In this document: piece by piece, positions 1 through 64,000 of the stretch
How the letters are laid out: each line of letters opens with the position of its first letter
Position numbering within the stretch: the first letter of the stretch is position 1
Origin: Marinilabiliales bacterium
Lineage (GTDB): Bacteria; Bacteroidota; Bacteroidia; Bacteroidales; ML635J-15
DNA length: 64,000 bases
Direction: 5' to 3'
Assembly (NCBI GenBank): GCA_002869385.1
Contig: PKTB01000019.1
Location: 456-64,455 of the forward strand
Position numbers and translations under genes: made by a program
Notes under the pieces: generated by a model
What the model saw: only the letters and a program-made list of their open reading frames with translations
The model's database searches: none
What the model was told of the DNA's origin: nothing

Positions 1-730
1 AGCTACTGCAGCATCTACTTCACAGAAAGGCCCTACAGGAGTTATTGTAGCGTCGACATCTGAGTCAACATGTATAGTTTCAGTATCAGAATCAGAACAT
101 GCGCCATTAACCACATCATATTGTATTATATGATCACCAGGACCAGCAGTCGCAGGATCAAAATTGTTTCCAACTACACCGGTTCCAGACCAAGCACCAC
201 CCGGAGATACAGCATTAAGAGCAACAGCAGCATCCACTTCACAGAAAGGCCCAACAGGAGTTATTGTAGCATCTACATCTGAATCAACGTGAATAGTCTC
301 AGTATCAGAATCAGAGCAAGCACCATTAACCACATCGTATTGAATAATATGATCACCAGGACCAGCAGTAGCAGGATCAAAATTGTTTCCAACTACACCG
401 GTTCCAGACCAAGCACCACCCGGAGATACAGCATTAAGAGCAACAGCAGCATCAACCTCACAGAAAGGTCCTACAGGAGTTATAGTAGCGTCGACATCAG
501 CGTCAACATGGACAATATATGTATCAACATCCGAGCAAGCTCCATTTGTTACTGAATATTGTATTGTGTGATCGCCAGGGCCTGCAATAGCAGGATTAAA
601 TGATGCTCCTCCAAAACCTAAACCAACACCAGGACCGGACCACACTCCTCCTGATGAAACGGCATTTAATAGCACAGATGCATCACTTTCACATAATGGA
701 CCAAATGGAGTAATAGTTGCATCAACTTCT
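1..730 (-). repeat. Tandem 219-bp (73-residue) coding repeats
   Basis: The motif beginning acatct at 56 recurs at 275 and in slightly changed form (acatca) at 494, a constant period of 219 bp. A fourth, diverged unit lies at about 498-730. The first units are nearly identical at DNA level, which indicates recent duplication or gene conversion within the adhesin gene. Confidence 0.85.
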
Positions 731-1752
731 GCATCTTCTGTAACAGGAACATTAACAATTACAGGTCCACATTGTGGGTATAATGAATCATAAACTACAA
801 AATAATATGATCCCGAACTTGTAGCATAATAATCGTCAGCTGTCGTTAGAAGATTACCACCACCGTCGGCTTGGTCATACCACTCATAAACATAGGGTGG
901 GACGCCATTGACAATAGTTGAGTATAACCAAACACCACCATCCGTAATACAGTATGATGCCGGGTTTGGATTTATTGTAACATTTAGAGTATCATAAAAA
1001 TATGCCCTAATCGTATCGCACCATGTTGTGCCACCCAAACAAGCAGAACCTATAGGGTCGCCACAAACTTCATAATCGACAAAAGCAGGAAAAGCTCCTG
1101 ATGGAGTTATAGTCGGGTTTGCACAGTCTGTGCAGCTTAAGTAAGACAGATATGCCCCACCGCCTGTAATATCAGAAATTGTAATTGTAGCAGGATCCAG
1201 ACCTTCAATAGTAATTGGGGCAGGGCAGTTTTCAGTTGCATGCACAGTGTCTGTCATGCTAGGGTACGGTACAGATGTAACTGCGTATGTATTTGCGTTG
1301 TTACCAGGCTTACAAAATGTTAATGTATGAGGTCCAACTCCTGAAACACAAATTGGAGTTCCAACTGCAACAGGAGGACCGCAATCTATCTGGTAAAACA
1401 TTGCTCCCGGAGGAACAGCACCAGATGCAATATCAAAATTTATTGCTATAGCGTCGGGGTGTAAAGTAATTTCAAACTCAAGGCATCTGTCGGGGTTTGA
1501 TGTTCCACAGCAATGATCTTGACGGACAATAACGGGGGAAGTCCATGTCGCATCCGGTGCTGATGATAAATCACAAACATGAAATGGTACTGTTGGATCA
1601 CACAGCCCACTTTGTGAAAAACCTTTAAGTGGTAAAAATAAAATCAGAAAGAATATAGACGATAATAATATCGATTGGATTAAACTTGTCCGATTCAAAT
1701 ATCTTTCGGAATAATTATCACTTTTCCCCGATAAGTGTAATTCTTTTTCCAT
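1..1752 (-). CDS. Repeat-rich secreted adhesin-like protein (3' end outside window)
   Basis: The minus-strand frame is open from an ATG at 1752 to the left edge, 584 codons with no stop, so the C-terminus is missing. Residues about 25-46 form a hydrophobic segment ending in a GFSQ cleavage site, so the protein is exported. A cysteine-containing domain follows, then a run of about 73-residue beta-sandwich-like repeats with the recurring pattern PVGPFCE...AWSGTGVVG...GPGDHIIQYDVVNGACSDSDT. This resembles the PKD/HYR-like repeat adhesins that Bacteroidota export by the type IX system, but the sorting domain would lie beyond the edge. The 5' region carries no clear promoter box. The function is inferred to be surface adhesion or filament formation; the exact family is not recognised. 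Confidence 0.75.
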   Translation of the reverse strand, partial: MEKELHLSGKSDNYSERYLNRTSLIQSILLSSIFFLILFLPLKGFSQSGLCDPTVPFHVCDLSSAPDATWTSPVIVRQDHCCGTSNPDRCLEFEITLHPDAIAINFDIASGAVPPGAMFYQIDCGPPVAVGTPICVSGVGPHTLTFCKPGNNANTYAVTSVPYPSMTDTVHATENCPAPITIEGLDPATITISDITGGGAYLSYLSCTDCANPTITPSGAFPAFVDYEVCGDPIGSACLGGTTWCDTIRAYFYDTLNVTINPNPASYCITDGGVWLYSTIVNGVPPYVYEWYDQADGGGNLLTTADDYYATSSGSYYFVVYDSLYPQCGPVIVNVPVTEDAEVDATITPFGPLCESDASVLLNAVSSGGVWSGPGVGLGFGGASFNPAIAGPGDHTIQYSVTNGACSDVDTYIVHVDADVDATITPVGPFCEVDAAVALNAVSPGGAWSGTGVVGNNFDPATAGPGDHIIQYDVVNGACSDSDTETIHVDSDVDATITPVGPFCEVDAAVALNAVSPGGAWSGTGVVGNNFDPATAGPGDHIIQYDVVNGACSDSDTETIHVDSDVDATITPVGPFCEVDAAVA

Positions 1753-1906
1753 GATTCGTAAAATTTGTTTATAGATAGAACTTATGCCTTTATTAATTTG
1801 ACGCAAAATTTTATTAAAAGTTGTTAAGATGCTATTATTAATAGGTATCTCAAGGTTAATTTATAACAATTCTAAACTAGAATAATAAAATCGGGTTAAA
1901 TTTTAT

Positions 1907-1914
1907 TATTTTTG
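1907..1914 (+). promoter_or_regulatory. Bacteroidota -7 box (TATTTTTG) upstream of gldA
   Basis: The sequence matches the phylum consensus TAnnTTTG and lies 31 bp before the gldA ATG. No convincing -33 TTTG is seen at the usual spacing. Confidence 0.5.
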
Positions 1915-1945
1915 TATCTTAAATGATTATCAAAAATCGTACCGT

Positions 1946-2863
1946 ATGTCAATAAAGATTCAGAATGTAACGAAACTGTTTGGAAAACAAAAAGCTCTTG
2001 ATAATGTGAGTTTTGATATAGATTCAGGAGAGATAATAGGTTTTTTAGGTCCAAATGGTGCAGGAAAATCTACTTTGATGAAGATTATTACCGGTTTTAT
2101 ACCTGCTACTGAAGGGGATGTTTTTCTGAATGGACTGAATGTGATGGAAAACTCTATGGAAGTACGAAAAATATTAGGGTACTTACCCGAGCAAAATCCA
2201 CTTTATCAAGACATGTATATTGTCGAATTCCTAAACTTTATCGCGGGTATTTATAAAATTGATAACAGAGTTCAACGAATCGAAGAAGTTGTTGAATTAA
2301 CGGGATTAGAACCTGAAATTAACAAAAGAATCGGTGCTCTTTCGAAAGGATATAAACAAAGAGTTGGTTTGGCTCAAGCAATAATTCATGACCCTGAGAT
2401 ATTAATATTGGATGAACCTACTTCTGGATTGGATCCTAACCAGATAGTTGAGATTAGAAATCTGATACAGAATCTTGGCAAGAAAAAGACTGTAATGTTA
2501 TCTACTCATATTATGCAGGAGGTTGAAGCAATATGTGATAGAATTATTATAATCGATAAAGGGACTATTGTTGCAAATGACAGCACACAAAGCTTGCATT
2601 CCAGAGGTAAAGAAGATACTGGAACAATATTAGTCGAATTTAAAGACGGTATAAATACTGAGAGAATAGAGAAGCTTGATGGAGTTAGAAAAGTTGCTCG
2701 TTTTGAAAACAATAAATTTGTTATAGAGTTTTCATCTGAAAAAGATATTAGACAGGATCTTTTTAACTTAGCAGTTCAAATGAATAACGTTGTTCTCAGT
2801 CTTCAATTGAAAGAGAAATCTCTTGAAGAAGTATTTAGTGAATTGACAAACAAAAAATTATAA
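1946..2863 (+). CDS. gldA: GldA-like ABC transporter ATP-binding protein
   Basis: This 305-residue cytoplasmic ATPase has a complete nucleotide-binding domain: Walker A GPNGAGKST (residues 35-43), the signature LSKGYKQR near residue 132, Walker B ILILDEPTSGLDP near 153 and the H-loop STH near 187. A roughly 80-residue C-terminal extension follows, as in GldA of gliding Bacteroidota and in related export ATPases. GldA pairs with the membrane proteins GldF and GldG; neither is in this window, so the partner is unknown. The gene stands alone behind its own promoter. Its TAA stop overlaps the convergent manA stop inside the palindrome TTATAA. The ATPase call is certain; the GldA assignment rests on length and overall resemblance. 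Confidence 0.85.
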   Translation: MSIKIQNVTKLFGKQKALDNVSFDIDSGEIIGFLGPNGAGKSTLMKIITGFIPATEGDVFLNGLNVMENSMEVRKILGYLPEQNPLYQDMYIVEFLNFIAGIYKIDNRVQRIEEVVELTGLEPEINKRIGALSKGYKQRVGLAQAIIHDPEILILDEPTSGLDPNQIVEIRNLIQNLGKKKTVMLSTHIMQEVEAICDRIIIIDKGTIVANDSTQSLHSRGKEDTGTILVEFKDGINTERIEKLDGVRKVARFENNKFVIEFSSEKDIRQDLFNLAVQMNNVVLSLQLKEKSLEEVFSELTNKKL

Positions 2864-3817
2864 TTCTAAATATACTTCAATTAATTCAGTATATATTTTA
2901 GGTATTAAAACTACATTTTTTAGACTTGCAGGTAATAAAATTGTTTCTCCTGCTTTGATTACAGTATTGTCATCGGCATATTTTATAATGAGTTCTCCAT
3001 TTATACAATAATAAACAACGAAGGAGTCTAGTTTATAATAATCTTTTTCAAGACTATTCATTACAGGAAGAAAATTAATCGTAAAATGTTTATTTTTTAT
3101 AATTTGATTTGATTTATCTGGCTTTCTCTCGTAATCTGTTTTAAAATCTTCTGTTTTCTTATAATAAATAACCTCCTCAGCCAAATTAAGGTGTAATTCT
3201 CTGTCTGTACGTCCATAATCATATATCCTGTAAGTAATATCAGATGTTTCTTGTATTTCGAGGATTAAATTCCCATGTCCCAAGCTATGGACTCGTCCGG
3301 CAGGCATGTAATAAACCTCGCTAGGCTTTGTTACCGGTTGGTTTAAAATGTTTTCTAACTTTTTTTCTTCGATTGCTTTAAGCATTTTATTAAAGCTTGT
3401 ATCTTTATTAAAACCGGAGATTAATTTTGCGTCTTTTTCGCTATCCAGAATATACCATATTTCTGATTTACCTCTTGCATGGTGTCTTTCTTCTGCAATT
3501 GCATCATCTGGATGTACCTGGACAGATAGATTTTCTTTAGCCTCAATTATTTTTACTAGAATAGGAAATTCATAGCCGAATTTTTCAAATACCTTTTCAC
3601 CGACTATCTCACTCATGTAGATATCAATTACCTCTTCGATAGTATTACCTTTAAGAAAGCCATTACTGACAACTGAAATATCGTTCTGAACACCTGATAT
3701 CTCCCAGCTTTCTCCACATTTCTCAGGAATGTTTTTATCATTCTTTATCTTTTTAATTCTATCACCGCCCCAGACTTTTGATTTGTAGATTGGTTTGAAT
3801 TTTAGAGGATATAGCAT
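2858..3817 (-). CDS. manA: Mannose-6-phosphate isomerase, class I
   Basis: The cupin enzyme interconverts mannose 6-phosphate and fructose 6-phosphate, feeding GDP-mannose and glycan synthesis. Zinc-site and active-site motifs are visible: VQVHPDD, the GKSE segment, YYMPAGRVHSLG and ITYRIYDYGR. The frame also contains an upstream ATG at 3850, but a TAnnTTTG box on the minus strand lies at 3848-3855 and would overlap it. I therefore place the start at 3817 (MLYPLKFKPIY), giving 319 residues, the normal size for the short Bacteroidota form. The gene is convergent with gldA (6-bp overlap) and divergent from udk. Confidence 0.9.
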   Translation of the reverse strand: MLYPLKFKPIYKSKVWGGDRIKKIKNDKNIPEKCGESWEISGVQNDISVVSNGFLKGNTIEEVIDIYMSEIVGEKVFEKFGYEFPILVKIIEAKENLSVQVHPDDAIAEERHHARGKSEIWYILDSEKDAKLISGFNKDTSFNKMLKAIEEKKLENILNQPVTKPSEVYYMPAGRVHSLGHGNLILEIQETSDITYRIYDYGRTDRELHLNLAEEVIYYKKTEDFKTDYERKPDKSNQIIKNKHFTINFLPVMNSLEKDYYKLDSFVVYYCINGELIIKYADDNTVIKAGETILLPASLKNVVLIPKIYTELIEVYLEL

Positions 3818-3847
3818 ATTATAAATATTTTTATTATTTTTAAATGT

Positions 3848-3855
3848 CAAAAATA
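3848..3855 (-). promoter_or_regulatory. -7 box (TATTTTTG) of manA
   Basis: Read on the minus strand the bases are TATTTTTG, matching TAnnTTTG, 30 bp before the manA ATG at 3817. It excludes translation from the ATG at 3850. Confidence 0.5.
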
Positions 3856-3880
3856 GGAAAATTTTATAAATAAAACCGCT

Positions 3881-4492
3881 ATGTTAATTGTAGGTATTGC
3901 CGGAGGAACCGGTTCCGGAAAGACAACAGTTGTTCGTAAAATCATTAAGAAGCTTCCAAAAGGTAGTGTAACTGTAATTCCTCAAGATTCATATTATAAG
4001 GATAATAGTCATTTACCACTTGATGAAAGACAAAAAATTAACTTTGACCATCCTGATGCGATTGAATGGCCTTTGCTAATAGAGCACATTAATGATTTAA
4101 AGAGCCAAAAAGAAGTTCATCAACCAATATATTCATACTTGACATGTGTTAGGAGTGAAGATTCTATTTTAATTCAGCCTAGTCCGGTTGTTATTATCGA
4201 AGGAATTTTGATATTAGGACATAAAGCTCTTAGAAATCTTATGGATTTAAAGGTTTTTGTTAGTGCAGATGCTGATGACAGACTATCAAGAGTGATTCAA
4301 AGGGATATTATTGAAAGAGGTCGATCTGTTACCAATGTTTTGGATAGATATGATAAAACGGTTAAACCATCTCATTTACAATTTATTGAACCTACAAAAA
4401 GATATGCAGATATTATTGTTCCACAGGGTGGTAATAATGATGTGGCAATTAATTTATTGACTAAATTTATACAGCAAAACCTAACAAAATAA
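3881..4492 (+). CDS. udk: Uridine kinase
   Basis: The 203-residue P-loop kinase phosphorylates uridine and cytidine in pyrimidine salvage. It shows the P-loop GGTGSGKTT (residues 8-16), the substrate segment PQDSYYKD, the NFDHPDA motif, VVIIEGILIL and the arginine-rich lid around QRDIIERGRS. Length and motif order match the Udk/PRK family. It is separated by 4 bp from the exonuclease gene downstream and is probably co-transcribed with it. Confidence 0.93.
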   Translation: MLIVGIAGGTGSGKTTVVRKIIKKLPKGSVTVIPQDSYYKDNSHLPLDERQKINFDHPDAIEWPLLIEHINDLKSQKEVHQPIYSYLTCVRSEDSILIQPSPVVIIEGILILGHKALRNLMDLKVFVSADADDRLSRVIQRDIIERGRSVTNVLDRYDKTVKPSHLQFIEPTKRYADIIVPQGGNNDVAINLLTKFIQQNLTK

Positions 4493-4496
4493 TAAT

Positions 4497-5201
4497 ATGA
4501 AACCAATCAACTTTAATGAAGTACTGTTTCTGGATATTGAAACCGTTCCTCAACATCCTGATTTTAATAATGTTTCTGAAAATTTCCAGAAACACTGGGA
4601 TAAGAAATCATCTTACTTTAGGGCTGATGATGAAACAGCTGCAGATGTGTATCAGCGTGCAGGAATTTATGCAGAATTTGGTAGAATTATTTGTATTTCA
4701 GTTTGTTTGATATTAGGTACAGATAAAATTAGAGTTAAATCTTTTGCAAGTGATGATGAGAAAGCTCTGTTAGTCGACTTTGCAAATATGTTAAACGGAT
4801 GGGATAAAACCGGAGCAAAACAATTATGCGGACACAATATTAAAGAATTTGATGTTCCATATATTGCTCGTAGAATGTTGGTGAATGGGCTAAAGTTGCC
4901 AGCATCTATTGATATTGCAGGTAAAAAGCCTTGGGAGGTAAATCATATTGATACTTTAGATTTATGGAAATTTGGAGATTATAAGAACTTTACTTCTTTG
5001 GCATTATTATCAGACCTTTTTAATATTCCAACACCAAAGGATGATATTGATGGGAGTCAGGTTTATGATGTATATTATAAAGAAAACGACCTTACAAGAA
5101 TAAGTACTTATTGCGAGAAAGATGTTTTATGTGTAGCTAATTTGCTACTAAAGTTTTATGGTAAGACTATAATTTCAATTGAAAATATGGTCGTAGCATA
5201 A
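4497..5201 (+). CDS. Predicted 3'-5' exonuclease, PolB-type DEDD family
   Basis: This 234-residue protein has an RNase H-like exonuclease fold with the DEDDy residues in order: LDIETV near the N-terminus (Exo I), GHNIKEFDVPYIARR (Exo II), and the C-terminal YCEKDVLCV (Exo III). It matches the stand-alone exonucleases related to the proofreading domain of DNA polymerase B that are common in Bacteroidota. The substrate is unknown; a role in DNA repair or nucleic-acid trimming is inferred. It follows udk after 4 bp and converges with queA, whose stop begins 1 bp after its own. Confidence 0.82.
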   Translation: MKPINFNEVLFLDIETVPQHPDFNNVSENFQKHWDKKSSYFRADDETAADVYQRAGIYAEFGRIICISVCLILGTDKIRVKSFASDDEKALLVDFANMLNGWDKTGAKQLCGHNIKEFDVPYIARRMLVNGLKLPASIDIAGKKPWEVNHIDTLDLWKFGDYKNFTSLALLSDLFNIPTPKDDIDGSQVYDVYYKENDLTRISTYCEKDVLCVANLLLKFYGKTIISIENMVVA

Positions 5202-6257
5202 TTAATCAATAATTAACATAGCATCGCCGTAAGTTCCGAATCGATATTTCTCTTTTATTGCCACATCATAAACATGCATTAAATTATTATATCCTGCAAA
5301 AGCAGCAACAGTCATCATTAATGTTGTTTTTGGCAAATGGAAGTTTGAAATAAGTGTGTCAGGAACCATTATTTCGTATGGAGGAAAGATAAATTTGTTT
5401 GTCCATCCATCGAAAGGTTTCACATAACCGCTTGTTGTTACAGAACTTTCAAGTGTACGTAGTACTGTTGTCCCAACAGAGCAGACACGTCTTTTATTTT
5501 CCTTTGCGTCGTTAATCATATTAGCGACTTTTTCATTAATATGAATTTCTTCAGAATCCATTTTATGTTTAGTTAGATCCTCAACATCAACATTTCTGAA
5601 ATTTCCCAGACCGACATGAAGAGTTATAAAACCAAATTCAACACCAATAATTTCGAGTCTTTTAAGTAGCTCGCGGCTAAAGTGCATTCCTGCTGTTGGG
5701 GCAGCAACAGCTCCTTCTTTTTTAGCAAAGATGGTTTGATATCTTTCACGATCTTCTTCTGTTACTTCTCTCTTTATTATATGAGTAGGTAATGGAGTCT
5801 GACCTAATGAATATAAGGTTTGTTTAAACTCATCATATTCATTGTCTATTAAAAATCGGAGAGTTCTTCCTCTTGAGGTAGTATTATCAATAACCTCTGC
5901 TACCAACTCATCATTCTCTCCAAAGTATAATTTATTGCCAATACGAATTTTACGTGCAGGATCGACAAGAACGTCCCATAGGCGTTGCTCTTTATTTAAT
6001 TCTCTAAGTAAGAATACTTCTATTCTAGCTCCGGTTTTTTCTTTATTTCCATATAATCTTGCAGGGAATACTTTAGTATCGTTGAAGATCATAATATCTT
6101 GATCAGTAAAGTAGTCCTTAACGTCTTTGAACAATTTGTGTTCAATTTCTCCTGTTTTTTTATGGAAAACTAATAGTCTTGATTCATCTCTATTCTCTGC
6201 CGGATGTAAAGCAACCAACTCCTCTGGTAAATTATACGCAAATTGTGATAATTTCAT
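5202..6257 (-). CDS. queA: S-adenosylmethionine:tRNA ribosyltransferase-isomerase
   Basis: The 351-residue enzyme transfers the ribosyl part of SAM to 7-aminomethyl-7-deazaguanine in tRNA, making epoxyqueuosine. Family motifs are present: [34 protein letters not shown] and [11 protein letters not shown]. Length fits the family. It is the last gene of the minus-strand block ftsX-DUF3098-uppP-truB-queA, 60 bp after truB, an order known from many Bacteroidota. Confidence 0.95.
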
Positions 6258-6317
6258 CTTGTAATATATATATGTAAAATGTTAAACTCGTTGTTATACT
6301 GAATAAAATTGAAAAAG

Positions 6318-7031
6318 TTACATTTTGTTTAAGAAATCTATAAATTCTTCCAGTTTTAGTGCATTATTTATTGAAAAATCTCCGCTTTGAGTTCGCCTAA
6401 GATAATACAAAAAGGCCCCGTTGTCAAGTCTTTTTCCAAAATCGTCTGCGAGTGACCTTATGTAAGTACCTTTGCTACAATGTATTAAGAGGCTAATATC
6501 GGGCAATAAAATTTTTTGAATTTCGACTTTAGATATAATAATTTTGCGTGATTTTAGTTTAATTTCTTTACCTTTTCTAGCATATTCATATGCTCTTTTA
6601 CCGTTTACCTGTATAGCAGAATAAACAGGTTGAGTTTGAGTTAATTCTCCCTCAAATGATTTTGCAACAGAAACAATATCTTCTTCACTAATATTTGATA
6701 TGTCATATTCTTTATCAATTTCTGTTTCCATATCAAAAGATGGCCTTGTTGCACCTAACCTAAAAGTAGCTTCGTAAACCTTATCTTCGTTTTGAATCGA
6801 TTCAATAGTTTTTGTTGCTTTGCCCGTACAAATAATTAATAGTCCGGTTGCTAAAGGATCTAGCGTACCTGCATGTCCGACTTTTATTTTCTTGTTTCCT
6901 GTGATATGTCGAAGTTTCCATCTAATTTTATTGACTACGTCGAACGAAGACCATGTTGCAGGCTTATCAATAAGAATAAGTTCTCCTGCTTCAAAATCAG
7001 GGGTTCTGTTATAATCGAAAACTTCTGGCAT
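6318..7031 (-). CDS. truB: tRNA pseudouridine(55) synthase
   Basis: TruB converts U55 of the T-loop of tRNAs to pseudouridine. The catalytic motif GHAGTLDPLATGLL holds the nucleophilic aspartate, and SKGTYIRSLADD is the second conserved motif. The frame extends upstream to an ATG at 7088, but that would overlap uppP by 58 bp. The ATG at 7031 overlaps the uppP stop in a TAATG junction, which suggests translational coupling, so I take 237 residues starting MPEVFDYN. Confidence 0.93.
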   Translation of the reverse strand: MPEVFDYNRTPDFEAGELILIDKPATWSSFDVVNKIRWKLRHITGNKKIKVGHAGTLDPLATGLLIICTGKATKTIESIQNEDKVYEATFRLGATRPSFDMETEIDKEYDISNISEEDIVSVAKSFEGELTQTQPVYSAIQVNGKRAYEYARKGKEIKLKSRKIIISKVEIQKILLPDISLLIHCSKGTYIRSLADDFGKRLDNGAFLYYLRRTQSGDFSINNALKLEEFIDFLNKM

Positions 7032-7819
7032 TAGCTTAATATAAATATTGAAATCATAGCTGCAATTACGCAATACAATGCAAACCAAATAAGTTTACAC
7101 TTTTTAACAATATTAAGCATGATTTTACAAGCAAACAGACCAGCTAAGAATGCACTTACAAAACCTATTATCATTGAACTAACAGAAATGCCAGAAGAAA
7201 CAAATTCTCCTCCCATCAAATCAAGAAAGTTCTCACCAAGAATAGGGATTAATACAATTAAGAAAGAAAATTTTGCAACTTCAACTTTTTTGTTTCCAAG
7301 CATTAATCCTGTTGCAATTGTAGCTCCTGATCTTGAAATACCCGGAAAAACAGCAAATGCTTGGGCGATACCAATGATAAATGAGTCAAAATAACTTATT
7401 GTTTTATTATTATTTTTCTTAAAGAAATAAGTAAAGGATAATAATAATGCTGTTACAAGTAACATCATTCCAACAAACAGAAGATTGCTTCCACTGAACA
7501 AGGTTTTGATTTCATCTTTTAATAATAGACCTACAATCATTACAGGAATCATTGATATGCCAATTTTTACAATGTATTGAGTTTCTTCATTGTATTTAAA
7601 TTTAAATACACCTTGAATAAGCTTGAGTATCTCTTTACGAAAAACTATTATGGTAATTAAAACTGTTGCACCATGAACAAGGATTGAGAAATATAGATTC
7701 TCTTCGCCTTTAATGTCGAATAGTGCTTTTCCAATTTCAAGATGCGCACTGCTACTTACAGGTAAAAACTCTGTTAATCCTTGAAGTAATCCAAGGACTA
7801 AAGCTTCGAACCATTCCAT
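7031..7819 (-). CDS. uppP: Undecaprenyl-diphosphatase (bacitracin-resistance type)
   Basis: This integral membrane phosphatase recycles the undecaprenyl-pyrophosphate carrier used for peptidoglycan and O-antigen. The active-site motifs are intact: LLQGLTEFLPVSSSAHL near residue 13 and FPGISRSGATIATG near 158, within a protein of about eight hydrophobic segments and 262 residues. It lies 6 bp after the DUF3098 gene and is coupled to truB by TAATG. Confidence 0.95.
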   Translation of the reverse strand: MEWFEALVLGLLQGLTEFLPVSSSAHLEIGKALFDIKGEENLYFSILVHGATVLITIIVFRKEILKLIQGVFKFKYNEETQYIVKIGISMIPVMIVGLLLKDEIKTLFSGSNLLFVGMMLLVTALLLSFTYFFKKNNNKTISYFDSFIIGIAQAFAVFPGISRSGATIATGLMLGNKKVEVAKFSFLIVLIPILGENFLDLMGGEFVSSGISVSSMIIGFVSAFLAGLFACKIMLNIVKKCKLIWFALYCVIAAMISIFILS

Positions 7820-7825
7820 AGAAAA

Positions 7826-8089
7826 TTATTTTTTAGGTTTCCAGACTATAGCAAAAATTTCAATTATAAATCCTAAAAGGATTACTATTGGTGCTAACGT
7901 AATACGTCTGAAATTAAAGATGTCAGGATTAAATACAGCTGGGTCTTCACTTTTACCACCAGATAGGAGTAGGTAACCGATAAGTATCACGACAAATCCT
8001 GCAGCGATTAAAATATAGTTTAATTTACCTAGCACAAAACCGGAATTTTGTTCTTCAGTGTTTTGAATTTCTTTTGTGTCTTTATCCAT
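7826..8089 (-). CDS. DUF3098 small membrane protein
   Basis: The 87-residue protein has two predicted membrane segments (residues about 26-47 and 63-83) separated by a short loop with SGGKSEDPAVFNPDIFNFRR. The length and the position between ftsX and uppP match the DUF3098 family, which is conserved at this locus across Bacteroidota. The biochemical role is unknown; association with division or envelope assembly is inferred from the neighbours. The ATG follows the ftsX stop after one base. Confidence 0.85.
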   Translation of the reverse strand: MDKDTKEIQNTEEQNSGFVLGKLNYILIAAGFVVILIGYLLLSGGKSEDPAVFNPDIFNFRRITLAPIVILLGFIIEIFAIVWKPKK

Positions 8090-8090
8090 T

Positions 8091-8966
8091 TTAGTAATAT
8101 AGATTTGTTGATTTTAAACGTAAATATTTATTTATTGAGAAAAATGTTGAAATGACTGATAGGAATACTCCTAAAACTATAACAACAATAAACAAAATGC
8201 CAAGGTTTTGCCAGTCAATTAAATTCAGCATTTCTCCAATCTGATTATTCATAAAGTAAACTATTACAAAAAGAACTGCAATCGCAATTAAAGCACTAAA
8301 TAATCCTTGCATAGCTCCTGTTATCAAGAAAGGCTTTCTGATAAAATTTCTTTTTGCTCACACAAGTTTCATTGTATTAATAATAAACCTTTTTGAGTAA
8401 ATCATTAATCTGATAGTGTTATTTAATAGAGCAAAAGAAATTACAAATAAAGCAGCACTAAAAAGTAATAGTATTAAACTTATTTTCCTGACATTGTCAT
8501 TTATAAGACTAACCAAATTTTGTTGATATGACACTTCTGATACCATATTGGTGTCTGTTAAAAAGAATGTCTCCAACATTTGAATACTATCAGGATTTGC
8601 ATATTCAGCATTGAGATAAACATTTATTGTTGGAGATAAAGGGTTGTATCCTAAAGTTTCGAGGAAATTTTCTCCAAGTTCTTCTTGCAATTGAGCTGCA
8701 GCTTCTTCTTTAGTAATATACTCGGTTGATTTTATAAAACTATATGTGTCAAGGGTCTTTTGATATTGTTTAATATCTGGCTCTTTAACTTCATTTTTTA
8801 TTATTAAGGAAAAACATAGATTTTCTTTGACGTATTTTGATAAAATCTGTGCATTTATTATTAGAAGCCCTACAATACCTAATAACAATAAAACAAAAGA
8901 AATACTTATTAGAGATGTTATATAAGCACCTCTGATTTTACTCTTTATGTTTGTTTCTTTTTTCAT
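8091..8966 (-). CDS. ftsX: Cell division protein FtsX, interrupted by an in-frame TGA
   Basis: FtsX is the membrane partner of the ATPase FtsE and controls septal peptidoglycan hydrolases. The 291-codon frame shows the family topology: TM1 (about residues 14-35), a periplasmic domain, and TM2-4 in the C-terminal half. The frame is broken once, by TGA at codon 203, inside the family motif MKLV-G-A; the family has glycine there and the downstream sequence RNFIRKPFLITGAMQG continues the same frame. Taken as standard code, the protein splits into 202 residues and a tail starting at best at 8327. The upstream T9SS gene ends with TAA immediately before this ATG. Either the base is wrong, or the gene is nonsense-mutated, or UGA is read through. 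Confidence 0.88.
8358..8360 (-). other. In-frame TGA at a conserved Gly codon of ftsX
   Basis: On the coding strand the context is GTG TGA GCA within MKLV-x-AKRNF. The position is a conserved glycine in FtsX, so GGA to TGA is the simplest change. Confidence 0.9.
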
Positions 8967-11900
8967 TTACTGAATTAGGATTTTTTTAGTAATAATAATA
9001 TTGTCACATTCTGTTTTTAAAATATAAATACCTTTTGCAAAATTACTAAGGTCTAACGACATTTCATTGTTTTTTATTGCAAATGTTTTTAATAGTTCTC
9101 CGGTAATATTAAATACTGAAACATTATCGATTGTTTTGTTTTCTGATGTTAATGTAATAATTCCATTAGATGGATTTGGGTAGATACTTAAAAAAGACTC
9201 GTTTTCATAATCAGATATTCCTGAGTCATCCCAGAAAGTAACAATAATTGTATCGGTGTCAGTACAACCATTGTCAGCAATAGCTGTTAACCAAAATTCA
9301 TGATCGCCAACTCCATAAGTAGAGCCATATATTGATTGAACAGGTCCTTCAAAACCGTTACTCCATAAGTAATTACTGTATAAAGCTTCAATTCCTATAT
9401 CGACGTACCCGCTAACAGGTTCTGTTTTGTCAACTCCAAGGTCTATATCAATGGGTTCTCTAACATCTACAAAAACAGACTCTGATGTTGTACAACCAAA
9501 GTCGTCACCACTGACAGTTACTGCATATGTCCCAGATTCAGTAATATATACTGAAGATTCTGTTTGTGGCGGAGAGGTATTCCAGGTATATTCGTAGCCA
9601 CCTGCACCGGCATCTAATGTATAGGGTCCGCAAGCTACAATGTTTTCTGAATCAAAAAGAATATCGTGGTATGGATGAAACTCAACAATTAACGTGTCAA
9701 CTGTCTTACATGAATTTTCTCCGGTAACTTCAAGGATAAATGTGCCACCTAACTGAACTTCAAGTGTAGGTTGATTGCTAAATCCATTGTTCCAGTTATA
9801 ATGAACATAGCTGCCTTCAGGTCCGATAACAGTATCTATTCCTTCACAAAGTTCTATATCATCACCTAAAGTCATTATTGGGGCAGGATTAATAACTACA
9901 TCTACAGTGTCGGTTGAAACTACAGCACATGAATTATATGCTATACAGTGATATTCGCCTTGCATGCTTGAGCTAATATTTATAATGTTCAGAACAGTGT
10001 CATTTTCTCCAGGTAAAGGAGAGTCATTAATATACCATTGAATAGTAAAGTTATCGCCCTGAGCATCCATAATCAAGTTTAAAGTGTCGTGTTCACAAAT
10101 TGTTTGATCTATTGGATTCCATGTGATAGCAGGCTCTGTTCCTATGCTTAGCTCAGCTGTTTCAGAATCTTCATAACCACAAATGTTTGAGACTCTACAA
10201 AAATATATGCCGGTCTGATTAACTTGGGCAGCCGGATATTCTAACATGCTGTTAGTTTGGCCTGATACAGAATATTCGTTTCTATACCATAAATAATCTA
10301 ATGGTTCCGCACCTGTTGCTTCGATTGTCATTGAAGCATATTCCCCTACACATACAGACTCATCTTCGGGTTGAGTAGTAATTTGTGGTAATGCTAGAAT
10401 GCTCACATCAACTGTGTCTGTTGATATTTCAGCACATGTGTTGGTTAGCAGGCAATAATAACTACCGCTTTCTGTTGGATCTGCGTAATCTGTAGAATAA
10501 TCTTCAGTGTCAGCCAATAAAGTTGCAGTTTCTTCTAAATACCATTCGTAAGTTATTGGCTCTGTGCCAGAGGTAACAATATCTATTAGCAAATTTTCAC
10601 CTTCACAAACAACCATATCTTCTGGTTGTAAATTTACAAGGGGAGGAGTGTTTACAGTAACTTCTGCATCATCAGTTAAAATAAATCCGCATACATTACT
10701 AATATGGCATTTATAAGTTCCAGATTGTCCTGCTGTTATTGATGTAATTGTCATGTTCTGAGATTCATCACCAGAAATATTTCCACCTACAACATCAGAT
10801 CCTTCAAATAGCCATTGGTAAGATAATGGATCGGTTCCGCTTGCCTTAGCTTGAATGGTGATATTGTCTCCAACACATAATGTTGCGCCAACATGTTGTT
10901 GTGTAACAATTGGAGGCATAAGAGTAATTACTTCAGACGTGTCTGTATAAACTGTTCCACAAATATTGGTAATCTCACAGTAATAGTAAGCAGTATCATT
11001 AGATAAAAGATCAACTATTAAACTTGTGTTAGTTTCATCGGTTATTGGATCATTATTTTCATCATACCATTGATAGAAAGATTCAGTAGTTCCGGTTGCA
11101 AATGCATAAAGGGTAACATCGTTTCCATCACATTCTTGCATGTCAATTGGTTGTCCTGTAATTTCAGGAAAAGTGTTGATATTTACATAAACTCCATTAC
11201 TTGTATCGTTATTACATACATTGTAAGCAACCATTTTATACTCTATAGAGTGTGGATAAGAAGGTGCTGTAATCGTTAATGATGGGTCTGTTTCTCCTAC
11301 CATCATACTTTCATCAGCAAGCCATAAGTAATTTATATAGTCTCCTTCGCTAGTTGTACTAAAAGTAGCATCTTCACCTTCGCATATTGTTTGTGTTGCT
11401 GGTTGAGTTGTAATATTAACGGGTTCAACAATATCAATGCTTACAGTTTCTGAAATATCTTGACCACAAACATTAGTAACCATGCAATAGTATGCTCCTT
11501 CATCTTCAAGTTGAGCATTTGTTATTTGTATTTGAGTTGTATATCAGACAATATCACTAAGAACATACCACGTAACAGAAGCATACTCTCCATCGTAAGT
11601 AACTTCTATCATGTTGTCGGCACCAATACAAACTAAGTCGTTTTCACTTGTCACATCAGTAACAGATTGGGCAGTCTCAACAACAATTACATCTCTTGGA
11701 TCTGTGTCAATATCTCCCTCTCCATTTGACACGTTACAAATGTATGTACCTTCGTCAGCAGGTGCTAGTGAGGGGAAATCAAGAGTTGGGGAATCTGTTC
11801 CTACCGGAGCACCATCCTGATACCATTGATAGTGGAGAGGTTCGGTCCCAGTTGCTACAACTGTCATACTTGATGTATTTCCAGTACATTTAATTATTTG

Positions 11901-12005
11901 ATTTGGTTGTGTTGTAATAATAGGTGCTTGAGCATTTACATTTACTGCAATAAGACCTAAAACAATAATCGTTAAAACTAATAGTAAAACTTTAATTAGA
12001 CTCAT
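8967..12005 (-). CDS. Ig-like-repeat T9SS cargo protein, interrupted by an in-frame TGA
   Basis: The 1,012-codon frame encodes a signal peptide (to about residue 26, VNVNAQA), about ten Ig-like domains of 75-90 residues with paired cysteines (ITTQP... CEG... YQWY... GTYxC), and a type A T9SS sorting domain ending YPNPSNGIITLTS ... IITKKILIQ. The predicted location is the cell surface. The frame is broken by TGA at codon 154 (SDIV-x-YTTQIQ) in the middle of the second Ig domain. The stop codon TAA is directly followed by the ftsX ATG with no spacer, so the adhesin gene heads the ftsX operon. A promoter with both -33 and -7 boxes lies at 12060-12089. Confidence 0.85.
11544..11546 (-). other. 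In-frame TGA in Ig-like T9SS protein
   Basis: The coding-strand context is GTC TGA TAT. The lost residue cannot be fixed from the neighbouring Ig repeats; glycine is compatible. Both flanks continue the same Ig domain. Confidence 0.85.
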
Positions 12006-12059
12006 TTTATTTCAGAAAATTAGTAATCGAACAAAATACTCAAAAAATCAATACATGAA

Positions 12060-12089
12060 CAAAATTATAACCTACAACTTTTAAACAAA
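12060..12089 (-). promoter_or_regulatory. Bacteroidota promoter of the Ig-protein/ftsX operon
   Basis: On the minus strand a -33 TTTG (12086-12089) is followed after 18 bp by TAATTTTG (12060-12067), close to the phylum consensus. The ATG at 12005 is 54 bp downstream. Confidence 0.55.
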
Positions 12090-12136
12090 TATTTGTGAAT
12101 TTAGACTTTATAAAGAAAAGATATTATTGTAATGGT

Positions 12137-12631
12137 TTAAAATAGTGTATTTTCTCCTTCTGATATTGAGTTTTCATAGTATTCATCTACTATTAGAGAG
12201 TCTTTTTTAGATGCTTCAACAGCAAGTTCATCACAACGATTATTTTCGACGTTGTTAGCATGACCTTTTACCCAGATAAATTTTACATTATGTTGATTGT
12301 ATATGTTGATAAATCTTTTCCAAAGGTCAGGATTTTTAACCTTCTTAAAGTTCTTTTTAATCAATGAGCTTATCCAATCCTGATTAATCGCATCAGAAAC
12401 ATATTTTGAATCGGTATAGACTTTGACAGCTGAAGGTTTTATTTTTAGTGTTTCGAGAGCAATAATTACAGCGAGTAGTTCCATTCTGTTATTTGTAGTT
12501 TTTCTAAAACCTTCAGAAAGTTCTTTACGATGTTTACCCGACATTAATACAATACCATATCCGCCCGGCCCAGGGTTGCCACGGGCAGCTCCATCTGTAT
12601 AAATAGTAATAAGAGGTTGTTTGCCGGTCAT
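12137..12631 (-). CDS. rnhA: Ribonuclease HI
   Basis: This 164-residue cytoplasmic endonuclease cuts the RNA strand of RNA/DNA hybrids. Catalytic residues lie in TDGAARGNPGPGGYG (Asp), NRMELLAVI (Glu) and DSKYVSDAI (Asp); the basic protrusion and GHANNVENNRCDELA are also present. The start is 12 bp after the stop of the upstream PKD-domain gene, so it is probably co-transcribed with that gene. Confidence 0.95.
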   Translation of the reverse strand: MTGKQPLITIYTDGAARGNPGPGGYGIVLMSGKHRKELSEGFRKTTNNRMELLAVIIALETLKIKPSAVKVYTDSKYVSDAINQDWISSLIKKNFKKVKNPDLWKRFINIYNQHNVKFIWVKGHANNVENNRCDELAVEASKKDSLIVDEYYENSISEGENTLF

Positions 12632-12643
12632 TGCAAATACACC

Positions 12644-14632
12644 TTATTTAGTAACTAGTACTTTTTGAGTGACCTTATTCTCATTAACTATCATGTTAAC
12701 GAAGTACAGACCAGAAGGTAAATCACTGATGTCATAGCTTATAATATCTGTCCCGGTTAAGTTCTTATCAGAAATTAAGAGTTTTCCGGTTTGGTCAAAA
12801 ATCTGTATGTGTATTTCTTGACCTGTAATTAAATCACCTGTGTTTATGTTTATTATGTTTGAAGCCGGATTAGGATAGATTTCTATATTATTCTCAGTTT
12901 GGAAGTCTTCTATGTCAACCAGACAAGTTACCGGAGTAATTGCACTTGATGTTTTTATACCAAATCTTTCGGTAGCTGTTGCCCAAGTTCCATTGGTTTG
13001 AACATAAAGTGTGTTGACACCACTTGTGTAATCTCTATCATGAGCAATACTAACTCTAAAGATATCATCACTTACACCATCAGAATTTGTGTCCACATAA
13101 TTGATTTTATACCCAACAAAGAAAGGCCCGTCAACTATTATCGGTGTAGTAAAATTGATTGGATAATTAAAGTTAGAAGGAATGTCTCTTAAATAAAAAT
13201 CTTGTTCATAAAGTACTTCTTCAGGATAAGTAGTATTGCCATCCCAGATATAGAATGTAACTTCCGAATTGTATCCCCCATTTTCATATTCAACAACAGG
13301 GATAATCAGTCCGTCAATTTGCTCAAAGGAGTGTTGGTCAAATTTTTCAGCATATATTCTGGTTTTTTGACCATTATGTCCACCAATATATCCCCAGGTT
13401 CCGCCTACAGCAGGAGAATAGATCGCTTCATCATCACCAATATTTGTAATTGTATCACAATATTCCGTTATAGGTCCTGAGAAAACTAAAATATAGTCTT
13501 CTCTAAGTATATAATCTGAACCACAAGCGTTATTTACGGCAAGTGATACATCATAGAAGTTTGCTGCATTGTACTCTATTCCATTAATAGTGTTTGATAC
13601 AGCAGAATATGTAGGATATCCACCCTGGAAATACCAGCTCCAAGATGTTGGGTTATTTAGAGATTCATCTTCAAAATAAATTGTTGTCCCAGATCTGATA
13701 AGTATTTGCGAAGCACTAAAATCAGCTATAGGGAAAGTAACACATGGGTCGGTCTCAGAAACGACGATATAGTCTTCTCTTGTAATTGTATCTATACCCA
13801 TATTGCTTTCAACAATTAACATAACATCATATTCACCGGGCATGGCATATAAAATACCAGTTGGGTCACTTTGGTCAGACGTTTCAGGAAATCCACCTTC
13901 AAAATACCAATCCCAGATATATGGATTACCAGAACTCATATCTGTAAAGTTGATATAATCACCAGGTTCAATAAAAACTCTGTCGGCCATAAAGTTTGCT
14001 TCAGGAGGTATTACTGCAGCAGGGATAACGTTAATATAATTAACTTTAACTTCCTGATCCTGGACAGCTTCTTCATCTTCAACTGTAAGTTCAACTCTGT
14101 AAGTTCCGACTTCGGTATAGGCAACTGGTACTGGAGTCTCTTCATTCGATGTGTTTGGAATTCCACCCTCAAACGTCCAGGCGTATGCTACAAAAGGTCC
14201 ATTTTGAGAAATGTCTGTAAAATTAACGCTTCCACCAACAGGAATAGTTGTATAATCAGCTATAAAATTTGCAATAGGAGTTTCTGTGTTTTCCTCAACA
14301 GTAATACATCCTGTGATAACTTCTGTGTCAATATCACTTCCGTTTTGAACTTCGAGAATTACATCGTAAACACCTGCAGTATAGTAGCAAATTCCAGTTG
14401 GGTTTTGATCCTCAGAGGTAATTGTTTCAGCACCAGGAAAACTCCATTGCCAAAAGGTAGGAGAGCCAAAGCTCATATCTGTAAAATCTACACAATCACC
14501 AGCAGTAATAGTATAAATTGATGCAATAAATGCAGCATCTAAGTCTTCTTTGGTGTTTTTCTGAGAAAATCCCTGAGATGAGATTGTTAAAAGAACAAGT
14601 ATAACAATGATAAGTTTTTGCCTGAAGGTCAT
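12644..14632 (-). CDS. PKD-repeat T9SS cargo protein
   Basis: The 662-residue secreted protein begins with a signal peptide (ITISSQGFSQ). Four PKD domains of about 90 residues follow, each with the pattern ANF...PVGGSVNFTD...WTFEGG and GTYRVELTVEDE (residues about 30-395). A globular region of about 170 residues comes next, then a type A sorting domain (EIYPNPASNIININ ... KVTQKVLVTK). The protein is predicted to be exported by the type IX system and attached to the outer membrane. The ligand or substrate is not recognised. It precedes rnhA by 12 bp and has a TAnnTTTG box upstream. Confidence 0.85.
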   Translation of the reverse strand: MTFRQKLIIVILVLLTISSQGFSQKNTKEDLDAAFIASIYTITAGDCVDFTDMSFGSPTFWQWSFPGAETITSEDQNPTGICYYTAGVYDVILEVQNGSDIDTEVITGCITVEENTETPIANFIADYTTIPVGGSVNFTDISQNGPFVAYAWTFEGGIPNTSNEETPVPVAYTEVGTYRVELTVEDEEAVQDQEVKVNYINVIPAAVIPPEANFMADRVFIEPGDYINFTDMSSGNPYIWDWYFEGGFPETSDQSDPTGILYAMPGEYDVMLIVESNMGIDTITREDYIVVSETDPCVTFPIADFSASQILIRSGTTIYFEDESLNNPTSWSWYFQGGYPTYSAVSNTINGIEYNAANFYDVSLAVNNACGSDYILREDYILVFSGPITEYCDTITNIGDDEAIYSPAVGGTWGYIGGHNGQKTRIYAEKFDQHSFEQIDGLIIPVVEYENGGYNSEVTFYIWDGNTTYPEEVLYEQDFYLRDIPSNFNYPINFTTPIIVDGPFFVGYKINYVDTNSDGVSDDIFRVSIAHDRDYTSGVNTLYVQTNGTWATATERFGIKTSSAITPVTCLVDIEDFQTENNIEIYPNPASNIININTGDLITGQEIHIQIFDQTGKLLISDKNLTGTDIISYDISDLPSGLYFVNMIVNENKVTQKVLVTK

Positions 14633-14670
14633 AATCAGTTATTATAATATTAAACATTACATGTAACTTA

Positions 14671-14678
14671 CAAAGATA
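14671..14678 (-). promoter_or_regulatory. -7 box (TATCTTTG) of the PKD-protein gene
   Basis: The minus strand reads TATCTTTG, matching TAnnTTTG, 38 bp before the ATG at 14632. No -33 element is clear. Confidence 0.45.
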
Positions 14679-14786
14679 AGCTTTCTTGAAAAACAATTGA
14701 AAAAAAATCCCGAAATTATTAACAACACTTGTTTGATTACACAAATTTATTTTATGCAATTCTTTTTACATTGTAATTGATATTAT

Positions 14787-14794
14787 TATTTTTG
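14787..14794 (+). promoter_or_regulatory. -7 box (TATTTTTG) of efp
   Basis: The box matches TAnnTTTG and ends 23 bp before the EF-P ATG. Its last G overlaps an in-frame GTG at 14794, which argues against that codon being the start. Confidence 0.5.
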
Positions 14795-14817
14795 TGTCAA
14801 ACTTAAATAAATTTATT

Positions 14818-15381
14818 ATGGCAACAACTTCAGATATTAAGAATGGACTTACTATAGAATATAATGGTAAACCATATCAGATAGTTTATTTTCAGCATGT
14901 GAAACCAGGAAAAGGCGCAGCATTTGTGCGTACAAAACTTAAAAGCCTTGAGAATGGTAGAGTAATTGAAAATACTTTTAATGCAGGAGTTAAGATAGAT
15001 GTAATCAGAATCGAAAGAAGACCTTACCAGTTCTTATATAAAGACGATTTGGGATATAATTTTATGCATATGGAAACTTTCGAGCAAGTTTCTATTCAAG
15101 AGGAATTAATCGAAGGAGTTGAATTTTTAAAAGAAGGCCAAGATGTGGAAATAATTTTTCACGCAGAGCAAGAAGCCCCTCTAAATTGTGAACTTCCTCC
15201 ATTTATTATTGCTGAAGTAACATATACTGAACCTGGCTTAAAAGGAGATACTACAACTAATACACTAAAGCCTGCAACTATAGAAACTGGATCAACAATC
15301 ATGGTTCCTCTTTTTATTGATATTGGAGAAAAGATAAAGGTTGATACCAGAACTAAAGAATATGTAGAAAGAGCTAAGTAG
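14818..15381 (+). CDS. efp: Translation elongation factor P
   Basis: EF-P binds between the P and E sites and relieves ribosome stalling at polyproline. The three beta-barrel domains are complete over 187 residues. The tip loop PGKG places the P-site-reaching residue at Lys32, and [16 protein letters not shown] with [12 protein letters not shown] are the usual C-terminal motifs. The open frame reaches back to a GTG at 14794, but that codon lies in the promoter box, so the ATG at 14818 ([10 protein letters not shown]) is chosen. The gene is probably monocistronic. Confidence 0.96.
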
Positions 15382-15397
15382 TTCTTTAACTAAAATA

Positions 15398-15427
15398 TTC
15401 ACGACAGTTGACGTGAAAATAATTTTA
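15398..15427 (+). terminator. Weak hairpin after efp, possible terminator
   Basis: TTCACG (15398-15403) can pair with CGTGAA (15412-15417), followed by AATAATTTT. The stem is only 6 bp and the T-tract is broken, so this is tentative. Confidence 0.3.
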
Positions 15428-15445
15428 ACCAAAAATAATTAGTTT

Positions 15446-17077
15446 ATGAGATTTCATTATTTTAAGATCATATTGCTGATTGTTTTTGGTTTTTTATTGT
15501 CTATTAATTATTTAGCGTTTGAAAGAGATGTAGACAGTTTATTGGTTGAGCTTCAGAATAAAAACATAGATGCTTATAAGGAAGCTAATCTATATTTTGA
15601 ACTAGGCAAAGCATATTTAGAAGTTGGAGAGTATCCTGAAGCTCTTGAAAATGCTAGTATTGCTTTAAATTTGTTTTCAAAAATAAAGCAAAATAGTGAG
15701 AGAGCGGAATCTCTAAAGCTTATCGGTGATATTTATTCAAGTGTTAATGATTTTGATAAATCGCTGGAGTCCTATTTGAATGCAATGGCTATAGCAGAAA
15801 GTCTGCGAAATGATAAGATGATCGCATTGATTAACTCGGAAATTGGTCGTTTGTTTATTAAAATATCAGAGTTTGAAAAAGCATTGGATAGGTTTAAGCT
15901 TTCTATCGAATTTTATGAATCTTCCCCAGATAATTATTCTGATCAATTAATCACAAATTATGCAAACATTGGTGTTTCTTATGGTAGTCTTAGTAGGCTC
16001 GATAGCGCTTTAATGTATTTTGAGAAAGCATATGTTTTATATCCGGAAGATGACTTATTAAATCGTGCCGGTGTCTTGAATAATATTGGAGCAATAAAAT
16101 TTAAACAGGAAAAGTATACCGAAGCAATGGAACTATATGTTTCTGCATTAGAGTTATTTGAAGAAGCTAAAGCAGATAATGGTATCGGAATAGCATTGTT
16201 TAATATTGCACAGACATATTTAATAAAATCAGATAATCAAAAAGCTGAGGAGTATTTCGAGAAATCGGTTCCATATCTAGAGAATTCAGGAGAACTATAT
16301 TATTTGTATCGTTGTTATGAAATGCTTAGTGATTTTAATGAACAAGCTGGAAATTTAAACGAAAGCTTGAAATTTCATAAACTTTATTCAATCACAAAAG
16401 ATAGTATTATGAATGTCGAGACTTTAAACAAAATCTCGAGTTTGCAAATGCAATATGAAATAAAAAAAGTTGAGCATAAAATTCAAATTTTGGAGAAAGA
16501 TGCAAAACTTAAACAAATTAAGCAGTATATAATAATAGGTAGCTTTGTATTACTATTTATTATTGGCGGACTGTTATATCTTAATCTTAGGAATAAATTT
16601 AGAAATAATAAACTAAATCAAAAGATATTATCTCAAGAAAGAGAGAGATTAGAAAAGGAGTTGAAATATAAAAATAAAGAGCTAGAGAATTTTGCATTAC
16701 ATATTGTTCAAAAGAATGAGTTTCTTAATACTGTAAGAAATGATCTTAAGGATGTTGGACAGGATTATAATAAGCTTAAGGAGATCTTATTTAAGGTAAA
16801 TCAAAACTTATATCTTGAAAAGGATAGAGAAGAGTTTAATTCGCATTTGGAGAAAATTCATGAGTCATTTTTCTTAAAATTAAATCAGAGGTTTCCCGAT
16901 TTAACACAAAATGATAAAAGGTTATGTGCATTATTAGCAATTGACTTGGCAACAAAGGATATAGCAGCAATTGTAAATATTTCACAAGAAAGTGTAAAAA
17001 AGAGCCGATATCGACTTCGAAAAAAACTTAATCTAGAAACTGAAGAAAATCTTTCTGAGTTTCTAAAAAATCTATAA
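15446..17077 (+). CDS. TPR-repeat membrane regulator with C-terminal LuxR-type HTH
   Basis: The 543-residue protein has an N-terminal hydrophobic segment (about residues 6-22), then about seven tetratricopeptide repeats (residues 30-320). A second membrane segment follows (about 357-377, IIIGSFVLLFIIGGLLY), then a coiled coil and a helix-turn-helix (LTQNDKRLCALLAIDLATKD and NISQESVKKSRYRLRKKL) at about 478-535. This architecture, periplasmic TPRs linked through one membrane pass to a LuxR-like DNA-binding domain, is widespread in Bacteroidota as a signal-responsive regulator. Its targets are unknown. The large lectin protein gene downstream has its own promoter. Confidence 0.82.
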   Translation: MRFHYFKIILLIVFGFLLSINYLAFERDVDSLLVELQNKNIDAYKEANLYFELGKAYLEVGEYPEALENASIALNLFSKIKQNSERAESLKLIGDIYSSVNDFDKSLESYLNAMAIAESLRNDKMIALINSEIGRLFIKISEFEKALDRFKLSIEFYESSPDNYSDQLITNYANIGVSYGSLSRLDSALMYFEKAYVLYPEDDLLNRAGVLNNIGAIKFKQEKYTEAMELYVSALELFEEAKADNGIGIALFNIAQTYLIKSDNQKAEEYFEKSVPYLENSGELYYLYRCYEMLSDFNEQAGNLNESLKFHKLYSITKDSIMNVETLNKISSLQMQYEIKKVEHKIQILEKDAKLKQIKQYIIIGSFVLLFIIGGLLYLNLRNKFRNNKLNQKILSQERERLEKELKYKNKELENFALHIVQKNEFLNTVRNDLKDVGQDYNKLKEILFKVNQNLYLEKDREEFNSHLEKIHESFFLKLNQRFPDLTQNDKRLCALLAIDLATKDIAAIVNISQESVKKSRYRLRKKLNLETEENLSEFLKNL

Positions 17078-17237
17078 AACAAGCCTAGAAACTACACATG
17101 TCTACTGATTATTAATTGCATAGTCTTGATGTGTTCTTATTTTAAATGAGCTAAAGTTGTTGTTGTATAAGGTTTAGGTGCGTTTTATGACACGATATTT
17201 ATATTTTGATAATGTCCACCTCCTGTCCTCTATAATA

Positions 17238-17270
17238 TTTGCATTTGGTTTTCTTATCACCGTATATTTG
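17238..17270 (+). promoter_or_regulatory. Bacteroidota promoter of the lectin/FN3 protein gene
   Basis: A -33 TTTG (17238-17241) and a -7 TATATTTG (17263-17270) are separated by 21 bp, in agreement with the phylum consensus. The ATG follows 27 bp later at 17297. Confidence 0.6.
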
Positions 17271-17296
17271 TATTGTGATTCAAATGCAAAACTATT

Positions 17297-20200
17297 ATGA
17301 AGAGAAAAATTTTATTTACTAGCCTAATTTTGTTGACTGGAATAGGTTTGTTTGCACAAACCATTACAATTGGTACCGGTACGACAACTTCAAACATTTG
17401 GGGACCATATCACGGTGCAACTGAAGATGCCAGGTTTCAATATCTGATAAGTGCATCAGAACTTACTTCTGCAGGATTACCCGCAAATGATATTCTTACT
17501 TCTTTAGCATTTGATGTAACCACACATAATAGTTCTCAGGCATTCACCGGTTTTACAATTAAAATTGCTCATACAACATCTACTGGATTTAGCTTTGGAG
17601 CTCCTTTTTTATCCGAGACTTTTACTACAGTATATAATGGGAATTATTCCACTACAGGTACAGGTTGGAATACACATGCATTTTCAACTCCTTTTCAATG
17701 GAATGGCACAAATAATATAGTAATAGAAATTTGCTTTGATAATTCTTCCACTACAGCTTCAGATTATATACATATGACTACAAGTGGGATAGTTCCAAGT
17801 TCACCTACCAATAAAGCTACAGGAACTGGATCAGGTTGTTCATTGTCTGCAACCGGTACTGGTGGCTGGAGACCTAATATGAGGTTCACACATTCAAATC
17901 CAAGTCCTTGTTCTACCCCAGTAGACCAACCAACATCTTTAAGTTTAACAAATGTAACTCATAATAGTATTGATGGAAGCTTTACGTCAGCAGTGAGTAG
18001 TCCTGATAATTATCTGGTTGTTGTTAGCACCTCATCTACTTTATCTTCAAATCCTGTAGATTGAACAAGCTATAATAGTGGTGATCCTTTAGGTGGAGGT
18101 TCTGTTGTTCAGGCGAGTAGTTCAACTTCGTTCAATTCAACAAATTTAAATTATGAAACCACTTATTATTATTATATTTTTTCATATAACTCTGCTTGTT
18201 CAGGAGGCCCCTTGTATAATACAACCTCTCCTTTAACAGGCAATGAGACGACAACTACGGCTCCTCCAACTTGTGATTACAGCATTAAGTTGGTTGATAC
18301 TTACGGAGACTCCTGGAATGGTGGTAAAATAACGGTATATGTTGAAAGTATTGCTGTAATTACAGATGCCACAGTAACATCTGGAGACAACGGAGGAGAT
18401 TGGAAAATAATAAATTTCACTGTTGATGATGGAGGTGAAATAACTACAGATTATACTGCAGGTTCTTATTCATCCGAAAATGAATATTACATCTATGATG
18501 CTGTAGATGCAGGTGGTACAGAAGTGTATTCTAGTGGCACAGGAGGATCAACACCGGGTGATTTAGGAAGTGGTGTATTATCTGCTTCTTGTCCTCTTCC
18601 TTGCACAACACCAACTGACCAACCAACAGTTTTAAACCTAAGTCCTGATTATTATCAAATAGATGGAAGTTATACAGCAGCAGTCAGTTCACCAGATGAA
18701 TATTTAGTCGTTATCAGTACAAGTTCTTCACTATCATCAAATCCGATTGATTGAACTACATATTCTGCCAGCGATCCATTAGGTGGTGGAACAGTTGTGC
18801 AGGCTGGTAGCTCTACTTCCTTTTCTGCAACCGGACTATCAATTGGAACAACTTATTATTTCTACATTTTTTCATATAACTCAGAATGTACTGGAGGACC
18901 TTTATATTACACAACATCTCCACTTACGAATAATGAAACAACTCTATCATGCACAGTATCAGCTTTTCCATATTCAGAGGATTTTGATGTGTTGACACCA
19001 AATAATGGAACTGTAAATTGTGTTAGTACAGTTGATTTAAGTCCAGTATGTTGGACCAATGAATCAGGTGATGATACAGATTGGGTTGCTAGAAGTAGTT
19101 CAACTGCATCTTCTAGTACCGGACCATCTTCAGACCATACTTCTGGATGTAATTACCTGTTTATAGAATCATCAAGCTGTTATTCAAAAACTGCTATCAT
19201 GACTTCTCCAACATTTGATGTGTCATCAATGAGTGTACCAACATTAAGCTTTTATTATCATATGTATGGTTCTACCATGGGAACTCTTACAGTTGATGCC
19301 TATTATAATGGTACATGGAATAATGGTATTTGGACACTTTCCGGTGATCAGGGAAATGCATGGTATGAAGCAGAAGTTTCTATTCCTGGTGCAGCTGGAT
19401 TTTCTGACCTTAAACTAAGATTTAGTGGTCTAACGGGTTCCGATTATTACAGTGATATGGCTATTGATGATGTAAGCATAATTGATATTTCTTGTCCTGA
19501 CCCATCAGATCTTACAGCGACTAGCATTACAAGTAATACTGCAGATTTAAGCTGGACGGAGAATGGAACAGCAACTAGTTGGGATATTGAATTAGGTGCA
19601 GGAGGATTCTCTCCTACAGGTACTCCAACCCAATCATCAGTTACAAATCCATACACATACAGTAGTCTATCTTCAAATACCTCTTATGATTATTATGTAA
19701 GAGCAGATTGTGGTGGGAGTGACTATAGCAATTGGATTGGTCCTTATAATTTCTCAACTCTTGAAAGCTGTCCAGATCCATCGGGGTTAAGTGCATCAAG
19801 CATAACCTCTTCAACAGCAGATCTTAATTGGACCGAAAATGGAACAGCAACAACTTGGGAAATAGAATACGGACTCGATGGTTTCGCTCAAGGCACCGGC
19901 ATAACGATTCCCGGAATTTCGTCAAACCCATTCACCATAAGTTGATTAACATCAAATACTTCATACGATTATTATATGCGTTCCGATTGTGGTGGTGGAG
20001 ATTACAGTAGTTGGGTTGGACCGTATAGTTTTAATACTCCATGCGCAGAATATACTGTTCCATATTTTGAGGGGTTTGAGTCGGGATATACCAACGGGGC
20101 AACGATTGCTGGTTGTTTAACACAACAATCTATTGTTGGAGCTGCAACCTGGATGGCAAACAGCACAAATACCACATATAACCGCACTCCTCGCACTGGC

Positions 20201-23200
20201 TCTTTTAATACAACTTTGTATTACGGAAATACAGACTGGATTTTTATCCAAATAAATCTTAACTCAGGAACAAATTATACTGTTTCTCTTTTTGCTCGCC
20301 AAGACGGTGCAACTTCGACAAATGCAAATATTACCGTAAAATATGGAACAACGGCTTCGGAGGCAGGAATGACTAATAATATTGTTGCGGCAACAGGTAT
20401 AATTAACGGGACATATCAAGAAATTACAGGAGATTTTTCTCCCGCATCAAGCGGAACATTTTACATTGGAATACTTGGATACATTAGTAGTGCTCCCTAT
20501 TATATTTCTATGGACGACATTTCAATAATTGAAGGTCCGACTTGCCCAGACCCATCCGACTTAACAGCAACCAACATCACTGGATATACTGCAGATTTAA
20601 GCTGGACAGAAAATGGAATAGCAACTAGTTGGGACATTGAATTAGGTGCAGGAGGATTCTCACCTACCGGAACCCCAACACATCTTAGTGTGTGGGATGA
20701 CTATACAATGAATAGTTTAAGTCCAGAAACTTCATATGATTATTACCTTCGTTCTGACTGTGGAGGAGGAGATTATAGTAGTTGGATAGGCCCTTATAAC
20801 TTCTCAACCATTGAAAGTTGCCCTGATCCAAGCAATTTATCAACGGCAAACATTACAACTTCCTCAGCTGATCTTAGTTGGACAGAAAATGGAATAGCAA
20901 CAGAGTGGGATATAGAATATGGTGCTCAAGGATTTACTCAGGGAACAGGAACAACAATCTCAGCTACTACAGATAATCCTTATTAATTAAGTGGATTAAC
21001 ATCAAATACTTCATACGATTATTATGTACGTTCCGATTGTGGTGGAGGCGATTACAGTAGCTGGGTTGGACCATATAGCTTCAATACTAATTGTGCCGAA
21101 TACTCTGTCCCATATTTTGAGGGGTTCGAGTCGGGATATGCCGATGGGGCAACGATTGCTGGTTGTTTAACTCAACAGTCGATTGCCGGAACTGCAACAT
21201 GGATGGCAAACAGTTCAAATACCAATTACAATCGAACACCACGAACTGGCTCTTTTAATACAACCCTTATTTATAGCAATAGCGACTGGATTTTTATTCC
21301 GATTTCACTTACAGCTGGTAAAACCTATGAAATTTCATTATTTGCCCGACAAGATGGTTCAACCACTTCAAATGCAAGCATTACAATTTCTTATGGAACA
21401 AGCGCTTCGGCTGCTGGAATGACAAACTCAATTGTTGCTTTAACTGGATTAACAAGTGGTAACTACCAAGAAATTTCAGGTGAGTTTTCCCCTTCTTCGA
21501 CTGGTATTTATTATGTTGGTATTTTTGGTGCAATAAATGGTACACCATGGTATATTTCTTTGGACGACATTTCAATAGTTGAGCTAACACCAATGAGTTA
21601 TGTTACATCTGTTACAACTCAAAACACAGATTACACATATCCTGCAGATACAGACCATCACATCATCGGAATTGAAATAGAAACATTTGGATATATTTCT
21701 CCATTTGATGTTACACAGTTTAATATTAATATGAATGGTTCAACAGATATAAGTGATGTAAGTAATATCAACCTATATTATTCAGGAACAAGTTCAACAT
21801 TTTCAACATCAAATCTTTTTGGAACAGTTTCACCTGCAACAGGCACACTGTCAATTAATGGCACACAAACTTTATCAGAAGGGACAAACTATTTCTGGCT
21901 TACTTATGATATTGCTTCAAATGCTACGATCAATAATTATGTTGATGCCGAATGTGTACAAATTACGATGAATGGTGGAATCGGTAGTCAAGTGCCAAGA
22001 ACAACCGCTCCATCAGGCAATTGTCAAATTCTCGACATTATTACCTGCGAACATAAAATCACTTTGTATGATTACGAAAATGATGGATGGGGAACTTATT
22101 GGAACGGTTCTGCAACGGTAGACAGAACTGTTGATGTTCTCCTTGATGGGACACCTGTTTTAACTGATATAACTTTAGCAAGCGGGGATAATGGAACATA
22201 TTATACATTTGAAGTAGAGGAGGGGGCAACAATAAGTACCCTTGTTTATGGCGGGTCATCACAAATGAAATATATTATTACCGGTGGTAATGGAGATTTT
22301 GTTTTAGAAGATGGATCAAACATGACAACACCTACAGGAACATCCGGAACTGCAACATGTGACTTCGAAAGCTTATTTACTTTAAATGGGGATGCATATT
22401 TTAGTGAGGCTTCCGGTGCAAAAGCAAATTCGTCAGGGGATGAAATCACATTAACCAGTGATATTAAAACTCAAAAATCTTCTGCATGGTTTAATTATAT
22501 GCTAGATTTAAGTGAGGACTTTGAGATTGATTTTACAATGAATTTTGGTACACGAAATGCTGGTACTGGAGCGGATGGAATTGTGTTTTCTCTACAAGGA
22601 GATTGTTTAAGTTGTGGTGGTACAGGCCTTTCAATTGGATATGGAGGTATTTCGCCTTCAGTGGGGATTGAATTTGATACCTATTACAACCCAACAATGA
22701 CAGATTATGCACCTAGTGGGGAATGGGATCATGTAGCTATATTTAAAAATGGCTCAAATGATCATGCTGGTACAGATGTTTTGGCTGCATCTGTTGGTTT
22801 GGCACAAGATGCTTTTAGTAATGTTGGTATTACTGATGGAGCAGACTATACAGCAACAGTAAAATGGACTGCATCCAGTAATCTGTTAGAAATGTATTGG
22901 AATGGTTCACCAACAGCTACAATTTCGTATTCAAATGATATTGTAACCAACATTTTTAGCGGTAATAATCTGGTTTATTGGGGCTTTACTTCGGGGACAG
23001 GATTAGGAACAAACAAACATACTGTTAAAGTCACATCATATCCAACAATCACAAATGCAGCACAGCTTCAGGATGAGGAAATAGACCAAGGCGATACATA
23101 CCAATCAGAGCTAAATGATTTTGCAGCTAGTTATACTTGGACACCAAATGATGGGACAATAAGTAATACAGCTATCCATAATCCAATATTTAGTCCAACG

Positions 23201-23848
23201 GTTACAACTACCTACTGTTGCGATATTGAGGACGATTGTGGTAATATAATTAAGGATTGCTTTACACTTACTGTTAATAGTACCTTGCCTGTTGAATTAT
23301 TAAGCTTTTCAGCAAATTGTCTTAACGATGAAGTTCTCCTAAATTGGGTAACGGCAAATGAAATAAATAGTGATTATTTTGTAGTTCAAAGAAGTGATGA
23401 TTTGTTTAATTGGAAAGACTTAACTTATGTTGAGGCAGCAGGTAATAGTAATCATAACTTAAATTATAATTACAATGACTTATTAATGAAAGAGTCAATA
23501 ATTTATTACCGATTAAAAATAGTAGATATGGACGGATCCTTTAATAATAGTAATGTTATTACTGTTTCATGTAAAGGAGAAAGTGATTTCAACTTTGAGT
23601 TATATCCTAATCCGGTAAATCAAAAACTAACAGTTCGATTTTTAAACAATGATGCTGAATCTGTTAAATTGTATATGACAAATTCAATAGGGCAGATTGT
23701 TTATCAAACAAAATTTGTCGAGTTAGAGTTTAGTACAGAGATCAATCTCGATGTTTCGAATTTACCCGAAGGAATTTATATGCTTAATATAGTGGATAAT
23801 TCTTCTGGCAGACTTGTTTCACGAAAATTAGTAAAACAGAAATTTTAG
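17297..23848 (+). CDS. Giant lectin/FN3/adhesin T9SS protein with four in-frame stops
   Basis: One frame of 2,184 codons runs from a signal peptide (ILLTGIGLFAQ) to a type A sorting domain (ELYPNPVNQKLTVRF ... KLVKQKF), interrupted at codons 256 (TGA), 486 (TGA), 883 (TGA) and 1230 (TAA) without any frame change. Domains in order: an N-terminal beta domain; two copies of a CSTPVDQPTSLSL repeat module with a CDYSIKLVDTYGDSWNGG segment between them; a MAM-like domain (about 555-730); paired FN3 domains starting CPDPSDLTA followed by a cleaved-adhesin-type domain, the whole set duplicated; a second GxW segment; and an L-type lectin-like domain (about 1690-1915). Domain repeats running across the stops show that it is one gene. 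Carbohydrate binding at the surface is inferred. Confidence 0.82.
18062..18064 (+). other. In-frame TGA 1 in lectin protein (expected Gly)
   Basis: The context is GAT TGA ACA in NPVD-x-TSYNSGDPLGGG. Related repeats have DGT at this place, so GGA to TGA is inferred. Confidence 0.85.
18752..18754 (+). other. In-frame TGA 2 in lectin protein (expected Gly)
   Basis: The context is GAT TGA ACT in NPID-x-TTYSASDPLGGG, the same codon of the paralogous repeat as the stop at 18062. Confidence 0.85.
19943..19945 (+). other. In-frame TGA 3 in lectin protein (Gly in paralogous copy)
   Basis: The context is AGT TGA TTA ACA TCA. The exact counterpart 1,050 bp downstream reads AGT GGA TTA ACA TCA (GGA at 20993-20995), showing a single G/T difference. 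Confidence 0.95.
20984..20986 (+). other. In-frame TAA in lectin protein
   Basis: The context is TAT TAA TTA AGT in NPY-x-LSGL. The paralogous codon at 19934 is ACC (Thr). The original residue is unclear; GAA (Glu) would need one G to T change. Confidence 0.85.
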
Positions 23849-23889
23849 TTGTTAAATAGTAATAGTTGTTAGAGAGAGTATTAAACCTG

Positions 23890-24216
23890 ATGATATGTGA
23901 AAACGTCAATATGGCAAAATTAGATTTTAGAAATGCTAAATTATTTGGCAAAAGCATTTCATCAGGTTTATTTCGATTAAATGAAAAACATAAAAAAGAC
24001 ACAATAATATCCGAAATCACATATAGGCAAAATAATGTAAAATGGTCAGGCTTTGAAATTGATACACCATTAAATGTTCCGATTAATACAAACATCCTTC
24101 CTCAGCTGGAGCGTGAAATTTTAAGCTCCGGTTCTCCTCTCTTTTCTCGTAGTTTGATTAATACATTATCTATATTTCTTATTAAACCCCGCCTACTTAA
24201 CTTTTTCTCTATTTAA
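23890..24216 (+). CDS. Possible small hypothetical protein
   Basis: The 451-bp gap 23849-24299 contains one plus-strand frame of 108 codons from the ATG at 23890 (MICENVNMAKLDFRN) to TAA at 24214. It has a plausible mixed composition (ISSGLFRLNEKHKKD, WSGFEIDTPLNVPINT) but a poorly charged C-terminus, no recognised domain, no promoter box and no signal peptide. An overlapping minus frame (23784-24095) is rich in Phe/Leu/Tyr and looks spurious. Whether this is a gene remains uncertain. The rest of the gap shows nothing recognisable. Confidence 0.25.
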   Translation: MICENVNMAKLDFRNAKLFGKSISSGLFRLNEKHKKDTIISEITYRQNNVKWSGFEIDTPLNVPINTNILPQLEREILSSGSPLFSRSLINTLSIFLIKPRLLNFFSI

Positions 24217-24299
24217 ACTGGGGGATTGTCGCCTGATAATTTAGAAATATGGAATGTAAATTAGCCTATTGTGATTCGGATATATTGTATTAATATTGA

Positions 24300-25040
24300 C
24301 TACTCAAATTTGTAATTTCCTGGCTTAATGTGAATGGAATGAGTCCTCAGTTCTTTATTTAAAGCAGCAGAATGTCCGTTTGTTAGAGAATTCAATAGTT
24401 GGTGAAATTCATCTCCATTATTTTTATGAACTAAATGAGAAAGCTCGTTGAGTACTACATAGTCAATTAAATGATCTGGAAGTAAAAGCAATCTACAAGA
24501 AAGGCGGATCTCATTTTTTGTATTGCATGTTCCCCACCTGGTTGCAGCTTTTCCAAATGATAGTTTTGATGCGTGAAGTTGGTGTCTTGACGCTAAATAA
24601 CTGTATCTTTTAGAGATTACAAGTTTGGCTTCTTTTTTTAATAATCTCAAGATATTTTCTTTGATAAAATCTTGAACAATTTGTGCTTGAAAATCAATTT
24701 TTAATGGATTGTATAAGATTGTTAAATCAAAACCTTTAATAATTGCTTTAATGTCAACTCGAGTATCTACATCAAAATGAAGTTTGGAATTTCTGGTAAT
24801 AAAGATGGAATCCTGATTAAATTTATTCTCATTGTTTTGAGTATGGATGAGGCCAATTTTATCATTGATCCATTCAATGTTTTTAAGCACAAACTTCTCA
24901 CCTTCCCGAAAAGAAGATCTTTTAGGAATTGTAACTAAGATACCTTTTTCAGGATGTATCCTGATTTTTAGTTTACGCGCATTAGATATTTTACTGATCA
25001 GAACCGGACCTAAACCGGGAACAGAAATATGTCTTTGCAT
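24300..25040 (-). CDS. YgjP/DUF45-type metallopeptidase with altered zinc motif
   Basis: The 246-residue protein matches the YgjP-like (DUF45, SprT-related) family: an N-terminal beta-rich region, then SFGKAATRWGTCNTKNEIRL and the C-terminal metal-site helix. In the family this helix reads HExxH followed by H; here it reads LNELSHLVHKNN, so the first histidine is Asn (codon AAC, plus strand 24447-24449). One C to A change from CAC explains it. The enzyme would lose a zinc ligand if the base is correct. The start at 25040 overlaps the stop of the upstream small gene (TAATG-type junction). Confidence 0.82.
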   Translation of the reverse strand: MQRHISVPGLGPVLISKISNARKLKIRIHPEKGILVTIPKRSSFREGEKFVLKNIEWINDKIGLIHTQNNENKFNQDSIFITRNSKLHFDVDTRVDIKAIIKGFDLTILYNPLKIDFQAQIVQDFIKENILRLLKKEAKLVISKRYSYLASRHQLHASKLSFGKAATRWGTCNTKNEIRLSCRLLLLPDHLIDYVVLNELSHLVHKNNGDEFHQLLNSLTNGHSAALNKELRTHSIHIKPGNYKFE

Positions 25041-25327
25041 TATTTTTTAGAAAGCTTACTTAAATCTTCGAAACATGAATTTGCAGTGTCGAAAAATTCA
25101 TTAACAATACTGTTAAATTTATCTTTAACCTCCCTTTTATTCATTGCTGAAGTATTCTCATTAATTTTTGTAAAAGCTTCGCTTCTTTTAGTAATAATTT
25201 TATCAATTATTTTAGCAACAGGTGTTTCGTCTTTTACTTTATTGAATTCTAAATAAATAAGACAGTCAGATATTACTTCGTGTGTCAACCAATTAAGGTC
25301 TTTTTTAAGGTCTCTTCTATTTGCCAT
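25040..25327 (-). CDS. Small helical hypothetical protein
   Basis: The 95-residue, lysine-rich soluble protein (MANRRDLKKDLNWLTHEVIS) appears entirely alpha-helical, with no signal peptide or membrane segment. It contains a single CLIYLEF core and a C-terminal SCFEDLSKLSKK. I do not recognise a named family with confidence. It is translationally coupled to the metallopeptidase gene (stop and start overlap at 25040) and has its own -7 box at 25342-25349, so the two form a small operon. Confidence 0.72.
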   Translation of the reverse strand: MANRRDLKKDLNWLTHEVISDCLIYLEFNKVKDETPVAKIIDKIITKRSEAFTKINENTSAMNKREVKDKFNSIVNEFFDTANSCFEDLSKLSKK

Positions 25328-25341
25328 AATCTTTTTTTTTA

Positions 25342-25378
25342 CAAAAGTAAATTATTATTTTGATTTTTTATAATTTTG
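25342..25378. promoter_or_regulatory. Divergent pair of -7 boxes
   Basis: The minus strand reads TACTTTTG at 25342-25349 (for the gene starting 25327). The plus strand reads TAATTTTG at 25371-25378 (for the lipoprotein starting 25398). Both fit TAnnTTTG. Confidence 0.5.
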
Positions 25379-25397
25379 AGAAATAGTATTGTGTTTA

Positions 25398-25964
25398 ATG
25401 AAACCTTTAATTTGCATACTTTTATTTGTGATGATTGTTTTGTCGCTTGCATGCACCTCCGAGGACAGAATAGATTATCATTCTAAAACAGAATTGTCGA
25501 AAATTGAAAAAGACAGTACTGTTGATATTATATCCGGGTATACGCCGGAAGATTTATTAAAAGTCTTTATACATGAGGTCTACACACCGGTTGATAGTAT
25601 TTGTAATTTCTGTAAAGAGCAAATATTGTCTGAACAAAAGAGTGATTTTAATACAGAGATGATATTAATTGAACAAACTGTTAACCTAATAGAATACAAG
25701 TATGATAAACTGGAGAAATTTCTGGTATTTGAGCAAGATGAAAATGCTAAGAGCATGATGCTTAGGTTTTTAGATCAGAAAGTACATGTTTTACAGAATT
25801 ACTATTCTGAGATTGTAAGATTAAAATATGCTACTGAAAGTGAAAAAAATGCCGAGCAGAAGGATTATGAAATTATTGAAAGTATTAAGAGGAAAGAGAG
25901 AGAACTGAATATTTTATTGGACGAAATATTTAAAGATTATTTTGAACATCACGATAAAACTTGA
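25398..25964 (+). CDS. Hypothetical lipoprotein
   Basis: The 188-residue protein starts MKPLICILLF with a lipoprotein signal peptide ending in the lipobox LSLAC, so it is probably anchored in a membrane by a lipidated cysteine. The mature part is charged and helical (LIEQTVNLIEYKYDKLEKF; repeated KRKERELN), suggesting a coiled-coil helical bundle. An upstream in-frame TTG at 25389 is less likely because ATG 25398 is better placed after the -7 box. It is one of only two genes here that end in TGA; an in-frame TAA follows six codons later. Confidence 0.7.
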   Translation: MKPLICILLFVMIVLSLACTSEDRIDYHSKTELSKIEKDSTVDIISGYTPEDLLKVFIHEVYTPVDSICNFCKEQILSEQKSDFNTEMILIEQTVNLIEYKYDKLEKFLVFEQDENAKSMMLRFLDQKVHVLQNYYSEIVRLKYATESEKNAEQKDYEIIESIKRKERELNILLDEIFKDYFEHHDKT

Positions 25965-25997
25965 GAAGTTATTAATTATTAATTTAAATATAGAACT

Positions 25998-26546
25998 ATG
26001 AAAAAGAACTTATTATTATTATCTATTTTGGCCTTTGTGCTTTTTTCATGTGGTGGATTAGACACATCTGATTCAAGTAGTGACAGTGACAATGATTCTG
26101 ATGAAATTGTATACACTACGGACGATGCAATCGAATACAATGACGAGATGATTGACATCCAATCAGAAGTTGACCAGTCATTGGTTGACATGTTGGATGT
26201 TTTAGATTATGGGACTGCAGAAGATATGTGGGAAGCTAAAGAGGAAACCCTAGAGCTTATAGATGAGTCTATCGAAAAAGTTGAAGAAATGGACGAGTTT
26301 GATGGAAGTGATGAATTTAAAGATGAAATGTTGGAGCTACTTGATATGTACAAAGACATTGTTGAAAATGAATTAACGATTGTTATTGAGTATCAAATAG
26401 ATTTTGATAATCTTTCAGATGATGAATTTGATGAGTATTACGATCTTTACACTGTGGCTTTAGACAAATATGAAAGTGCATTCTCGAACTTTACTGAATT
26501 TCAGGAAGATTTTGCAGAAGAATGGGATTTCTCACTTGAATATTAA
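25998..26546 (+). CDS. Acidic lipoprotein, first of a tandem pair
   Basis: The 182-residue protein has a lipoprotein signal (MKKNLLLLSILAFVLFSCGG) and a Ser/Asp-rich linker (residues about 22-36). A very acidic helical domain follows with YNDEMIDIQSEVDQSLVDML, YKDIVENELTIVIEY and a C-terminal FTEFQEDFAEEWDFSLE. It is clearly paralogous to the next gene. The family is not named here; the structure resembles short LIC/DUF-type helical lipoproteins. Its function is unknown. Confidence 0.75.
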   Translation: MKKNLLLLSILAFVLFSCGGLDTSDSSSDSDNDSDEIVYTTDDAIEYNDEMIDIQSEVDQSLVDMLDVLDYGTAEDMWEAKEETLELIDESIEKVEEMDEFDGSDEFKDEMLELLDMYKDIVENELTIVIEYQIDFDNLSDDEFDEYYDLYTVALDKYESAFSNFTEFQEDFAEEWDFSLEY

Positions 26547-26598
26547 AAACTATTTATAAAAAGATTTTAATATAATAATTTGTAAAAATTATTTTTAT

Positions 26599-26606
26599 TA
26601 GATTTG
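26599..26606 (+). promoter_or_regulatory. -7 box (TAGATTTG) of second acidic lipoprotein
   Basis: The box fits TAnnTTTG and lies 28 bp before the ATG at 26635. A TTTG at 26579-26582 is upstream at a short, 16-bp spacing. Confidence 0.4.
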
Positions 26607-26634
26607 TAGTATGTTTAACAAAAAATAGAAATTT

Positions 26635-27129
26635 ATGAAAAAGAATTTAGTACTTATTGCAATTTTATCTTTAGTCATTTTTGCATGTGGCCCTATTGCA
26701 ACTACTGAAACAGCTGTAGAATACAATGATGAAATGATAGACGTTCAAACTGATGTAGATCAGGCATTAGTTGATTTATTGGATGAAATCGACCTTGGTG
26801 ATGAGGAAAGCATCCTTGATGCTCAGGATGAAGCATTAAAAGTTATCAAAGATGCTGAGAAAAAGGTTGATGAAATGGATGATTTTGACGGAAAAGATGA
26901 TTACAAAAAGGCAATGAAAGACCTTTTAAAAATGTACAAAGACATCGTTGAAAATGAATTGACAGAAGTTATAGATTATACAATATATTATGATGACTTA
27001 ACAGATGATGAGTGGGATTATTTCTATGAACTATATGATAGTGCTCTTGAGAAATATGAAGAAGCATTTGATGAGTTTACAGAATTCCAAAAAGATTTCG
27101 CTGAAGAGTGGGATTTCGTACTTGAGTAA
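26635..27129 (+). CDS. Acidic lipoprotein, second of a tandem pair
   Basis: The 164-residue paralogue of the preceding gene has the lipoprotein signal MKKNLVLIAILSLVIFACGP and the same motif order: YNDEMIDVQTDVDQALVDLL, EKKVDEMDDFDGKDDYKKAM, YKDIVENELTEVIDY, FTEFQKDFAEEWDF. It lacks the Ser/Asp linker. A tandem duplication followed by divergence is inferred. It ends in front of a strong terminator. Confidence 0.75.
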   Translation: MKKNLVLIAILSLVIFACGPIATTETAVEYNDEMIDVQTDVDQALVDLLDEIDLGDEESILDAQDEALKVIKDAEKKVDEMDDFDGKDDYKKAMKDLLKMYKDIVENELTEVIDYTIYYDDLTDDEWDYFYELYDSALEKYEEAFDEFTEFQKDFAEEWDFVLE

Positions 27130-27150
27130 TATTTTGATACTTAAATACTT

Positions 27151-27176
27151 AAAGCTGTCGAAAGACAGCTTTTTTT
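27151..27176 (+). terminator. Rho-independent terminator after lipoprotein pair
   Basis: A perfect 9-bp stem, AAAGCTGTC (27151-27159) with GACAGCTTT (27164-27172), is closed by a GAAA tetraloop and followed by a run of T. Confidence 0.85.
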
Positions 27177-27302
27177 GTTATTATACCTTTGGCAAACGAA
27201 TTCTTGTAGAAAAATATAAACTATACCTATAATATAAAATAATCGCACTTAGAAAAGACATTAAACTTTGATAAATTTACAAGCTATCTAAATCGGTTCA
27301 TT

Positions 27303-30300
27303 ATGGGATTTTTTAAGTCAACTATCCAATACTGGGTAATTACTTTATTTTTATTAAGCATTTCATTATCTCTATACTCTGAAACCTTGTATGGTAACGG
27401 AGATATTAATTATGGTTTTGTTGAGGAAAAGGGACAGTTTAAAACATTTGACAACCTTCATTTCAGGTATCAATCTGATAATATGTTTGTTTATTTTCTT
27501 TCAGACAGGCTTGTTTTTATAAGTCAGGAAGTAGAAAATGTACATAACGAGAAATCACTCGATGAATTAGCCAAGGGGAATGATAACTTAGCAATGAAGT
27601 ATTCTGCAGTAACAACTGCACATCGTTTTGATTTGCTATTTGTTGGTTCAAGCCCTGATGTTGAAGTTACAGGTGAATTAGAAATGTCACATACCAATGA
27701 TTTTTATTATGGTCATTGTCCACAAGGTATCTTGAGTGTAAAATCGTATGAAAATATTAGATATGAAAATATATATCCTGGAATTGATCTTGTTTTTTCA
27801 TTATACGAAGGCACATTAAAATATAAATTTGAAGTATCATCAGGAGTATCACCAGAAATTATAGCTTTAGAATGGCAAGGAATTGACAATTTAAATCTTG
27901 ATGAAGATGGGAATATTCATTTTTCTGTTGGGAACTTCGACCTATCTGATCTAGCACCGATTTCTTTTTCAAACAATGAAAAGATAGAAACTAAATTTAT
28001 AACAGAAAATAATGTTGTTCGTTTTGCTTTGAATGAGTATAATCAATCTGAGCAATTAATCATTGACCCGGGGATTGTATGGGCTAGTTCAATGGAATAT
28101 AATGGTTATGGTACATGGGGTGAACTTGTTACCAATTCATCAGGTCAGTTTTATGTTGTAGATTGGGAATGGAGTCCAGGAAATGCCGACGTAACCAATT
28201 ATCTAGCTAGTGCAGGAACATCTTCAACTTATGGAACTGATGCATCTAATAATGATATAATTATCTCAAAGTTTAGTACAAATGGAGATTTATTATTGGC
28301 ATGTAAATATGGTGGTTCTGGAGATGATGATGTAAATGGTGGTGTAGAACTCGATGATAACGATAATCTTTATATAGCCTGAACTTCTGCAAAACTATTT
28401 TCTGCCGGATCGGGGGATTTCCCATTACAAACATGGGGCGCTGCATTTTATCAAGCCTGGGATGGGTCATTAAGTACTGGCACAAGAGGTTATTTGTTAA
28501 GATTCCAACCAGATAATACCCGACAATGGGCAACATATCTTGACATTGGAGCCAATCTGGAAGTTTTTGATATTTCTTGTGGTTTGAGTAATTATATATA
28601 CATGACCGGCAAATCTGGAGGTTATCCAACAAGAATACAAGCTGGTAGTATTCCTTCAGGAACAGGTTATCTTGGTGCACTTAACGGAAATACAACTGCA
28701 ACCAGTTTTATCTTGGAGTTTGATAGTAGCGGAGCACTATATTGGGCAACATGGTTGCCGGGTGAAACCGCTTCAACTTATACAGGAAGGTGTTCAGATA
28801 TTGCTGTAAATAAAACCAATGGAAACATATATTTAGCCGGAGATGAAATGTGGAGTTCAAGTACCCGCTTTACGCCCGCATTAATAACAGATACCTATAC
28901 AAACCTTGGACAGAATGACATGTTTTATATGCATTTTAATTCAAGTAATCAACCTGTACCTTCTTATGGACAATATCTTGGTGGCGCAGGTTTTGATAAA
29001 ATTAATATTGGTGCAGCAAATGGTGATATCGAGCTTGATCCTGACGGAGATTTATATGTTTGCGGACATACATATAGTGCAAACTTTCCTGTAGTTGACC
29101 CGGGAGGGTGCGCTTATTATGATGGAATAATAAATGATGGTTCAGGAATTACAGCTAATGTCGCCGGAACACAGGATGGCTATTTGTTTAAAGTAAACAC
29201 TTCAGGTACAGTTACTTATGCAACGTTTTTTGGCGGAACAGCATATACAAGTATGAAGCAACTTAAAAAAGATTCATACGATAATCTTTGGATTTGTGGA
29301 CATCAAAATTCTACTGGTTTGCCTGAGATATCACATACAGATTATTTTAATCAGACATTTGCTGGAACTAATTCAAACATCATGTTTGTACAATTACGTT
29401 CTGATGATTATATGGAGTGGCTAAGTTATTATGGTTATGCTGCCGGGTATTCAGGGTATTCAGGATTTGATATTCATGAACCAGCTGCTGATAATGTTGA
29501 CCTTTATCTTACTGGAAAGTTAACAGGATTGACACCTTTAGGGGGTGGATATCAGTTTACCAGTGCATCTTCGTGTACAGGTGCAGCAAAGTTTAATAAT
29601 CTTTTAACTGCAGTTGAGCCTGATACTATTACTCCAAGTGTTGCTGCAGATTGCACAATATCAGAACTTACTGCTACAGGTAGTTTACCTGTAGGTGCAA
29701 ATTGGGTTTGGTATACCGGAGGATGTGGAGGCACTCAAATAGGAACAGGTACAACTATTAGTATTAGTCCGGTTGTGACAACTACATATTATGTTCAGGC
29801 AGAAGGATCTTGCGTAAATTCAAATTGTACATCCATAACAATTGACCCACCTACACCTGCATCAGTAAGTGTTGATTTTCCAATAATATGTGATGGAGAA
29901 AGCGCAACTTTAACAGCTGCAGCAGGTTTTGTTAGCTATGATTGGAGCACAGGATCCACAAGTGACAATATAACAGTTACCCCGTCATCTAACACTACTT
30001 ACACGGTAACTGTTGAAGACTCAAATGGGTGCACCGCTGAGGTTAGTACGCTAATAACAGTAAATCCCTTACCAACAGTAACTGCTACAAATGGAGGCCC
30101 ATATTGTTCAGGTAATGATATTGAACTGTTTGTTAATACAACGTCAGGAGCAACATATACATGGGATGGCCCGAATTCTTTTAGTTCGGGAACTCAAAAT
30201 CCTGTAATATCTTCCTCAAGTATTTCAGATGGAGGTACTTATAATGTAACAGTTACTGCAAATGGATGTACAAATACAGGATTAACAAGTGTTGTAGTTA

Positions 30301-33300
30301 ATCCTGGACCTACATCGGTTGCCGCAAATGATGGCCCATATTGTGAAGGAGAAAATATAAACCTTTCGTGTACTGCAGTAGCAGGAGCAACATATGCTTG
30401 GGATGGACCCAATTCATTTACATCTGGACTTCAAAACCCTGTTATTGGTGGCTGTTCAGTACTTGATGATGGAATTTATAACCTTACGGTTACTCTCGGA
30501 ACATGCTCAACAATAAGCTCAACGACAGTAGTGGTTAATAACACACCGGCCGCATTGGCAACAAGTACAGGGCCTTATTGTGTTGGAGATGATATTGAGT
30601 TGTCTACAACAAATGTTGTAGGAGCTACTTATTCGTGGTCAGGACCAGATAGTTTTACATCTTCTTCTAATGTACCAATAATAAGTTCATGTGATTTGTT
30701 AAATGATGGTACTTATACAGTTACTGTCTCACTATCAGGATGTACAAATACTTCATCCACAATAGTTGGTGTAAACCCAAATCCTACTGTTGGACTTTCA
30801 ATAAATACAGAACCATTATGTTTTGGTGATAGTAATGGTATTTTAAATGTAAATATTTCAAATGGTACTGCAGATTATACTGTAGATTGGGGAAGTGGAT
30901 CATATGTAACAAGTCTTACAAACAGTAGTATCAGTGGCTTACCATCGGGTAGTGTCAATGTAACTGTAACAGATAATTTTGGATGTAGTGGTACTCAAAC
31001 AATTAATATGACAGAACCGTGTATGCTATCTGCAAGTATTTCATCAATAACAAATCAAAATTGTTCTACTCTTGGTCAAGCGACAGTTATTGGCGTTTCT
31101 GGTACATCTCCATATACATATTCTTGGCCGGCAACAGCAGGGGGTGTTAGTGGAGGTACTGCTAGTAGTTTATCTGTTGGCTCTTATGATGTAACTGTTT
31201 ATGATGATAATTCATGTCAATATATTCAAACAGTAAACATTGCAGATGATGGGTCAATGAGTGTTAATACATATATATCATCACCAATTTCTTGTTATGG
31301 GGAATCAGATGGTGAAGTTACTGTTGAAATTACAGGTGGGTTACCGAACTTTATATTTGACTTTGGAGCAACAAGCCAAACAAGTGGATTATTTAATAAT
31401 ACATTTAGCAACTTACCATCTGGTAATTATACTTTTACTGTAACGGATGCAATGGGATGTACGTCTGTTGAGAATGTAAACCTTACTGATCCGGCAGAAA
31501 TACAGACATCTGTTATTGCATTAAGTGACCAGGTGTGTTCAACTCCAGGATCAGCAACAGTTGATGCAACAAATGGAGTTTGTGCATATCAGTATTTTTG
31601 GCCTGCTACTGCAGGAGGTGTTTCAGGAGCTACAGCCAGTTCTTTGGTAGCTGGAGCTTATAATGTAACAGTTCAGGATGCTAATCTGTGTTCTGTAGTG
31701 CAAACAGTTAATATTACTGATATTGGAGCAGTAACTTGTAGTATTAGTGATTATTCCGATCCATTATGTTATGGGTCTTCGGATGGCACAATTACTGTTG
31801 ATATCACAAGTGGAACGCCTGATTACACAATCAACTATGGAACAGGTTCAGATATTTCATCAACCAACTCACACCAAATAACAGGTTTGGCAAGTGGGGT
31901 ATACAGTATTACTATTACAGATAATAATGGATGTTCAGCGATATTATCAGAAACTTTAACCGATCCGACTGAATTACAAAACACAGTTAATGTAAATAAT
32001 CACGTGACTTGTAATGGTTTAGCAGATGCAAGTGTTGAAGTTGTTCCTTTTGGTGGAATTTCTCCTTATTCCATAAACTGGAGTAATCCATCATTAACAG
32101 GATTTACCGAAAATGCGCTTCTAGCAGGAGACTATTACTTTACTGTAACGGACCTAAATATGTGCGAATCTCTGGGATCTGTTAGTATTACGGAACCAGC
32201 AGCTTTAAGTGCAACAGAAAGTACTACGGATCCTAATTGTGTAGGAGATAATGGTTCAACTTTAATTACTCCTATTGGTGGAACACCTCCAATTACAATT
32301 TCGTGGATGGATGGCTTATCAGATTTTACTAATAACAGTGTTCCGGTAAATACAGCATTTGGATATACTTTAACAGATGCAAATTTATGTACTTATTCAA
32401 ATACAGTAATGGTGAGCGAACCAGCACCTTTTGAGGTTACTCTGACAGGTTCTGATGTTTCATGTTACGGATATTCAGATGGAGTAGCAATGGTAGATGT
32501 TGTAACAGGAGGGACATATCCAATTTTTTATGAATGGAGTAACGGACAAGTAAATCCTCAAATAAATTATCTTGATGCAGGTATTTATGAATTAACAGTA
32601 ACTGATTATAATTCATGTGAAGCAGTTGCTCAAATAGAGATATTTGAACCTGGTGAGATTATTTTAAATTTAACAACAACTAATGCTTTATGTTCAGGAA
32701 CACCTGGTGCTGCGACTGTTATTGCAAGCGGTGGTGTTGGGACTTTGTCATATGCATGGAGTTGTTCTCCTGATGTAAATCCAACTATTAGTGATATAGT
32801 ACCTGGATCTCATCAAGTTACAGTGACTGATGATAATTCTTGTGAGTCAACAGAAAGTTTTGATATTTATGCAGACGGATCAATTAATGCCTGGATAAAT
32901 ATTTTACAGGAAATACAATGTTTTGGTGATTCAAATGGGATATTGGAAGCTGTAAGTAGTAGTGCAAATACTCCATTAAGCTTTTCATGGTCTAATGGAA
33001 GTAATTCATCACAGATTAGCAACTTAGATGCAGGCTACTTTGAAGTGACAATTATGGACACCTGGGGTTGTGAGGGTACTGCACAGGAAACACTTAATTC
33101 CGCAAGTGAAATTATTATCAGTGCAGACATTAACGATGTTGGTTGTTATGGAGATACAACCGGGTCAATCCATATAACCGTATCAGGTGGAACACCAACT
33201 TATACTTATAGTTGGTCAACGGGTACAAATTTACCTTACTTGCAGTATCTCTCTGCAGGGGAATATTCTATTACAGTTACTGATGCAAATTCTTGTGAAG

Positions 33301-34070
33301 TTTCAGAAGTAATTACTGTTGTTCAATCAGATTTTAGCCTTGATATAGAGGCCGGTGTTATTAATATTTCCTGTTATGGTGAAAGTAATGGTGAAATTCA
33401 TATGTCAGCTATTGGTGGCACACCTCCCATTAATTATACAGTAAGTGGGGATGAATATAGTTCGATGTCGGTAAATCATAGCGGGTTGGAATCAGGTATT
33501 TACATTATTAATGCTGTTGATGCTAATGGTTGTACAGATTATATGGAAGTTACTATTTCAGAACCTGGAAAATTGAGTGCAACAGTAATAGCAAATCACC
33601 CATCCTGTTTTGGGAACAATGATGGTTCGATATATGTTAATGCTATTGGAGGAACAGAACCTTATTCATATTTTATAGACGACCAACCATTTTATCTTGA
33701 TACATTAAATAATTTTGGTGCAGGAGTTTATGAGATTGAAGTAATTGATGCAAATGGTTGTGAAGTAAATTTAGGGGTTGTAAATATTATTGATGACCCT
33801 TTAGTTGAATGTCTAAGAATTCCTAATGCATTTTCTCCTAATGGTGATGGAATTAACGATACATGGATTATTGAAAATCTTGATGTTTATGATGCTTGCC
33901 ACATTCAATTATTTAACAGATGGGTACAGAAATTATGTGAATCAAGAGAACTAGATTTTGAATGGGATGGAGTTTTTAATGGACATAAACTACCAACTGG
34001 TTCATATTTGTACGTTGTAAATATTTTCGAAAGAGACCCTTATGTTGGGATTGTGACTATAGTACATTAA
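27303..34070 (+). CDS. Giant SprB-repeat adhesin with type B T9SS domain, one in-frame TGA
   Basis: The frame of 2,256 codons starts with a signal peptide (WVITLFLLSISLSLYS). Domains: a DUF7948-like N-terminal domain (about 30-255), SBBP-type propeller repeats (about 255-770), two Ig-like segments, three repeats beginning GGPYCSGND or a variant (about 920-1155), then about 14 SprB repeats with CFGDSNG...GTPxY.YxWSTG...AGxYxVTVTDxxxC (1160-2160). It ends in a type B sorting domain, RIPNAFSPNGDGINDTW (about 2165-2255). This plan matches the mobile surface adhesins of gliding Bacteroidota. TGA at codon 360 (LYIA-x-TSAKLF) interrupts the propeller region; glycine is expected. Its own transcription unit is inferred, after the terminator at 27151. 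Confidence 0.85.
28380..28382 (+). other. In-frame TGA in SprB-repeat adhesin (expected Gly)
   Basis: The context is GCC TGA ACT in DDNDNLYIA-x-TSAKLF. Propeller repeats of this type read LYIAG, hence GGA to TGA. Confidence 0.85.
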
Positions 34071-34073
34071 AAA

Positions 34074-35351
34074 CTATTCTACAAATAGTTTTAGTCTGTA
34101 ACCAATTTTTAGCATATAGTCATCACTAAGGTTGTTCCATTTGTAAATTTCCGGAACCGAACAATTATACTTTAATGATAATCTAAAGAAATTATCACCT
34201 GCCACAACATCATGATATACAACATTATTTCTGTCAGGTCTAACAACTTGATAATCATTACTTACTGAATCAGAATAAGTACTATCATTAACCTGAATAT
34301 TATATATGTCTTCTGTATTAGCAAGGTAAATATGTGTTAAGTCGTGCGGTAAAACTAATGTATGATAATTACCATCAGCAGGAATGTAAGAATATAAGTA
34401 AACAGGATTAAGTGCTTTTAAAGTATTTAGGTCATAATTAGTAATCTCAGAAATTTGCGCCAAACGCAATGGCCCTAAAACTTGCAATGTGTCAGTTTTC
34501 ATTGCCTCAATAAAAGTAGTTTCAGGGAAGATGTTGTGTTCGGCGTGGTACTCCAAAAGGTATGTCATTGCAATAAATGCCGGAACATAGTTTTGCATTT
34601 GGTTGGTAAAATATGGTCTTAATTCCCAGTAATTTGTTTTACAACCACTACGGGTAATAGCTTTCTTTACTGTCCCAGGGCCACCATTGTAAGCAGCTAA
34701 AGCTAATTGCCAGTCACCAAAAGTATTAAATAAGTATTTTAAGTATCGACAAGCAGCATCGGTAGACTTGTAAACATCGCGGCGTTCGTCAATATATGAG
34801 GTTACTTTTAAATCAAATAAATCGGAGGTTGATTTCATAAATTGCCATAAACCAACAGCTCCTGATTTAGATATTGCATTAGCATCTAAAGCGGATTCTA
34901 CTGCAGCTAAATATTTTAATTCAAGAGGTAAGCCATATTTTGCTAAGTATTCTTCAAAAATCGGAAAGTAATACATAGATTTAGTCATAACCAACTGCAT
35001 TTTATCCCGATTTCTTTCTCCGTAAGCAATAATGTATTTTTGAACGTGTTCATTATAGTTTAGCTTAATAGGAGTAATTTCGTTTAGGTAGTTGATTCGT
35101 TCTTCATATACCACATCAGGGTATGCAGGGGCATTTAATTTTGCAATACTGTCACTTATTGATGATTTGTCTGTCCACCAGATATTGACAGAATCATATA
35201 ATCTGTTTAAAGATGTATTTATTTTACTGATATATGAAAATGCAGACTCAGAATTGTCTGAATTTATTGTTTCATTATCGCCATCATTACCTGCTTTTAA
35301 AATAAAAGCCAAGCTCAGCAATATGAGTAGGGTGCTCACTTTCTTTTGCAT
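34074..35351 (-). CDS. MltD-like lytic transglycosylase with LysM
   Basis: The 425-residue exported enzyme cleaves peptidoglycan between MurNAc and GlcNAc. A signal peptide (LILLSLAFILKAG) is followed by an SLT domain with the catalytic glutamate in VESALDANAISKSGAVGLWQ, then LALAAYNGGPGTVKK. The C-terminus has a LysM peptidoglycan-binding repeat (VVAGDNFFRLSLKYNCSVPE). The domain order and length agree with MltD of Bacteroidota. It converges with the SprB adhesin gene, 3 bp between stops, and its 5' end is divergent from the DUF3352-like gene. Confidence 0.92.
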   Translation of the reverse strand: MQKKVSTLLILLSLAFILKAGNDGDNETINSDNSESAFSYISKINTSLNRLYDSVNIWWTDKSSISDSIAKLNAPAYPDVVYEERINYLNEITPIKLNYNEHVQKYIIAYGERNRDKMQLVMTKSMYYFPIFEEYLAKYGLPLELKYLAAVESALDANAISKSGAVGLWQFMKSTSDLFDLKVTSYIDERRDVYKSTDAACRYLKYLFNTFGDWQLALAAYNGGPGTVKKAITRSGCKTNYWELRPYFTNQMQNYVPAFIAMTYLLEYHAEHNIFPETTFIEAMKTDTLQVLGPLRLAQISEITNYDLNTLKALNPVYLYSYIPADGNYHTLVLPHDLTHIYLANTEDIYNIQVNDSTYSDSVSNDYQVVRPDRNNVVYHDVVAGDNFFRLSLKYNCSVPEIYKWNNLSDDYMLKIGYRLKLFVE

Positions 35352-35512
35352 AAAAATAATTTTGCGATGCTAATATCGTGATTATTAGATTAAAACAATA
35401 GCTTTCGTTTTTAATTTTTTAACTATGCTCTGTTAATTTATAATTTTTTATATCAGAGGAAACACTCGAAAGTATAACTATTTTTACAAGATTAAACTAA
35501 ATAATAGACTTT

Positions 35513-38284
35513 ATGAAGAAAAAAGCATTCCTCATAATTGGTGTTACTGTTATACTCGCTGTGATAGTATTTTTGATTGTTTATATTTTAAATAATAAAG
35601 CAGATAAGCAATCAGAAGCTATTTGTGCTATACCTCCGGAATCAGCATTAATTATAGAAATTAATTATCCATTAGATTTTATAAATTCTACAAAAGAAGA
35701 AATAGGAATTTTTTATGATCTTAGTGGAATTCTGGACTTTTCTTGCAATAATTCTCTTTTGCATTATATCGACACATTAGATGCTTGCAAATATATTGAA
35801 AGCAGTGATGTTAATAAAAATATTATTTGGTCATTCCATCCAGATGGAGGAGGCAAATTTAATCAGTTATTAGTCGTAAATATTCCAGAGGAAGTAAAAC
35901 AGGAAAAAGTAGCTGATGAATTTAAAGTAAAACTTGAAGAATCTGGAAAAATCAGTAATCGCGATTTTCAGGGAGTAAAACTTTACGAATTTAAGAGTAC
36001 TGGTCAAATGCCAGGATTACATTTTTATGTAAAGAATGGACTTTTAGTAGTGAGTACATCTCAAAAATTAGTGGAAGAATCTGTAGAGAGTCTGATGTCT
36101 ACAAAATCAGTAAAAGATATAAGTAAGGAGTTTGCAGATATTTATTCAACTGCCGGAAAAAAGGAGATTGCAAATATCTATGTAAATATGAGTTTATTTC
36201 CTGATACATTCTTGAAATATCTGTCAGATCAGGCTAACGAGTCATTTGCTTTATTAAAGAGTTTTTCTTACTGGGCAGAATTAGACCTTTCCTTTGATGA
36301 ACAAAAACTTAGTCTAAACGGATTCTCAGGAATGGCAGACTCTATTCCTGTTTATTCAAAAGTTTTAAATTCTCAAATATCTACAAATTTAAAATGTGCT
36401 CAGGTATTACCGGATAATACATCATATTATTTTGCAATGGCTTTTAATAATACCGAAGCATTTAGACAAAGTCTCGCAGAATATAATGAACACATTGGGC
36501 AAAAGCAGTTAAATATTGATAAATATTCCGAGATAAAAGAGTCAACAGGACTTGATATAAATACTACTTTCTATTCATTGATTGATAATGAAGTTTGTTA
36601 TGCCGTAACAACTCCCGGAGCTCATGACAAATATGAAAATTCTTATATGATTTTTGGATTAAAGTCTCAGGCTTCTGCCGAAATGGAATTGGACAATATA
36701 ATTCAAGGGATTAAGCTAAATACAGGAATTTCGGAAAGTGAACTTAAAGATAAAATTAGAATTGATGAAAACACAAGTCTTGATGTTTATATATTGCCAT
36801 TTGAAGGTCTGCCTGAATTGCTTTTCGGCCATTATTTTAACAAGTGTTCAGTAAAATATGTATGCTGCGTTAATAATTTTATGATTTTTGCAAATTCAAA
36901 GAACTCATTATTTAAGATAGTTTATGATGTAGTTTTACACAAAACTTTGGAAACAAGTATTTATTATAATCTGTTTCTTGAGAACTTTTCTGAAAGTTCT
37001 AATTTGTTTATTTATTTCTCGATGTTTAATGGAATGGATATATTTAAAAATCTATTCAATGAACAAACCAGATCCGCCATAAGCTCAAATGAAGATGTGT
37101 TTTACAGTTTTGGGAATTTTGGATATCAAATAAATCAAAGTAATGAAATGCTTTATAATAATTTAGTTATTAAACAGCAAAAGTATACTATAGAGAAACC
37201 TCAGACAATTTGGGAAAGTCGACTTGACACAACTGTAGCAGCTAAACCCGCACTTGTTATAAATCACGATAATAGTTCAAAAGAAATATTAGTGCAGGAT
37301 TACAATAACAATCTTTATTTATTAAGCAATAGCGGTAGGTAAATTTGGAGTATTCAATTAGATGAGAGAATCGAAAGTGATGTATATCAGATTGACTTGT
37401 ACAAAAATGGAAAGCTACAATATCTTTTCTCAAGTAAAAATCAAATTCACTTAATTGACAGACTTGGTAATTATGTTGACAAATATCCGGTTAAACTAAG
37501 AGCCTCAGCAACTGCACCAATTTCATTATTTGATTATTCGAATAATAAAAATTATAGAATTGTTGTTCCTTGCGAAAATAATGAAGTCTATTTGTATGAT
37601 GGAGAGGGCGACTTGGTGAAAGGTTGGGAATTTTGTACTGCCGAGAACATTGTTACTTCATCAATAAATCATTATGGTGTTGATGGGGAAGACTATATTG
37701 TATTTCACGATAAATACAAAGCCTATTTCGTGAATAGGAAAGGTGAGAGTAAATTAGAATTTTTAACAAAGTTCAGTTTTTCTGAAAAGAATCCAATATA
37801 TTTTGATTATACATATTCAAAAGATCGATTTGTTACAACAGATGAGAACGGGACAGTTAGATTCTTCTATTCAAACGAAAAGCAGGACTCTCTTGATTTG
37901 GGTGAATTTTCAAAAGATCATTATTTCGTTTTAAAAGATGTAGATAGTGATGGAAGCGCAGATTATGTTTTTCTTGACAATAATAGACTAGAGGTTTATA
38001 ATAAACAGAAAAAGCTGATGATGGCTTATGATTTTGAAGCAGAACCCACTTCAGAACCCGTTTTTTATAGTTTTCCACGCAACCAAATAAAGATTGGAGT
38101 CGTCTGTTCTTCTGTAAGTAAGATTTATCTGATTAACAGCGATGGTTCGTTATTTGACGGATTCCCGCTTTATGGATTGACGCCGTTTAGCATTGGTTAT
38201 TTGAATTCTGAGTCGAATAAGTTTAATCTAATTGTTGGAGGTCAGGAAAATTTATTGTATAATTACGAAGTAAATGAAAATTAA
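35513..38284 (+). CDS. Membrane-anchored DUF3352-like/propeller protein with in-frame TAA
   Basis: The 924-codon frame begins with a membrane anchor (AFLIIGVTVILAVIVFLIVY). The first 570 residues resemble DUF3352-type periplasmic proteins (ALIIEINYPLDF, NRDFQGVKLYEF, TSYYFAMAFNNTEAF). The C-terminal 350 residues look like a PQQ/VCBS-type beta-propeller (VLKDVDSDGSADYVFLDNNR, LINSDGSLFDGFPLYG). TAA at codon 610 (SNSGR-x-IWSIQL) interrupts the frame without a shift; a Glu or Lys would fit. The gene runs into the next one, overlapping an alternative start by 11 bp, so 35513-41444 looks like one operon. Function unknown; envelope sensing or assembly is a guess. Confidence 0.7.
37340..37342 (+). 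other. In-frame TAA in DUF3352-like/propeller protein
   Basis: The context is AGG TAA ATT TGG in SGR-x-IWSIQL. GAA (Glu) to TAA is one G to T change; AAA (Lys) is equally possible by A to T. Confidence 0.85.
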
Positions 38285-38291
38285 TTACGAT

Positions 38292-39968
38292 ATGAAAACA
38301 AGATTTGTATTGATATTGGCAGCATTTACTCTTGCTTTATCTTTTACATCATGTGTTAAAGACAATTTTGACTTTAATAAATGGGATAAAGAAGTTGAGT
38401 ATGATGCGAGCTTTGCCGGTCCTGTAGTTTGGGGAGATGTAGCTTTCTCAGATGCCGTTGAAATGTATGATTCAACAGGGCTTTTAATTGAAAATGAGGA
38501 TGGTTATGTATCCTTACAATATTTAACAAATGTTTCCTCAAATAAGGTAAATGAAATAATCTATCTTGAGGATCAGCATACAGAAGGGACAATAAATAGT
38601 ACTTTATTTGATTTCTCGGGTTTTGATAGCACTGGTGATACTGTAAGCTATTTTTATACAGAGGATATGGCATTTACAATGTTTAACCCTGATGCTGAGA
38701 TAGATTCTCTTGCACTTAAATCAGGTTTGATGAATATTGTTGGTACATCTTCATATTTGCATGCCGCAAAACTTTATGTTAAGTTTCCTACTGTCGTTAA
38801 AAATGGAACCCCATTTTCGGATGTTTTTATATTTACTCCTGGGGGTGGAACAGCTACAAGTCTTAATAACGATTTTACAGGTTATAGTATTGATATGACT
38901 CAAACAGCTGCAGGATTTAATGAGATTCCTGTAGAAATACGCCTTACATTGTTCTGGTCAGGTACTTCTGACAATACTGGTTCTGTGTCTTTTGAAGCAG
39001 ATATGTACGAAATGCAGTATCAAATCATGCATGGCTATTTTTGTGAAAATACATTGTTCTTTGAAAGTGATACAATTGATATTTCTCTCTTCCGTAATGA
39101 TGACTGGCAAATAGAGGATTATCTGTTTATGGATCCAAAATTTAAAATTTATTATTGGAATTCATATGGTGTCCCATCACAATTCTATTTTACTCACTTG
39201 ATGGCAAATTCAGCAATTGATGATTTAGATTATAATATTATTGATTACGGTGTCGGATTACCAATTGGTGAATCAAATCAATATGATGTAAACTTTGCAA
39301 CAGTGGTTGGTGAGGAGAAACTTGATTCATTAAAACTTGATCGGAATAATTCAAATATTGCAGATGTCATAAATAAAAGACCAAAATGGATACAATTCCG
39401 CGCAAAAGCTACAACCAATCCTGACGGAAATGATCATCATAACTTTGTAATTGATGATTCGGAAATTGCTGTTGAGGTTGTTATGGAACTTCCAATGTGG
39501 GGTTATATTTACAACTGGAATGCATGGGATACAACAGAGGTTGATTTGTCAGATTTACAAGGTGATTATAATCCTATTGAGCGTGTATTGGTTAGGATCG
39601 ACATTCAAAATGGATTCCCTATCGAAGCATTTGGTCAGGTATATTTTACTGATGAAAACTATGTTGTTCTTGATTCGTTATTTTATACTTATGAAGAGAG
39701 AATTCTTGCAGCAGCAGATGTTGATTCGGATGGCAGGGTTCTCGACTATTCAAGAAAGATTACTGAAATTGAATATGTTGATGAAAGACTGGAAAAACTT
39801 GATGGTTGTAAATATGTAATTTACGGTGGTCAGGCAAGTACTACAGATGCTGATGAGGGAGAAGTTGTGAAGATTTATAGTGATTACAGAATAAAGTTTG
39901 ACATTGGATTCGAAGTCGATCTGGAGTTAGAGGGTAATCTTGATTCTATTCAAAACGAATTTGACTAA
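38292..39968 (+). CDS. Hypothetical lipoprotein
   Basis: The 558-residue protein starts MKTRFVLILAAFTLALSFTSC, a lipoprotein signal with lipobox FTSC. An earlier in-frame ATG (38274) would overlap the previous gene and add a poorer signal, so 38292 is chosen. The mature part is rich in beta-strand and aromatic residues (FDFNKWDKEVEYDASFAGPVVWGDVAFSD) with no recognised domain. It is placed 3 bp before a DUF5723-type outer-membrane protein, and a joint role in the outer membrane is inferred. Confidence 0.72.
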   Translation: MKTRFVLILAAFTLALSFTSCVKDNFDFNKWDKEVEYDASFAGPVVWGDVAFSDAVEMYDSTGLLIENEDGYVSLQYLTNVSSNKVNEIIYLEDQHTEGTINSTLFDFSGFDSTGDTVSYFYTEDMAFTMFNPDAEIDSLALKSGLMNIVGTSSYLHAAKLYVKFPTVVKNGTPFSDVFIFTPGGGTATSLNNDFTGYSIDMTQTAAGFNEIPVEIRLTLFWSGTSDNTGSVSFEADMYEMQYQIMHGYFCENTLFFESDTIDISLFRNDDWQIEDYLFMDPKFKIYYWNSYGVPSQFYFTHLMANSAIDDLDYNIIDYGVGLPIGESNQYDVNFATVVGEEKLDSLKLDRNNSNIADVINKRPKWIQFRAKATTNPDGNDHHNFVIDDSEIAVEVVMELPMWGYIYNWNAWDTTEVDLSDLQGDYNPIERVLVRIDIQNGFPIEAFGQVYFTDENYVVLDSLFYTYEERILAAADVDSDGRVLDYSRKITEIEYVDERLEKLDGCKYVIYGGQASTTDADEGEVVKIYSDYRIKFDIGFEVDLELEGNLDSIQNEFD

Positions 39969-39971
39969 AAC

Positions 39972-41444
39972 ATGATGAACATGAAAAAATATATAATTCT
40001 TATTGTATTTACAGGAGTTTTTAGCTCTGCATTTGCTCAGCAGGCATTAACTTTATATAATATGGATAGGGTAATGCAAACACAGTTTGTAAATCCTTCT
40101 GTTGAAGTACCTTATAAATTTCATTTGGGGGGCATATTAGTTCCTATTGCTGGACAGTTGCCACCTCCAATTTATTTTAATTATGCAAACAATTCATTCT
40201 ATTGGAACCATATTTATCATCAGGTAGAAAACGATACTGCATTTATGGTAGATCTTCCTTTGTTTATGGATAAGCTTAAAAAAACAACTCATATGAGGTT
40301 TAATACTGATATTGAGTTAATAAATGTTGGAATCAATCTTGAAAACATGTTTTTAACTGTCGCTTTGACAGAAAAATTTAAATATGGACTTTCTTTACCT
40401 TACGATTTATTTGAGTTTACTTTAAATGGGAATATGCCTTACATGTTAGAGGGTAAACCTCATGATTTTAGTGGTTTAGGGATAAACTTTACTCATTATC
40501 GTGAATTGGCAGTAGGTGGATCCATGAAAGCTAATGATAAATTTACAGTAGGAGGTAGAATTAAAGTTCTATTTGGATTGGGGAATGTCAATACCAATTT
40601 TAATGAGCTTTCTCTTTATACAGACCCTGACGATTATTCAATGACATGGACAACTGATATGAAAATTCAGGCTTCACTTCCTGTATACTTTGACTATATG
40701 ATTTATACAAATGATCAAGGGAGTTTAGACTCATTATTATTTGATATTAATCAAGCATCAGTTGAAGCATTTGAAGATGACCCGGGAGGTTCTGCAATTA
40801 GATATTTAACAAATATGAGAAATCTGGGTCTTGGGTTTGACTTAGGTGTTTCTTATAAGTTTTCACCGGAAATTGACTTTTATGCTTCTATTACTGATTT
40901 TGGTTTTATTAGTTGGAATACTAATGCTCAGAACCTTATTAGTAAAGGGCAGTATGATTATCGTGGTTTCCAACTTGAGCTATGGGAAAACGAAGAGGAA
41001 ATGGAAGAATCTATTCAGGAATTTACTGACACATTATTTAATACCTTTAAACCCGAGTTAGTTGAAACAGGATATGTTACATGGTTGCCGTCAAGCATAT
41101 ATCTTGGAGGGAAATATAAATTCCATAACCTGCTTCATTTTACAGCACTTTACCGTGGGGAGTTTTATCGCAAGTCATATATGCAATCTTTAACCTTTGG
41201 AGTTAACTCTAATTTAACACATTTCCTATCTGCACACCTAACTTATTCGATAGCAAATAATTCTATTAATAATATTGGACTAGGACTTACTGCTCGTTTG
41301 GGACCGGTTAATTGGTATATTGTAACCGACAGCTTTACTCAAGCTTTATTTCCACAAAAAGCAAAGAATCTAAATATCAGAATGGGATGTAATATTGTAT
41401 TTGGTTATAAGAAAATCAAATCAAGCGCATCTATGAGAACTTAG
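39972..41444 (+). CDS. DUF5723-like outer-membrane beta-barrel protein
   Basis: The 490-residue protein has a signal peptide (KKYIILIVFTGVFSSAFAQQ) and alternating hydrophobic/polar strands typical of an outer-membrane barrel (VGGRIKVLFGLGNV, LGFDLGVSYKFSPEIDFY, IYLGGKYKFHNLLHFTALY). The opening LYNMDRVMQTQFVNPSVEVP is typical of DUF5723 proteins of Bacteroidota (PorP/SprF-like barrels are related in style). The exact start could be 39972, 39975 or 39981. It is the last gene of the 35513-41444 block. Confidence 0.72.
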   Translation: MMNMKKYIILIVFTGVFSSAFAQQALTLYNMDRVMQTQFVNPSVEVPYKFHLGGILVPIAGQLPPPIYFNYANNSFYWNHIYHQVENDTAFMVDLPLFMDKLKKTTHMRFNTDIELINVGINLENMFLTVALTEKFKYGLSLPYDLFEFTLNGNMPYMLEGKPHDFSGLGINFTHYRELAVGGSMKANDKFTVGGRIKVLFGLGNVNTNFNELSLYTDPDDYSMTWTTDMKIQASLPVYFDYMIYTNDQGSLDSLLFDINQASVEAFEDDPGGSAIRYLTNMRNLGLGFDLGVSYKFSPEIDFYASITDFGFISWNTNAQNLISKGQYDYRGFQLELWENEEEMEESIQEFTDTLFNTFKPELVETGYVTWLPSSIYLGGKYKFHNLLHFTALYRGEFYRKSYMQSLTFGVNSNLTHFLSAHLTYSIANNSINNIGLGLTARLGPVNWYIVTDSFTQALFPQKAKNLNIRMGCNIVFGYKKIKSSASMRT

Positions 41445-41460
41445 TGCATTTGCATGTGAA

Positions 41461-43011
41461 GTGAAAGCAAAAATTCATAAATACATATATTTGGCAGGAC
41501 TATGCATAATTGCATTTTTTCTGCCACTAAGTGAATATATCACTAATGCTGCGACATTAATGATAATCACTAACTTTTTGCTTGAATTAAAATTTAAACA
41601 GAAGTTAAAAAAGCTCTGGGATAACAAATCTATATTGATATTTGTTTCAATATTTTTTGTTCACCTTCTTTGGCTAATTAATACTCAAAATTTTGAGTTT
41701 GCTTTTAATGATATCAGAATTAAATTGCCTCTTTTAGCTTTACCAATTGTGATAGGTGCGAGCGAAGCAATAAATAGAAAACAGTTAAACCTCATTGTTA
41801 GTTTATTTCTTGGAGGAGTATTAATAAGTACATTATCAGGTTTGTTTGTTTATTTTGATTTCATAGATAATCCAAATCCATATAATCTAAGAGATGTCTC
41901 TATTTTTATTAGTCATATCAGATTATCCCTTATGGTATGCCTTTCTGTTTTGATTATCTTTTATTTTATGCATGAACGACTGTTTTTTACAGGGTATAAA
42001 ACTGCACTTGCAATTGTACTAATAATCTGGTTTGTCGGGTTTCTTGTTATGATACAAGGTTTTACCGGATTAACGTCATTAGTGATTGTTGGTTTGGTTA
42101 GTCTTGCATATAAAGCAATATCTGAGCAAAAGCTTATCAGAAAAGTTATCTATTTTGTTTTTGTAATTGGAATTCCGCTATTATTGATTATATATTTAGG
42201 AGTACAGATTAAAACTTTTTATACCCCAACTATAGAACAATCAGAATATAAAACCCATACAGAATCTGGCAATGCTTATTATCATGATTTTGAATCAAAA
42301 TTGTTGGAAAATGGGAACTATATTTATGTAAATATCTGTGAAAAGGAGTTGTATTCAGAATGGAGTAAAAGAAGCGAAATTAGTCTTGATGGTGAAGACG
42401 GCAAAGGACAAAGTCAACTTCATACCTTAATACGATATTTGACATCCAGAGGGCTTACAAAAGATGCTAACGGAATTATAGAATTAAGTGATCAGGATAT
42501 TAGAAATATTGAAAATGGTTTTACAAATTACCGTTTTGTAAATAAGAATAATTTAAATCAGAGAGTATATAATATAATATGGCAGATTGATGTATATTCT
42601 AAAGGAGGTAATCCAAGTGGACACAGTATAACACAGAGGTTTGAGTACCTTAAGGCTGGTAGTATATTAGCATATCGCAATATCATTTTTGGTTTAGGTA
42701 CAGGAGATATAGATGACGCATACAAAGCTTTGTATTTAGAGAAAAGATCACAACTTGATTCTCAATACAGGCATAGAGCGCATAATCAATTTTTAACATT
42801 TTTTGTAACGTTCGGTAGTATTGGTGCGTTACTCTGTTTATTCGCTTTTTTCTATCCTGCAATAAGTGAGTTTAGCAATAAGAATTATTATTTTGCAGTA
42901 TTCTTTCTGATAGCTGTGCTTTCAATGATTACTGATGATACACTTGAAACAACAACAGGAGTTGTTTTTATTTCATATTTTTATTCGCTATTTTTGTGGG
43001 GCGAGAAATAA
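41461..43011 (+). CDS. O-antigen polymerase/ligase family membrane protein
   Basis: The 516-residue integral membrane protein has about ten hydrophobic segments and one large extracytoplasmic loop (about residues 255-390). The loop precedes the Wzy_C-like motif FGLGTGDIDDAY...HRAHNQFLTFFVTFGSIG. This layout matches O-antigen polymerases (Wzy) and ligases (WaaL), which act on undecaprenyl-linked glycans in the inner membrane. The start is GTG at 41461, the only start near the first hydrophobic segment. Polymerase and ligase cannot be told apart from sequence alone. Confidence 0.8.
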   Translation: MKAKIHKYIYLAGLCIIAFFLPLSEYITNAATLMIITNFLLELKFKQKLKKLWDNKSILIFVSIFFVHLLWLINTQNFEFAFNDIRIKLPLLALPIVIGASEAINRKQLNLIVSLFLGGVLISTLSGLFVYFDFIDNPNPYNLRDVSIFISHIRLSLMVCLSVLIIFYFMHERLFFTGYKTALAIVLIIWFVGFLVMIQGFTGLTSLVIVGLVSLAYKAISEQKLIRKVIYFVFVIGIPLLLIIYLGVQIKTFYTPTIEQSEYKTHTESGNAYYHDFESKLLENGNYIYVNICEKELYSEWSKRSEISLDGEDGKGQSQLHTLIRYLTSRGLTKDANGIIELSDQDIRNIENGFTNYRFVNKNNLNQRVYNIIWQIDVYSKGGNPSGHSITQRFEYLKAGSILAYRNIIFGLGTGDIDDAYKALYLEKRSQLDSQYRHRAHNQFLTFFVTFGSIGALLCLFAFFYPAISEFSNKNYYFAVFFLIAVLSMITDDTLETTTGVVFISYFYSLFLWGEK

Positions 43012-43032
43012 TTCATATTTAATAATTTGAAA

Positions 43033-43500
43033 ATGGAAAAAAAGGACTATATGAGGAAAGCGATAGAGCTTTCTATTAAAAATATGGAAAGGGGAGGTGG
43101 CCCTTTTGGTGCTGTAATCGTAAAGGATGGAGAGATTATTGCCGCATCAGCAAATAGTGTTACAATTGATAATGATCCAACTGCACATGCGGAAGTAAAC
43201 GCAATACGTGAAGAAACAAAAAAGCTGGGAACATTTGATTTAAGCGGTTGTGAAATTTACTCATCTTGCGAACCATGTCAAATGTGCTTAGGGGCAATTT
43301 ATTGGGCAAAAATTGATAGTCTTTATTTTGGGAATACAAAAAAGGACGCTGATGATATTGGATTTAGCGATAATTTTATTTATGAGGAAATAGATAAAGA
43401 TTATCAGCATCGTAACTTAAAAACCCAAACGATGATGAGAGACGAAGCAATAGAAGCTTTTAATATCTGGAAAAACAAAGAAGATAAAATAGAATATTAA
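43033..43500 (+). CDS. Nucleoside/guanine deaminase, tRNA-adenosine-deaminase-like fold
   Basis: The 155-residue zinc deaminase has HAEVNAIRE (zinc His and catalytic Glu) and SCEPCQMCLGAIYWAKI (two zinc cysteines). The sequence GGGPFGAVIVKDGEIIA and the C-terminal DEAIEAFNIW fit guanine deaminase (GuaD) of the cytidine-deaminase superfamily, which converts guanine to xanthine. The ATG at 43033 is preferred over an in-frame TTG at 43027. It precedes the alkyladenine glycosylase gene by 2 bp. Confidence 0.88.
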   Translation: MEKKDYMRKAIELSIKNMERGGGPFGAVIVKDGEIIAASANSVTIDNDPTAHAEVNAIREETKKLGTFDLSGCEIYSSCEPCQMCLGAIYWAKIDSLYFGNTKKDADDIGFSDNFIYEEIDKDYQHRNLKTQTMMRDEAIEAFNIWKNKEDKIEY

Positions 43501-43502
43501 AA

Positions 43503-44030
43503 ATGTACCTTTCAAAGGAGTTTTTAGATAGAGATGTTCTAGAAGTTGCTCACGATATGGTAGGTAAAATTCTAATCCGAAAACTTAATGACGGAAAGTA
43601 CTTGCGTTATCGAATAACTGAAACCGAAGCATATCGAGTTACAGACGATAAGGCGTGTCATGCTAATAAGGGTAGAACCCCTAGGACAGAAGTAATGTAT
43701 GGCGACCCCGGAACCATATATGTCTATTTAATTTATGGTATGTATTGGATGTTAAATTTTGTTACAGAAAAGAAAGATGTCCCACAAGCTGTTTTAATTA
43801 GAGGAGTAGAAGGATTTAATGGTCCGGGTAAATTGACCAAAGCTCTGGATATTGATAAAACATTTAATAGGGAGAGTATTATTAATAATAATCGTTTAAT
43901 AATTTTTGATGATAGATATGTGCCGGAGATTATCACTGCTCCACGTGTTGGAATAGATTATGCAGGCGAGGTGTGGGCTTCTAAACCTTGGCGTTTTATT
44001 GATAAAAGCCTATCAGATTTTAAACCTTAA
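43503..44030 (+). CDS. 3-methyladenine DNA glycosylase (AAG/MPG family)
   Basis: The 175-residue protein belongs to the alkyladenine DNA glycosylase family, which removes alkylated and deaminated purines. Family motifs are visible: ITETEAYRVTDDKACHA, GRTPRTEVMYGDPGTIYVY, YGMYWMLNFV and LIRGVEGFNGPGKLTKAL. It is slightly shorter than the usual 190-200 residues but retains the active-site segments. It is co-directional with the deaminase, separated by 2 bp, suggesting a base-damage/salvage operon. Confidence 0.92.
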   Translation: MYLSKEFLDRDVLEVAHDMVGKILIRKLNDGKYLRYRITETEAYRVTDDKACHANKGRTPRTEVMYGDPGTIYVYLIYGMYWMLNFVTEKKDVPQAVLIRGVEGFNGPGKLTKALDIDKTFNRESIINNNRLIIFDDRYVPEIITAPRVGIDYAGEVWASKPWRFIDKSLSDFKP

Positions 44031-44105
44031 AAGTATTGCTGCTTCTTAAACCAGACTATTATATTTTTATAATTTATTGTTGATCGGTCAGCCAACATCC
44101 GATAT

Positions 44106-44795
44106 TTAAATCATCCCCTCATCAGCAAAGCTGTAATATTCTTTATCCGCAACTATTATATGATCTAAAACTCGAATGTCAAATAGAGTAGAGGCATCCT
44201 TAATTTTATTTGTAATATCAATATCGTTTTTACTTGGAGTTTTGTTTCCTGAAGGATGATTATGAGCAATTATTATTGCTTGAGCTAATCTGTCTAATGC
44301 ATTCTTCATAATTAGTTTAATATCCATTACAGTTCCTGTTGTTCCTCCTTGACTTATCTTTATGCTGTCAATAATATAATTCCCTTGGTTTAAAAACAAT
44401 ATATGTATTTCTTCGTGTGGCAAGTCTGCTAATAATGCATGAAAGTAATTAAAAGCATCCGAACTAGAGCTAATCTTTTTTTGTTTAACGACATCTTGTA
44501 ATTTGCGTCTTTTCCCCAGTTCCAAAGCCGCAACAATACTGATTGCTTTTGCTTCTCCAACTCCTTGAAATTTCATTAACTCTTTGTATGACTTTTTACC
44601 AAGTGTGTTTAGATTATTATGGTAAGTGTTCAGAATATCTCTTGCAAGTTCAACAGCAGATTGTTTATGATTACCACTACTCAGTAAAATTGCAATTAGC
44701 TCCGAATCAGACAGGGAACCTGTTCCTTTCTTCATTAGTTTCTCACGTGGTCTGTCAGATTCAGCCCAATACTTTATTGATTTTCCTTTTTTCAT
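44106..44795 (-). CDS. radC: RadC family JAB-domain protein
   Basis: The 229-residue protein has an N-terminal helix-hairpin-helix region (KFQGVGEAKAISIVAALELG) and a C-terminal JAB/MPN metalloprotease-like domain with IIIAHNHPSGNKTPSKNDID, the HxHx7-SxxD motif. RadC was once linked to DNA repair; the role is not settled. It is on the minus strand, downstream of the rpsT terminator. Confidence 0.93.
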   Translation of the reverse strand: MKKGKSIKYWAESDRPREKLMKKGTGSLSDSELIAILLSSGNHKQSAVELARDILNTYHNNLNTLGKKSYKELMKFQGVGEAKAISIVAALELGKRRKLQDVVKQKKISSSSDAFNYFHALLADLPHEEIHILFLNQGNYIIDSIKISQGGTTGTVMDIKLIMKNALDRLAQAIIIAHNHPSGNKTPSKNDIDITNKIKDASTLFDIRVLDHIIVADKEYYSFADEGMI

Positions 44796-44851
44796 GTAAT
44801 TACGGTGTTGATGTAAAATTAATAAAAATACTGATTTATAGAAAATTGGGC

Positions 44852-44884
44852 ATAAAAAAAACTGCTCCCTTTTTAGGAAGCAGT
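44852..44884 (-). terminator. Rho-independent terminator of rpsT
   Basis: On the minus strand ACTGCTTCC (44884-44876) pairs with GGGAGCAGT (44869-44861), one G-T wobble, with a TAAAAA loop and a run of seven T downstream (44860-44854). It lies 24 bp after the rpsT stop. Confidence 0.85.
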
Positions 44885-44907
44885 CAATATATTTAAAACA
44901 AAAAATA

Positions 44908-45162
44908 CTATGCTAGCTCGTTAACGTGCTTTGTTAATGATGATTTGATGTTAGCTGCTTTATTATTGTGAATAATATTTTTCTTAGCTAACTTATCAAG
45001 CATTGCAACAACCTTTGGAAGCATTTCTTGAGCTTCAGCTTTGTTTGTAAGATTTCTTAACTTACGAACTGCATTACGAGTTGTACGTGCATAATATTTG
45101 TTATGTATTCTTCTAGCTTCAGATTGTCTGATTCTTTTCTTTGCTGACTGATGATGTGCCAT
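44908..45162 (-). CDS. rpsT: 30S ribosomal protein S20
   Basis: The 84-residue basic, helical protein starts [20 protein letters not shown] and continues [13 protein letters not shown], as in S20, which binds 16S rRNA in early 30S assembly. Size matches the family. It has its own promoter (45216-45245) and a strong terminator, so it is monocistronic. Confidence 0.96.
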
Positions 45163-45215
45163 AATATCTGTTCTTTCTAAAATTTGTTCTAAAAATCTGT
45201 CTTAAAATCGGACTG

Positions 45216-45245
45216 CAAATATACTATATTTTTTTTATTCAACAA
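45216..45245 (-). promoter_or_regulatory. Promoter of rpsT
   Basis: On the minus strand a -7 TATATTTG (45216-45223) is preceded by TTG (45243-45245) with a 19-bp spacer. A leader of about 50 bases precedes the ATG at 45162. Confidence 0.55.
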
Positions 45246-45321
45246 GTTTTCAATTAAATATTTTAAAAAATTGTTGTTTTCTATGGTATTATTTGGATTG
45301 AACGGTGTTTTGTTATATGTT

Positions 45322-47028
45322 TTACACAGCTCCATCATAATCAATTCCTTGCTTTTTGAGTAGTTTGTTTACATAAAATGCAAAGAATGTTAGGTAAGCA
45401 AATGCTGCAACTGGTAACCAGTAAGACATGTGAATTCCAAAGCCTTCTAAATTTGAGCCTGCCTGAAGATAATCAGCAATTTTCCCTTGCATAGGGGGTA
45501 GAACTGCACCACCTAAAATCATCATTACAAGGAATGCAGAACCCTGAGTTGTGTATTTTCCCAATCCGGCTAATGAAAGATTAAATATCGCAGGCCACAT
45601 AATTGAACAGAAAAGGCCTCCACTCATAAATGCATAAACAGCAATGTTTCCTGTTGTAAAAATCCCAATCATCATCATTGCCATACAAAGTATGCCAAAA
45701 GTCAATAATGTTTTGGCAGGTTTATTTTTAGTAAAAGCAAATGCTGCTATTTGTACGAAAACAAGTAAAATATAGTAAAGTAATGGTTTAATATCATATT
45801 GTGAAACTGCGTTTACACCAAGTACAATTCCAAAGGCCACAAGTGGAACAACAATCATTAATACCTTTCGTGTATTGTTTTTTAAATTAAAAGCAGCTAA
45901 TGAGCCAGTCCATCTACCAATCATTAAACTTCCCCAATACATTGAAATAAATGGTGCCACCTCACTTGCTTTATACCCGCCAAAAGCAGGCTTGTGAAGT
46001 AATTCTCCAAAATTACTTACTATTGCAACTTCTACACCAACATAAACAAATATTGCCAACATGCCGAGAACTAATTGAGGATATTGCATTGCTCCCCAAC
46101 CTTTTGGATTTTTGCTAGCTCTGGATTTTATAAAAAGTAGAGAAATAACAACAACAGCAAGAGCACCCAATAGCCAGCCTAGTCTATATGTCTCTAATTC
46201 CAGTAAAGCATCTTTGGCTAAGTTCGAAACATCTTTATTATAAGACTGAAATACCGGTGCAAACATTACTATTAGCAATATTGTCATTATGATTAGGGCA
46301 TAAAATGCTTTTTGAGATTTTTCTGTTTTTTCTTTAGATATTCCAGCAGGTACTTTTTTGGAAAAGAAGAATAGAGCTGCAGCCGAAAGAAATAATAACC
46401 CAACAGCAGAATATAAAATAATTACTTTGTCAAGTCCTAGAGAAGCAATTTTATCATCTGTTATTGCTTCAGTAGAACCAAATAAAGCAATAGCAACTAC
46501 TATAGGTCCGATAGCTGTACCAAAAGAATTTATTCCACCACCAAGATTAATTCTTCCTGCTCCAGTTGCAGGATCACCAAGCGATATAGCAAATGGATTA
46601 TCAGCGGTTTGCTGTAAAGAGAACCCTAGAGCAACAATAAATAATCCTAAAAGCATGCCTGTAAATGCGTTAGCTTCTACAGCAAAAATCATTGCAGCAG
46701 CTCCCAATGCAGAAAACAACAATCCAAAAACAATCGATTTCTTATAACCCATTTTTGCAACCGGATCATTACCACCAAATGCACCAAATGCAAATAATGC
46801 TAGAGCTCCCATATAGTATGCGAGATAAAATGCAAAGTCAATAAGCTGCGATTGAAACTGATCTAGTGAGAAATAATGCTTGCAGAATGGAATGAAAACA
46901 GAATTTCCTGCTGCAATAAACCCCCAAAAGAAAAATACGGATACTAATACTGTTAATGCCGGATAATTTGTTGCTTGTCCGGTACTTTGAGCACTGCTTG
47001 AATTAACGTCTGTTACAGAACCTGCCAT
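45322..47028 (-). CDS. MFS sugar transporter, FucP/GluP type
   Basis: The 568-residue inner-membrane protein has at least 12 hydrophobic segments and the sugar:H+ symporter motifs NPFAISLGDPATGAGRINLG, GGGINSFGTAIGPIV and GGAVLPPMQGKIADYLQ found in the FucP (L-fucose, glucose/galactose) group. It is longer than FucP (about 430) because of extra hydrophobic segments in the middle and near the C-terminus. An ATG at 47052 lies inside a minus-strand -7 box (47050-47057), so the start is set at 47028 (MAGSVTDVNSSS). The substrate is unknown. Confidence 0.85.
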   Translation of the reverse strand: MAGSVTDVNSSSAQSTGQATNYPALTVLVSVFFFWGFIAAGNSVFIPFCKHYFSLDQFQSQLIDFAFYLAYYMGALALFAFGAFGGNDPVAKMGYKKSIVFGLLFSALGAAAMIFAVEANAFTGMLLGLFIVALGFSLQQTADNPFAISLGDPATGAGRINLGGGINSFGTAIGPIVVAIALFGSTEAITDDKIASLGLDKVIILYSAVGLLFLSAAALFFFSKKVPAGISKEKTEKSQKAFYALIIMTILLIVMFAPVFQSYNKDVSNLAKDALLELETYRLGWLLGALAVVVISLLFIKSRASKNPKGWGAMQYPQLVLGMLAIFVYVGVEVAIVSNFGELLHKPAFGGYKASEVAPFISMYWGSLMIGRWTGSLAAFNLKNNTRKVLMIVVPLVAFGIVLGVNAVSQYDIKPLLYYILLVFVQIAAFAFTKNKPAKTLLTFGILCMAMMMIGIFTTGNIAVYAFMSGGLFCSIMWPAIFNLSLAGLGKYTTQGSAFLVMMILGGAVLPPMQGKIADYLQAGSNLEGFGIHMSYWLPVAAFAYLTFFAFYVNKLLKKQGIDYDGAV

Positions 47029-47049
47029 AATTGTAGTTTTTCGAAAACA

Positions 47050-47057
47050 CAAAAGTA
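47050..47057 (-). promoter_or_regulatory. -7 box (TACTTTTG) of the MFS gene
   Basis: The minus strand reads TACTTTTG, fitting TAnnTTTG, 21 bp before the start at 47028. Confidence 0.5.
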
Positions 47058-47116
47058 AAAATATTATCTTAATTATTATGGTGTCAGGTTTTATTAGATT
47101 AACAATTTTATGATTT

Positions 47117-47130
47117 TGAAAACGTTTATT
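47117..47130. promoter_or_regulatory. Possible LacI-family operator near MFS promoter
   Basis: TGAAAACGTTTATT contains the palindromic core AAACGTTT with a central CG, as in many LacI/GalR operators. It lies about 60 bp upstream of the -7 box of the sugar transporter gene. One half-site is imperfect and no LacI-family gene is in the window. Confidence 0.3.
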
Positions 47131-47263
47131 AGCAAGATTTAGCGAATGATAATAGATAATTGTTATAATATTCGTGTATCACTGATAGTATTCTATGCAA
47201 TTAGTGTGTACTTAAGGCTCAAAAAATCATTTATGTATCTGTGTCTTTTATTCTAGATTTTAA

Positions 47264-47271
47264 TACCTTTG
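47264..47271 (+). promoter_or_regulatory. -7 box (TACCTTTG) of gltX
   Basis: The sequence TACCTTTG is an exact TAnnTTTG match 22 bp before the gltX ATG. The -33 region has no clear TTTG. Confidence 0.5.
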
Positions 47272-47293
47272 CGAGCGATAAAATTATTGATTT

Positions 47294-48796
47294 ATGACAA
47301 GAGTAAGATTTGCACCGAGTCCGACAGGACCACTTCATATCGGAGGAGTTAGAACAGCATTATTTAACTATCTTTTTGCTAAGAAAAATGGCGGAAAAAT
47401 GATTCTTCGTATCGAAGATACAGATCAAACAAGATTTGTACAAGGTGCAGAAGAGTATATTATGGAATCTTTAAACTGGTTAGGAATTAAATTTGACGAA
47501 GGTATTCGTGAAGGTGGAGAATATGGACCATATCGCCAGAGTGAGCGTAAAGATATCTATGCTAAGTATGCCAAACAATTGCTTAAGTCTGGTTGGGCAT
47601 ACATGGCTTTTGATACTCCTGAAGAACTGGATAAGCTAAGAGCAGATGCTGAGCAAAACAAAGAGATTTTTGTTTATAACCAGAAGACTCGGAAGAATCT
47701 TAGAAATAGTCTTTCGCTGTCGTCAGATGAGGTAGAAAACTTGCTTGCAAACAATACTCCTTATGTTCTAAGATTTAAAATGCCTGAGAATACTGTTGTA
47801 GAACTTAAAGATATTATCCGTGGTGATGTAAAATTTAACACTAATGAACTTGATGATAAAGTCTTAATGAAAACAGATGGATTACCTACTTATCATCTTG
47901 CAAATATTGTTGACGATCACCTTATGGAAATAACACATGTTATTAGAGGTGAGGAGTGGTTGCCATCACTACCTTTACATTATTTATTATATGAAGCATT
48001 TGGATGGGAAAAACCTCAATTTGCTCACTTGCCATTAATATTGAAACCTACTGGCAAAGGAAAACTTAGTAAACGCGATGGAGATAAAATGGGATTTCCA
48101 GTTTTTCCAATTGAATGGAATGCCGGTGATGAAGTTTTCCGTGGTTATCGTGAAGATGGATATTTTACTGAAGCAGTTGTGAATATGCTTGCTCTTTTAG
48201 GTTGGAATCCGGGAACTGAACAGGAAATATTTAGTATGAATGAACTAATTCAGGCATTTTCACTTGATAGAGTAGGAAAGAGTGGCTCTCGTTTTGATCC
48301 TGAGAAAACAAAATGGTTTAATCATCATTATCTTAATGAAAAATCTGGCGAAGATTTAGCTGATCGATTTAAGCAGGTTCTGGAAGAAAAAGGCATAAAT
48401 ACTGATGGAAACCTTATTATTAGAATTTGTGACATGCTTAAAGAGCGTGTAAACTTTGTTCCTGAACTTTGGAATGAATCATATTTCTTTTTTGAAGCAC
48501 CTGCCGAATATGACGAGAAGTTTATGAAGAAAGCTGTTAAAGATGATACAAAAGATTTAATGTCAGAGCTAATTGTTAGGCTTCAAGGTGTGGATGGTTT
48601 TACTTCTGAAAAAACCGAAGCGGTTGTAAAAGAGTGGATTCAAAGCATGGAAATTGGTTTTGGAAAGGTCATGTCACCTTTTCGCTTGGCGCTTGTTGGT
48701 GCAGGAAAAGGCCCTCATGTTTTTGATATTATTGAGATAATTGGTAAAGAGGAGACAATCTTAAGATTAGAAAAGTTCTTAAGTAAGATATCTTAA
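47294..48796 (+). CDS. gltX: Glutamyl-tRNA synthetase
   Basis: This 500-residue class I aminoacyl-tRNA synthetase charges tRNA(Glu). It contains the HIGH-type motif FAPSPTGPLHIGG (residues about 6-18), the GEEWLPSLPLHYLLYEAFGW segment and the KMSKS-equivalent KLSKRDGDKMGFPVFP near residue 258. The last 120 residues form the anticodon-binding region. Full length, with its own promoter and terminator. The gene is free of internal stops. Confidence 0.97.
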   Translation: MTRVRFAPSPTGPLHIGGVRTALFNYLFAKKNGGKMILRIEDTDQTRFVQGAEEYIMESLNWLGIKFDEGIREGGEYGPYRQSERKDIYAKYAKQLLKSGWAYMAFDTPEELDKLRADAEQNKEIFVYNQKTRKNLRNSLSLSSDEVENLLANNTPYVLRFKMPENTVVELKDIIRGDVKFNTNELDDKVLMKTDGLPTYHLANIVDDHLMEITHVIRGEEWLPSLPLHYLLYEAFGWEKPQFAHLPLILKPTGKGKLSKRDGDKMGFPVFPIEWNAGDEVFRGYREDGYFTEAVVNMLALLGWNPGTEQEIFSMNELIQAFSLDRVGKSGSRFDPEKTKWFNHHYLNEKSGEDLADRFKQVLEEKGINTDGNLIIRICDMLKERVNFVPELWNESYFFFEAPAEYDEKFMKKAVKDDTKDLMSELIVRLQGVDGFTSEKTEAVVKEWIQSMEIGFGKVMSPFRLALVGAGKGPHVFDIIEIIGKEETILRLEKFLSKIS

Positions 48797-48820
48797 AAGA
48801 AATATTTATCTTATTTTGTG

Positions 48821-48846
48821 AAGGCTTCTTGATGAAGCCTTTTTTC
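48821..48846 (+). terminator. Rho-independent terminator of gltX
   Basis: AAGGCTTC (48821-48828) pairs with GAAGCCTT (48834-48841) around a TTGAT loop and is followed by a run of T. Confidence 0.85.
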
Positions 48847-49046
48847 TTTAAAACATCTTAAACTTTGGCAGTATTTACATTAGAATATCCTGATTGTAAA
48901 ATAATTATCTCCATTCACCCTTGTAAATTACCCATTTACCGAAAGGTTAATAAAATCTTGAGTCTTAAGAATACTTTTGTAATTGAGAAAGTTTTCAAAG
49001 TTTTAATATGCTTAAACAATAGTATTAAATATTTGTTAAAGTTTAA

Positions 49047-49084
49047 TAGAAAACTTTTAAAACCGAAATAGTTTTCTAGTTTTG
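49047..49084 (+). promoter_or_regulatory. Promoter and inverted repeat (putative TetR operator) of the efflux operon
   Basis: A -7 box TAGTTTTG lies at 49077-49084, 11 bp before the tetR ATG. Perfect 9-bp arms TAGAAAACT (49047-49055) and AGTTTTCTA (49070-49078) flank a 14-bp spacer and overlap the -7 box. A regulator bound here would occlude RNA polymerase, as expected for autorepression by the adjacent TetR-type protein; the binding itself is inferred. Confidence 0.55.
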
Positions 49085-49095
49085 CAAATTGAATT

Positions 49096-49698
49096 ATGGA
49101 CACAAGATTAAGAATATTACAAGAAGCGGGCATGCTTTTTTCAAAGTATGGTATTCGAAGTGTTACTATGGATTCAATAGCGAATGAATTAGGAATATCC
49201 AAAAGAACACTTTACGAAATTTTTACTGATAAGGATGACTTAGTAATGCAAGCAATCCAGGAAGGAAGTAAACATCATAAAAAAGTTTGTCGCAAGATTA
49301 TTTCTGAAAGTGATAATGTTATAGATGCTATATTTAAAATTTTCACATTAAACAATGAGACTTTTGGAAAAATGAATCCATTGTTTTTTGAGGATTTAAA
49401 AAAATACCATTCACAGATATTTAAACAAATACAGCAAAAGGGTGATATCCGTGATTATAAATTGACTGAAAAGCTTTTAGAAAGAGGAGCTTCTGAAGGA
49501 ATATTTGATGATAATTTAGATTTTATAATCATCAATTTATTTGTGCATAAGTTGGTTGACCTCCTTCATGAGACAGAGTTTGAAGACTTTAGTAAAAATG
49601 AAATAGGTAAATCAGTAATAATTACTTATTTATTAGGAATTTCAACAAAAACAGGACGAGATTTAATAGATAAGTATTTAGAAAATTATAATAATTAA
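49096..49698 (+). CDS. TetR/AcrR-family transcriptional regulator
   Basis: The 200-residue protein has an N-terminal TetR helix-turn-helix (LFSKYGIRSVTMDSIANELG, then ISKRTLYEIFTDKDDL; residues about 14-50) and a helical ligand-binding domain. It is the first gene of a tetR-tolC-mfp-rnd operon, 3 bp before the outer-membrane gene, and is the likely local repressor of that pump. The inverted repeat in its promoter is the candidate operator. The inducer is unknown. Confidence 0.9.
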   Translation: MDTRLRILQEAGMLFSKYGIRSVTMDSIANELGISKRTLYEIFTDKDDLVMQAIQEGSKHHKKVCRKIISESDNVIDAIFKIFTLNNETFGKMNPLFFEDLKKYHSQIFKQIQQKGDIRDYKLTEKLLERGASEGIFDDNLDFIIINLFVHKLVDLLHETEFEDFSKNEIGKSVIITYLLGISTKTGRDLIDKYLENYNN

Positions 49699-49701
49699 TA
49701 A

Positions 49702-51084
49702 GTGATGATAAAAAAGATAGGAATTTTACTTGTATTCATTTTACCCGGGCTTTTATTTGCTCAAAACTCCGGTGTAATTGAATTGAGTTTAAGAGAAGCT
49801 CAGGATTATGCGATGGAGAACAATAAGAGCCTTCGCAACACTTACACTGATGTTCAGATATCTGAACAGCAAATTTGGGAAGCTATAAGCCAGGGATTAC
49901 CTCAGGTTTCAGCAACTGTTGATTATACTAATTTCTTCAATTATGAGATTGAATTTGGAATGGGTGGTGAATCTACAACTCCAGACATTGATTTTACTGT
50001 ATTAGATGCCGGAGATTTGCAAATTCTAACTTTCTTGCAAGAAGCAATGGGAACTGGTTCTACAACAATTACGATGAATAATTCTTCTAGTGCTAAGTTA
50101 CAATTAACTCAATTAATTTTTAGTGGTCAATACCTTACAGTAATTCAGTTAGCTAAGGTAGGTAAGATATTAGCTGAAAAGAATGTAGTTAAGTCGGAAA
50201 TTGACATTAGAGAATCAGTTATAGGAACATACTATTTGAGTTTACTTACGGAGAAGTCATTAGAATTAATTAGAGCTAATCTTGATAATTTGCAACAAAC
50301 TCTTGTTCAGACAGAAGCACTTTTAAAAGCTGGTATGATTGAAGCAACAGATGTTGATAAAATAAATATGTCAATAATAATGCTTGAAAATACCGAAAGG
50401 TCTCTTTTGCGCAATGTTGAGTTAAATAAAAATATAATGAGATTTCAGTTAGGTCTTGACAATGATGTTGATATTGTTTTGACTGAGAGTTTCGATGATG
50501 TTATGGAAAACATGGACATGTCAAATCTGTTACTAGGAGAATTTGATCCGTCACAGAATATTAATATTCAGATGATGGAAATACAGGAAGATATGACACA
50601 GAAAATGGTAGATCTTGAAAAATGGAATTATGCGCCAACATTAGTAGGTGTTTATAATTATAATCAGAAGCTCTTAACAACAGATTTTGATATGAATCCA
50701 AAGAATCTCGTTAGTTTAAGCTTATCTGTACCAATATTTTCAAGTGGGATGCGTAAATCAAAGGTAGAGCAAAGACAATTGGAGCTTTATAAAATGCAAA
50801 ACAATAAAGAGATTGTTACGGACCAGCTTGTTATGCAGGAAAAGCAATTTAAATTCAATCTCACAACTGCAATAGAACAATATGAAAGTCAAAAGGCTAA
50901 TGTAGAACTTGCAGAAAGAATCTATAAAAATACTGAATTTAAGTTCAGAAATGGAGTTCTTTCTAGTTTTGATTTGATACAAGCAAATGCAAGTTTATTA
51001 GAGGCTCAGAATAATTATATTTCTGCTTGTATGGAATTACTGCAGGCAAAATTACAATACGATAAACTATATAATAAAATTTAA
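49702..51084 (+). CDS. TolC-family outer-membrane efflux protein
   Basis: The 460-residue protein has a signal peptide (GILLVFILPGLLFAQ) and the two-fold repeated OEP/TolC pattern of long helices (SLREAQDYAMENNKSLRN ... and YKNTEFKFRNGVLSSFDLIQ ...). It forms the trimeric outer-membrane channel of the RND efflux system encoded downstream. Length is normal. Confidence 0.92.
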   Translation: MMIKKIGILLVFILPGLLFAQNSGVIELSLREAQDYAMENNKSLRNTYTDVQISEQQIWEAISQGLPQVSATVDYTNFFNYEIEFGMGGESTTPDIDFTVLDAGDLQILTFLQEAMGTGSTTITMNNSSSAKLQLTQLIFSGQYLTVIQLAKVGKILAEKNVVKSEIDIRESVIGTYYLSLLTEKSLELIRANLDNLQQTLVQTEALLKAGMIEATDVDKINMSIIMLENTERSLLRNVELNKNIMRFQLGLDNDVDIVLTESFDDVMENMDMSNLLLGEFDPSQNINIQMMEIQEDMTQKMVDLEKWNYAPTLVGVYNYNQKLLTTDFDMNPKNLVSLSLSVPIFSSGMRKSKVEQRQLELYKMQNNKEIVTDQLVMQEKQFKFNLTTAIEQYESQKANVELAERIYKNTEFKFRNGVLSSFDLIQANASLLEAQNNYISACMELLQAKLQYDKLYNKI

Positions 51085-51106
51085 AAAATACTAAATACGA
51101 AGCGAA

Positions 51107-52165
51107 ATGAAAAAATGGAAATTATTGATACCGGGTTTAATTGTAATCTCAATGTTTACAGTTGTTTCGTGTGATTCAGGAGCGAAAGCCGGAAATGATG
51201 AAACTTCAGAAGGTGAATCAGAAGCTAAAACTGTAAAAGTTATTGAGCTTAGCGAAAAAGAAGTTGCTCGTGAGGTTGATTATCCTGCGAATTTACTTGC
51301 TAATGAGGAGGTATACCTGGCTCCTGGAGCTCCGGGTAGAATCATAAAAGTTTATCCCGAAGTTGGTGATAGAGTTTACACTGGTCAGATTTTAGTATAT
51401 ATGGACCCAACTCAGCTAAATACTTCAAAATTGCAGTTGCAAAGTTTGGAGAAAGATATGGCTCGTTTGGATACGCTGATTAAATATGGTGGTGTATCTC
51501 AGCAACAATACGATCAAATGAAAACACAGGTAGATGTTACAAAATCTAATATTTCTCTCTTAGCAACAAATACAGTATTAACAGCTCCTTTTTCAGGAGT
51601 GATTACTGCTAAATATTTTGAGGATGGAGAACTATATTCAGGAGCTCCGAATACTCAGGTAGGTAAGGCAGCTGTGGTTGTTTTACAACAAATTAACCCA
51701 ATAAAAGCTCAAATCAGTATTTCTGAAAAATACTTTCCAGTTATTGAAGAGGGTGCAGAAATTAGTTTAAGAACAGATATTTATCCCGATACTGTTTTTA
51801 TGGGTAAAGTAAGCTTGATTCATCCGACAATAAATGCGCAATCAAAAACTTTTAATGTTGAGATACAAGTAACAAATGAAGATGAGCTTTTGCGTCCAGG
51901 TATGTTTTCAAAGGTAAAACTTGAGTTTGCAAAAGAAACAGCTATGGTTGTTCCTGCAATTGCTGTACTTCAGCAGATGGGTACGAATAACAGATATGTT
52001 TTTATTTATAAAGACGGAAAAGCAAAAAGAATAGATGTCGAAATTGGGAAAAGATTTGATGACGAATTGGAAATTATATCCGATGATATTCAACTAGGAG
52101 ATATTCTTCTTATCTCAGGTCATAGTAACCTTATTGATGGTGCAAAAGTCAAAATTGCTGAATAA
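51107..52165 (+). CDS. RND efflux periplasmic adaptor (MFP) lipoprotein
   Basis: The 352-residue adaptor has a lipoprotein signal with lipobox VVSC, a lipoyl-like hairpin domain (GRIIKVYPEVGDRVYTGQIL ... TVLTAPFSGVITAKYFEDGE) with a coiled coil between, a beta-barrel domain, and a membrane-proximal domain. It links the RND pump to the TolC channel. The gene lies between the two in the operon with 22- and 20-bp gaps. Confidence 0.93.
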   Translation: MKKWKLLIPGLIVISMFTVVSCDSGAKAGNDETSEGESEAKTVKVIELSEKEVAREVDYPANLLANEEVYLAPGAPGRIIKVYPEVGDRVYTGQILVYMDPTQLNTSKLQLQSLEKDMARLDTLIKYGGVSQQQYDQMKTQVDVTKSNISLLATNTVLTAPFSGVITAKYFEDGELYSGAPNTQVGKAAVVVLQQINPIKAQISISEKYFPVIEEGAEISLRTDIYPDTVFMGKVSLIHPTINAQSKTFNVEIQVTNEDELLRPGMFSKVKLEFAKETAMVVPAIAVLQQMGTNNRYVFIYKDGKAKRIDVEIGKRFDDELEIISDDIQLGDILLISGHSNLIDGAKVKIAE

Positions 52166-52185
52166 AATTTTAAAAAGATCTAGAA

Positions 52186-55100
52186 ATGAGTATATATAAA
52201 AGTGCTGTAAAAAAACCGATTACCACTTTAATGGTATTTGTTGCCATTATTGTATTTGGTTTATATTCATTATCCAAATTGCCAGTGGATATGTATCCTG
52301 AGATGGAGTTGCCGGCAGTAACGGTAATGACAATTTATGCAGGTGCAAATGCGAGCGAAATTGAAGCAAATGTTACTAAACCTATTGAGAACTCCTTAAA
52401 TACTCTTGATGATTTAAAAGAAGTAACTTCAGTTTCCAGAGATAATATGTCTATTGTAACACTTGAGTTTGAGTGGGAGTCAAATCTGGATGAGGCAGCG
52501 AATGATATTAGAAATGCGCTTGAGTATATTAAGGATAATTTACCCGAAGGTTGCGATAGTCCTATAATTTACAAGTTTAACTCATCATTTATGCCTATTC
52601 TATTTTATGCAATTACTGCTGAGGAAAGCTATGAAGGGATAGAAAAAATTATTGATGAGAAAATTGTCAATCCGTTAAATCGTATAGAAGGTATTGGTTC
52701 AATTGGATTGTCTGGTTTGCCTGGGCGTACAATTTATGTGGAAGTTGATCCTGTTAAACTGGAGTCTTTGAATATGTCTGTTGAAATGGTTGGCGGCATA
52801 ATTCAGGCTGAAAACATTAATATGCCTGCGGGTAATGTGAAGATGGGGCAGATGGATTATCAACTTAAAGTTCAGGGCGAATTCGTTGAGAGTAATCAAA
52901 TAGGAAATATTATTCTTGGAAGTTATAATGGTCAAACTATAAAGGTTAGTGACATTGCCGAAGTCAAAGACTCAATCAGAGATATGACTATTGACGAAAA
53001 AATTAACGGTGTTCAAGGAATCAGAATGTTTGTTAAGAAGCAATCAGGAGCTAATACTGTTGAAATTGCAGAACAAGTGAAAAAGCAGATGATAGAGATC
53101 GAGAAGACTCTACCTCCTGATATGAAGATTGTGCCAATTATGGATGCGTCAGAGTTTATAAGTCATTCTATTAGTAACATTACAGAAACTTTGATGTTTG
53201 CATTTCTGTTTGTGATACTTGTTGTACTGTTTTTCCTTGGCAGGTGGAGAGCAACATTTATTATTGTACTTACAATACCTATTTCTCTTATTGTAGCATT
53301 TATCTTTTTAGGAATAACCGGAGGGTCAATTAATATCATCTCTCTGACCTCCTTATCTCTAGCTATTGGTATGGTTGTAGATGATGCAATTGTAGTTCTT
53401 GAGAATATTACAAGACATATTGAACGAGGTGCGAGTCCAAGGGAAGCCGCTATTTATGCAACAAACGAGGTTTGGCTTGCTGTAATAGTAACGACATTAG
53501 TAGTTGTTGCGGTATTTTTTCCATTAACACTTGTTTCCGGTTTAACCTGAGTAATGTTTAAGCAATTAGGTTGGATTGTAACAATTACCACTGTTACATC
53601 TACATTAGCTGCGATATCACTGACTCCAATGTTGAGCTCACGATTATTAAAACTAACGAAACCTAAAAAAGGTAGATTTAGTTATGATAAAACTATTAAA
53701 GTTTTCCTTGAAAAAACAGAAAGCTTTTATGAGAGATTAATTAGATTTATATTAAAACGTAAAATATGGTCATTAGGAATCTCGATAGCTGTATTTGTTG
53801 GAACGATGTTTATGGTTCCTGGAATTGGTACAGAGTTTATTCCGGAATCTGATCAAAGTCGTGTTGTAGCTACTATTGAGTTACAAACAGGACTAAGAGT
53901 AGAAGAAACTAAAAAAGTTGCTCGAGAAATAGAAGCGGTAATTACTGATAAATATCCTGAGGTTGAGATGGTATCTACTTCTGCCGGGTCAGACGATGAT
54001 GGTGGAGTTTCTGCAATTTGGGGAACATCTGGATCAAATATTATCAATATTTCAATGAAGCTTATTTCTGTTGATGATCGCGATCGTTCATGTTGGGAAA
54101 TTGGTGACGATTTTCGAGATGAACTTAAAAAGATACCTGAGATTGAAGATTTCAAAATTACATATAGTGGTGGAATGCAAATGGGTGGTGATAATACAGT
54201 ATCTGTTGAGATTTATGGATATGACTTTGATGCAACTAATGCGGTTGCCGCAGAGATAGCTGAGGGTGTAAGGGGAATTGAGTCTGCCAGAGATGTTCAA
54301 ATTTCCAGAGATGAAATGAAACCTGAATTGGAACTTGTTTTAGATCGTGATAAAATGGCAATGTACGGTTTAAATACTGCAACAGTTTCAATGACTTTAA
54401 GAAATAGAGTAACAGGATTAACTGCTACAAAATTCCGTGAAGATGGTGATGAATATGATATTGTAATTCGTTTTAATGAGGAATATAGAAATTCAATAAG
54501 TGATATTGAAAACATTGTTGTAATTAATCAGCAGGGTGTTAAGGTACGTTTAGGTGATATTGGTGAAGTAGTTGAAACCTGGATGCCACCTAATATTGAC
54601 CATAAACGTAGAGAAAGAATTGTTACAGTTACTGCAGCTCCTTATAATGCATCACTTGGAGATTTGGCAAAAGAGATTCAAACTATTGTCGATAAAGTAG
54701 AAGTTCCAAATGGTATTTTAGTTGATGTCGGTGGTGCATTTGAAGACCAGCAGGAATCATTTATGGACCTTGGTTTACTGATGGCATTATCATTAATACT
54801 AGTATATATTGTGATGGCTTCACAATTCGAATCATTTAAAATGCCATTAATCATTATGTTCTCAATACCATTCTCATTCTCAGGAGTTGTTCTTGTATTG
54901 TGGCTGACAGGTACAAATCTTAGTATTATTGCTGCACTTGGAGCCGTCCTGTTGATTGGTATTGTAGTTAAAAATGCGATTGTGTTGGTCGACTATATTA
55001 ATCTTATGAGAGACAGAGGTGTTGAGTTATATGAAGCAATTGCATTATCTGGAAAATCAAGATTAAGACCGGTACTTATGACAGCTCTTACAACAGGTTT

Positions 55101-55302
55101 AGGTATGTTACCTTTAGCATTAAGCAGTGGTGAAGGTTCTGAGATATGGAGCCCAATGGGAATTTCAGTAATTGGTGGATTGATTTTCTCAACCTTCCTA
55201 ACTTTGATTGTAATACATGTTGTATATGCAATCCTTGAAAGGCCAGGAGCACGTAAAAGAAAAAAACTTGCTCATAGAAAGCAATATAGTTCTATGGATT
55301 AA
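52186..55302 (+). CDS. RND (HAE-1) efflux permease with an in-frame TGA
   Basis: The 1,039-codon frame encodes a proton-driven RND pump: TM1 at the N-terminus, two large periplasmic loops, and TM segments including the proton-relay motif GMVVDDAIVVLENI. TGA at codon 455 interrupts FFPLTLVSGLT-x-VMFKQLGW between TM5 and TM6, where RND pumps carry Gly (LTG-V/I-MF). Both flanks are in one frame and full length. As standard code it would give a 454-residue fragment that cannot work and a 582-residue remainder. The operon arrangement says the gene should be functional, so an artefact or readthrough is likely. Confidence 0.9.
53548..53550 (+). other. In-frame TGA at conserved Gly codon of RND permease
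   Basis: The context is ACC TGA GTA in SGLT-x-VMFKQLG. The family has glycine at this place; GGA to TGA. Confidence 0.9.
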
Positions 55303-55316
55303 ATGAAAGAATTATT

Positions 55317-55610
55317 ATGAAAGCAATATTTATAGTTTTTAATCAGGCATTAACAGAAAGAGTAGAGTATATGCTTGATGGTTTGGGAATACGTGGTTTT
55401 TCACAATGGGAAGGTATTCAAGGACGTGGAAGTGTCGACGGTGACCCTCATTACGGAACTCATACCTGGCCGGAAATCAATGTAGCAACAATGGCAATTG
55501 TCGAAGATGCTAAAGTTGATGTTGTTCTTTAAAAGATTAAAAAGATTGATGAAATTAATAAAGAAGTTGGTATTCGGGCTTTTGTCTGGAATATCGAACA
55601 AACAGTTTAA
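55317..55610 (+). CDS. P-II-like small protein (PG0164-type) with in-frame TAA
   Basis: The 98-codon frame begins MKAIFIVFNQALTERVEYML and has QWEGIQGRGSVDGDPHYGTHTWPEIN and VGIRAFVWNIEQTV. This resembles the short ferredoxin-like, P-II-related proteins encoded next to RND pumps in Bacteroidota such as PG0164. TAA at codon 72 (VDVVL-x-KIKKIDE) splits the frame; GAA (Glu) to TAA fits. The gene starts 14 bp after the RND permease and ends before a terminator, so it is the last gene of the efflux operon. Function is unknown. Confidence 0.7.
55530..55532 (+). other. In-frame TAA in P-II-like protein (expected Glu or Lys)
   Basis: The context is CTT TAA AAG in VDVVL-x-KIKKIDEINKE. Glu (GAA) to TAA is one G to T change; Lys (AAA) is possible. 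Confidence 0.8.
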
Positions 55611-55625
55611 AAGTTAAAATATTTA

Positions 55626-55660
55626 AATAGGCTGCTTAATTTAAGTAGCCTATTTTTTTT
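55626..55660 (+). terminator. Rho-independent terminator of the efflux operon
   Basis: AATAGGCTGCTTAA (from 55626) pairs with TTAAGTAGCCTATT (to 55654), one G-T wobble, followed by a run of T to 55660. Confidence 0.85.
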
Positions 55661-55677
55661 CAATAAGAATGAATGTG

Positions 55678-55685
55678 TATCTTTG
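55678..55685 (+). promoter_or_regulatory. -7 box (TATCTTTG) of methyltransferase gene
   Basis: The box matches TAnnTTTG, 19 bp before a TTG start codon at 55705. Confidence 0.4.
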
Positions 55686-55704
55686 GCATCTAAAATGAAG
55701 TCTC

Positions 55705-56763
55705 TTGAATAAAGATTTACATAATATAATTCAAAAATCTCAAGTTTCAGGTTTAAAACTCAATGATTTGCAACATAAAACTATTGAGCAAATAAACTTA
55801 AATGTTGACAATGGAGAGTATAAATTTGAAAATATACTTTGTCCGGTATGTAGTTCGGATGATTTTATTACACTTGCAGAAAAGGATAGATATGGACTTG
55901 AAAATAAAACTGTAATATGTAAATCTTGTGGATTGGTGTATACTAATCCTAGAATGACGCAGGAATCGTACAATTTATTTTATGATACTTTGTATAGGAA
56001 GCTATATGTTGGTGAATCACAGCCATCAGATAAGTTTTTCCAGGACCAATATCGACATGGAAGAGAGATTTATAATTTTTTACAAAGTAGATTTGCAAAA
56101 GATAATACTACGATTAATGTTTTAGAAGTAGGATGTGGGGCAGGTGGTATTTTATCTTACTTTAAGGATAAATCATGTAATGTTCTTGGGGTTGACTTAG
56201 GTACTGAATATTTGAATTACGGAAAAGATAAGGGATTGAAATTAATGCCCGGAAGCTTAAAATGTGTTCCTGAGTCTTTTCATCCAGATGTAATAATATA
56301 TTCGCACGTTTTTGAACATATCCTTGATTTAAAATCAGAATTGGAATTAATTAAAGAAAAGTGTTCAAAAGAAACATTGTTATACATTGAGGTTCCTGGC
56401 ATAAAGAACGTTCATAACGAATATCAAATGAATTTTATGAACTACTTTCAGAATGCACATACTTTTAATTTTAGTTTAGTTAGTTTAAGAAATTTATTCG
56501 AAACAAATTGTTTCAAATTTATAAGAGGAGACGATTATGTTAAATCTATTTTTGTAATTGGTCAAGAAAATTCAGATAATGACATTACAAATGATTTTGA
56601 CAGTGTAATAAGCTATATTGAGTCAACAATAGAGAATCAGAAACAATACAAATACTCAGCAAAGAATATAAAATTTAAACTTATGAAAGGTTTCGGTAGG
56701 TTTCTTAGTTTTTTAGGCTTAAAAAAGCTGGTAAGCAAGTTGTTTTTTAAAAACAGGTTTTAA
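55705..56763 (+). CDS. Class I SAM methyltransferase with N-terminal zinc ribbon
   Basis: The 352-residue protein has a zinc-ribbon-like CxxC pair (CPVCSSDDF ... CKSCGLVYTNPRM) and a Methyltransf_23-type domain with the SAM-binding VLEVGCGAGGI (about residue 135). The C-terminal part ends in a hydrophobic, basic stretch. This type usually methylates sugars or peptides in surface polysaccharide loci. The only start in frame is TTG at 55705; an ATG ten bases upstream is in another frame and stops after five codons, so a small indel in the sequence is possible. It converges with the next gene, overlapping by 4 bp. Confidence 0.82.
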   Translation: MNKDLHNIIQKSQVSGLKLNDLQHKTIEQINLNVDNGEYKFENILCPVCSSDDFITLAEKDRYGLENKTVICKSCGLVYTNPRMTQESYNLFYDTLYRKLYVGESQPSDKFFQDQYRHGREIYNFLQSRFAKDNTTINVLEVGCGAGGILSYFKDKSCNVLGVDLGTEYLNYGKDKGLKLMPGSLKCVPESFHPDVIIYSHVFEHILDLKSELELIKEKCSKETLLYIEVPGIKNVHNEYQMNFMNYFQNAHTFNFSLVSLRNLFETNCFKFIRGDDYVKSIFVIGQENSDNDITNDFDSVISYIESTIENQKQYKYSAKNIKFKLMKGFGRFLSFLGLKKLVSKLFFKNRF

Positions 56764-57473
56764 TATAAACAGGCAACATAGTCATAATGTGGACCTTCTG
56801 CTAAAAATTGCATTTTAAAATTACATTCTCCTGCAACTGCATCCATAGTATAAGGATCAATGAAAAACCAGTTGAACTCACCGGATTTTTTATTCTTATA
56901 TTCCAGATTGTATAGTAATTCACAGTAATATTTATCAGATAATGGAATATTAATACTGCCATCATCTTCTAAGTATAAATATTGTAAATCAGATGAATCG
57001 AAGATTATCTTTCCTCCGGGGTTTAATAATGTACGTAATTGATCAAGAAGTTCCGGCAGTTTAGGTAGACTGCCAGCTATTCCAATGCCATTCATCAACA
57101 TTAAAATTGAATCGTAAGTTTGTCCCTGATACTTAAAAATATCTTCATACAAGACATTTTTTACACCCCTTTGCTTCATAACATCACAACAACCCTTAGA
57201 AATATCTAAAGCAGTTACATTATATCCTAAGCTTTGTAGATACAGACTGTGTGAGCCGGCACAGGCGCCAACATCTAATATGTTACCTCTTGCTTGCTGT
57301 AATGCTGTTTGTTCATGATGAGGCATTTTGTCAAACTCTCGAAATAAATGCTTTGCAGGTAAAATGTCTGTTTCTGCAATATCAGTATGAACAATGATAT
57401 GTGCGTCCTCATCACCATTAAGATAATCCTTACAGCATCGACCGAAAATATCTTTATCTTCATTAATTTTCAT
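56760..57473 (-). CDS. Class I SAM-dependent methyltransferase
   Basis: The 237-residue protein has a SAM-binding motif NILDVGACAGSHSLYLQSLG followed by NVTALDISKGC and the acceptor loop ILMLMNGIGIAGSLPKLPEL. The open frame extends to an ATG at 57494, but AGAGGGAG ends 4 bp before the ATG at 57473 and looks like a Shine-Dalgarno site, unusual in Bacteroidota; 57473 is chosen. The substrate is unknown. The gene is divergent from the sialic-acid-type cluster. Confidence 0.82.
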   Translation of the reverse strand: MKINEDKDIFGRCCKDYLNGDEDAHIIVHTDIAETDILPAKHLFREFDKMPHHEQTALQQARGNILDVGACAGSHSLYLQSLGYNVTALDISKGCCDVMKQRGVKNVLYEDIFKYQGQTYDSILMLMNGIGIAGSLPKLPELLDQLRTLLNPGGKIIFDSSDLQYLYLEDDGSINIPLSDKYYCELLYNLEYKNKKSGEFNWFFIDPYTMDAVAGECNFKMQFLAEGPHYDYVACLY

Positions 57474-57658
57474 ATAACTCCCTCTGAATCGCATTGAATT
57501 TAACGGATATATTTTAAAAAGGTTGCAAAATCTTAAGTACTATTATTTCCATTTATAGTTCATAGATTTAATTTTTTTTTAAATCTTAATCATGAAGTTT
57601 AAATTCTTGATTATAACTTGTTAACAAAGCACTGATATATCTTTAATTGATACTTGTA

Positions 57659-57689
57659 TTGTGTTAATTAAAAACTTTATGTAAGTTTG
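57659..57689 (+). promoter_or_regulatory. Promoter of the nonulosonate cluster
   Basis: TTG (57659-57661) and the -7 TAAGTTTG (57682-57689) are 20 bp apart, and the ATG at 57706 follows 16 bp later. Confidence 0.5.
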
Positions 57690-57705
57690 TAAAAGTTAAA
57701 ATTAT

Positions 57706-58602
57706 ATGGTAAAAATATTAATCAGAATATATAATTGGTTTAAATTACTCTCACAGACATTTTTTAGTTTGTTGAAGGTTCTATTCATGTCAGGGAAGGT
57801 GTTACAGGTAGATAAACAGGATAAGACAAACGAAAATCTGATTATATTAGGAAATGGACCAAGTTTACAAGACTTTCTGGATAAAGATTCTAAATATTTG
57901 GCAAGTATTGATTTAATGGCTGTAAATCATTTTGCTATTAGTGATTACTTTACCGAGCTGATGCCTAAATATTATGTTGCTATAGCTCATGATCTGTATT
58001 TAGAAGATGTTCAGGAGCATTTTGTTGAGGCAAGCAATAAACTATTTAAATCTATTGCAGAGAAAACAACTTGGCATATGATTTTGTTTATGCCAAGAGA
58101 AGCAAGAAAATATCAGAGGTGGCAAAAAGATATTTCGAAAAACAAAAATATTGAAATTAAATATTTTAACTTAACCCCTGTCGAAGGATTTAGATCAACA
58201 CGACATTGGTTTTATAGTAAGAATCACGGTATGCCCAGACCACATAATGTAATGGTTCCATCTATATATTTGTCAATATTGTTAAATCGAAAAAAGATAG
58301 GTCTTTTGGGCGCAGATCATTCTTGGTTACAAAATATAATCGTAAATAAGGATAATGAAGCAATGTTTGTGAATAAACACTTTTATGATCAAAAGCTTAC
58401 ATATAAAAGGTTTGATTATATGGGAAGAACGTTTTTATCATTACATGAAATATTAAATACTTTTTCACAGGCATTTAAAAGTTATCATATATTAAATACA
58501 TGGGCAAAGTCAAAAGATATTAAGGTCTTGAATTTAACTCCAGATTCCTTTATTGATGCCTATGAGAGACAAGAACTAGAAGAGTTTAAACGAAATAATT
58601 AA
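57706..58602 (+). CDS. GNGPSL-motif glycosyltransferase-like protein
   Basis: The 298-residue protein begins with a hydrophobic/basic region and has a nucleotide-binding-like LIILGNGPSLQDFL (about residue 45), then LMAVNHFAISDYF, KYYVAIAHDLYL, KNHGMPRPHNVMVPS and LGADHSWLQNI. The GNGPSL start and the position directly before neuB/neuA resemble GT42-type sialyltransferases and the DUF115 group, so transfer of a nonulosonic acid is plausible. The family assignment is not certain. The next gene begins 2 bp after its stop. Confidence 0.65.
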   Translation: MVKILIRIYNWFKLLSQTFFSLLKVLFMSGKVLQVDKQDKTNENLIILGNGPSLQDFLDKDSKYLASIDLMAVNHFAISDYFTELMPKYYVAIAHDLYLEDVQEHFVEASNKLFKSIAEKTTWHMILFMPREARKYQRWQKDISKNKNIEIKYFNLTPVEGFRSTRHWFYSKNHGMPRPHNVMVPSIYLSILLNRKKIGLLGADHSWLQNIIVNKDNEAMFVNKHFYDQKLTYKRFDYMGRTFLSLHEILNTFSQAFKSYHILNTWAKSKDIKVLNLTPDSFIDAYERQELEEFKRNN

Positions 58603-58604
58603 AT

Positions 58605-59480
58605 ATGTTGAAATTTGATAAACCAAAGGTTATTGCCGAAATTGGTTGTAATCATAAAGGTGAGATGTCTATAGCAAAAGATTTAATCCTTCTTGCAAAA
58701 GATTGTGGAGCTGATTATGCGAAGTTTCAAAAGAGAAATTCTCGCGAATTATTAACAGAAGAACAATATAATGCTCAACATCCAAATCAGATGCATGCTT
58801 ATGGAGATACTTATGGTGCTCATAGAGAATTTTTAGAGTTTGATGTAAGTCAACATGCCGAACTTAAAAAGTTTTGCGAAAGTAATGATATAGGTTATTC
58901 TACATCAGTTTGGGACTTAAGTTCTGCAAAGGAGATTGCAGGTTTAAATCCTGATTTTATTAAAATTCCTTCTGCTTGTAATAATAATTACGAAATGCTG
59001 GAATATCTTCGTGATAACTACAATGGAGATATTCAGGTTTCATTAGGAATGACAACTGTCGAGGAGGAAAAAACACTGATTGAATTATTCGAAAAAAATG
59101 ACTCTGCCAAAGATAGGTTGATTATTTTTTCATGTACTTCCGGATATCCAGTTGCTTTTGATGATATTGCATTATTGGAAATAGAGCGTTTATACAGAAA
59201 TTATGGCGAAAGAGTCAAAGAAATTGGTTTTAGTGGTCACCATTTAGGAATTGCTGTAGATATTGCAGCATATACCTTAGGAGCAAAATGGATAGAAAGA
59301 CATTTTACAAAAGACAGGACTTGGAAAGGTACAGACCATGCAGCATCACTTGAACCCGGAGGGCTTGGTAAAATGGTTAGAGATTTACATGCAACATATA
59401 AAGCATTAAATTACAAAAGATCTGAGATTTTAGAAGTTGAGCAAGTGCAGAGAGATAAACTTAAATATCGCAAAAAATGA
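58605..59480 (+). CDS. neuB: NeuB-type nonulosonic acid synthase (short form)
   Basis: The 291-residue protein condenses phosphoenolpyruvate with a mannose derivative. It has the TIM-barrel motifs IAEIGCNHKG (N-terminus), DYAKFQKR, FIKIPSACNNNYEML, IFSCTSGYP, GFSGHHLGI and the active-site IERHFTKDRTWKGTDHAASLEP. It lacks the C-terminal antifreeze-like (SAF) domain found in many Neu5Ac synthases, so whether the product is Neu5Ac, KDN or a phosphate cannot be fixed. Its TGA stop overlaps the ATG of the next gene in ATGA. One of two TGA terminators in the window; an in-frame TAA follows after eight codons. Confidence 0.85.
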   Translation: MLKFDKPKVIAEIGCNHKGEMSIAKDLILLAKDCGADYAKFQKRNSRELLTEEQYNAQHPNQMHAYGDTYGAHREFLEFDVSQHAELKKFCESNDIGYSTSVWDLSSAKEIAGLNPDFIKIPSACNNNYEMLEYLRDNYNGDIQVSLGMTTVEEEKTLIELFEKNDSAKDRLIIFSCTSGYPVAFDDIALLEIERLYRNYGERVKEIGFSGHHLGIAVDIAAYTLGAKWIERHFTKDRTWKGTDHAASLEPGGLGKMVRDLHATYKALNYKRSEILEVEQVQRDKLKYRKK

Positions 59481-60625
59481 AAACTATTGCATTTGTACCA
59501 ATAAGAAGTGGTTCATTAAGTATTAAAGATAAAAATATTAAAGACTTCAATGGAAAACCCTTAGTTTATTGGTCATTAAAAGCATTACAAGAAACTAATA
59601 GTGTAGATGAGATTATTGTCGCATTAGATTCAGAGAAATATAAGAATGTTGTTTTAAGTTTTGAAATGTCAAAGCTTAAGGTATATGACAGAGAGCCTGA
59701 AAATGCAGATGATACAGCATCAACAGAATCAGTAATGCTTGAATATTTAAATAAATCAGAATATGATAAAGATGATACTTTTGTTTTAGTTCAGGCGACT
59801 TCACCTTTAACGTCATCGGAAGATTTTGAAAAAGCACTAGTTGATTATAAGAGTTCTGTAAATGATTCTGTTTTGTCATGTGTAAGACAAAAGAGATTCA
59901 TATGGAACAAAAATGGAACACCTAATAATTATGATTATAAAAACCGACAAAGGAGACAGGATTTTGATGGTTATTTAATTGAAAATGGAGCATTTTATAT
60001 TAATAGAGTAGGAAATATTTTAAAAGATAAAAACCGATTATCTGGCAAAATCGGGATTTTTGAAATGCCTGAATATACTGCAATAGAAATAGATGAACCT
60101 GAAGATTGGATAATTGCAGAAAAACTAATGCAATCAAAATTGGTACATGCCTCAAGCTTTAAACAGATTAAGTTGTTTTTGTCTGATGTGGATGGTGTGC
60201 TTACAGATGCTGGGATGTATTATTCTGAGAATGGCGATGAGCTTAAGAAGTTTTGCACATATGATGGAATGGGCTTTAAGCTCTTGCAGGAAAAAGGTGT
60301 AAAAGTTGGAATTATTACAAGTGAGGATATGCAATTAAATAGTCGTAGGGCAAAAAAACTAAAACTCGATTACGATTTTCATGGACAAAAAGAAAAACTT
60401 GCAACAGTCGATAAACTTAGAAGAGAAATGGGAATATGTTTTGACGAAATTGCATATATCGGTGATGATGTTAATGATTTTGAATTGTTAAATAAGGTAG
60501 GATTGGCTGCCTGCCCTGCAAATGCAATAAATAAGATTAAGAATATTCCTAATATTCATGTTTTATCTAAACATGGTGGTAGTGGAGCCGTTCGAGAGTT
60601 TGTAGAATTAATTATTAAAAAATAA
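59477..60625 (+). CDS. neuA: Fused CMP-nonulosonate synthetase and HAD phosphatase
   Basis: The 382-residue protein is a fusion. Residues 1-225 form a cytidylyltransferase (IAFVPIRSGSLSIKDKNIK, LVQATSPLTSSEDF, ENGAFYINR) that activates sialic-type sugars with CTP. Residues about 232-382 form a KdsC-like HAD phosphatase: FLSDVDGVLTDAG (nucleophile Asp), GIITSED, HGQKEKL and IAYIGDDVNDFELL. In KDN or Neu5Ac-9-phosphate pathways the synthase product carries a phosphate that such a HAD enzyme removes before CMP activation. The same domain order is known in vertebrate CMAS and some Bacteroidota. ATGA overlap with neuB shows coupling. Confidence 0.85.
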   Translation: MKTIAFVPIRSGSLSIKDKNIKDFNGKPLVYWSLKALQETNSVDEIIVALDSEKYKNVVLSFEMSKLKVYDREPENADDTASTESVMLEYLNKSEYDKDDTFVLVQATSPLTSSEDFEKALVDYKSSVNDSVLSCVRQKRFIWNKNGTPNNYDYKNRQRRQDFDGYLIENGAFYINRVGNILKDKNRLSGKIGIFEMPEYTAIEIDEPEDWIIAEKLMQSKLVHASSFKQIKLFLSDVDGVLTDAGMYYSENGDELKKFCTYDGMGFKLLQEKGVKVGIITSEDMQLNSRRAKKLKLDYDFHGQKEKLATVDKLRREMGICFDEIAYIGDDVNDFELLNKVGLAACPANAINKIKNIPNIHVLSKHGGSGAVREFVELIIKK

Positions 60626-61709
60626 ACGTGTAAACTTTTTCCTTAATAATTTTATACGTTTCATATCTTCCATTGCTATTTACCTTTATCAAATAAGTCG
60701 CGGGACTATAGTTAGATACATTAAGATTAAAGCTGTTTTCTAAGTTTTCAATTCTATCAATAAACTGACCATTGATGTTATAAATTTCTAATGAGAATTT
60801 TACTTCAAGTGTTATTGTTAAGTTATCTGTTACTGGGTTTGGATAGATTTTATTTAAGCAATTATTTTGACTTATTATGCTAACAGTTTGTGTCTTGGCA
60901 ATTTCCATCCCAGCTAAATTATGAGTGAGGGGTGTGCTATAGATAACTTCACTGTTCTCTCCATCTAAATCTGCTTTTACAATAAATCCATTGTCCCTTT
61001 CTATCCAAAATATTTTATCATTAATTTCATCAATAGCCATAACACCAATAACACCTGAACCATCTTGAACAAGGCTGTAATTATTTCCATCATAGTCTAT
61101 CTTTGCAATATTGTCATTGGTTCTATTATTAAAATAAATAAATTGGTTTTTAGTATCTAAACATAATTCAAATAATGAAGTGTTTGTGTCTAATATGGTC
61201 GTTATTTCACTCCCATCAATATTTGCACGGTAAACAATGCCTTCATCATAATCAGTCCAAAATATATAGTTTTGAATAGTGTCAATGCCTAATCCCATTA
61301 CTAGACCAGAGTTTGGAATTAAAACTTGGTCACCTGTTCCATCAAAATTGCATGATTTGATGCAATCTTCATAGCTTTCGGAATAATATAATCGATTATT
61401 TTTTGAGTTGACTTCAACAATATCTATATTGCTATTTGTGCTAATAACATCTATAAGGTCTGTACCATCAAATTTGCAACTTCTTATTTTACTATAGTCG
61501 GGAGCAGCCCAGTAAATTCTACTGTTTTCATTGTCTACACTAATCCTTTTCATTGAATATTGCTCATTACAAACAAGTTCGATATTTTCTCCGTCTAAAT
61601 TTGATTTAAAAATTTCTCCCGAACTGTACTCTCCCCAAAACAAAATACCTTGTGCGCTTGAAGTTAGTAAAGACAAAGTGAATAGAATAAAAATATTAAT
61701 ATGTTTCAT
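60615..61709 (-). CDS. YWTD-propeller T9SS cargo protein
   Basis: The 364-residue secreted protein has a signal peptide (IFILFTLSLLTSSAQG). A beta-propeller of LDL-receptor class B (YWTD-like) repeats follows (IYWAAPDYSKIRSCKFDGTD, IFWTDYDEGIVYRANIDGSE, IFWIERDNGFIVKADLDGEN; residues about 22-270), then a type A sorting domain (KIYPNPVTDNLTITLEVKF ... ). It is predicted to be surface-attached through the T9SS. Its 3' end overlaps that of neuA by 11 bp (convergent). The sorting domain is nearly identical at DNA level to that of the next gene. Confidence 0.82.
   Translation of the reverse strand: MKHINIFILFTLSLLTSSAQGILFWGEYSSGEIFKSNLDGENIELVCNEQYSMKRISVDNENSRIYWAAPDYSKIRSCKFDGTDLIDVISTNSNIDIVEVNSKNNRLYYSESYEDCIKSCNFDGTGDQVLIPNSGLVMGLGIDTIQNYIFWTDYDEGIVYRANIDGSEITTILDTNTSLFELCLDTKNQFIYFNNRTNDNIAKIDYDGNNYSLVQDGSGVIGVMAIDEINDKIFWIERDNGFIVKADLDGENSEVIYSTPLTHNLAGMEIAKTQTVSIISQNNCLNKIYPNPVTDNLTITLEVKFSLEIYNINGQFIDRIENLENSFNLNVSNYSPATYLIKVNSNGRYETYKIIKEKVYTFIF
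60679..60846 (-). repeat. Duplicated T9SS sorting-domain sequence, copy 1
   Basis: The block aligns with 61786-61953 at a constant 1,107-bp offset, differing at only scattered bases. It encodes the sorting domain of the YWTD protein. Confidence 0.8.
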
Positions 61710-61742
61710 TTATAGAATGATTGAGAATTAGATAATCAAGAT

Positions 61743-63146
61743 TTATAATTTTATAAATTTCTTTATTACTTGTTTGTTATCTAAATTTACTTTTATCAAA
61801 TAAGTTGCGGGACTATAGTCAGATACGTTAAGATTAAAACTGTCTTCTAAGTTTTCAATTCTATCAATAAACTGACCATTGATGTTATAAACTTCTAATG
61901 AGAATTTTCCTTCAAGAGTTATTGTTAGATTATCTTTTACAGGGTTTGGATATACAGATGATAATGGAATAATTTCCATTGGTGTACTTTGTTCATTATC
62001 AAATCCTGGATAACCAGGATAATAATATGTATATGGTAAACCATAACTGCATTGATTCCCACCTAAATAAATCCCTTCGGAAATATAATCGCAGTCTTCC
62101 CCACTAACATTAGGGTTACTTATCTCACCAAGGTAATAATCACCTTCTTTTGCAACATATATTTTTCCGTTAGGGCCAAGTTGTAGTGCATCCAATCTTG
62201 AATAACTTGTTTGAATAGTAGTATAACTTGACATTGGCTCTTCCTGACTTAAGTCAAATTGTATCAGCTTCGCATTAGCATAAATATCATAAGTAGCATA
62301 AAGTTTTGTTCCATCGGGGGAAAATTCAATACCAAAAGCTCTGTCAAAAGTGACAGAAGTTCTTGGGTTGCTAACAATACCTGTGGAGTTGTCAAAGTCG
62401 AATAACTCAATAACTGCATCATGTTGTGAAACTGCAAGTTTGTCCCATTGTAAAGAGGCTTTAATAAAGCCTGCTGCATTAACCCAGCCATTATAGTCTG
62501 GATTTGCTGACCAACCTCCTTCATGAACAGACCCAACTGCACTAACAACAGGAGTTTCCGAAATACCTTGAGAACTAATTAAATATGCTACAAATTCATT
62601 TGATTCCCATCTGTGACCAATTAGCCAGATGTCTTGTTGATTTGAATGAGGAACAGCAACTTGACGCTCTGTCATCATTTCTTCAATTAAAATGTTTTTA
62701 TCTTCAGTTACAGCTCCAAGACCTCCATTTTCTGACATATCTATAATAGAATATCTCCAACCATCTGCTAAATGTTCTGCTCCACCATCATCAAGAGTAA
62801 ATAAGTAATAAAGTTTTGAATTTCTGTCAAACAAAACTGGTAGGATTAATGCAGATTGAGCAGAACTCCAATGTCCGGTTAGATTATCACCATTTTCCAT
62901 AACATCATGGTTTGCATTGTATACATTCATTCCATCTGAATAAAACAAAAGGTTGCCTTGTGAGTCTCCAATTGTTGCACAACCTTCAAGCCCAGTAATC
63001 TGCCCTCCGGATAATGATGTTGGAGGTGTTGTGCTAAAATCTACTCCACAATTTTCACCAAAGTACCATTGATTAGCAATATAATCTTGAGAAAAAATGG
63101 CATTACAAAATATAATACTTAAAATTAAAAGAGAAAAAGTTTTCAT
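61743..63146 (-). CDS. T9SS cargo protein with beta-propeller-like domain
   Basis: The 467-residue protein (start ATG 63146) has the signal peptide MKTFSLLILSIIFCNAIFSQ. Propeller-like repeats follow (NQWYFGENCGVDFSTTPPT, GNLLFYSDGMNVYNANHDVM, FSPDGTKLYATYDIYANAKL, LGPNGKIYVAKEGDYYLGEI), then a type A sorting domain (SVYPNPVKDNLTITLEGKF). An upstream in-frame ATG at 63209 is less likely because it would add about 20 residues before the signal peptide. Function is unknown; surface location is predicted. Confidence 0.8.
   Translation of the reverse strand: MKTFSLLILSIIFCNAIFSQDYIANQWYFGENCGVDFSTTPPTSLSGGQITGLEGCATIGDSQGNLLFYSDGMNVYNANHDVMENGDNLTGHWSSAQSALILPVLFDRNSKLYYLFTLDDGGAEHLADGWRYSIIDMSENGGLGAVTEDKNILIEEMMTERQVAVPHSNQQDIWLIGHRWESNEFVAYLISSQGISETPVVSAVGSVHEGGWSANPDYNGWVNAAGFIKASLQWDKLAVSQHDAVIELFDFDNSTGIVSNPRTSVTFDRAFGIEFSPDGTKLYATYDIYANAKLIQFDLSQEEPMSSYTTIQTSYSRLDALQLGPNGKIYVAKEGDYYLGEISNPNVSGEDCDYISEGIYLGGNQCSYGLPYTYYYPGYPGFDNEQSTPMEIIPLSSVYPNPVKDNLTITLEGKFSLEVYNINGQFIDRIENLEDSFNLNVSDYSPATYLIKVNLDNKQVIKKFIKL
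61786..61953 (-). repeat. Duplicated T9SS sorting-domain sequence, copy 2
   Basis: The second copy of the 168-bp block at 60679-60846, encoding the sorting domain of the second protein. Confidence 0.8.
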
Positions 63147-63215
63147 AACAATGCTTGTATTAAATATAAATATTGTTATAAAATTAGCATTTATTTTATG
63201 ATATTGCAAATTAAT

Positions 63216-64000
63216 TTATAGTTTTCTTTTATTAATTTCTTCTTTTAACATTTCAATTTCTTTTCCTGCCTGAGAACTCATCGACGAGTTTTCTTCTGCT
63301 CGTCTTACCAGATAAGGCATTACATGTTTAACAGGACCATAAGGTAAGTACTTTGCAACATTATAACCTTCCTTTGCTAGATTAAAAGAGATGTTATCGC
63401 GCATTCCATATAATTGAGATGTCCAGATTCGTTTATCATTTTTAGCTAAATTGTGCTCCTTCATTAAATGGATCAGATTTGAAACAGAATCTTCGTTATG
63501 AGTACAGTTAAATATTTCAACAAACTCAATATTTTCTACAGATATTTTTATTGCCTCATCATATGCTGCGTCGGTATCTGCCTTGTTTGGGTAAATTGGA
63601 TCAGGATAATTCCCCTCAGCTGCACGATTACGCTCTTTCTCCATATATGCTCCACGAACAAATTTAATCCCAAGCTTAAAATTTTCTCTTTTGGCCATTT
63701 CAATTAAAAATTCTAAATAATCTAATCTGTCAGTGCGATACATTTGTAAAGTAGTAAAAACAATAACTGTTTCTTTATTGTATTGCTTCATAAACTGCAA
63801 GAGAATATCATCTATTCTTTGCTGAAACATATAGTCTTCGGCATCAATTAATACTCTTACTGTTTTTTTGGAGGCATATGAAAAGATTTTATCCATTCTT
63901 TTCGAGAATGCTAAAACCTCAGGATGATTGTCTGGAGTTGTTTGTTTTAAATATTCAGCATCGATTAAGCCAGTTGGTTTGAATACTGCAAATGGAATAT
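63216..64000 (-). CDS. Proline dehydrogenase (5' part outside window)
   Basis: The minus-strand frame stays open from the TAA at 63216 to the right edge; the first in-window ATG (63896) is internal, since the upstream sequence FAVFKPTGLIDAEYL is typical of the ProDH barrel. Further motifs are VRVLIDAEDYMFQQR, LGIKFVRGAYMEKERNRA, EIFNCTHNEDS, SQLYGMRDNISFNLA and LPYGPVKHVMPYLVRRAEEN, the last containing the FAD/proline-binding RRxxEN. The enzyme oxidises proline to pyrroline-5-carboxylate at the membrane. Only the C-terminal 261 residues are visible. Confidence 0.93.
   Translation of the reverse strand, partial: IPFAVFKPTGLIDAEYLKQTTPDNHPEVLAFSKRMDKIFSYASKKTVRVLIDAEDYMFQQRIDDILLQFMKQYNKETVIVFTTLQMYRTDRLDYLEFLIEMAKRENFKLGIKFVRGAYMEKERNRAAEGNYPDPIYPNKADTDAAYDEAIKISVENIEFVEIFNCTHNEDSVSNLIHLMKEHNLAKNDKRIWTSQLYGMRDNISFNLAKEGYNVAKYLPYGPVKHVMPYLVRRAEENSSMSSQAGKEIEMLKEEINKRKL

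Follow-up and report, generated by a model that had tools for sequence, protein, structure and literature searches.

A lineage without MutY and MutM accumulates G:C to T:A substitutions, and such deficient strains are known as mutators of this class. Oxidative damage leads to the same change in sequencing data, where it is known mostly as low-frequency errors in reads. Oxidative artefacts of the G>T / C>A type that arise when DNA is prepared are the subject of PMC6337315 and PMC5868848, and GG is oxidised more readily than a single G according to PMC5537945. The reading of UGA as glycine in Gracilibacteria and Absconditabacteria is treated in PMC8629427. These systems are the closest to the interrupted genes found in a 64,000-nucleotide stretch (hereafter the window) of contig PKTB01000019.1 from a Marinilabiliales bacterium.

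In-frame stop codons and missense changes in the window

The initial annotation of the window listed ten in-frame stops in seven otherwise open genes, the two sides of each stop lying in one frame. Every codon is found where it was placed: TGA at 8358 and 11544 (both on the minus strand), 18062, 18752, 19943, 28380 and 53548, and TAA at 20984, 37340 and 55530. Read-through leaves a single frame on either side of all ten. The lost residue, where homologues were compared, is mostly glycine for TGA and glutamate for TAA; for codons 11544, 18062, 19943, 20984 and 28380 the basis is the frame and, partly, internal repeats.

The proposal that TGA always replaces glycine holds well in two genes. In ftsX (8091..8966, minus strand) the stop at 8358-8360 follows the FtsX_ECD domain, the frame continues beyond it, and all 15 relatives' loci have Gly at this codon. 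Of 85 alignments at codon 53548 of the RND pump gene (52186..55302, plus strand), 82 have Gly, two Ser and one Ala; the filtered set has Gly in 80/80. The gene at 17297..23848 (plus strand), judged by eye to code for a fibronectin/lectin-like repeat protein, has TGA at 18062, 18752 and 19943 and TAA at 20984, all called from the frame. Here the proposal stands only in part: homologous repeats have Gly at codon 18752 in 13/21 alignments, of which two enter the count twice; four good matches have Asn or Leu, and poor ones other residues. A protein of Ig-like repeats that ends in a secretion-signal-like tail, also recognised by eye (8967..12005, minus strand), is interrupted at 11544-11546, with frame and coding score supporting both sides. 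The gene of a DUF7948 / SprB-repeat / CHU_C type IX secreted protein (27303..34070, plus strand) has Pfam matches on both sides of TGA 28380, together with the coding score.

At two of the three TAA codons, homologues fit the suggested change of GAA to TAA. Codon 37340 of a gene for a DUF3352 and beta-propeller-like protein (35513..38284, plus strand; assigned by Pfam, the propeller match below cut-off) is Glu in 9 of 11 relatives and Ile in the other two. In the gene of a P-II-like small protein (55317..55610, plus strand; P-II match just below the Pfam cut-off), codon 55530 is Glu in 30 and Lys in 27 of 77 alignments, and the six closest have GAA.

Missense changes of the same class accompany the stops. 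Pro1011 of the RND pump, conserved in 76/76, reads His at codon 55216-55218 through a C to A change on the coding strand. The gene at 49702..51084 (plus strand), putatively TolC-like from its position, has the replacements G147V, by G to T, and Q220K, by C to A, each residue being kept in 16/16 relatives. Since missense changes from C to A occur beside those from G to T, in conserved genes outside the window too, an effect confined to the coding strand was rejected. The window has three radical G:C>T:A changes among 386 conserved sites versus zero to two in each relative with more than 250 sites, and six of eight differences are compatible with G:C>T:A.

Stops and substitutions across the genome

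In sampled parts of the 4.25-Mb Bacteroidales assembly, stops occur at about 10 per 100 kb versus 0.75 in relatives under a conservative filter that excludes calls in which one of the six codons right after the stop is a start codon (42 calls kept, four in the window). Unfiltered calls number 65 in 405,763 bases versus 24 in 398,588 bases of relatives, most of the latter being gene ends by the start-codon filter; the control stretches hold more ribosomal genes than the sample. The detector recovered five of the ten window stops and miscalled three ordinary gene ends (39966, 12644, 8967), which were dropped. Its remaining 62 calls, some of them probably gene ends, and the five window stops that it missed form a set of 67 with 39 TAA, 12 TAG and 16 TGA (25, 7 and 16 in the conservative 48). 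Fitting stops are present in all but one of 18 sampled stretches and are spread evenly over them (p 0.47 and 0.24). No fixed sequence context was seen around the 67 stops, and a modified-base motif was rejected on this ground.

The glycine bias first regarded as notable is not borne out beyond the window. Seven of its ten stops fall at GGA (p=0.014 versus GGA:GAA:GAG usage), but the 18 stretches have 36 TAA, 12 TAG and 9 TGA. TGA is there below the usage prediction (p 0.04), in part through true ends of genes that enter the list and are mostly TAA. The emphasis on glycine is a small-sample effect, and conserved genes show instead a rule of G before purine.

This rule was derived from unanimous sites of a ribosomal-protein region compared with 16 genomes of the same genus, with 32 genes kept whose alignments cover over 80% of the gene. 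T replaces G before purine at 16/1360 sites versus 3/17,469 in the pooled relatives (p 4e-16), and C after pyrimidine reads A at 5/358 versus 2/4673 (p 3e-5); the two strands are alike in hit rate (p 0.79). Only 1/1000 guanines before pyrimidine are hit versus the 16/1360 before purine (p 0.002), while C after purine is somewhat high (4/534 versus 17/6886), at a rate that three relatives reach or nearly reach. Counted by 3' neighbour on both strands, hits are GG 13/775, GA 10/1257, GT 4/1007 and GC 3/801. The excess of GG over GA is a numerical difference in this operon only, the stops (16 TGA versus 51 TAA and TAG) indicating near equal rates. About 1% of guanines before purine are affected in the conserved genes tested and other guanines far less. 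The total of G>T and C>A is unexceptional (30 here, 29 and 24 in relatives L066 and L067); only the context and the radical classes are exceptional. Radical G:C>T:A amino-acid changes amount to 22 in 4526 conserved sites versus zero to four in each of the 16 relatives (p 0.008 against the relative with the highest rate). No frameshift is evident in the 32 genes. Strand runs of hits along the operon look slightly blocky by eye. The inspected parts of the 16S gene, which was obtained from only one other genome among 31, appear clean by eye.

Essential genes and a serine tRNA

Stops lie at conserved Glu or Gly codons of fusA (codon 355), rpsK (codon 39), rpsD and eno (codon 125); der, nusG and EF-G2 are also broken, as judged from frame and family match. 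The sole UGA-type tRNA-Ser seen has an anticodon that reads UUA. In 14 of 17 relatives' loci the anticodon is UGA; the remaining three match less well and lack the motif. A role of this tRNA as ochre suppressor was rejected, given its UGA anticodon in those 14 loci and stops that, where tested, replace mostly Gly or Glu. Interruption of rpsK, fusA, eno, der or nusG would be lethal to a cell, as would the loss of tRNA-Ser(UGA). Nonsense changes in essential genes are not significantly purged (4/462 versus 11/524 for missense, p 0.13, small numbers), and their lower rate may reflect weak purging. The changes therefore probably never went through dividing cells.

Origin of the substitutions and comparison with known systems

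The interrupted genes seem to be a small visible part of thousands of G-to-T (C-to-A) changes across the genome, essential genes included, and most likely reflect DNA damage or mistakes in sequencing rather than a new genetic code. From the consensus sequence we consider it probable that the ten stops represent the nonsense share of an artefactual load of G:C to T:A changes left throughout the consensus by guanine oxidation. Of the three explanations initially offered, G-to-T sequencing or library damage is the best supported. Template guanines would be oxidised to 8-oxoguanine, the copying polymerase would set A opposite the lesion, and T (A on the other strand) would enter the consensus because each position was backed by very few molecules. 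A G before purine converted to T would make GGA read TGA, GAA read TAA and GAG read TAG, giving the stops first noticed. Against an artefact, an assembly in 28 contigs is no obvious low-coverage product, and normal depth should outvote random damage. The unexceptional total of G>T and C>A, the somewhat high rate at C after purine, the lack of a GG excess among the stops and the clean look of the 16S parts also count against this reading.

The same errors in the consensus could be due to a fault of sequencing, base calling or polishing by which G before purine is read as T, a possibility that we regard as unlikely though well ahead of the remaining alternatives. All evidence for error (radical changes, essential genes, context) fits such a fault equally, and the preference of GG over GA is absent among the stops. 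However, the preference for G before purine suits guanine oxidation, going by PMC5537945, and an unpolished nanopore assembly is disfavoured by the 32 operon genes, which have no evident frameshift.

That the cells were, or recently had been, a living hypermutator is very unlikely. A hypermutator would agree with the excess of G:C to T:A on both strands, in a context that suits 8-oxoguanine and also resembles its mutagenesis in vivo. The proposed check of mutM and mutY gave a result in its favour, since neither was found in the genus: MutM in none of 19 genomes searched, and MutY above cut-off in none of 12 of the genus, this one included, versus four of seven from other families. The MutY-like match in this genome is endonuclease III. 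Yet both are also not found in relatives devoid of the excess, and the ten relatives searched for both and compared have 2/11,529 changes at G before purine. The mutator explanation fails because essential genes (fusA, rpsK, rpsD, eno, der, nusG) are struck with no significant purging, and the loss of the UGA-type tRNA-Ser would be lethal if real. We give an equally small chance to oxidation in vivo, in which an anaerobic genus with no MutY or MutM found would suffer guanine oxidation on exposure to oxygen, single genomes of a dying or dormant population carrying G:C to T:A damage at about 1% of purine-flanked guanines, one of them assembled here.

Decoding of UGA as glycine, the third explanation, has a negligible probability. 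TGA does fall on Gly codons where homologues were compared and is rare as terminal stop in the window (2/40 genes). However, prfB, whose loss was to be the sign of recoding, is found (G000:C1:339333-340364; 479 bits versus a cut-off of 370). The gene has a TGA near its start, at the place expected for RF2 frameshifting, and a late TAA. The search for a tRNA-Gly(UCA) was negative: none of the 36 tRNA places found has a UCA anticodon (150 of 320 first-look candidates scored, anticodons read at 36/36, assembly 93% complete), and Gly anticodons there are UCC and GCC only. UGA is not alone affected either, with 51 TAA or TAG versus 16 TGA among the 67 stops, as the initial annotation had anticipated in arguing that its TAA cases weaken recoding. 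Missense changes of the same class also occur, and S11 of 27 relatives has no stop. Ordinary pseudogenes or phase-variable genes, suggested by the large surface proteins among the affected genes, have a negligible probability given a single substitution class in one main context, spread evenly over the stretches and including essential genes, with no frame change seen in the ten cases.

This genome, part of a reference collection, seems to contain some 4,000-9,000 false substitutions, as estimated with 0.6% and 1.2% of purine-flanked guanines changed. Broken genes are detected at about one in 10 kb, and the damage includes essential genes and one tRNA anticodon. Searches for altered genetic codes, pseudogenes or suppressor tRNAs could falsely flag such a genome, and the test of G before purine against relatives separates these cases quickly. 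A literature search did not find the artefact described for assemblies, which is no proof of its being unpublished.

The window resembles the UGA=Gly code in having TGA at Gly positions of some genes in a low-GC genome; it differs in the presence of prfB, the failure to find tRNA-Gly(UCA), TAA/TAG being equally hit, and the missense changes. With MutY/MutM-deficient mutators it shares the substitution class and a genus in which neither protein was found, but here essential genes are broken with no significant purging and the relatives are clean. Like 8-oxoguanine artefacts of DNA preparation, the changes are G:C to T:A, on both strands and in the context of easily oxidised guanines; unlike them, they are part of the consensus of an assembly, where about 1% of purine-flanked guanines are affected.

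Interrupted genes and their lost residues

The window lies on contig 6 (bases 456-64455) of a 4.25 Mb assembly of 28 contigs, with 93.35% completeness and 6.77% contamination. Its GC content is 33%, and the nearest named match of its RND pump protein is a Bacteroidales MAG (87% protein identity). All ten in-frame stops described in the initial annotation are present: TGA at 8358 and 11544 (both reverse strand), 18062, 18752, 19943, 28380 and 53548, and TAA at 20984, 37340 and 55530. Read-through gives seven genes whose frame is unbroken on both sides of each stop, as had been claimed. Homologue comparison of the lost residue, which covered five of the ten stops (8358, 18752, 37340, 53548 and 55530), bore out the proposed loss of glycine at TGA in ftsX (8358; Gly at 15/15 loci) and in the RND pump (53548; 82 of 85 alignments). 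Agreement is weaker at the 18752 repeat: of 21 alignments, 13 show Gly, a count that includes two places entered twice, four well-matched ones have Asn or Leu, and the remainder are poorly aligned. The companion proposal, GAA to TAA, fits the DUF3352 gene (37340; Glu in 9/11 homologues) and, less clearly, the P-II-like gene (55530), where 30 of 77 alignments have Glu but 27 have Lys; its six closest homologues carry GAA. The stops at 18062 and 18752 occupy the identical repeat position in two paralogous repeats of one protein, probably by coincidence.

Stops, missense changes and nucleotide context

Stops were sought more widely with a detector based on a dicodon coding score, trained on the window and 18 sampled stretches of the same assembly, that calls a stop with coding sequence on both sides in the same frame. 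The 18 stretches (341,763 bases) yielded 57 sites, 38 with a conservative filter, evenly distributed (p 0.47 for all, 0.24 for conservative calls); a single 7 kb stretch had none. With the filter, 42 calls were made in 405,763 bases of the source assembly, window included, versus 3 in 398,588 bases of relatives; without it the counts were 65 and 24, each including many ordinary gene ends. A set of 67 stops (62 detector calls plus five of the initially annotated ones) comprises 39 TAA, 12 TAG and 16 TGA, or 58, 18 and 24%, versus 54, 18 and 28% expected from GAA, GAG and GGA usage. This closeness of the TGA share to expectation indicates no genome-wide preference for glycine. The bias stressed initially belongs to the window (7/10 TGA, p 0.014); the sampled stretches alone fall below expectation (9/57, p 0.04).

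Missense changes of the same class were examined in 32 genes of the ribosomal-protein region (contig 17) through codon-level alignment to as many as 16 genomes of the same genus. Of 4526 amino-acid positions that are conserved in relatives, 22 carry a radical G:C to T:A change in the source assembly: 6 G>C, 2 G>V, 1 G>stop, 3 E>stop, 1 D>Y, 3 P>Q, 1 P>H, 3 A>E, 1 A>D and 1 S>Y. The 16 relatives have 0 to 4 such changes apiece, over 1119 to 4634 positions. In six window genes, 8 of 386 conserved sites differ; 6 of these differences are compatible with G:C to T:A and 3 are radical (RND G455stop and P1011H, TolC-like G147V). Among relatives, those compared at over 250 such sites have 0-2 radical changes.

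Where relatives are unanimous at a nucleotide of the ribosomal-protein region, a G that precedes a purine is read as T at 16/1360 positions in the source assembly versus 3/17,469 in the pooled relatives, and the opposite-strand equivalent, C after a pyrimidine to A, at 5/358 versus 2/4673. The corresponding counts are 1/1000 versus 27/13,117 for G before a pyrimidine and 4/534 versus 17/6886 for C after a purine. Counted together, G>T and C>A changes are unexceptional in number (30, versus 29 and 24 in the relatives L066 and L067), so the signal lies in context and radical changes. The kinds of stop seen fit this context rule because GGA, GAA and GAG all have G before a purine. By 3' neighbour, strands combined, rates are 1.68% for GG, 0.80% for GA, 0.40% for GT and 0.37% for GC; the apparent excess of GG over GA in the ribosomal-protein region is absent among the 67 stops. 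A preference for G before a purine, GA included, suits guanine oxidation, which is reportedly localised at the 5' G. The review PMC5537945 describes GG as more easily oxidised than a lone G.

Essential genes and RNA genes

Stops interrupt fusA (column 355 of 702; relatives Glu 9/10, Asp 1/10), rpsK (39 of 129; Gly 16/16), rpsD (198 of 202; Glu 16/16) and eno (125 of 429; Glu 13/13). Der, NusG and an EF-G2 are likewise interrupted, judging from frame and family match. These genes are essential, and purging of nonsense is not significant on the small numbers of the ribosomal region (nonsense 4/462 versus missense 11/524 opportunities, p 0.13); the changes thus probably do not come from the living cell. 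prfB has an early TGA at the expected place of a programmed frameshift and a late TAA where a relative (L051) has Ala; it also reads GAGVTES, versus GAGGTES in that relative.

The sole UGA-type tRNA-Ser (L045:1501-1588; contig 18, 153532-153619) carries the anticodon UUA, versus UGA at 14 of 17 fetched relatives' loci, the other three being weaker matches without the motif. ARAGORN labels it tRNA-Stop; if the base is an error, this is a false suppressor tRNA. A tRNA-like gene near the end of contig 21 (L017:14-91), outside the 36 Rfam tRNA places, is unusual in that its anticodon is called with four bases (ttga). In the portions inspected by eye, 16S looks clean, and one conserved 23S position (L058, contig 28; GGCGAUCGAA, consensus g in lower case) probably carries a G to U change. 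Multi-copy genes may be less affected.

Origin of the changes

Two rates, 0.6% (about 10 of 1742 GGA, GAA and GAG codons counted) and 1.2% (G before purine), would put G:C to T:A changes in the assembled consensus at roughly 4,000-9,000, and these seem to be errors. The context rule, the radical missense changes and the stops in essential genes make G to T damage or sequencing error, the first of three explanations initially offered, the best one. We infer both its chemistry and its route: guanine in the template DNA would have been oxidised, and thin read support would have let the wrong base into the consensus. The ten stops are most likely an artefact, with no new code or mechanism, and the assembly should be flagged accordingly.

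A mutator lineage as the cause of the G:C to T:A changes is thinkable, since the genus apparently lacks the 8-oxoG repair pair MutY/MutM: MutM (Fpg) was found in none of 19 genomes searched, and MutY exceeded the cut-off in none of 12 from this genus and in 4 of 19 overall, namely 4 of 7 from other families of the order. The MutY-like match in the source assembly is endonuclease III. However, the ten relatives that were both searched for the two genes and included in the context comparison show 2/11,529 changes at G before purine, and essential genes are broken in the source assembly.

Decoding of UGA as glycine can seem plausible at first sight because TGA ends only 2 of 40 window genes (33 TAA, 5 TAG), but it fails on its defining features: of the 31 genomes searched, 27, including the source assembly, match the prfB model above its cut-off, and none of the 36 tRNA places returned there (150 of 320 first-look candidates scored, anticodon read at all 36) has a UCA anticodon, the glycine anticodons being UCC and GCC. 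PMC8629427 reports this code, within bacteria, from Absconditabacteria and Gracilibacteria.
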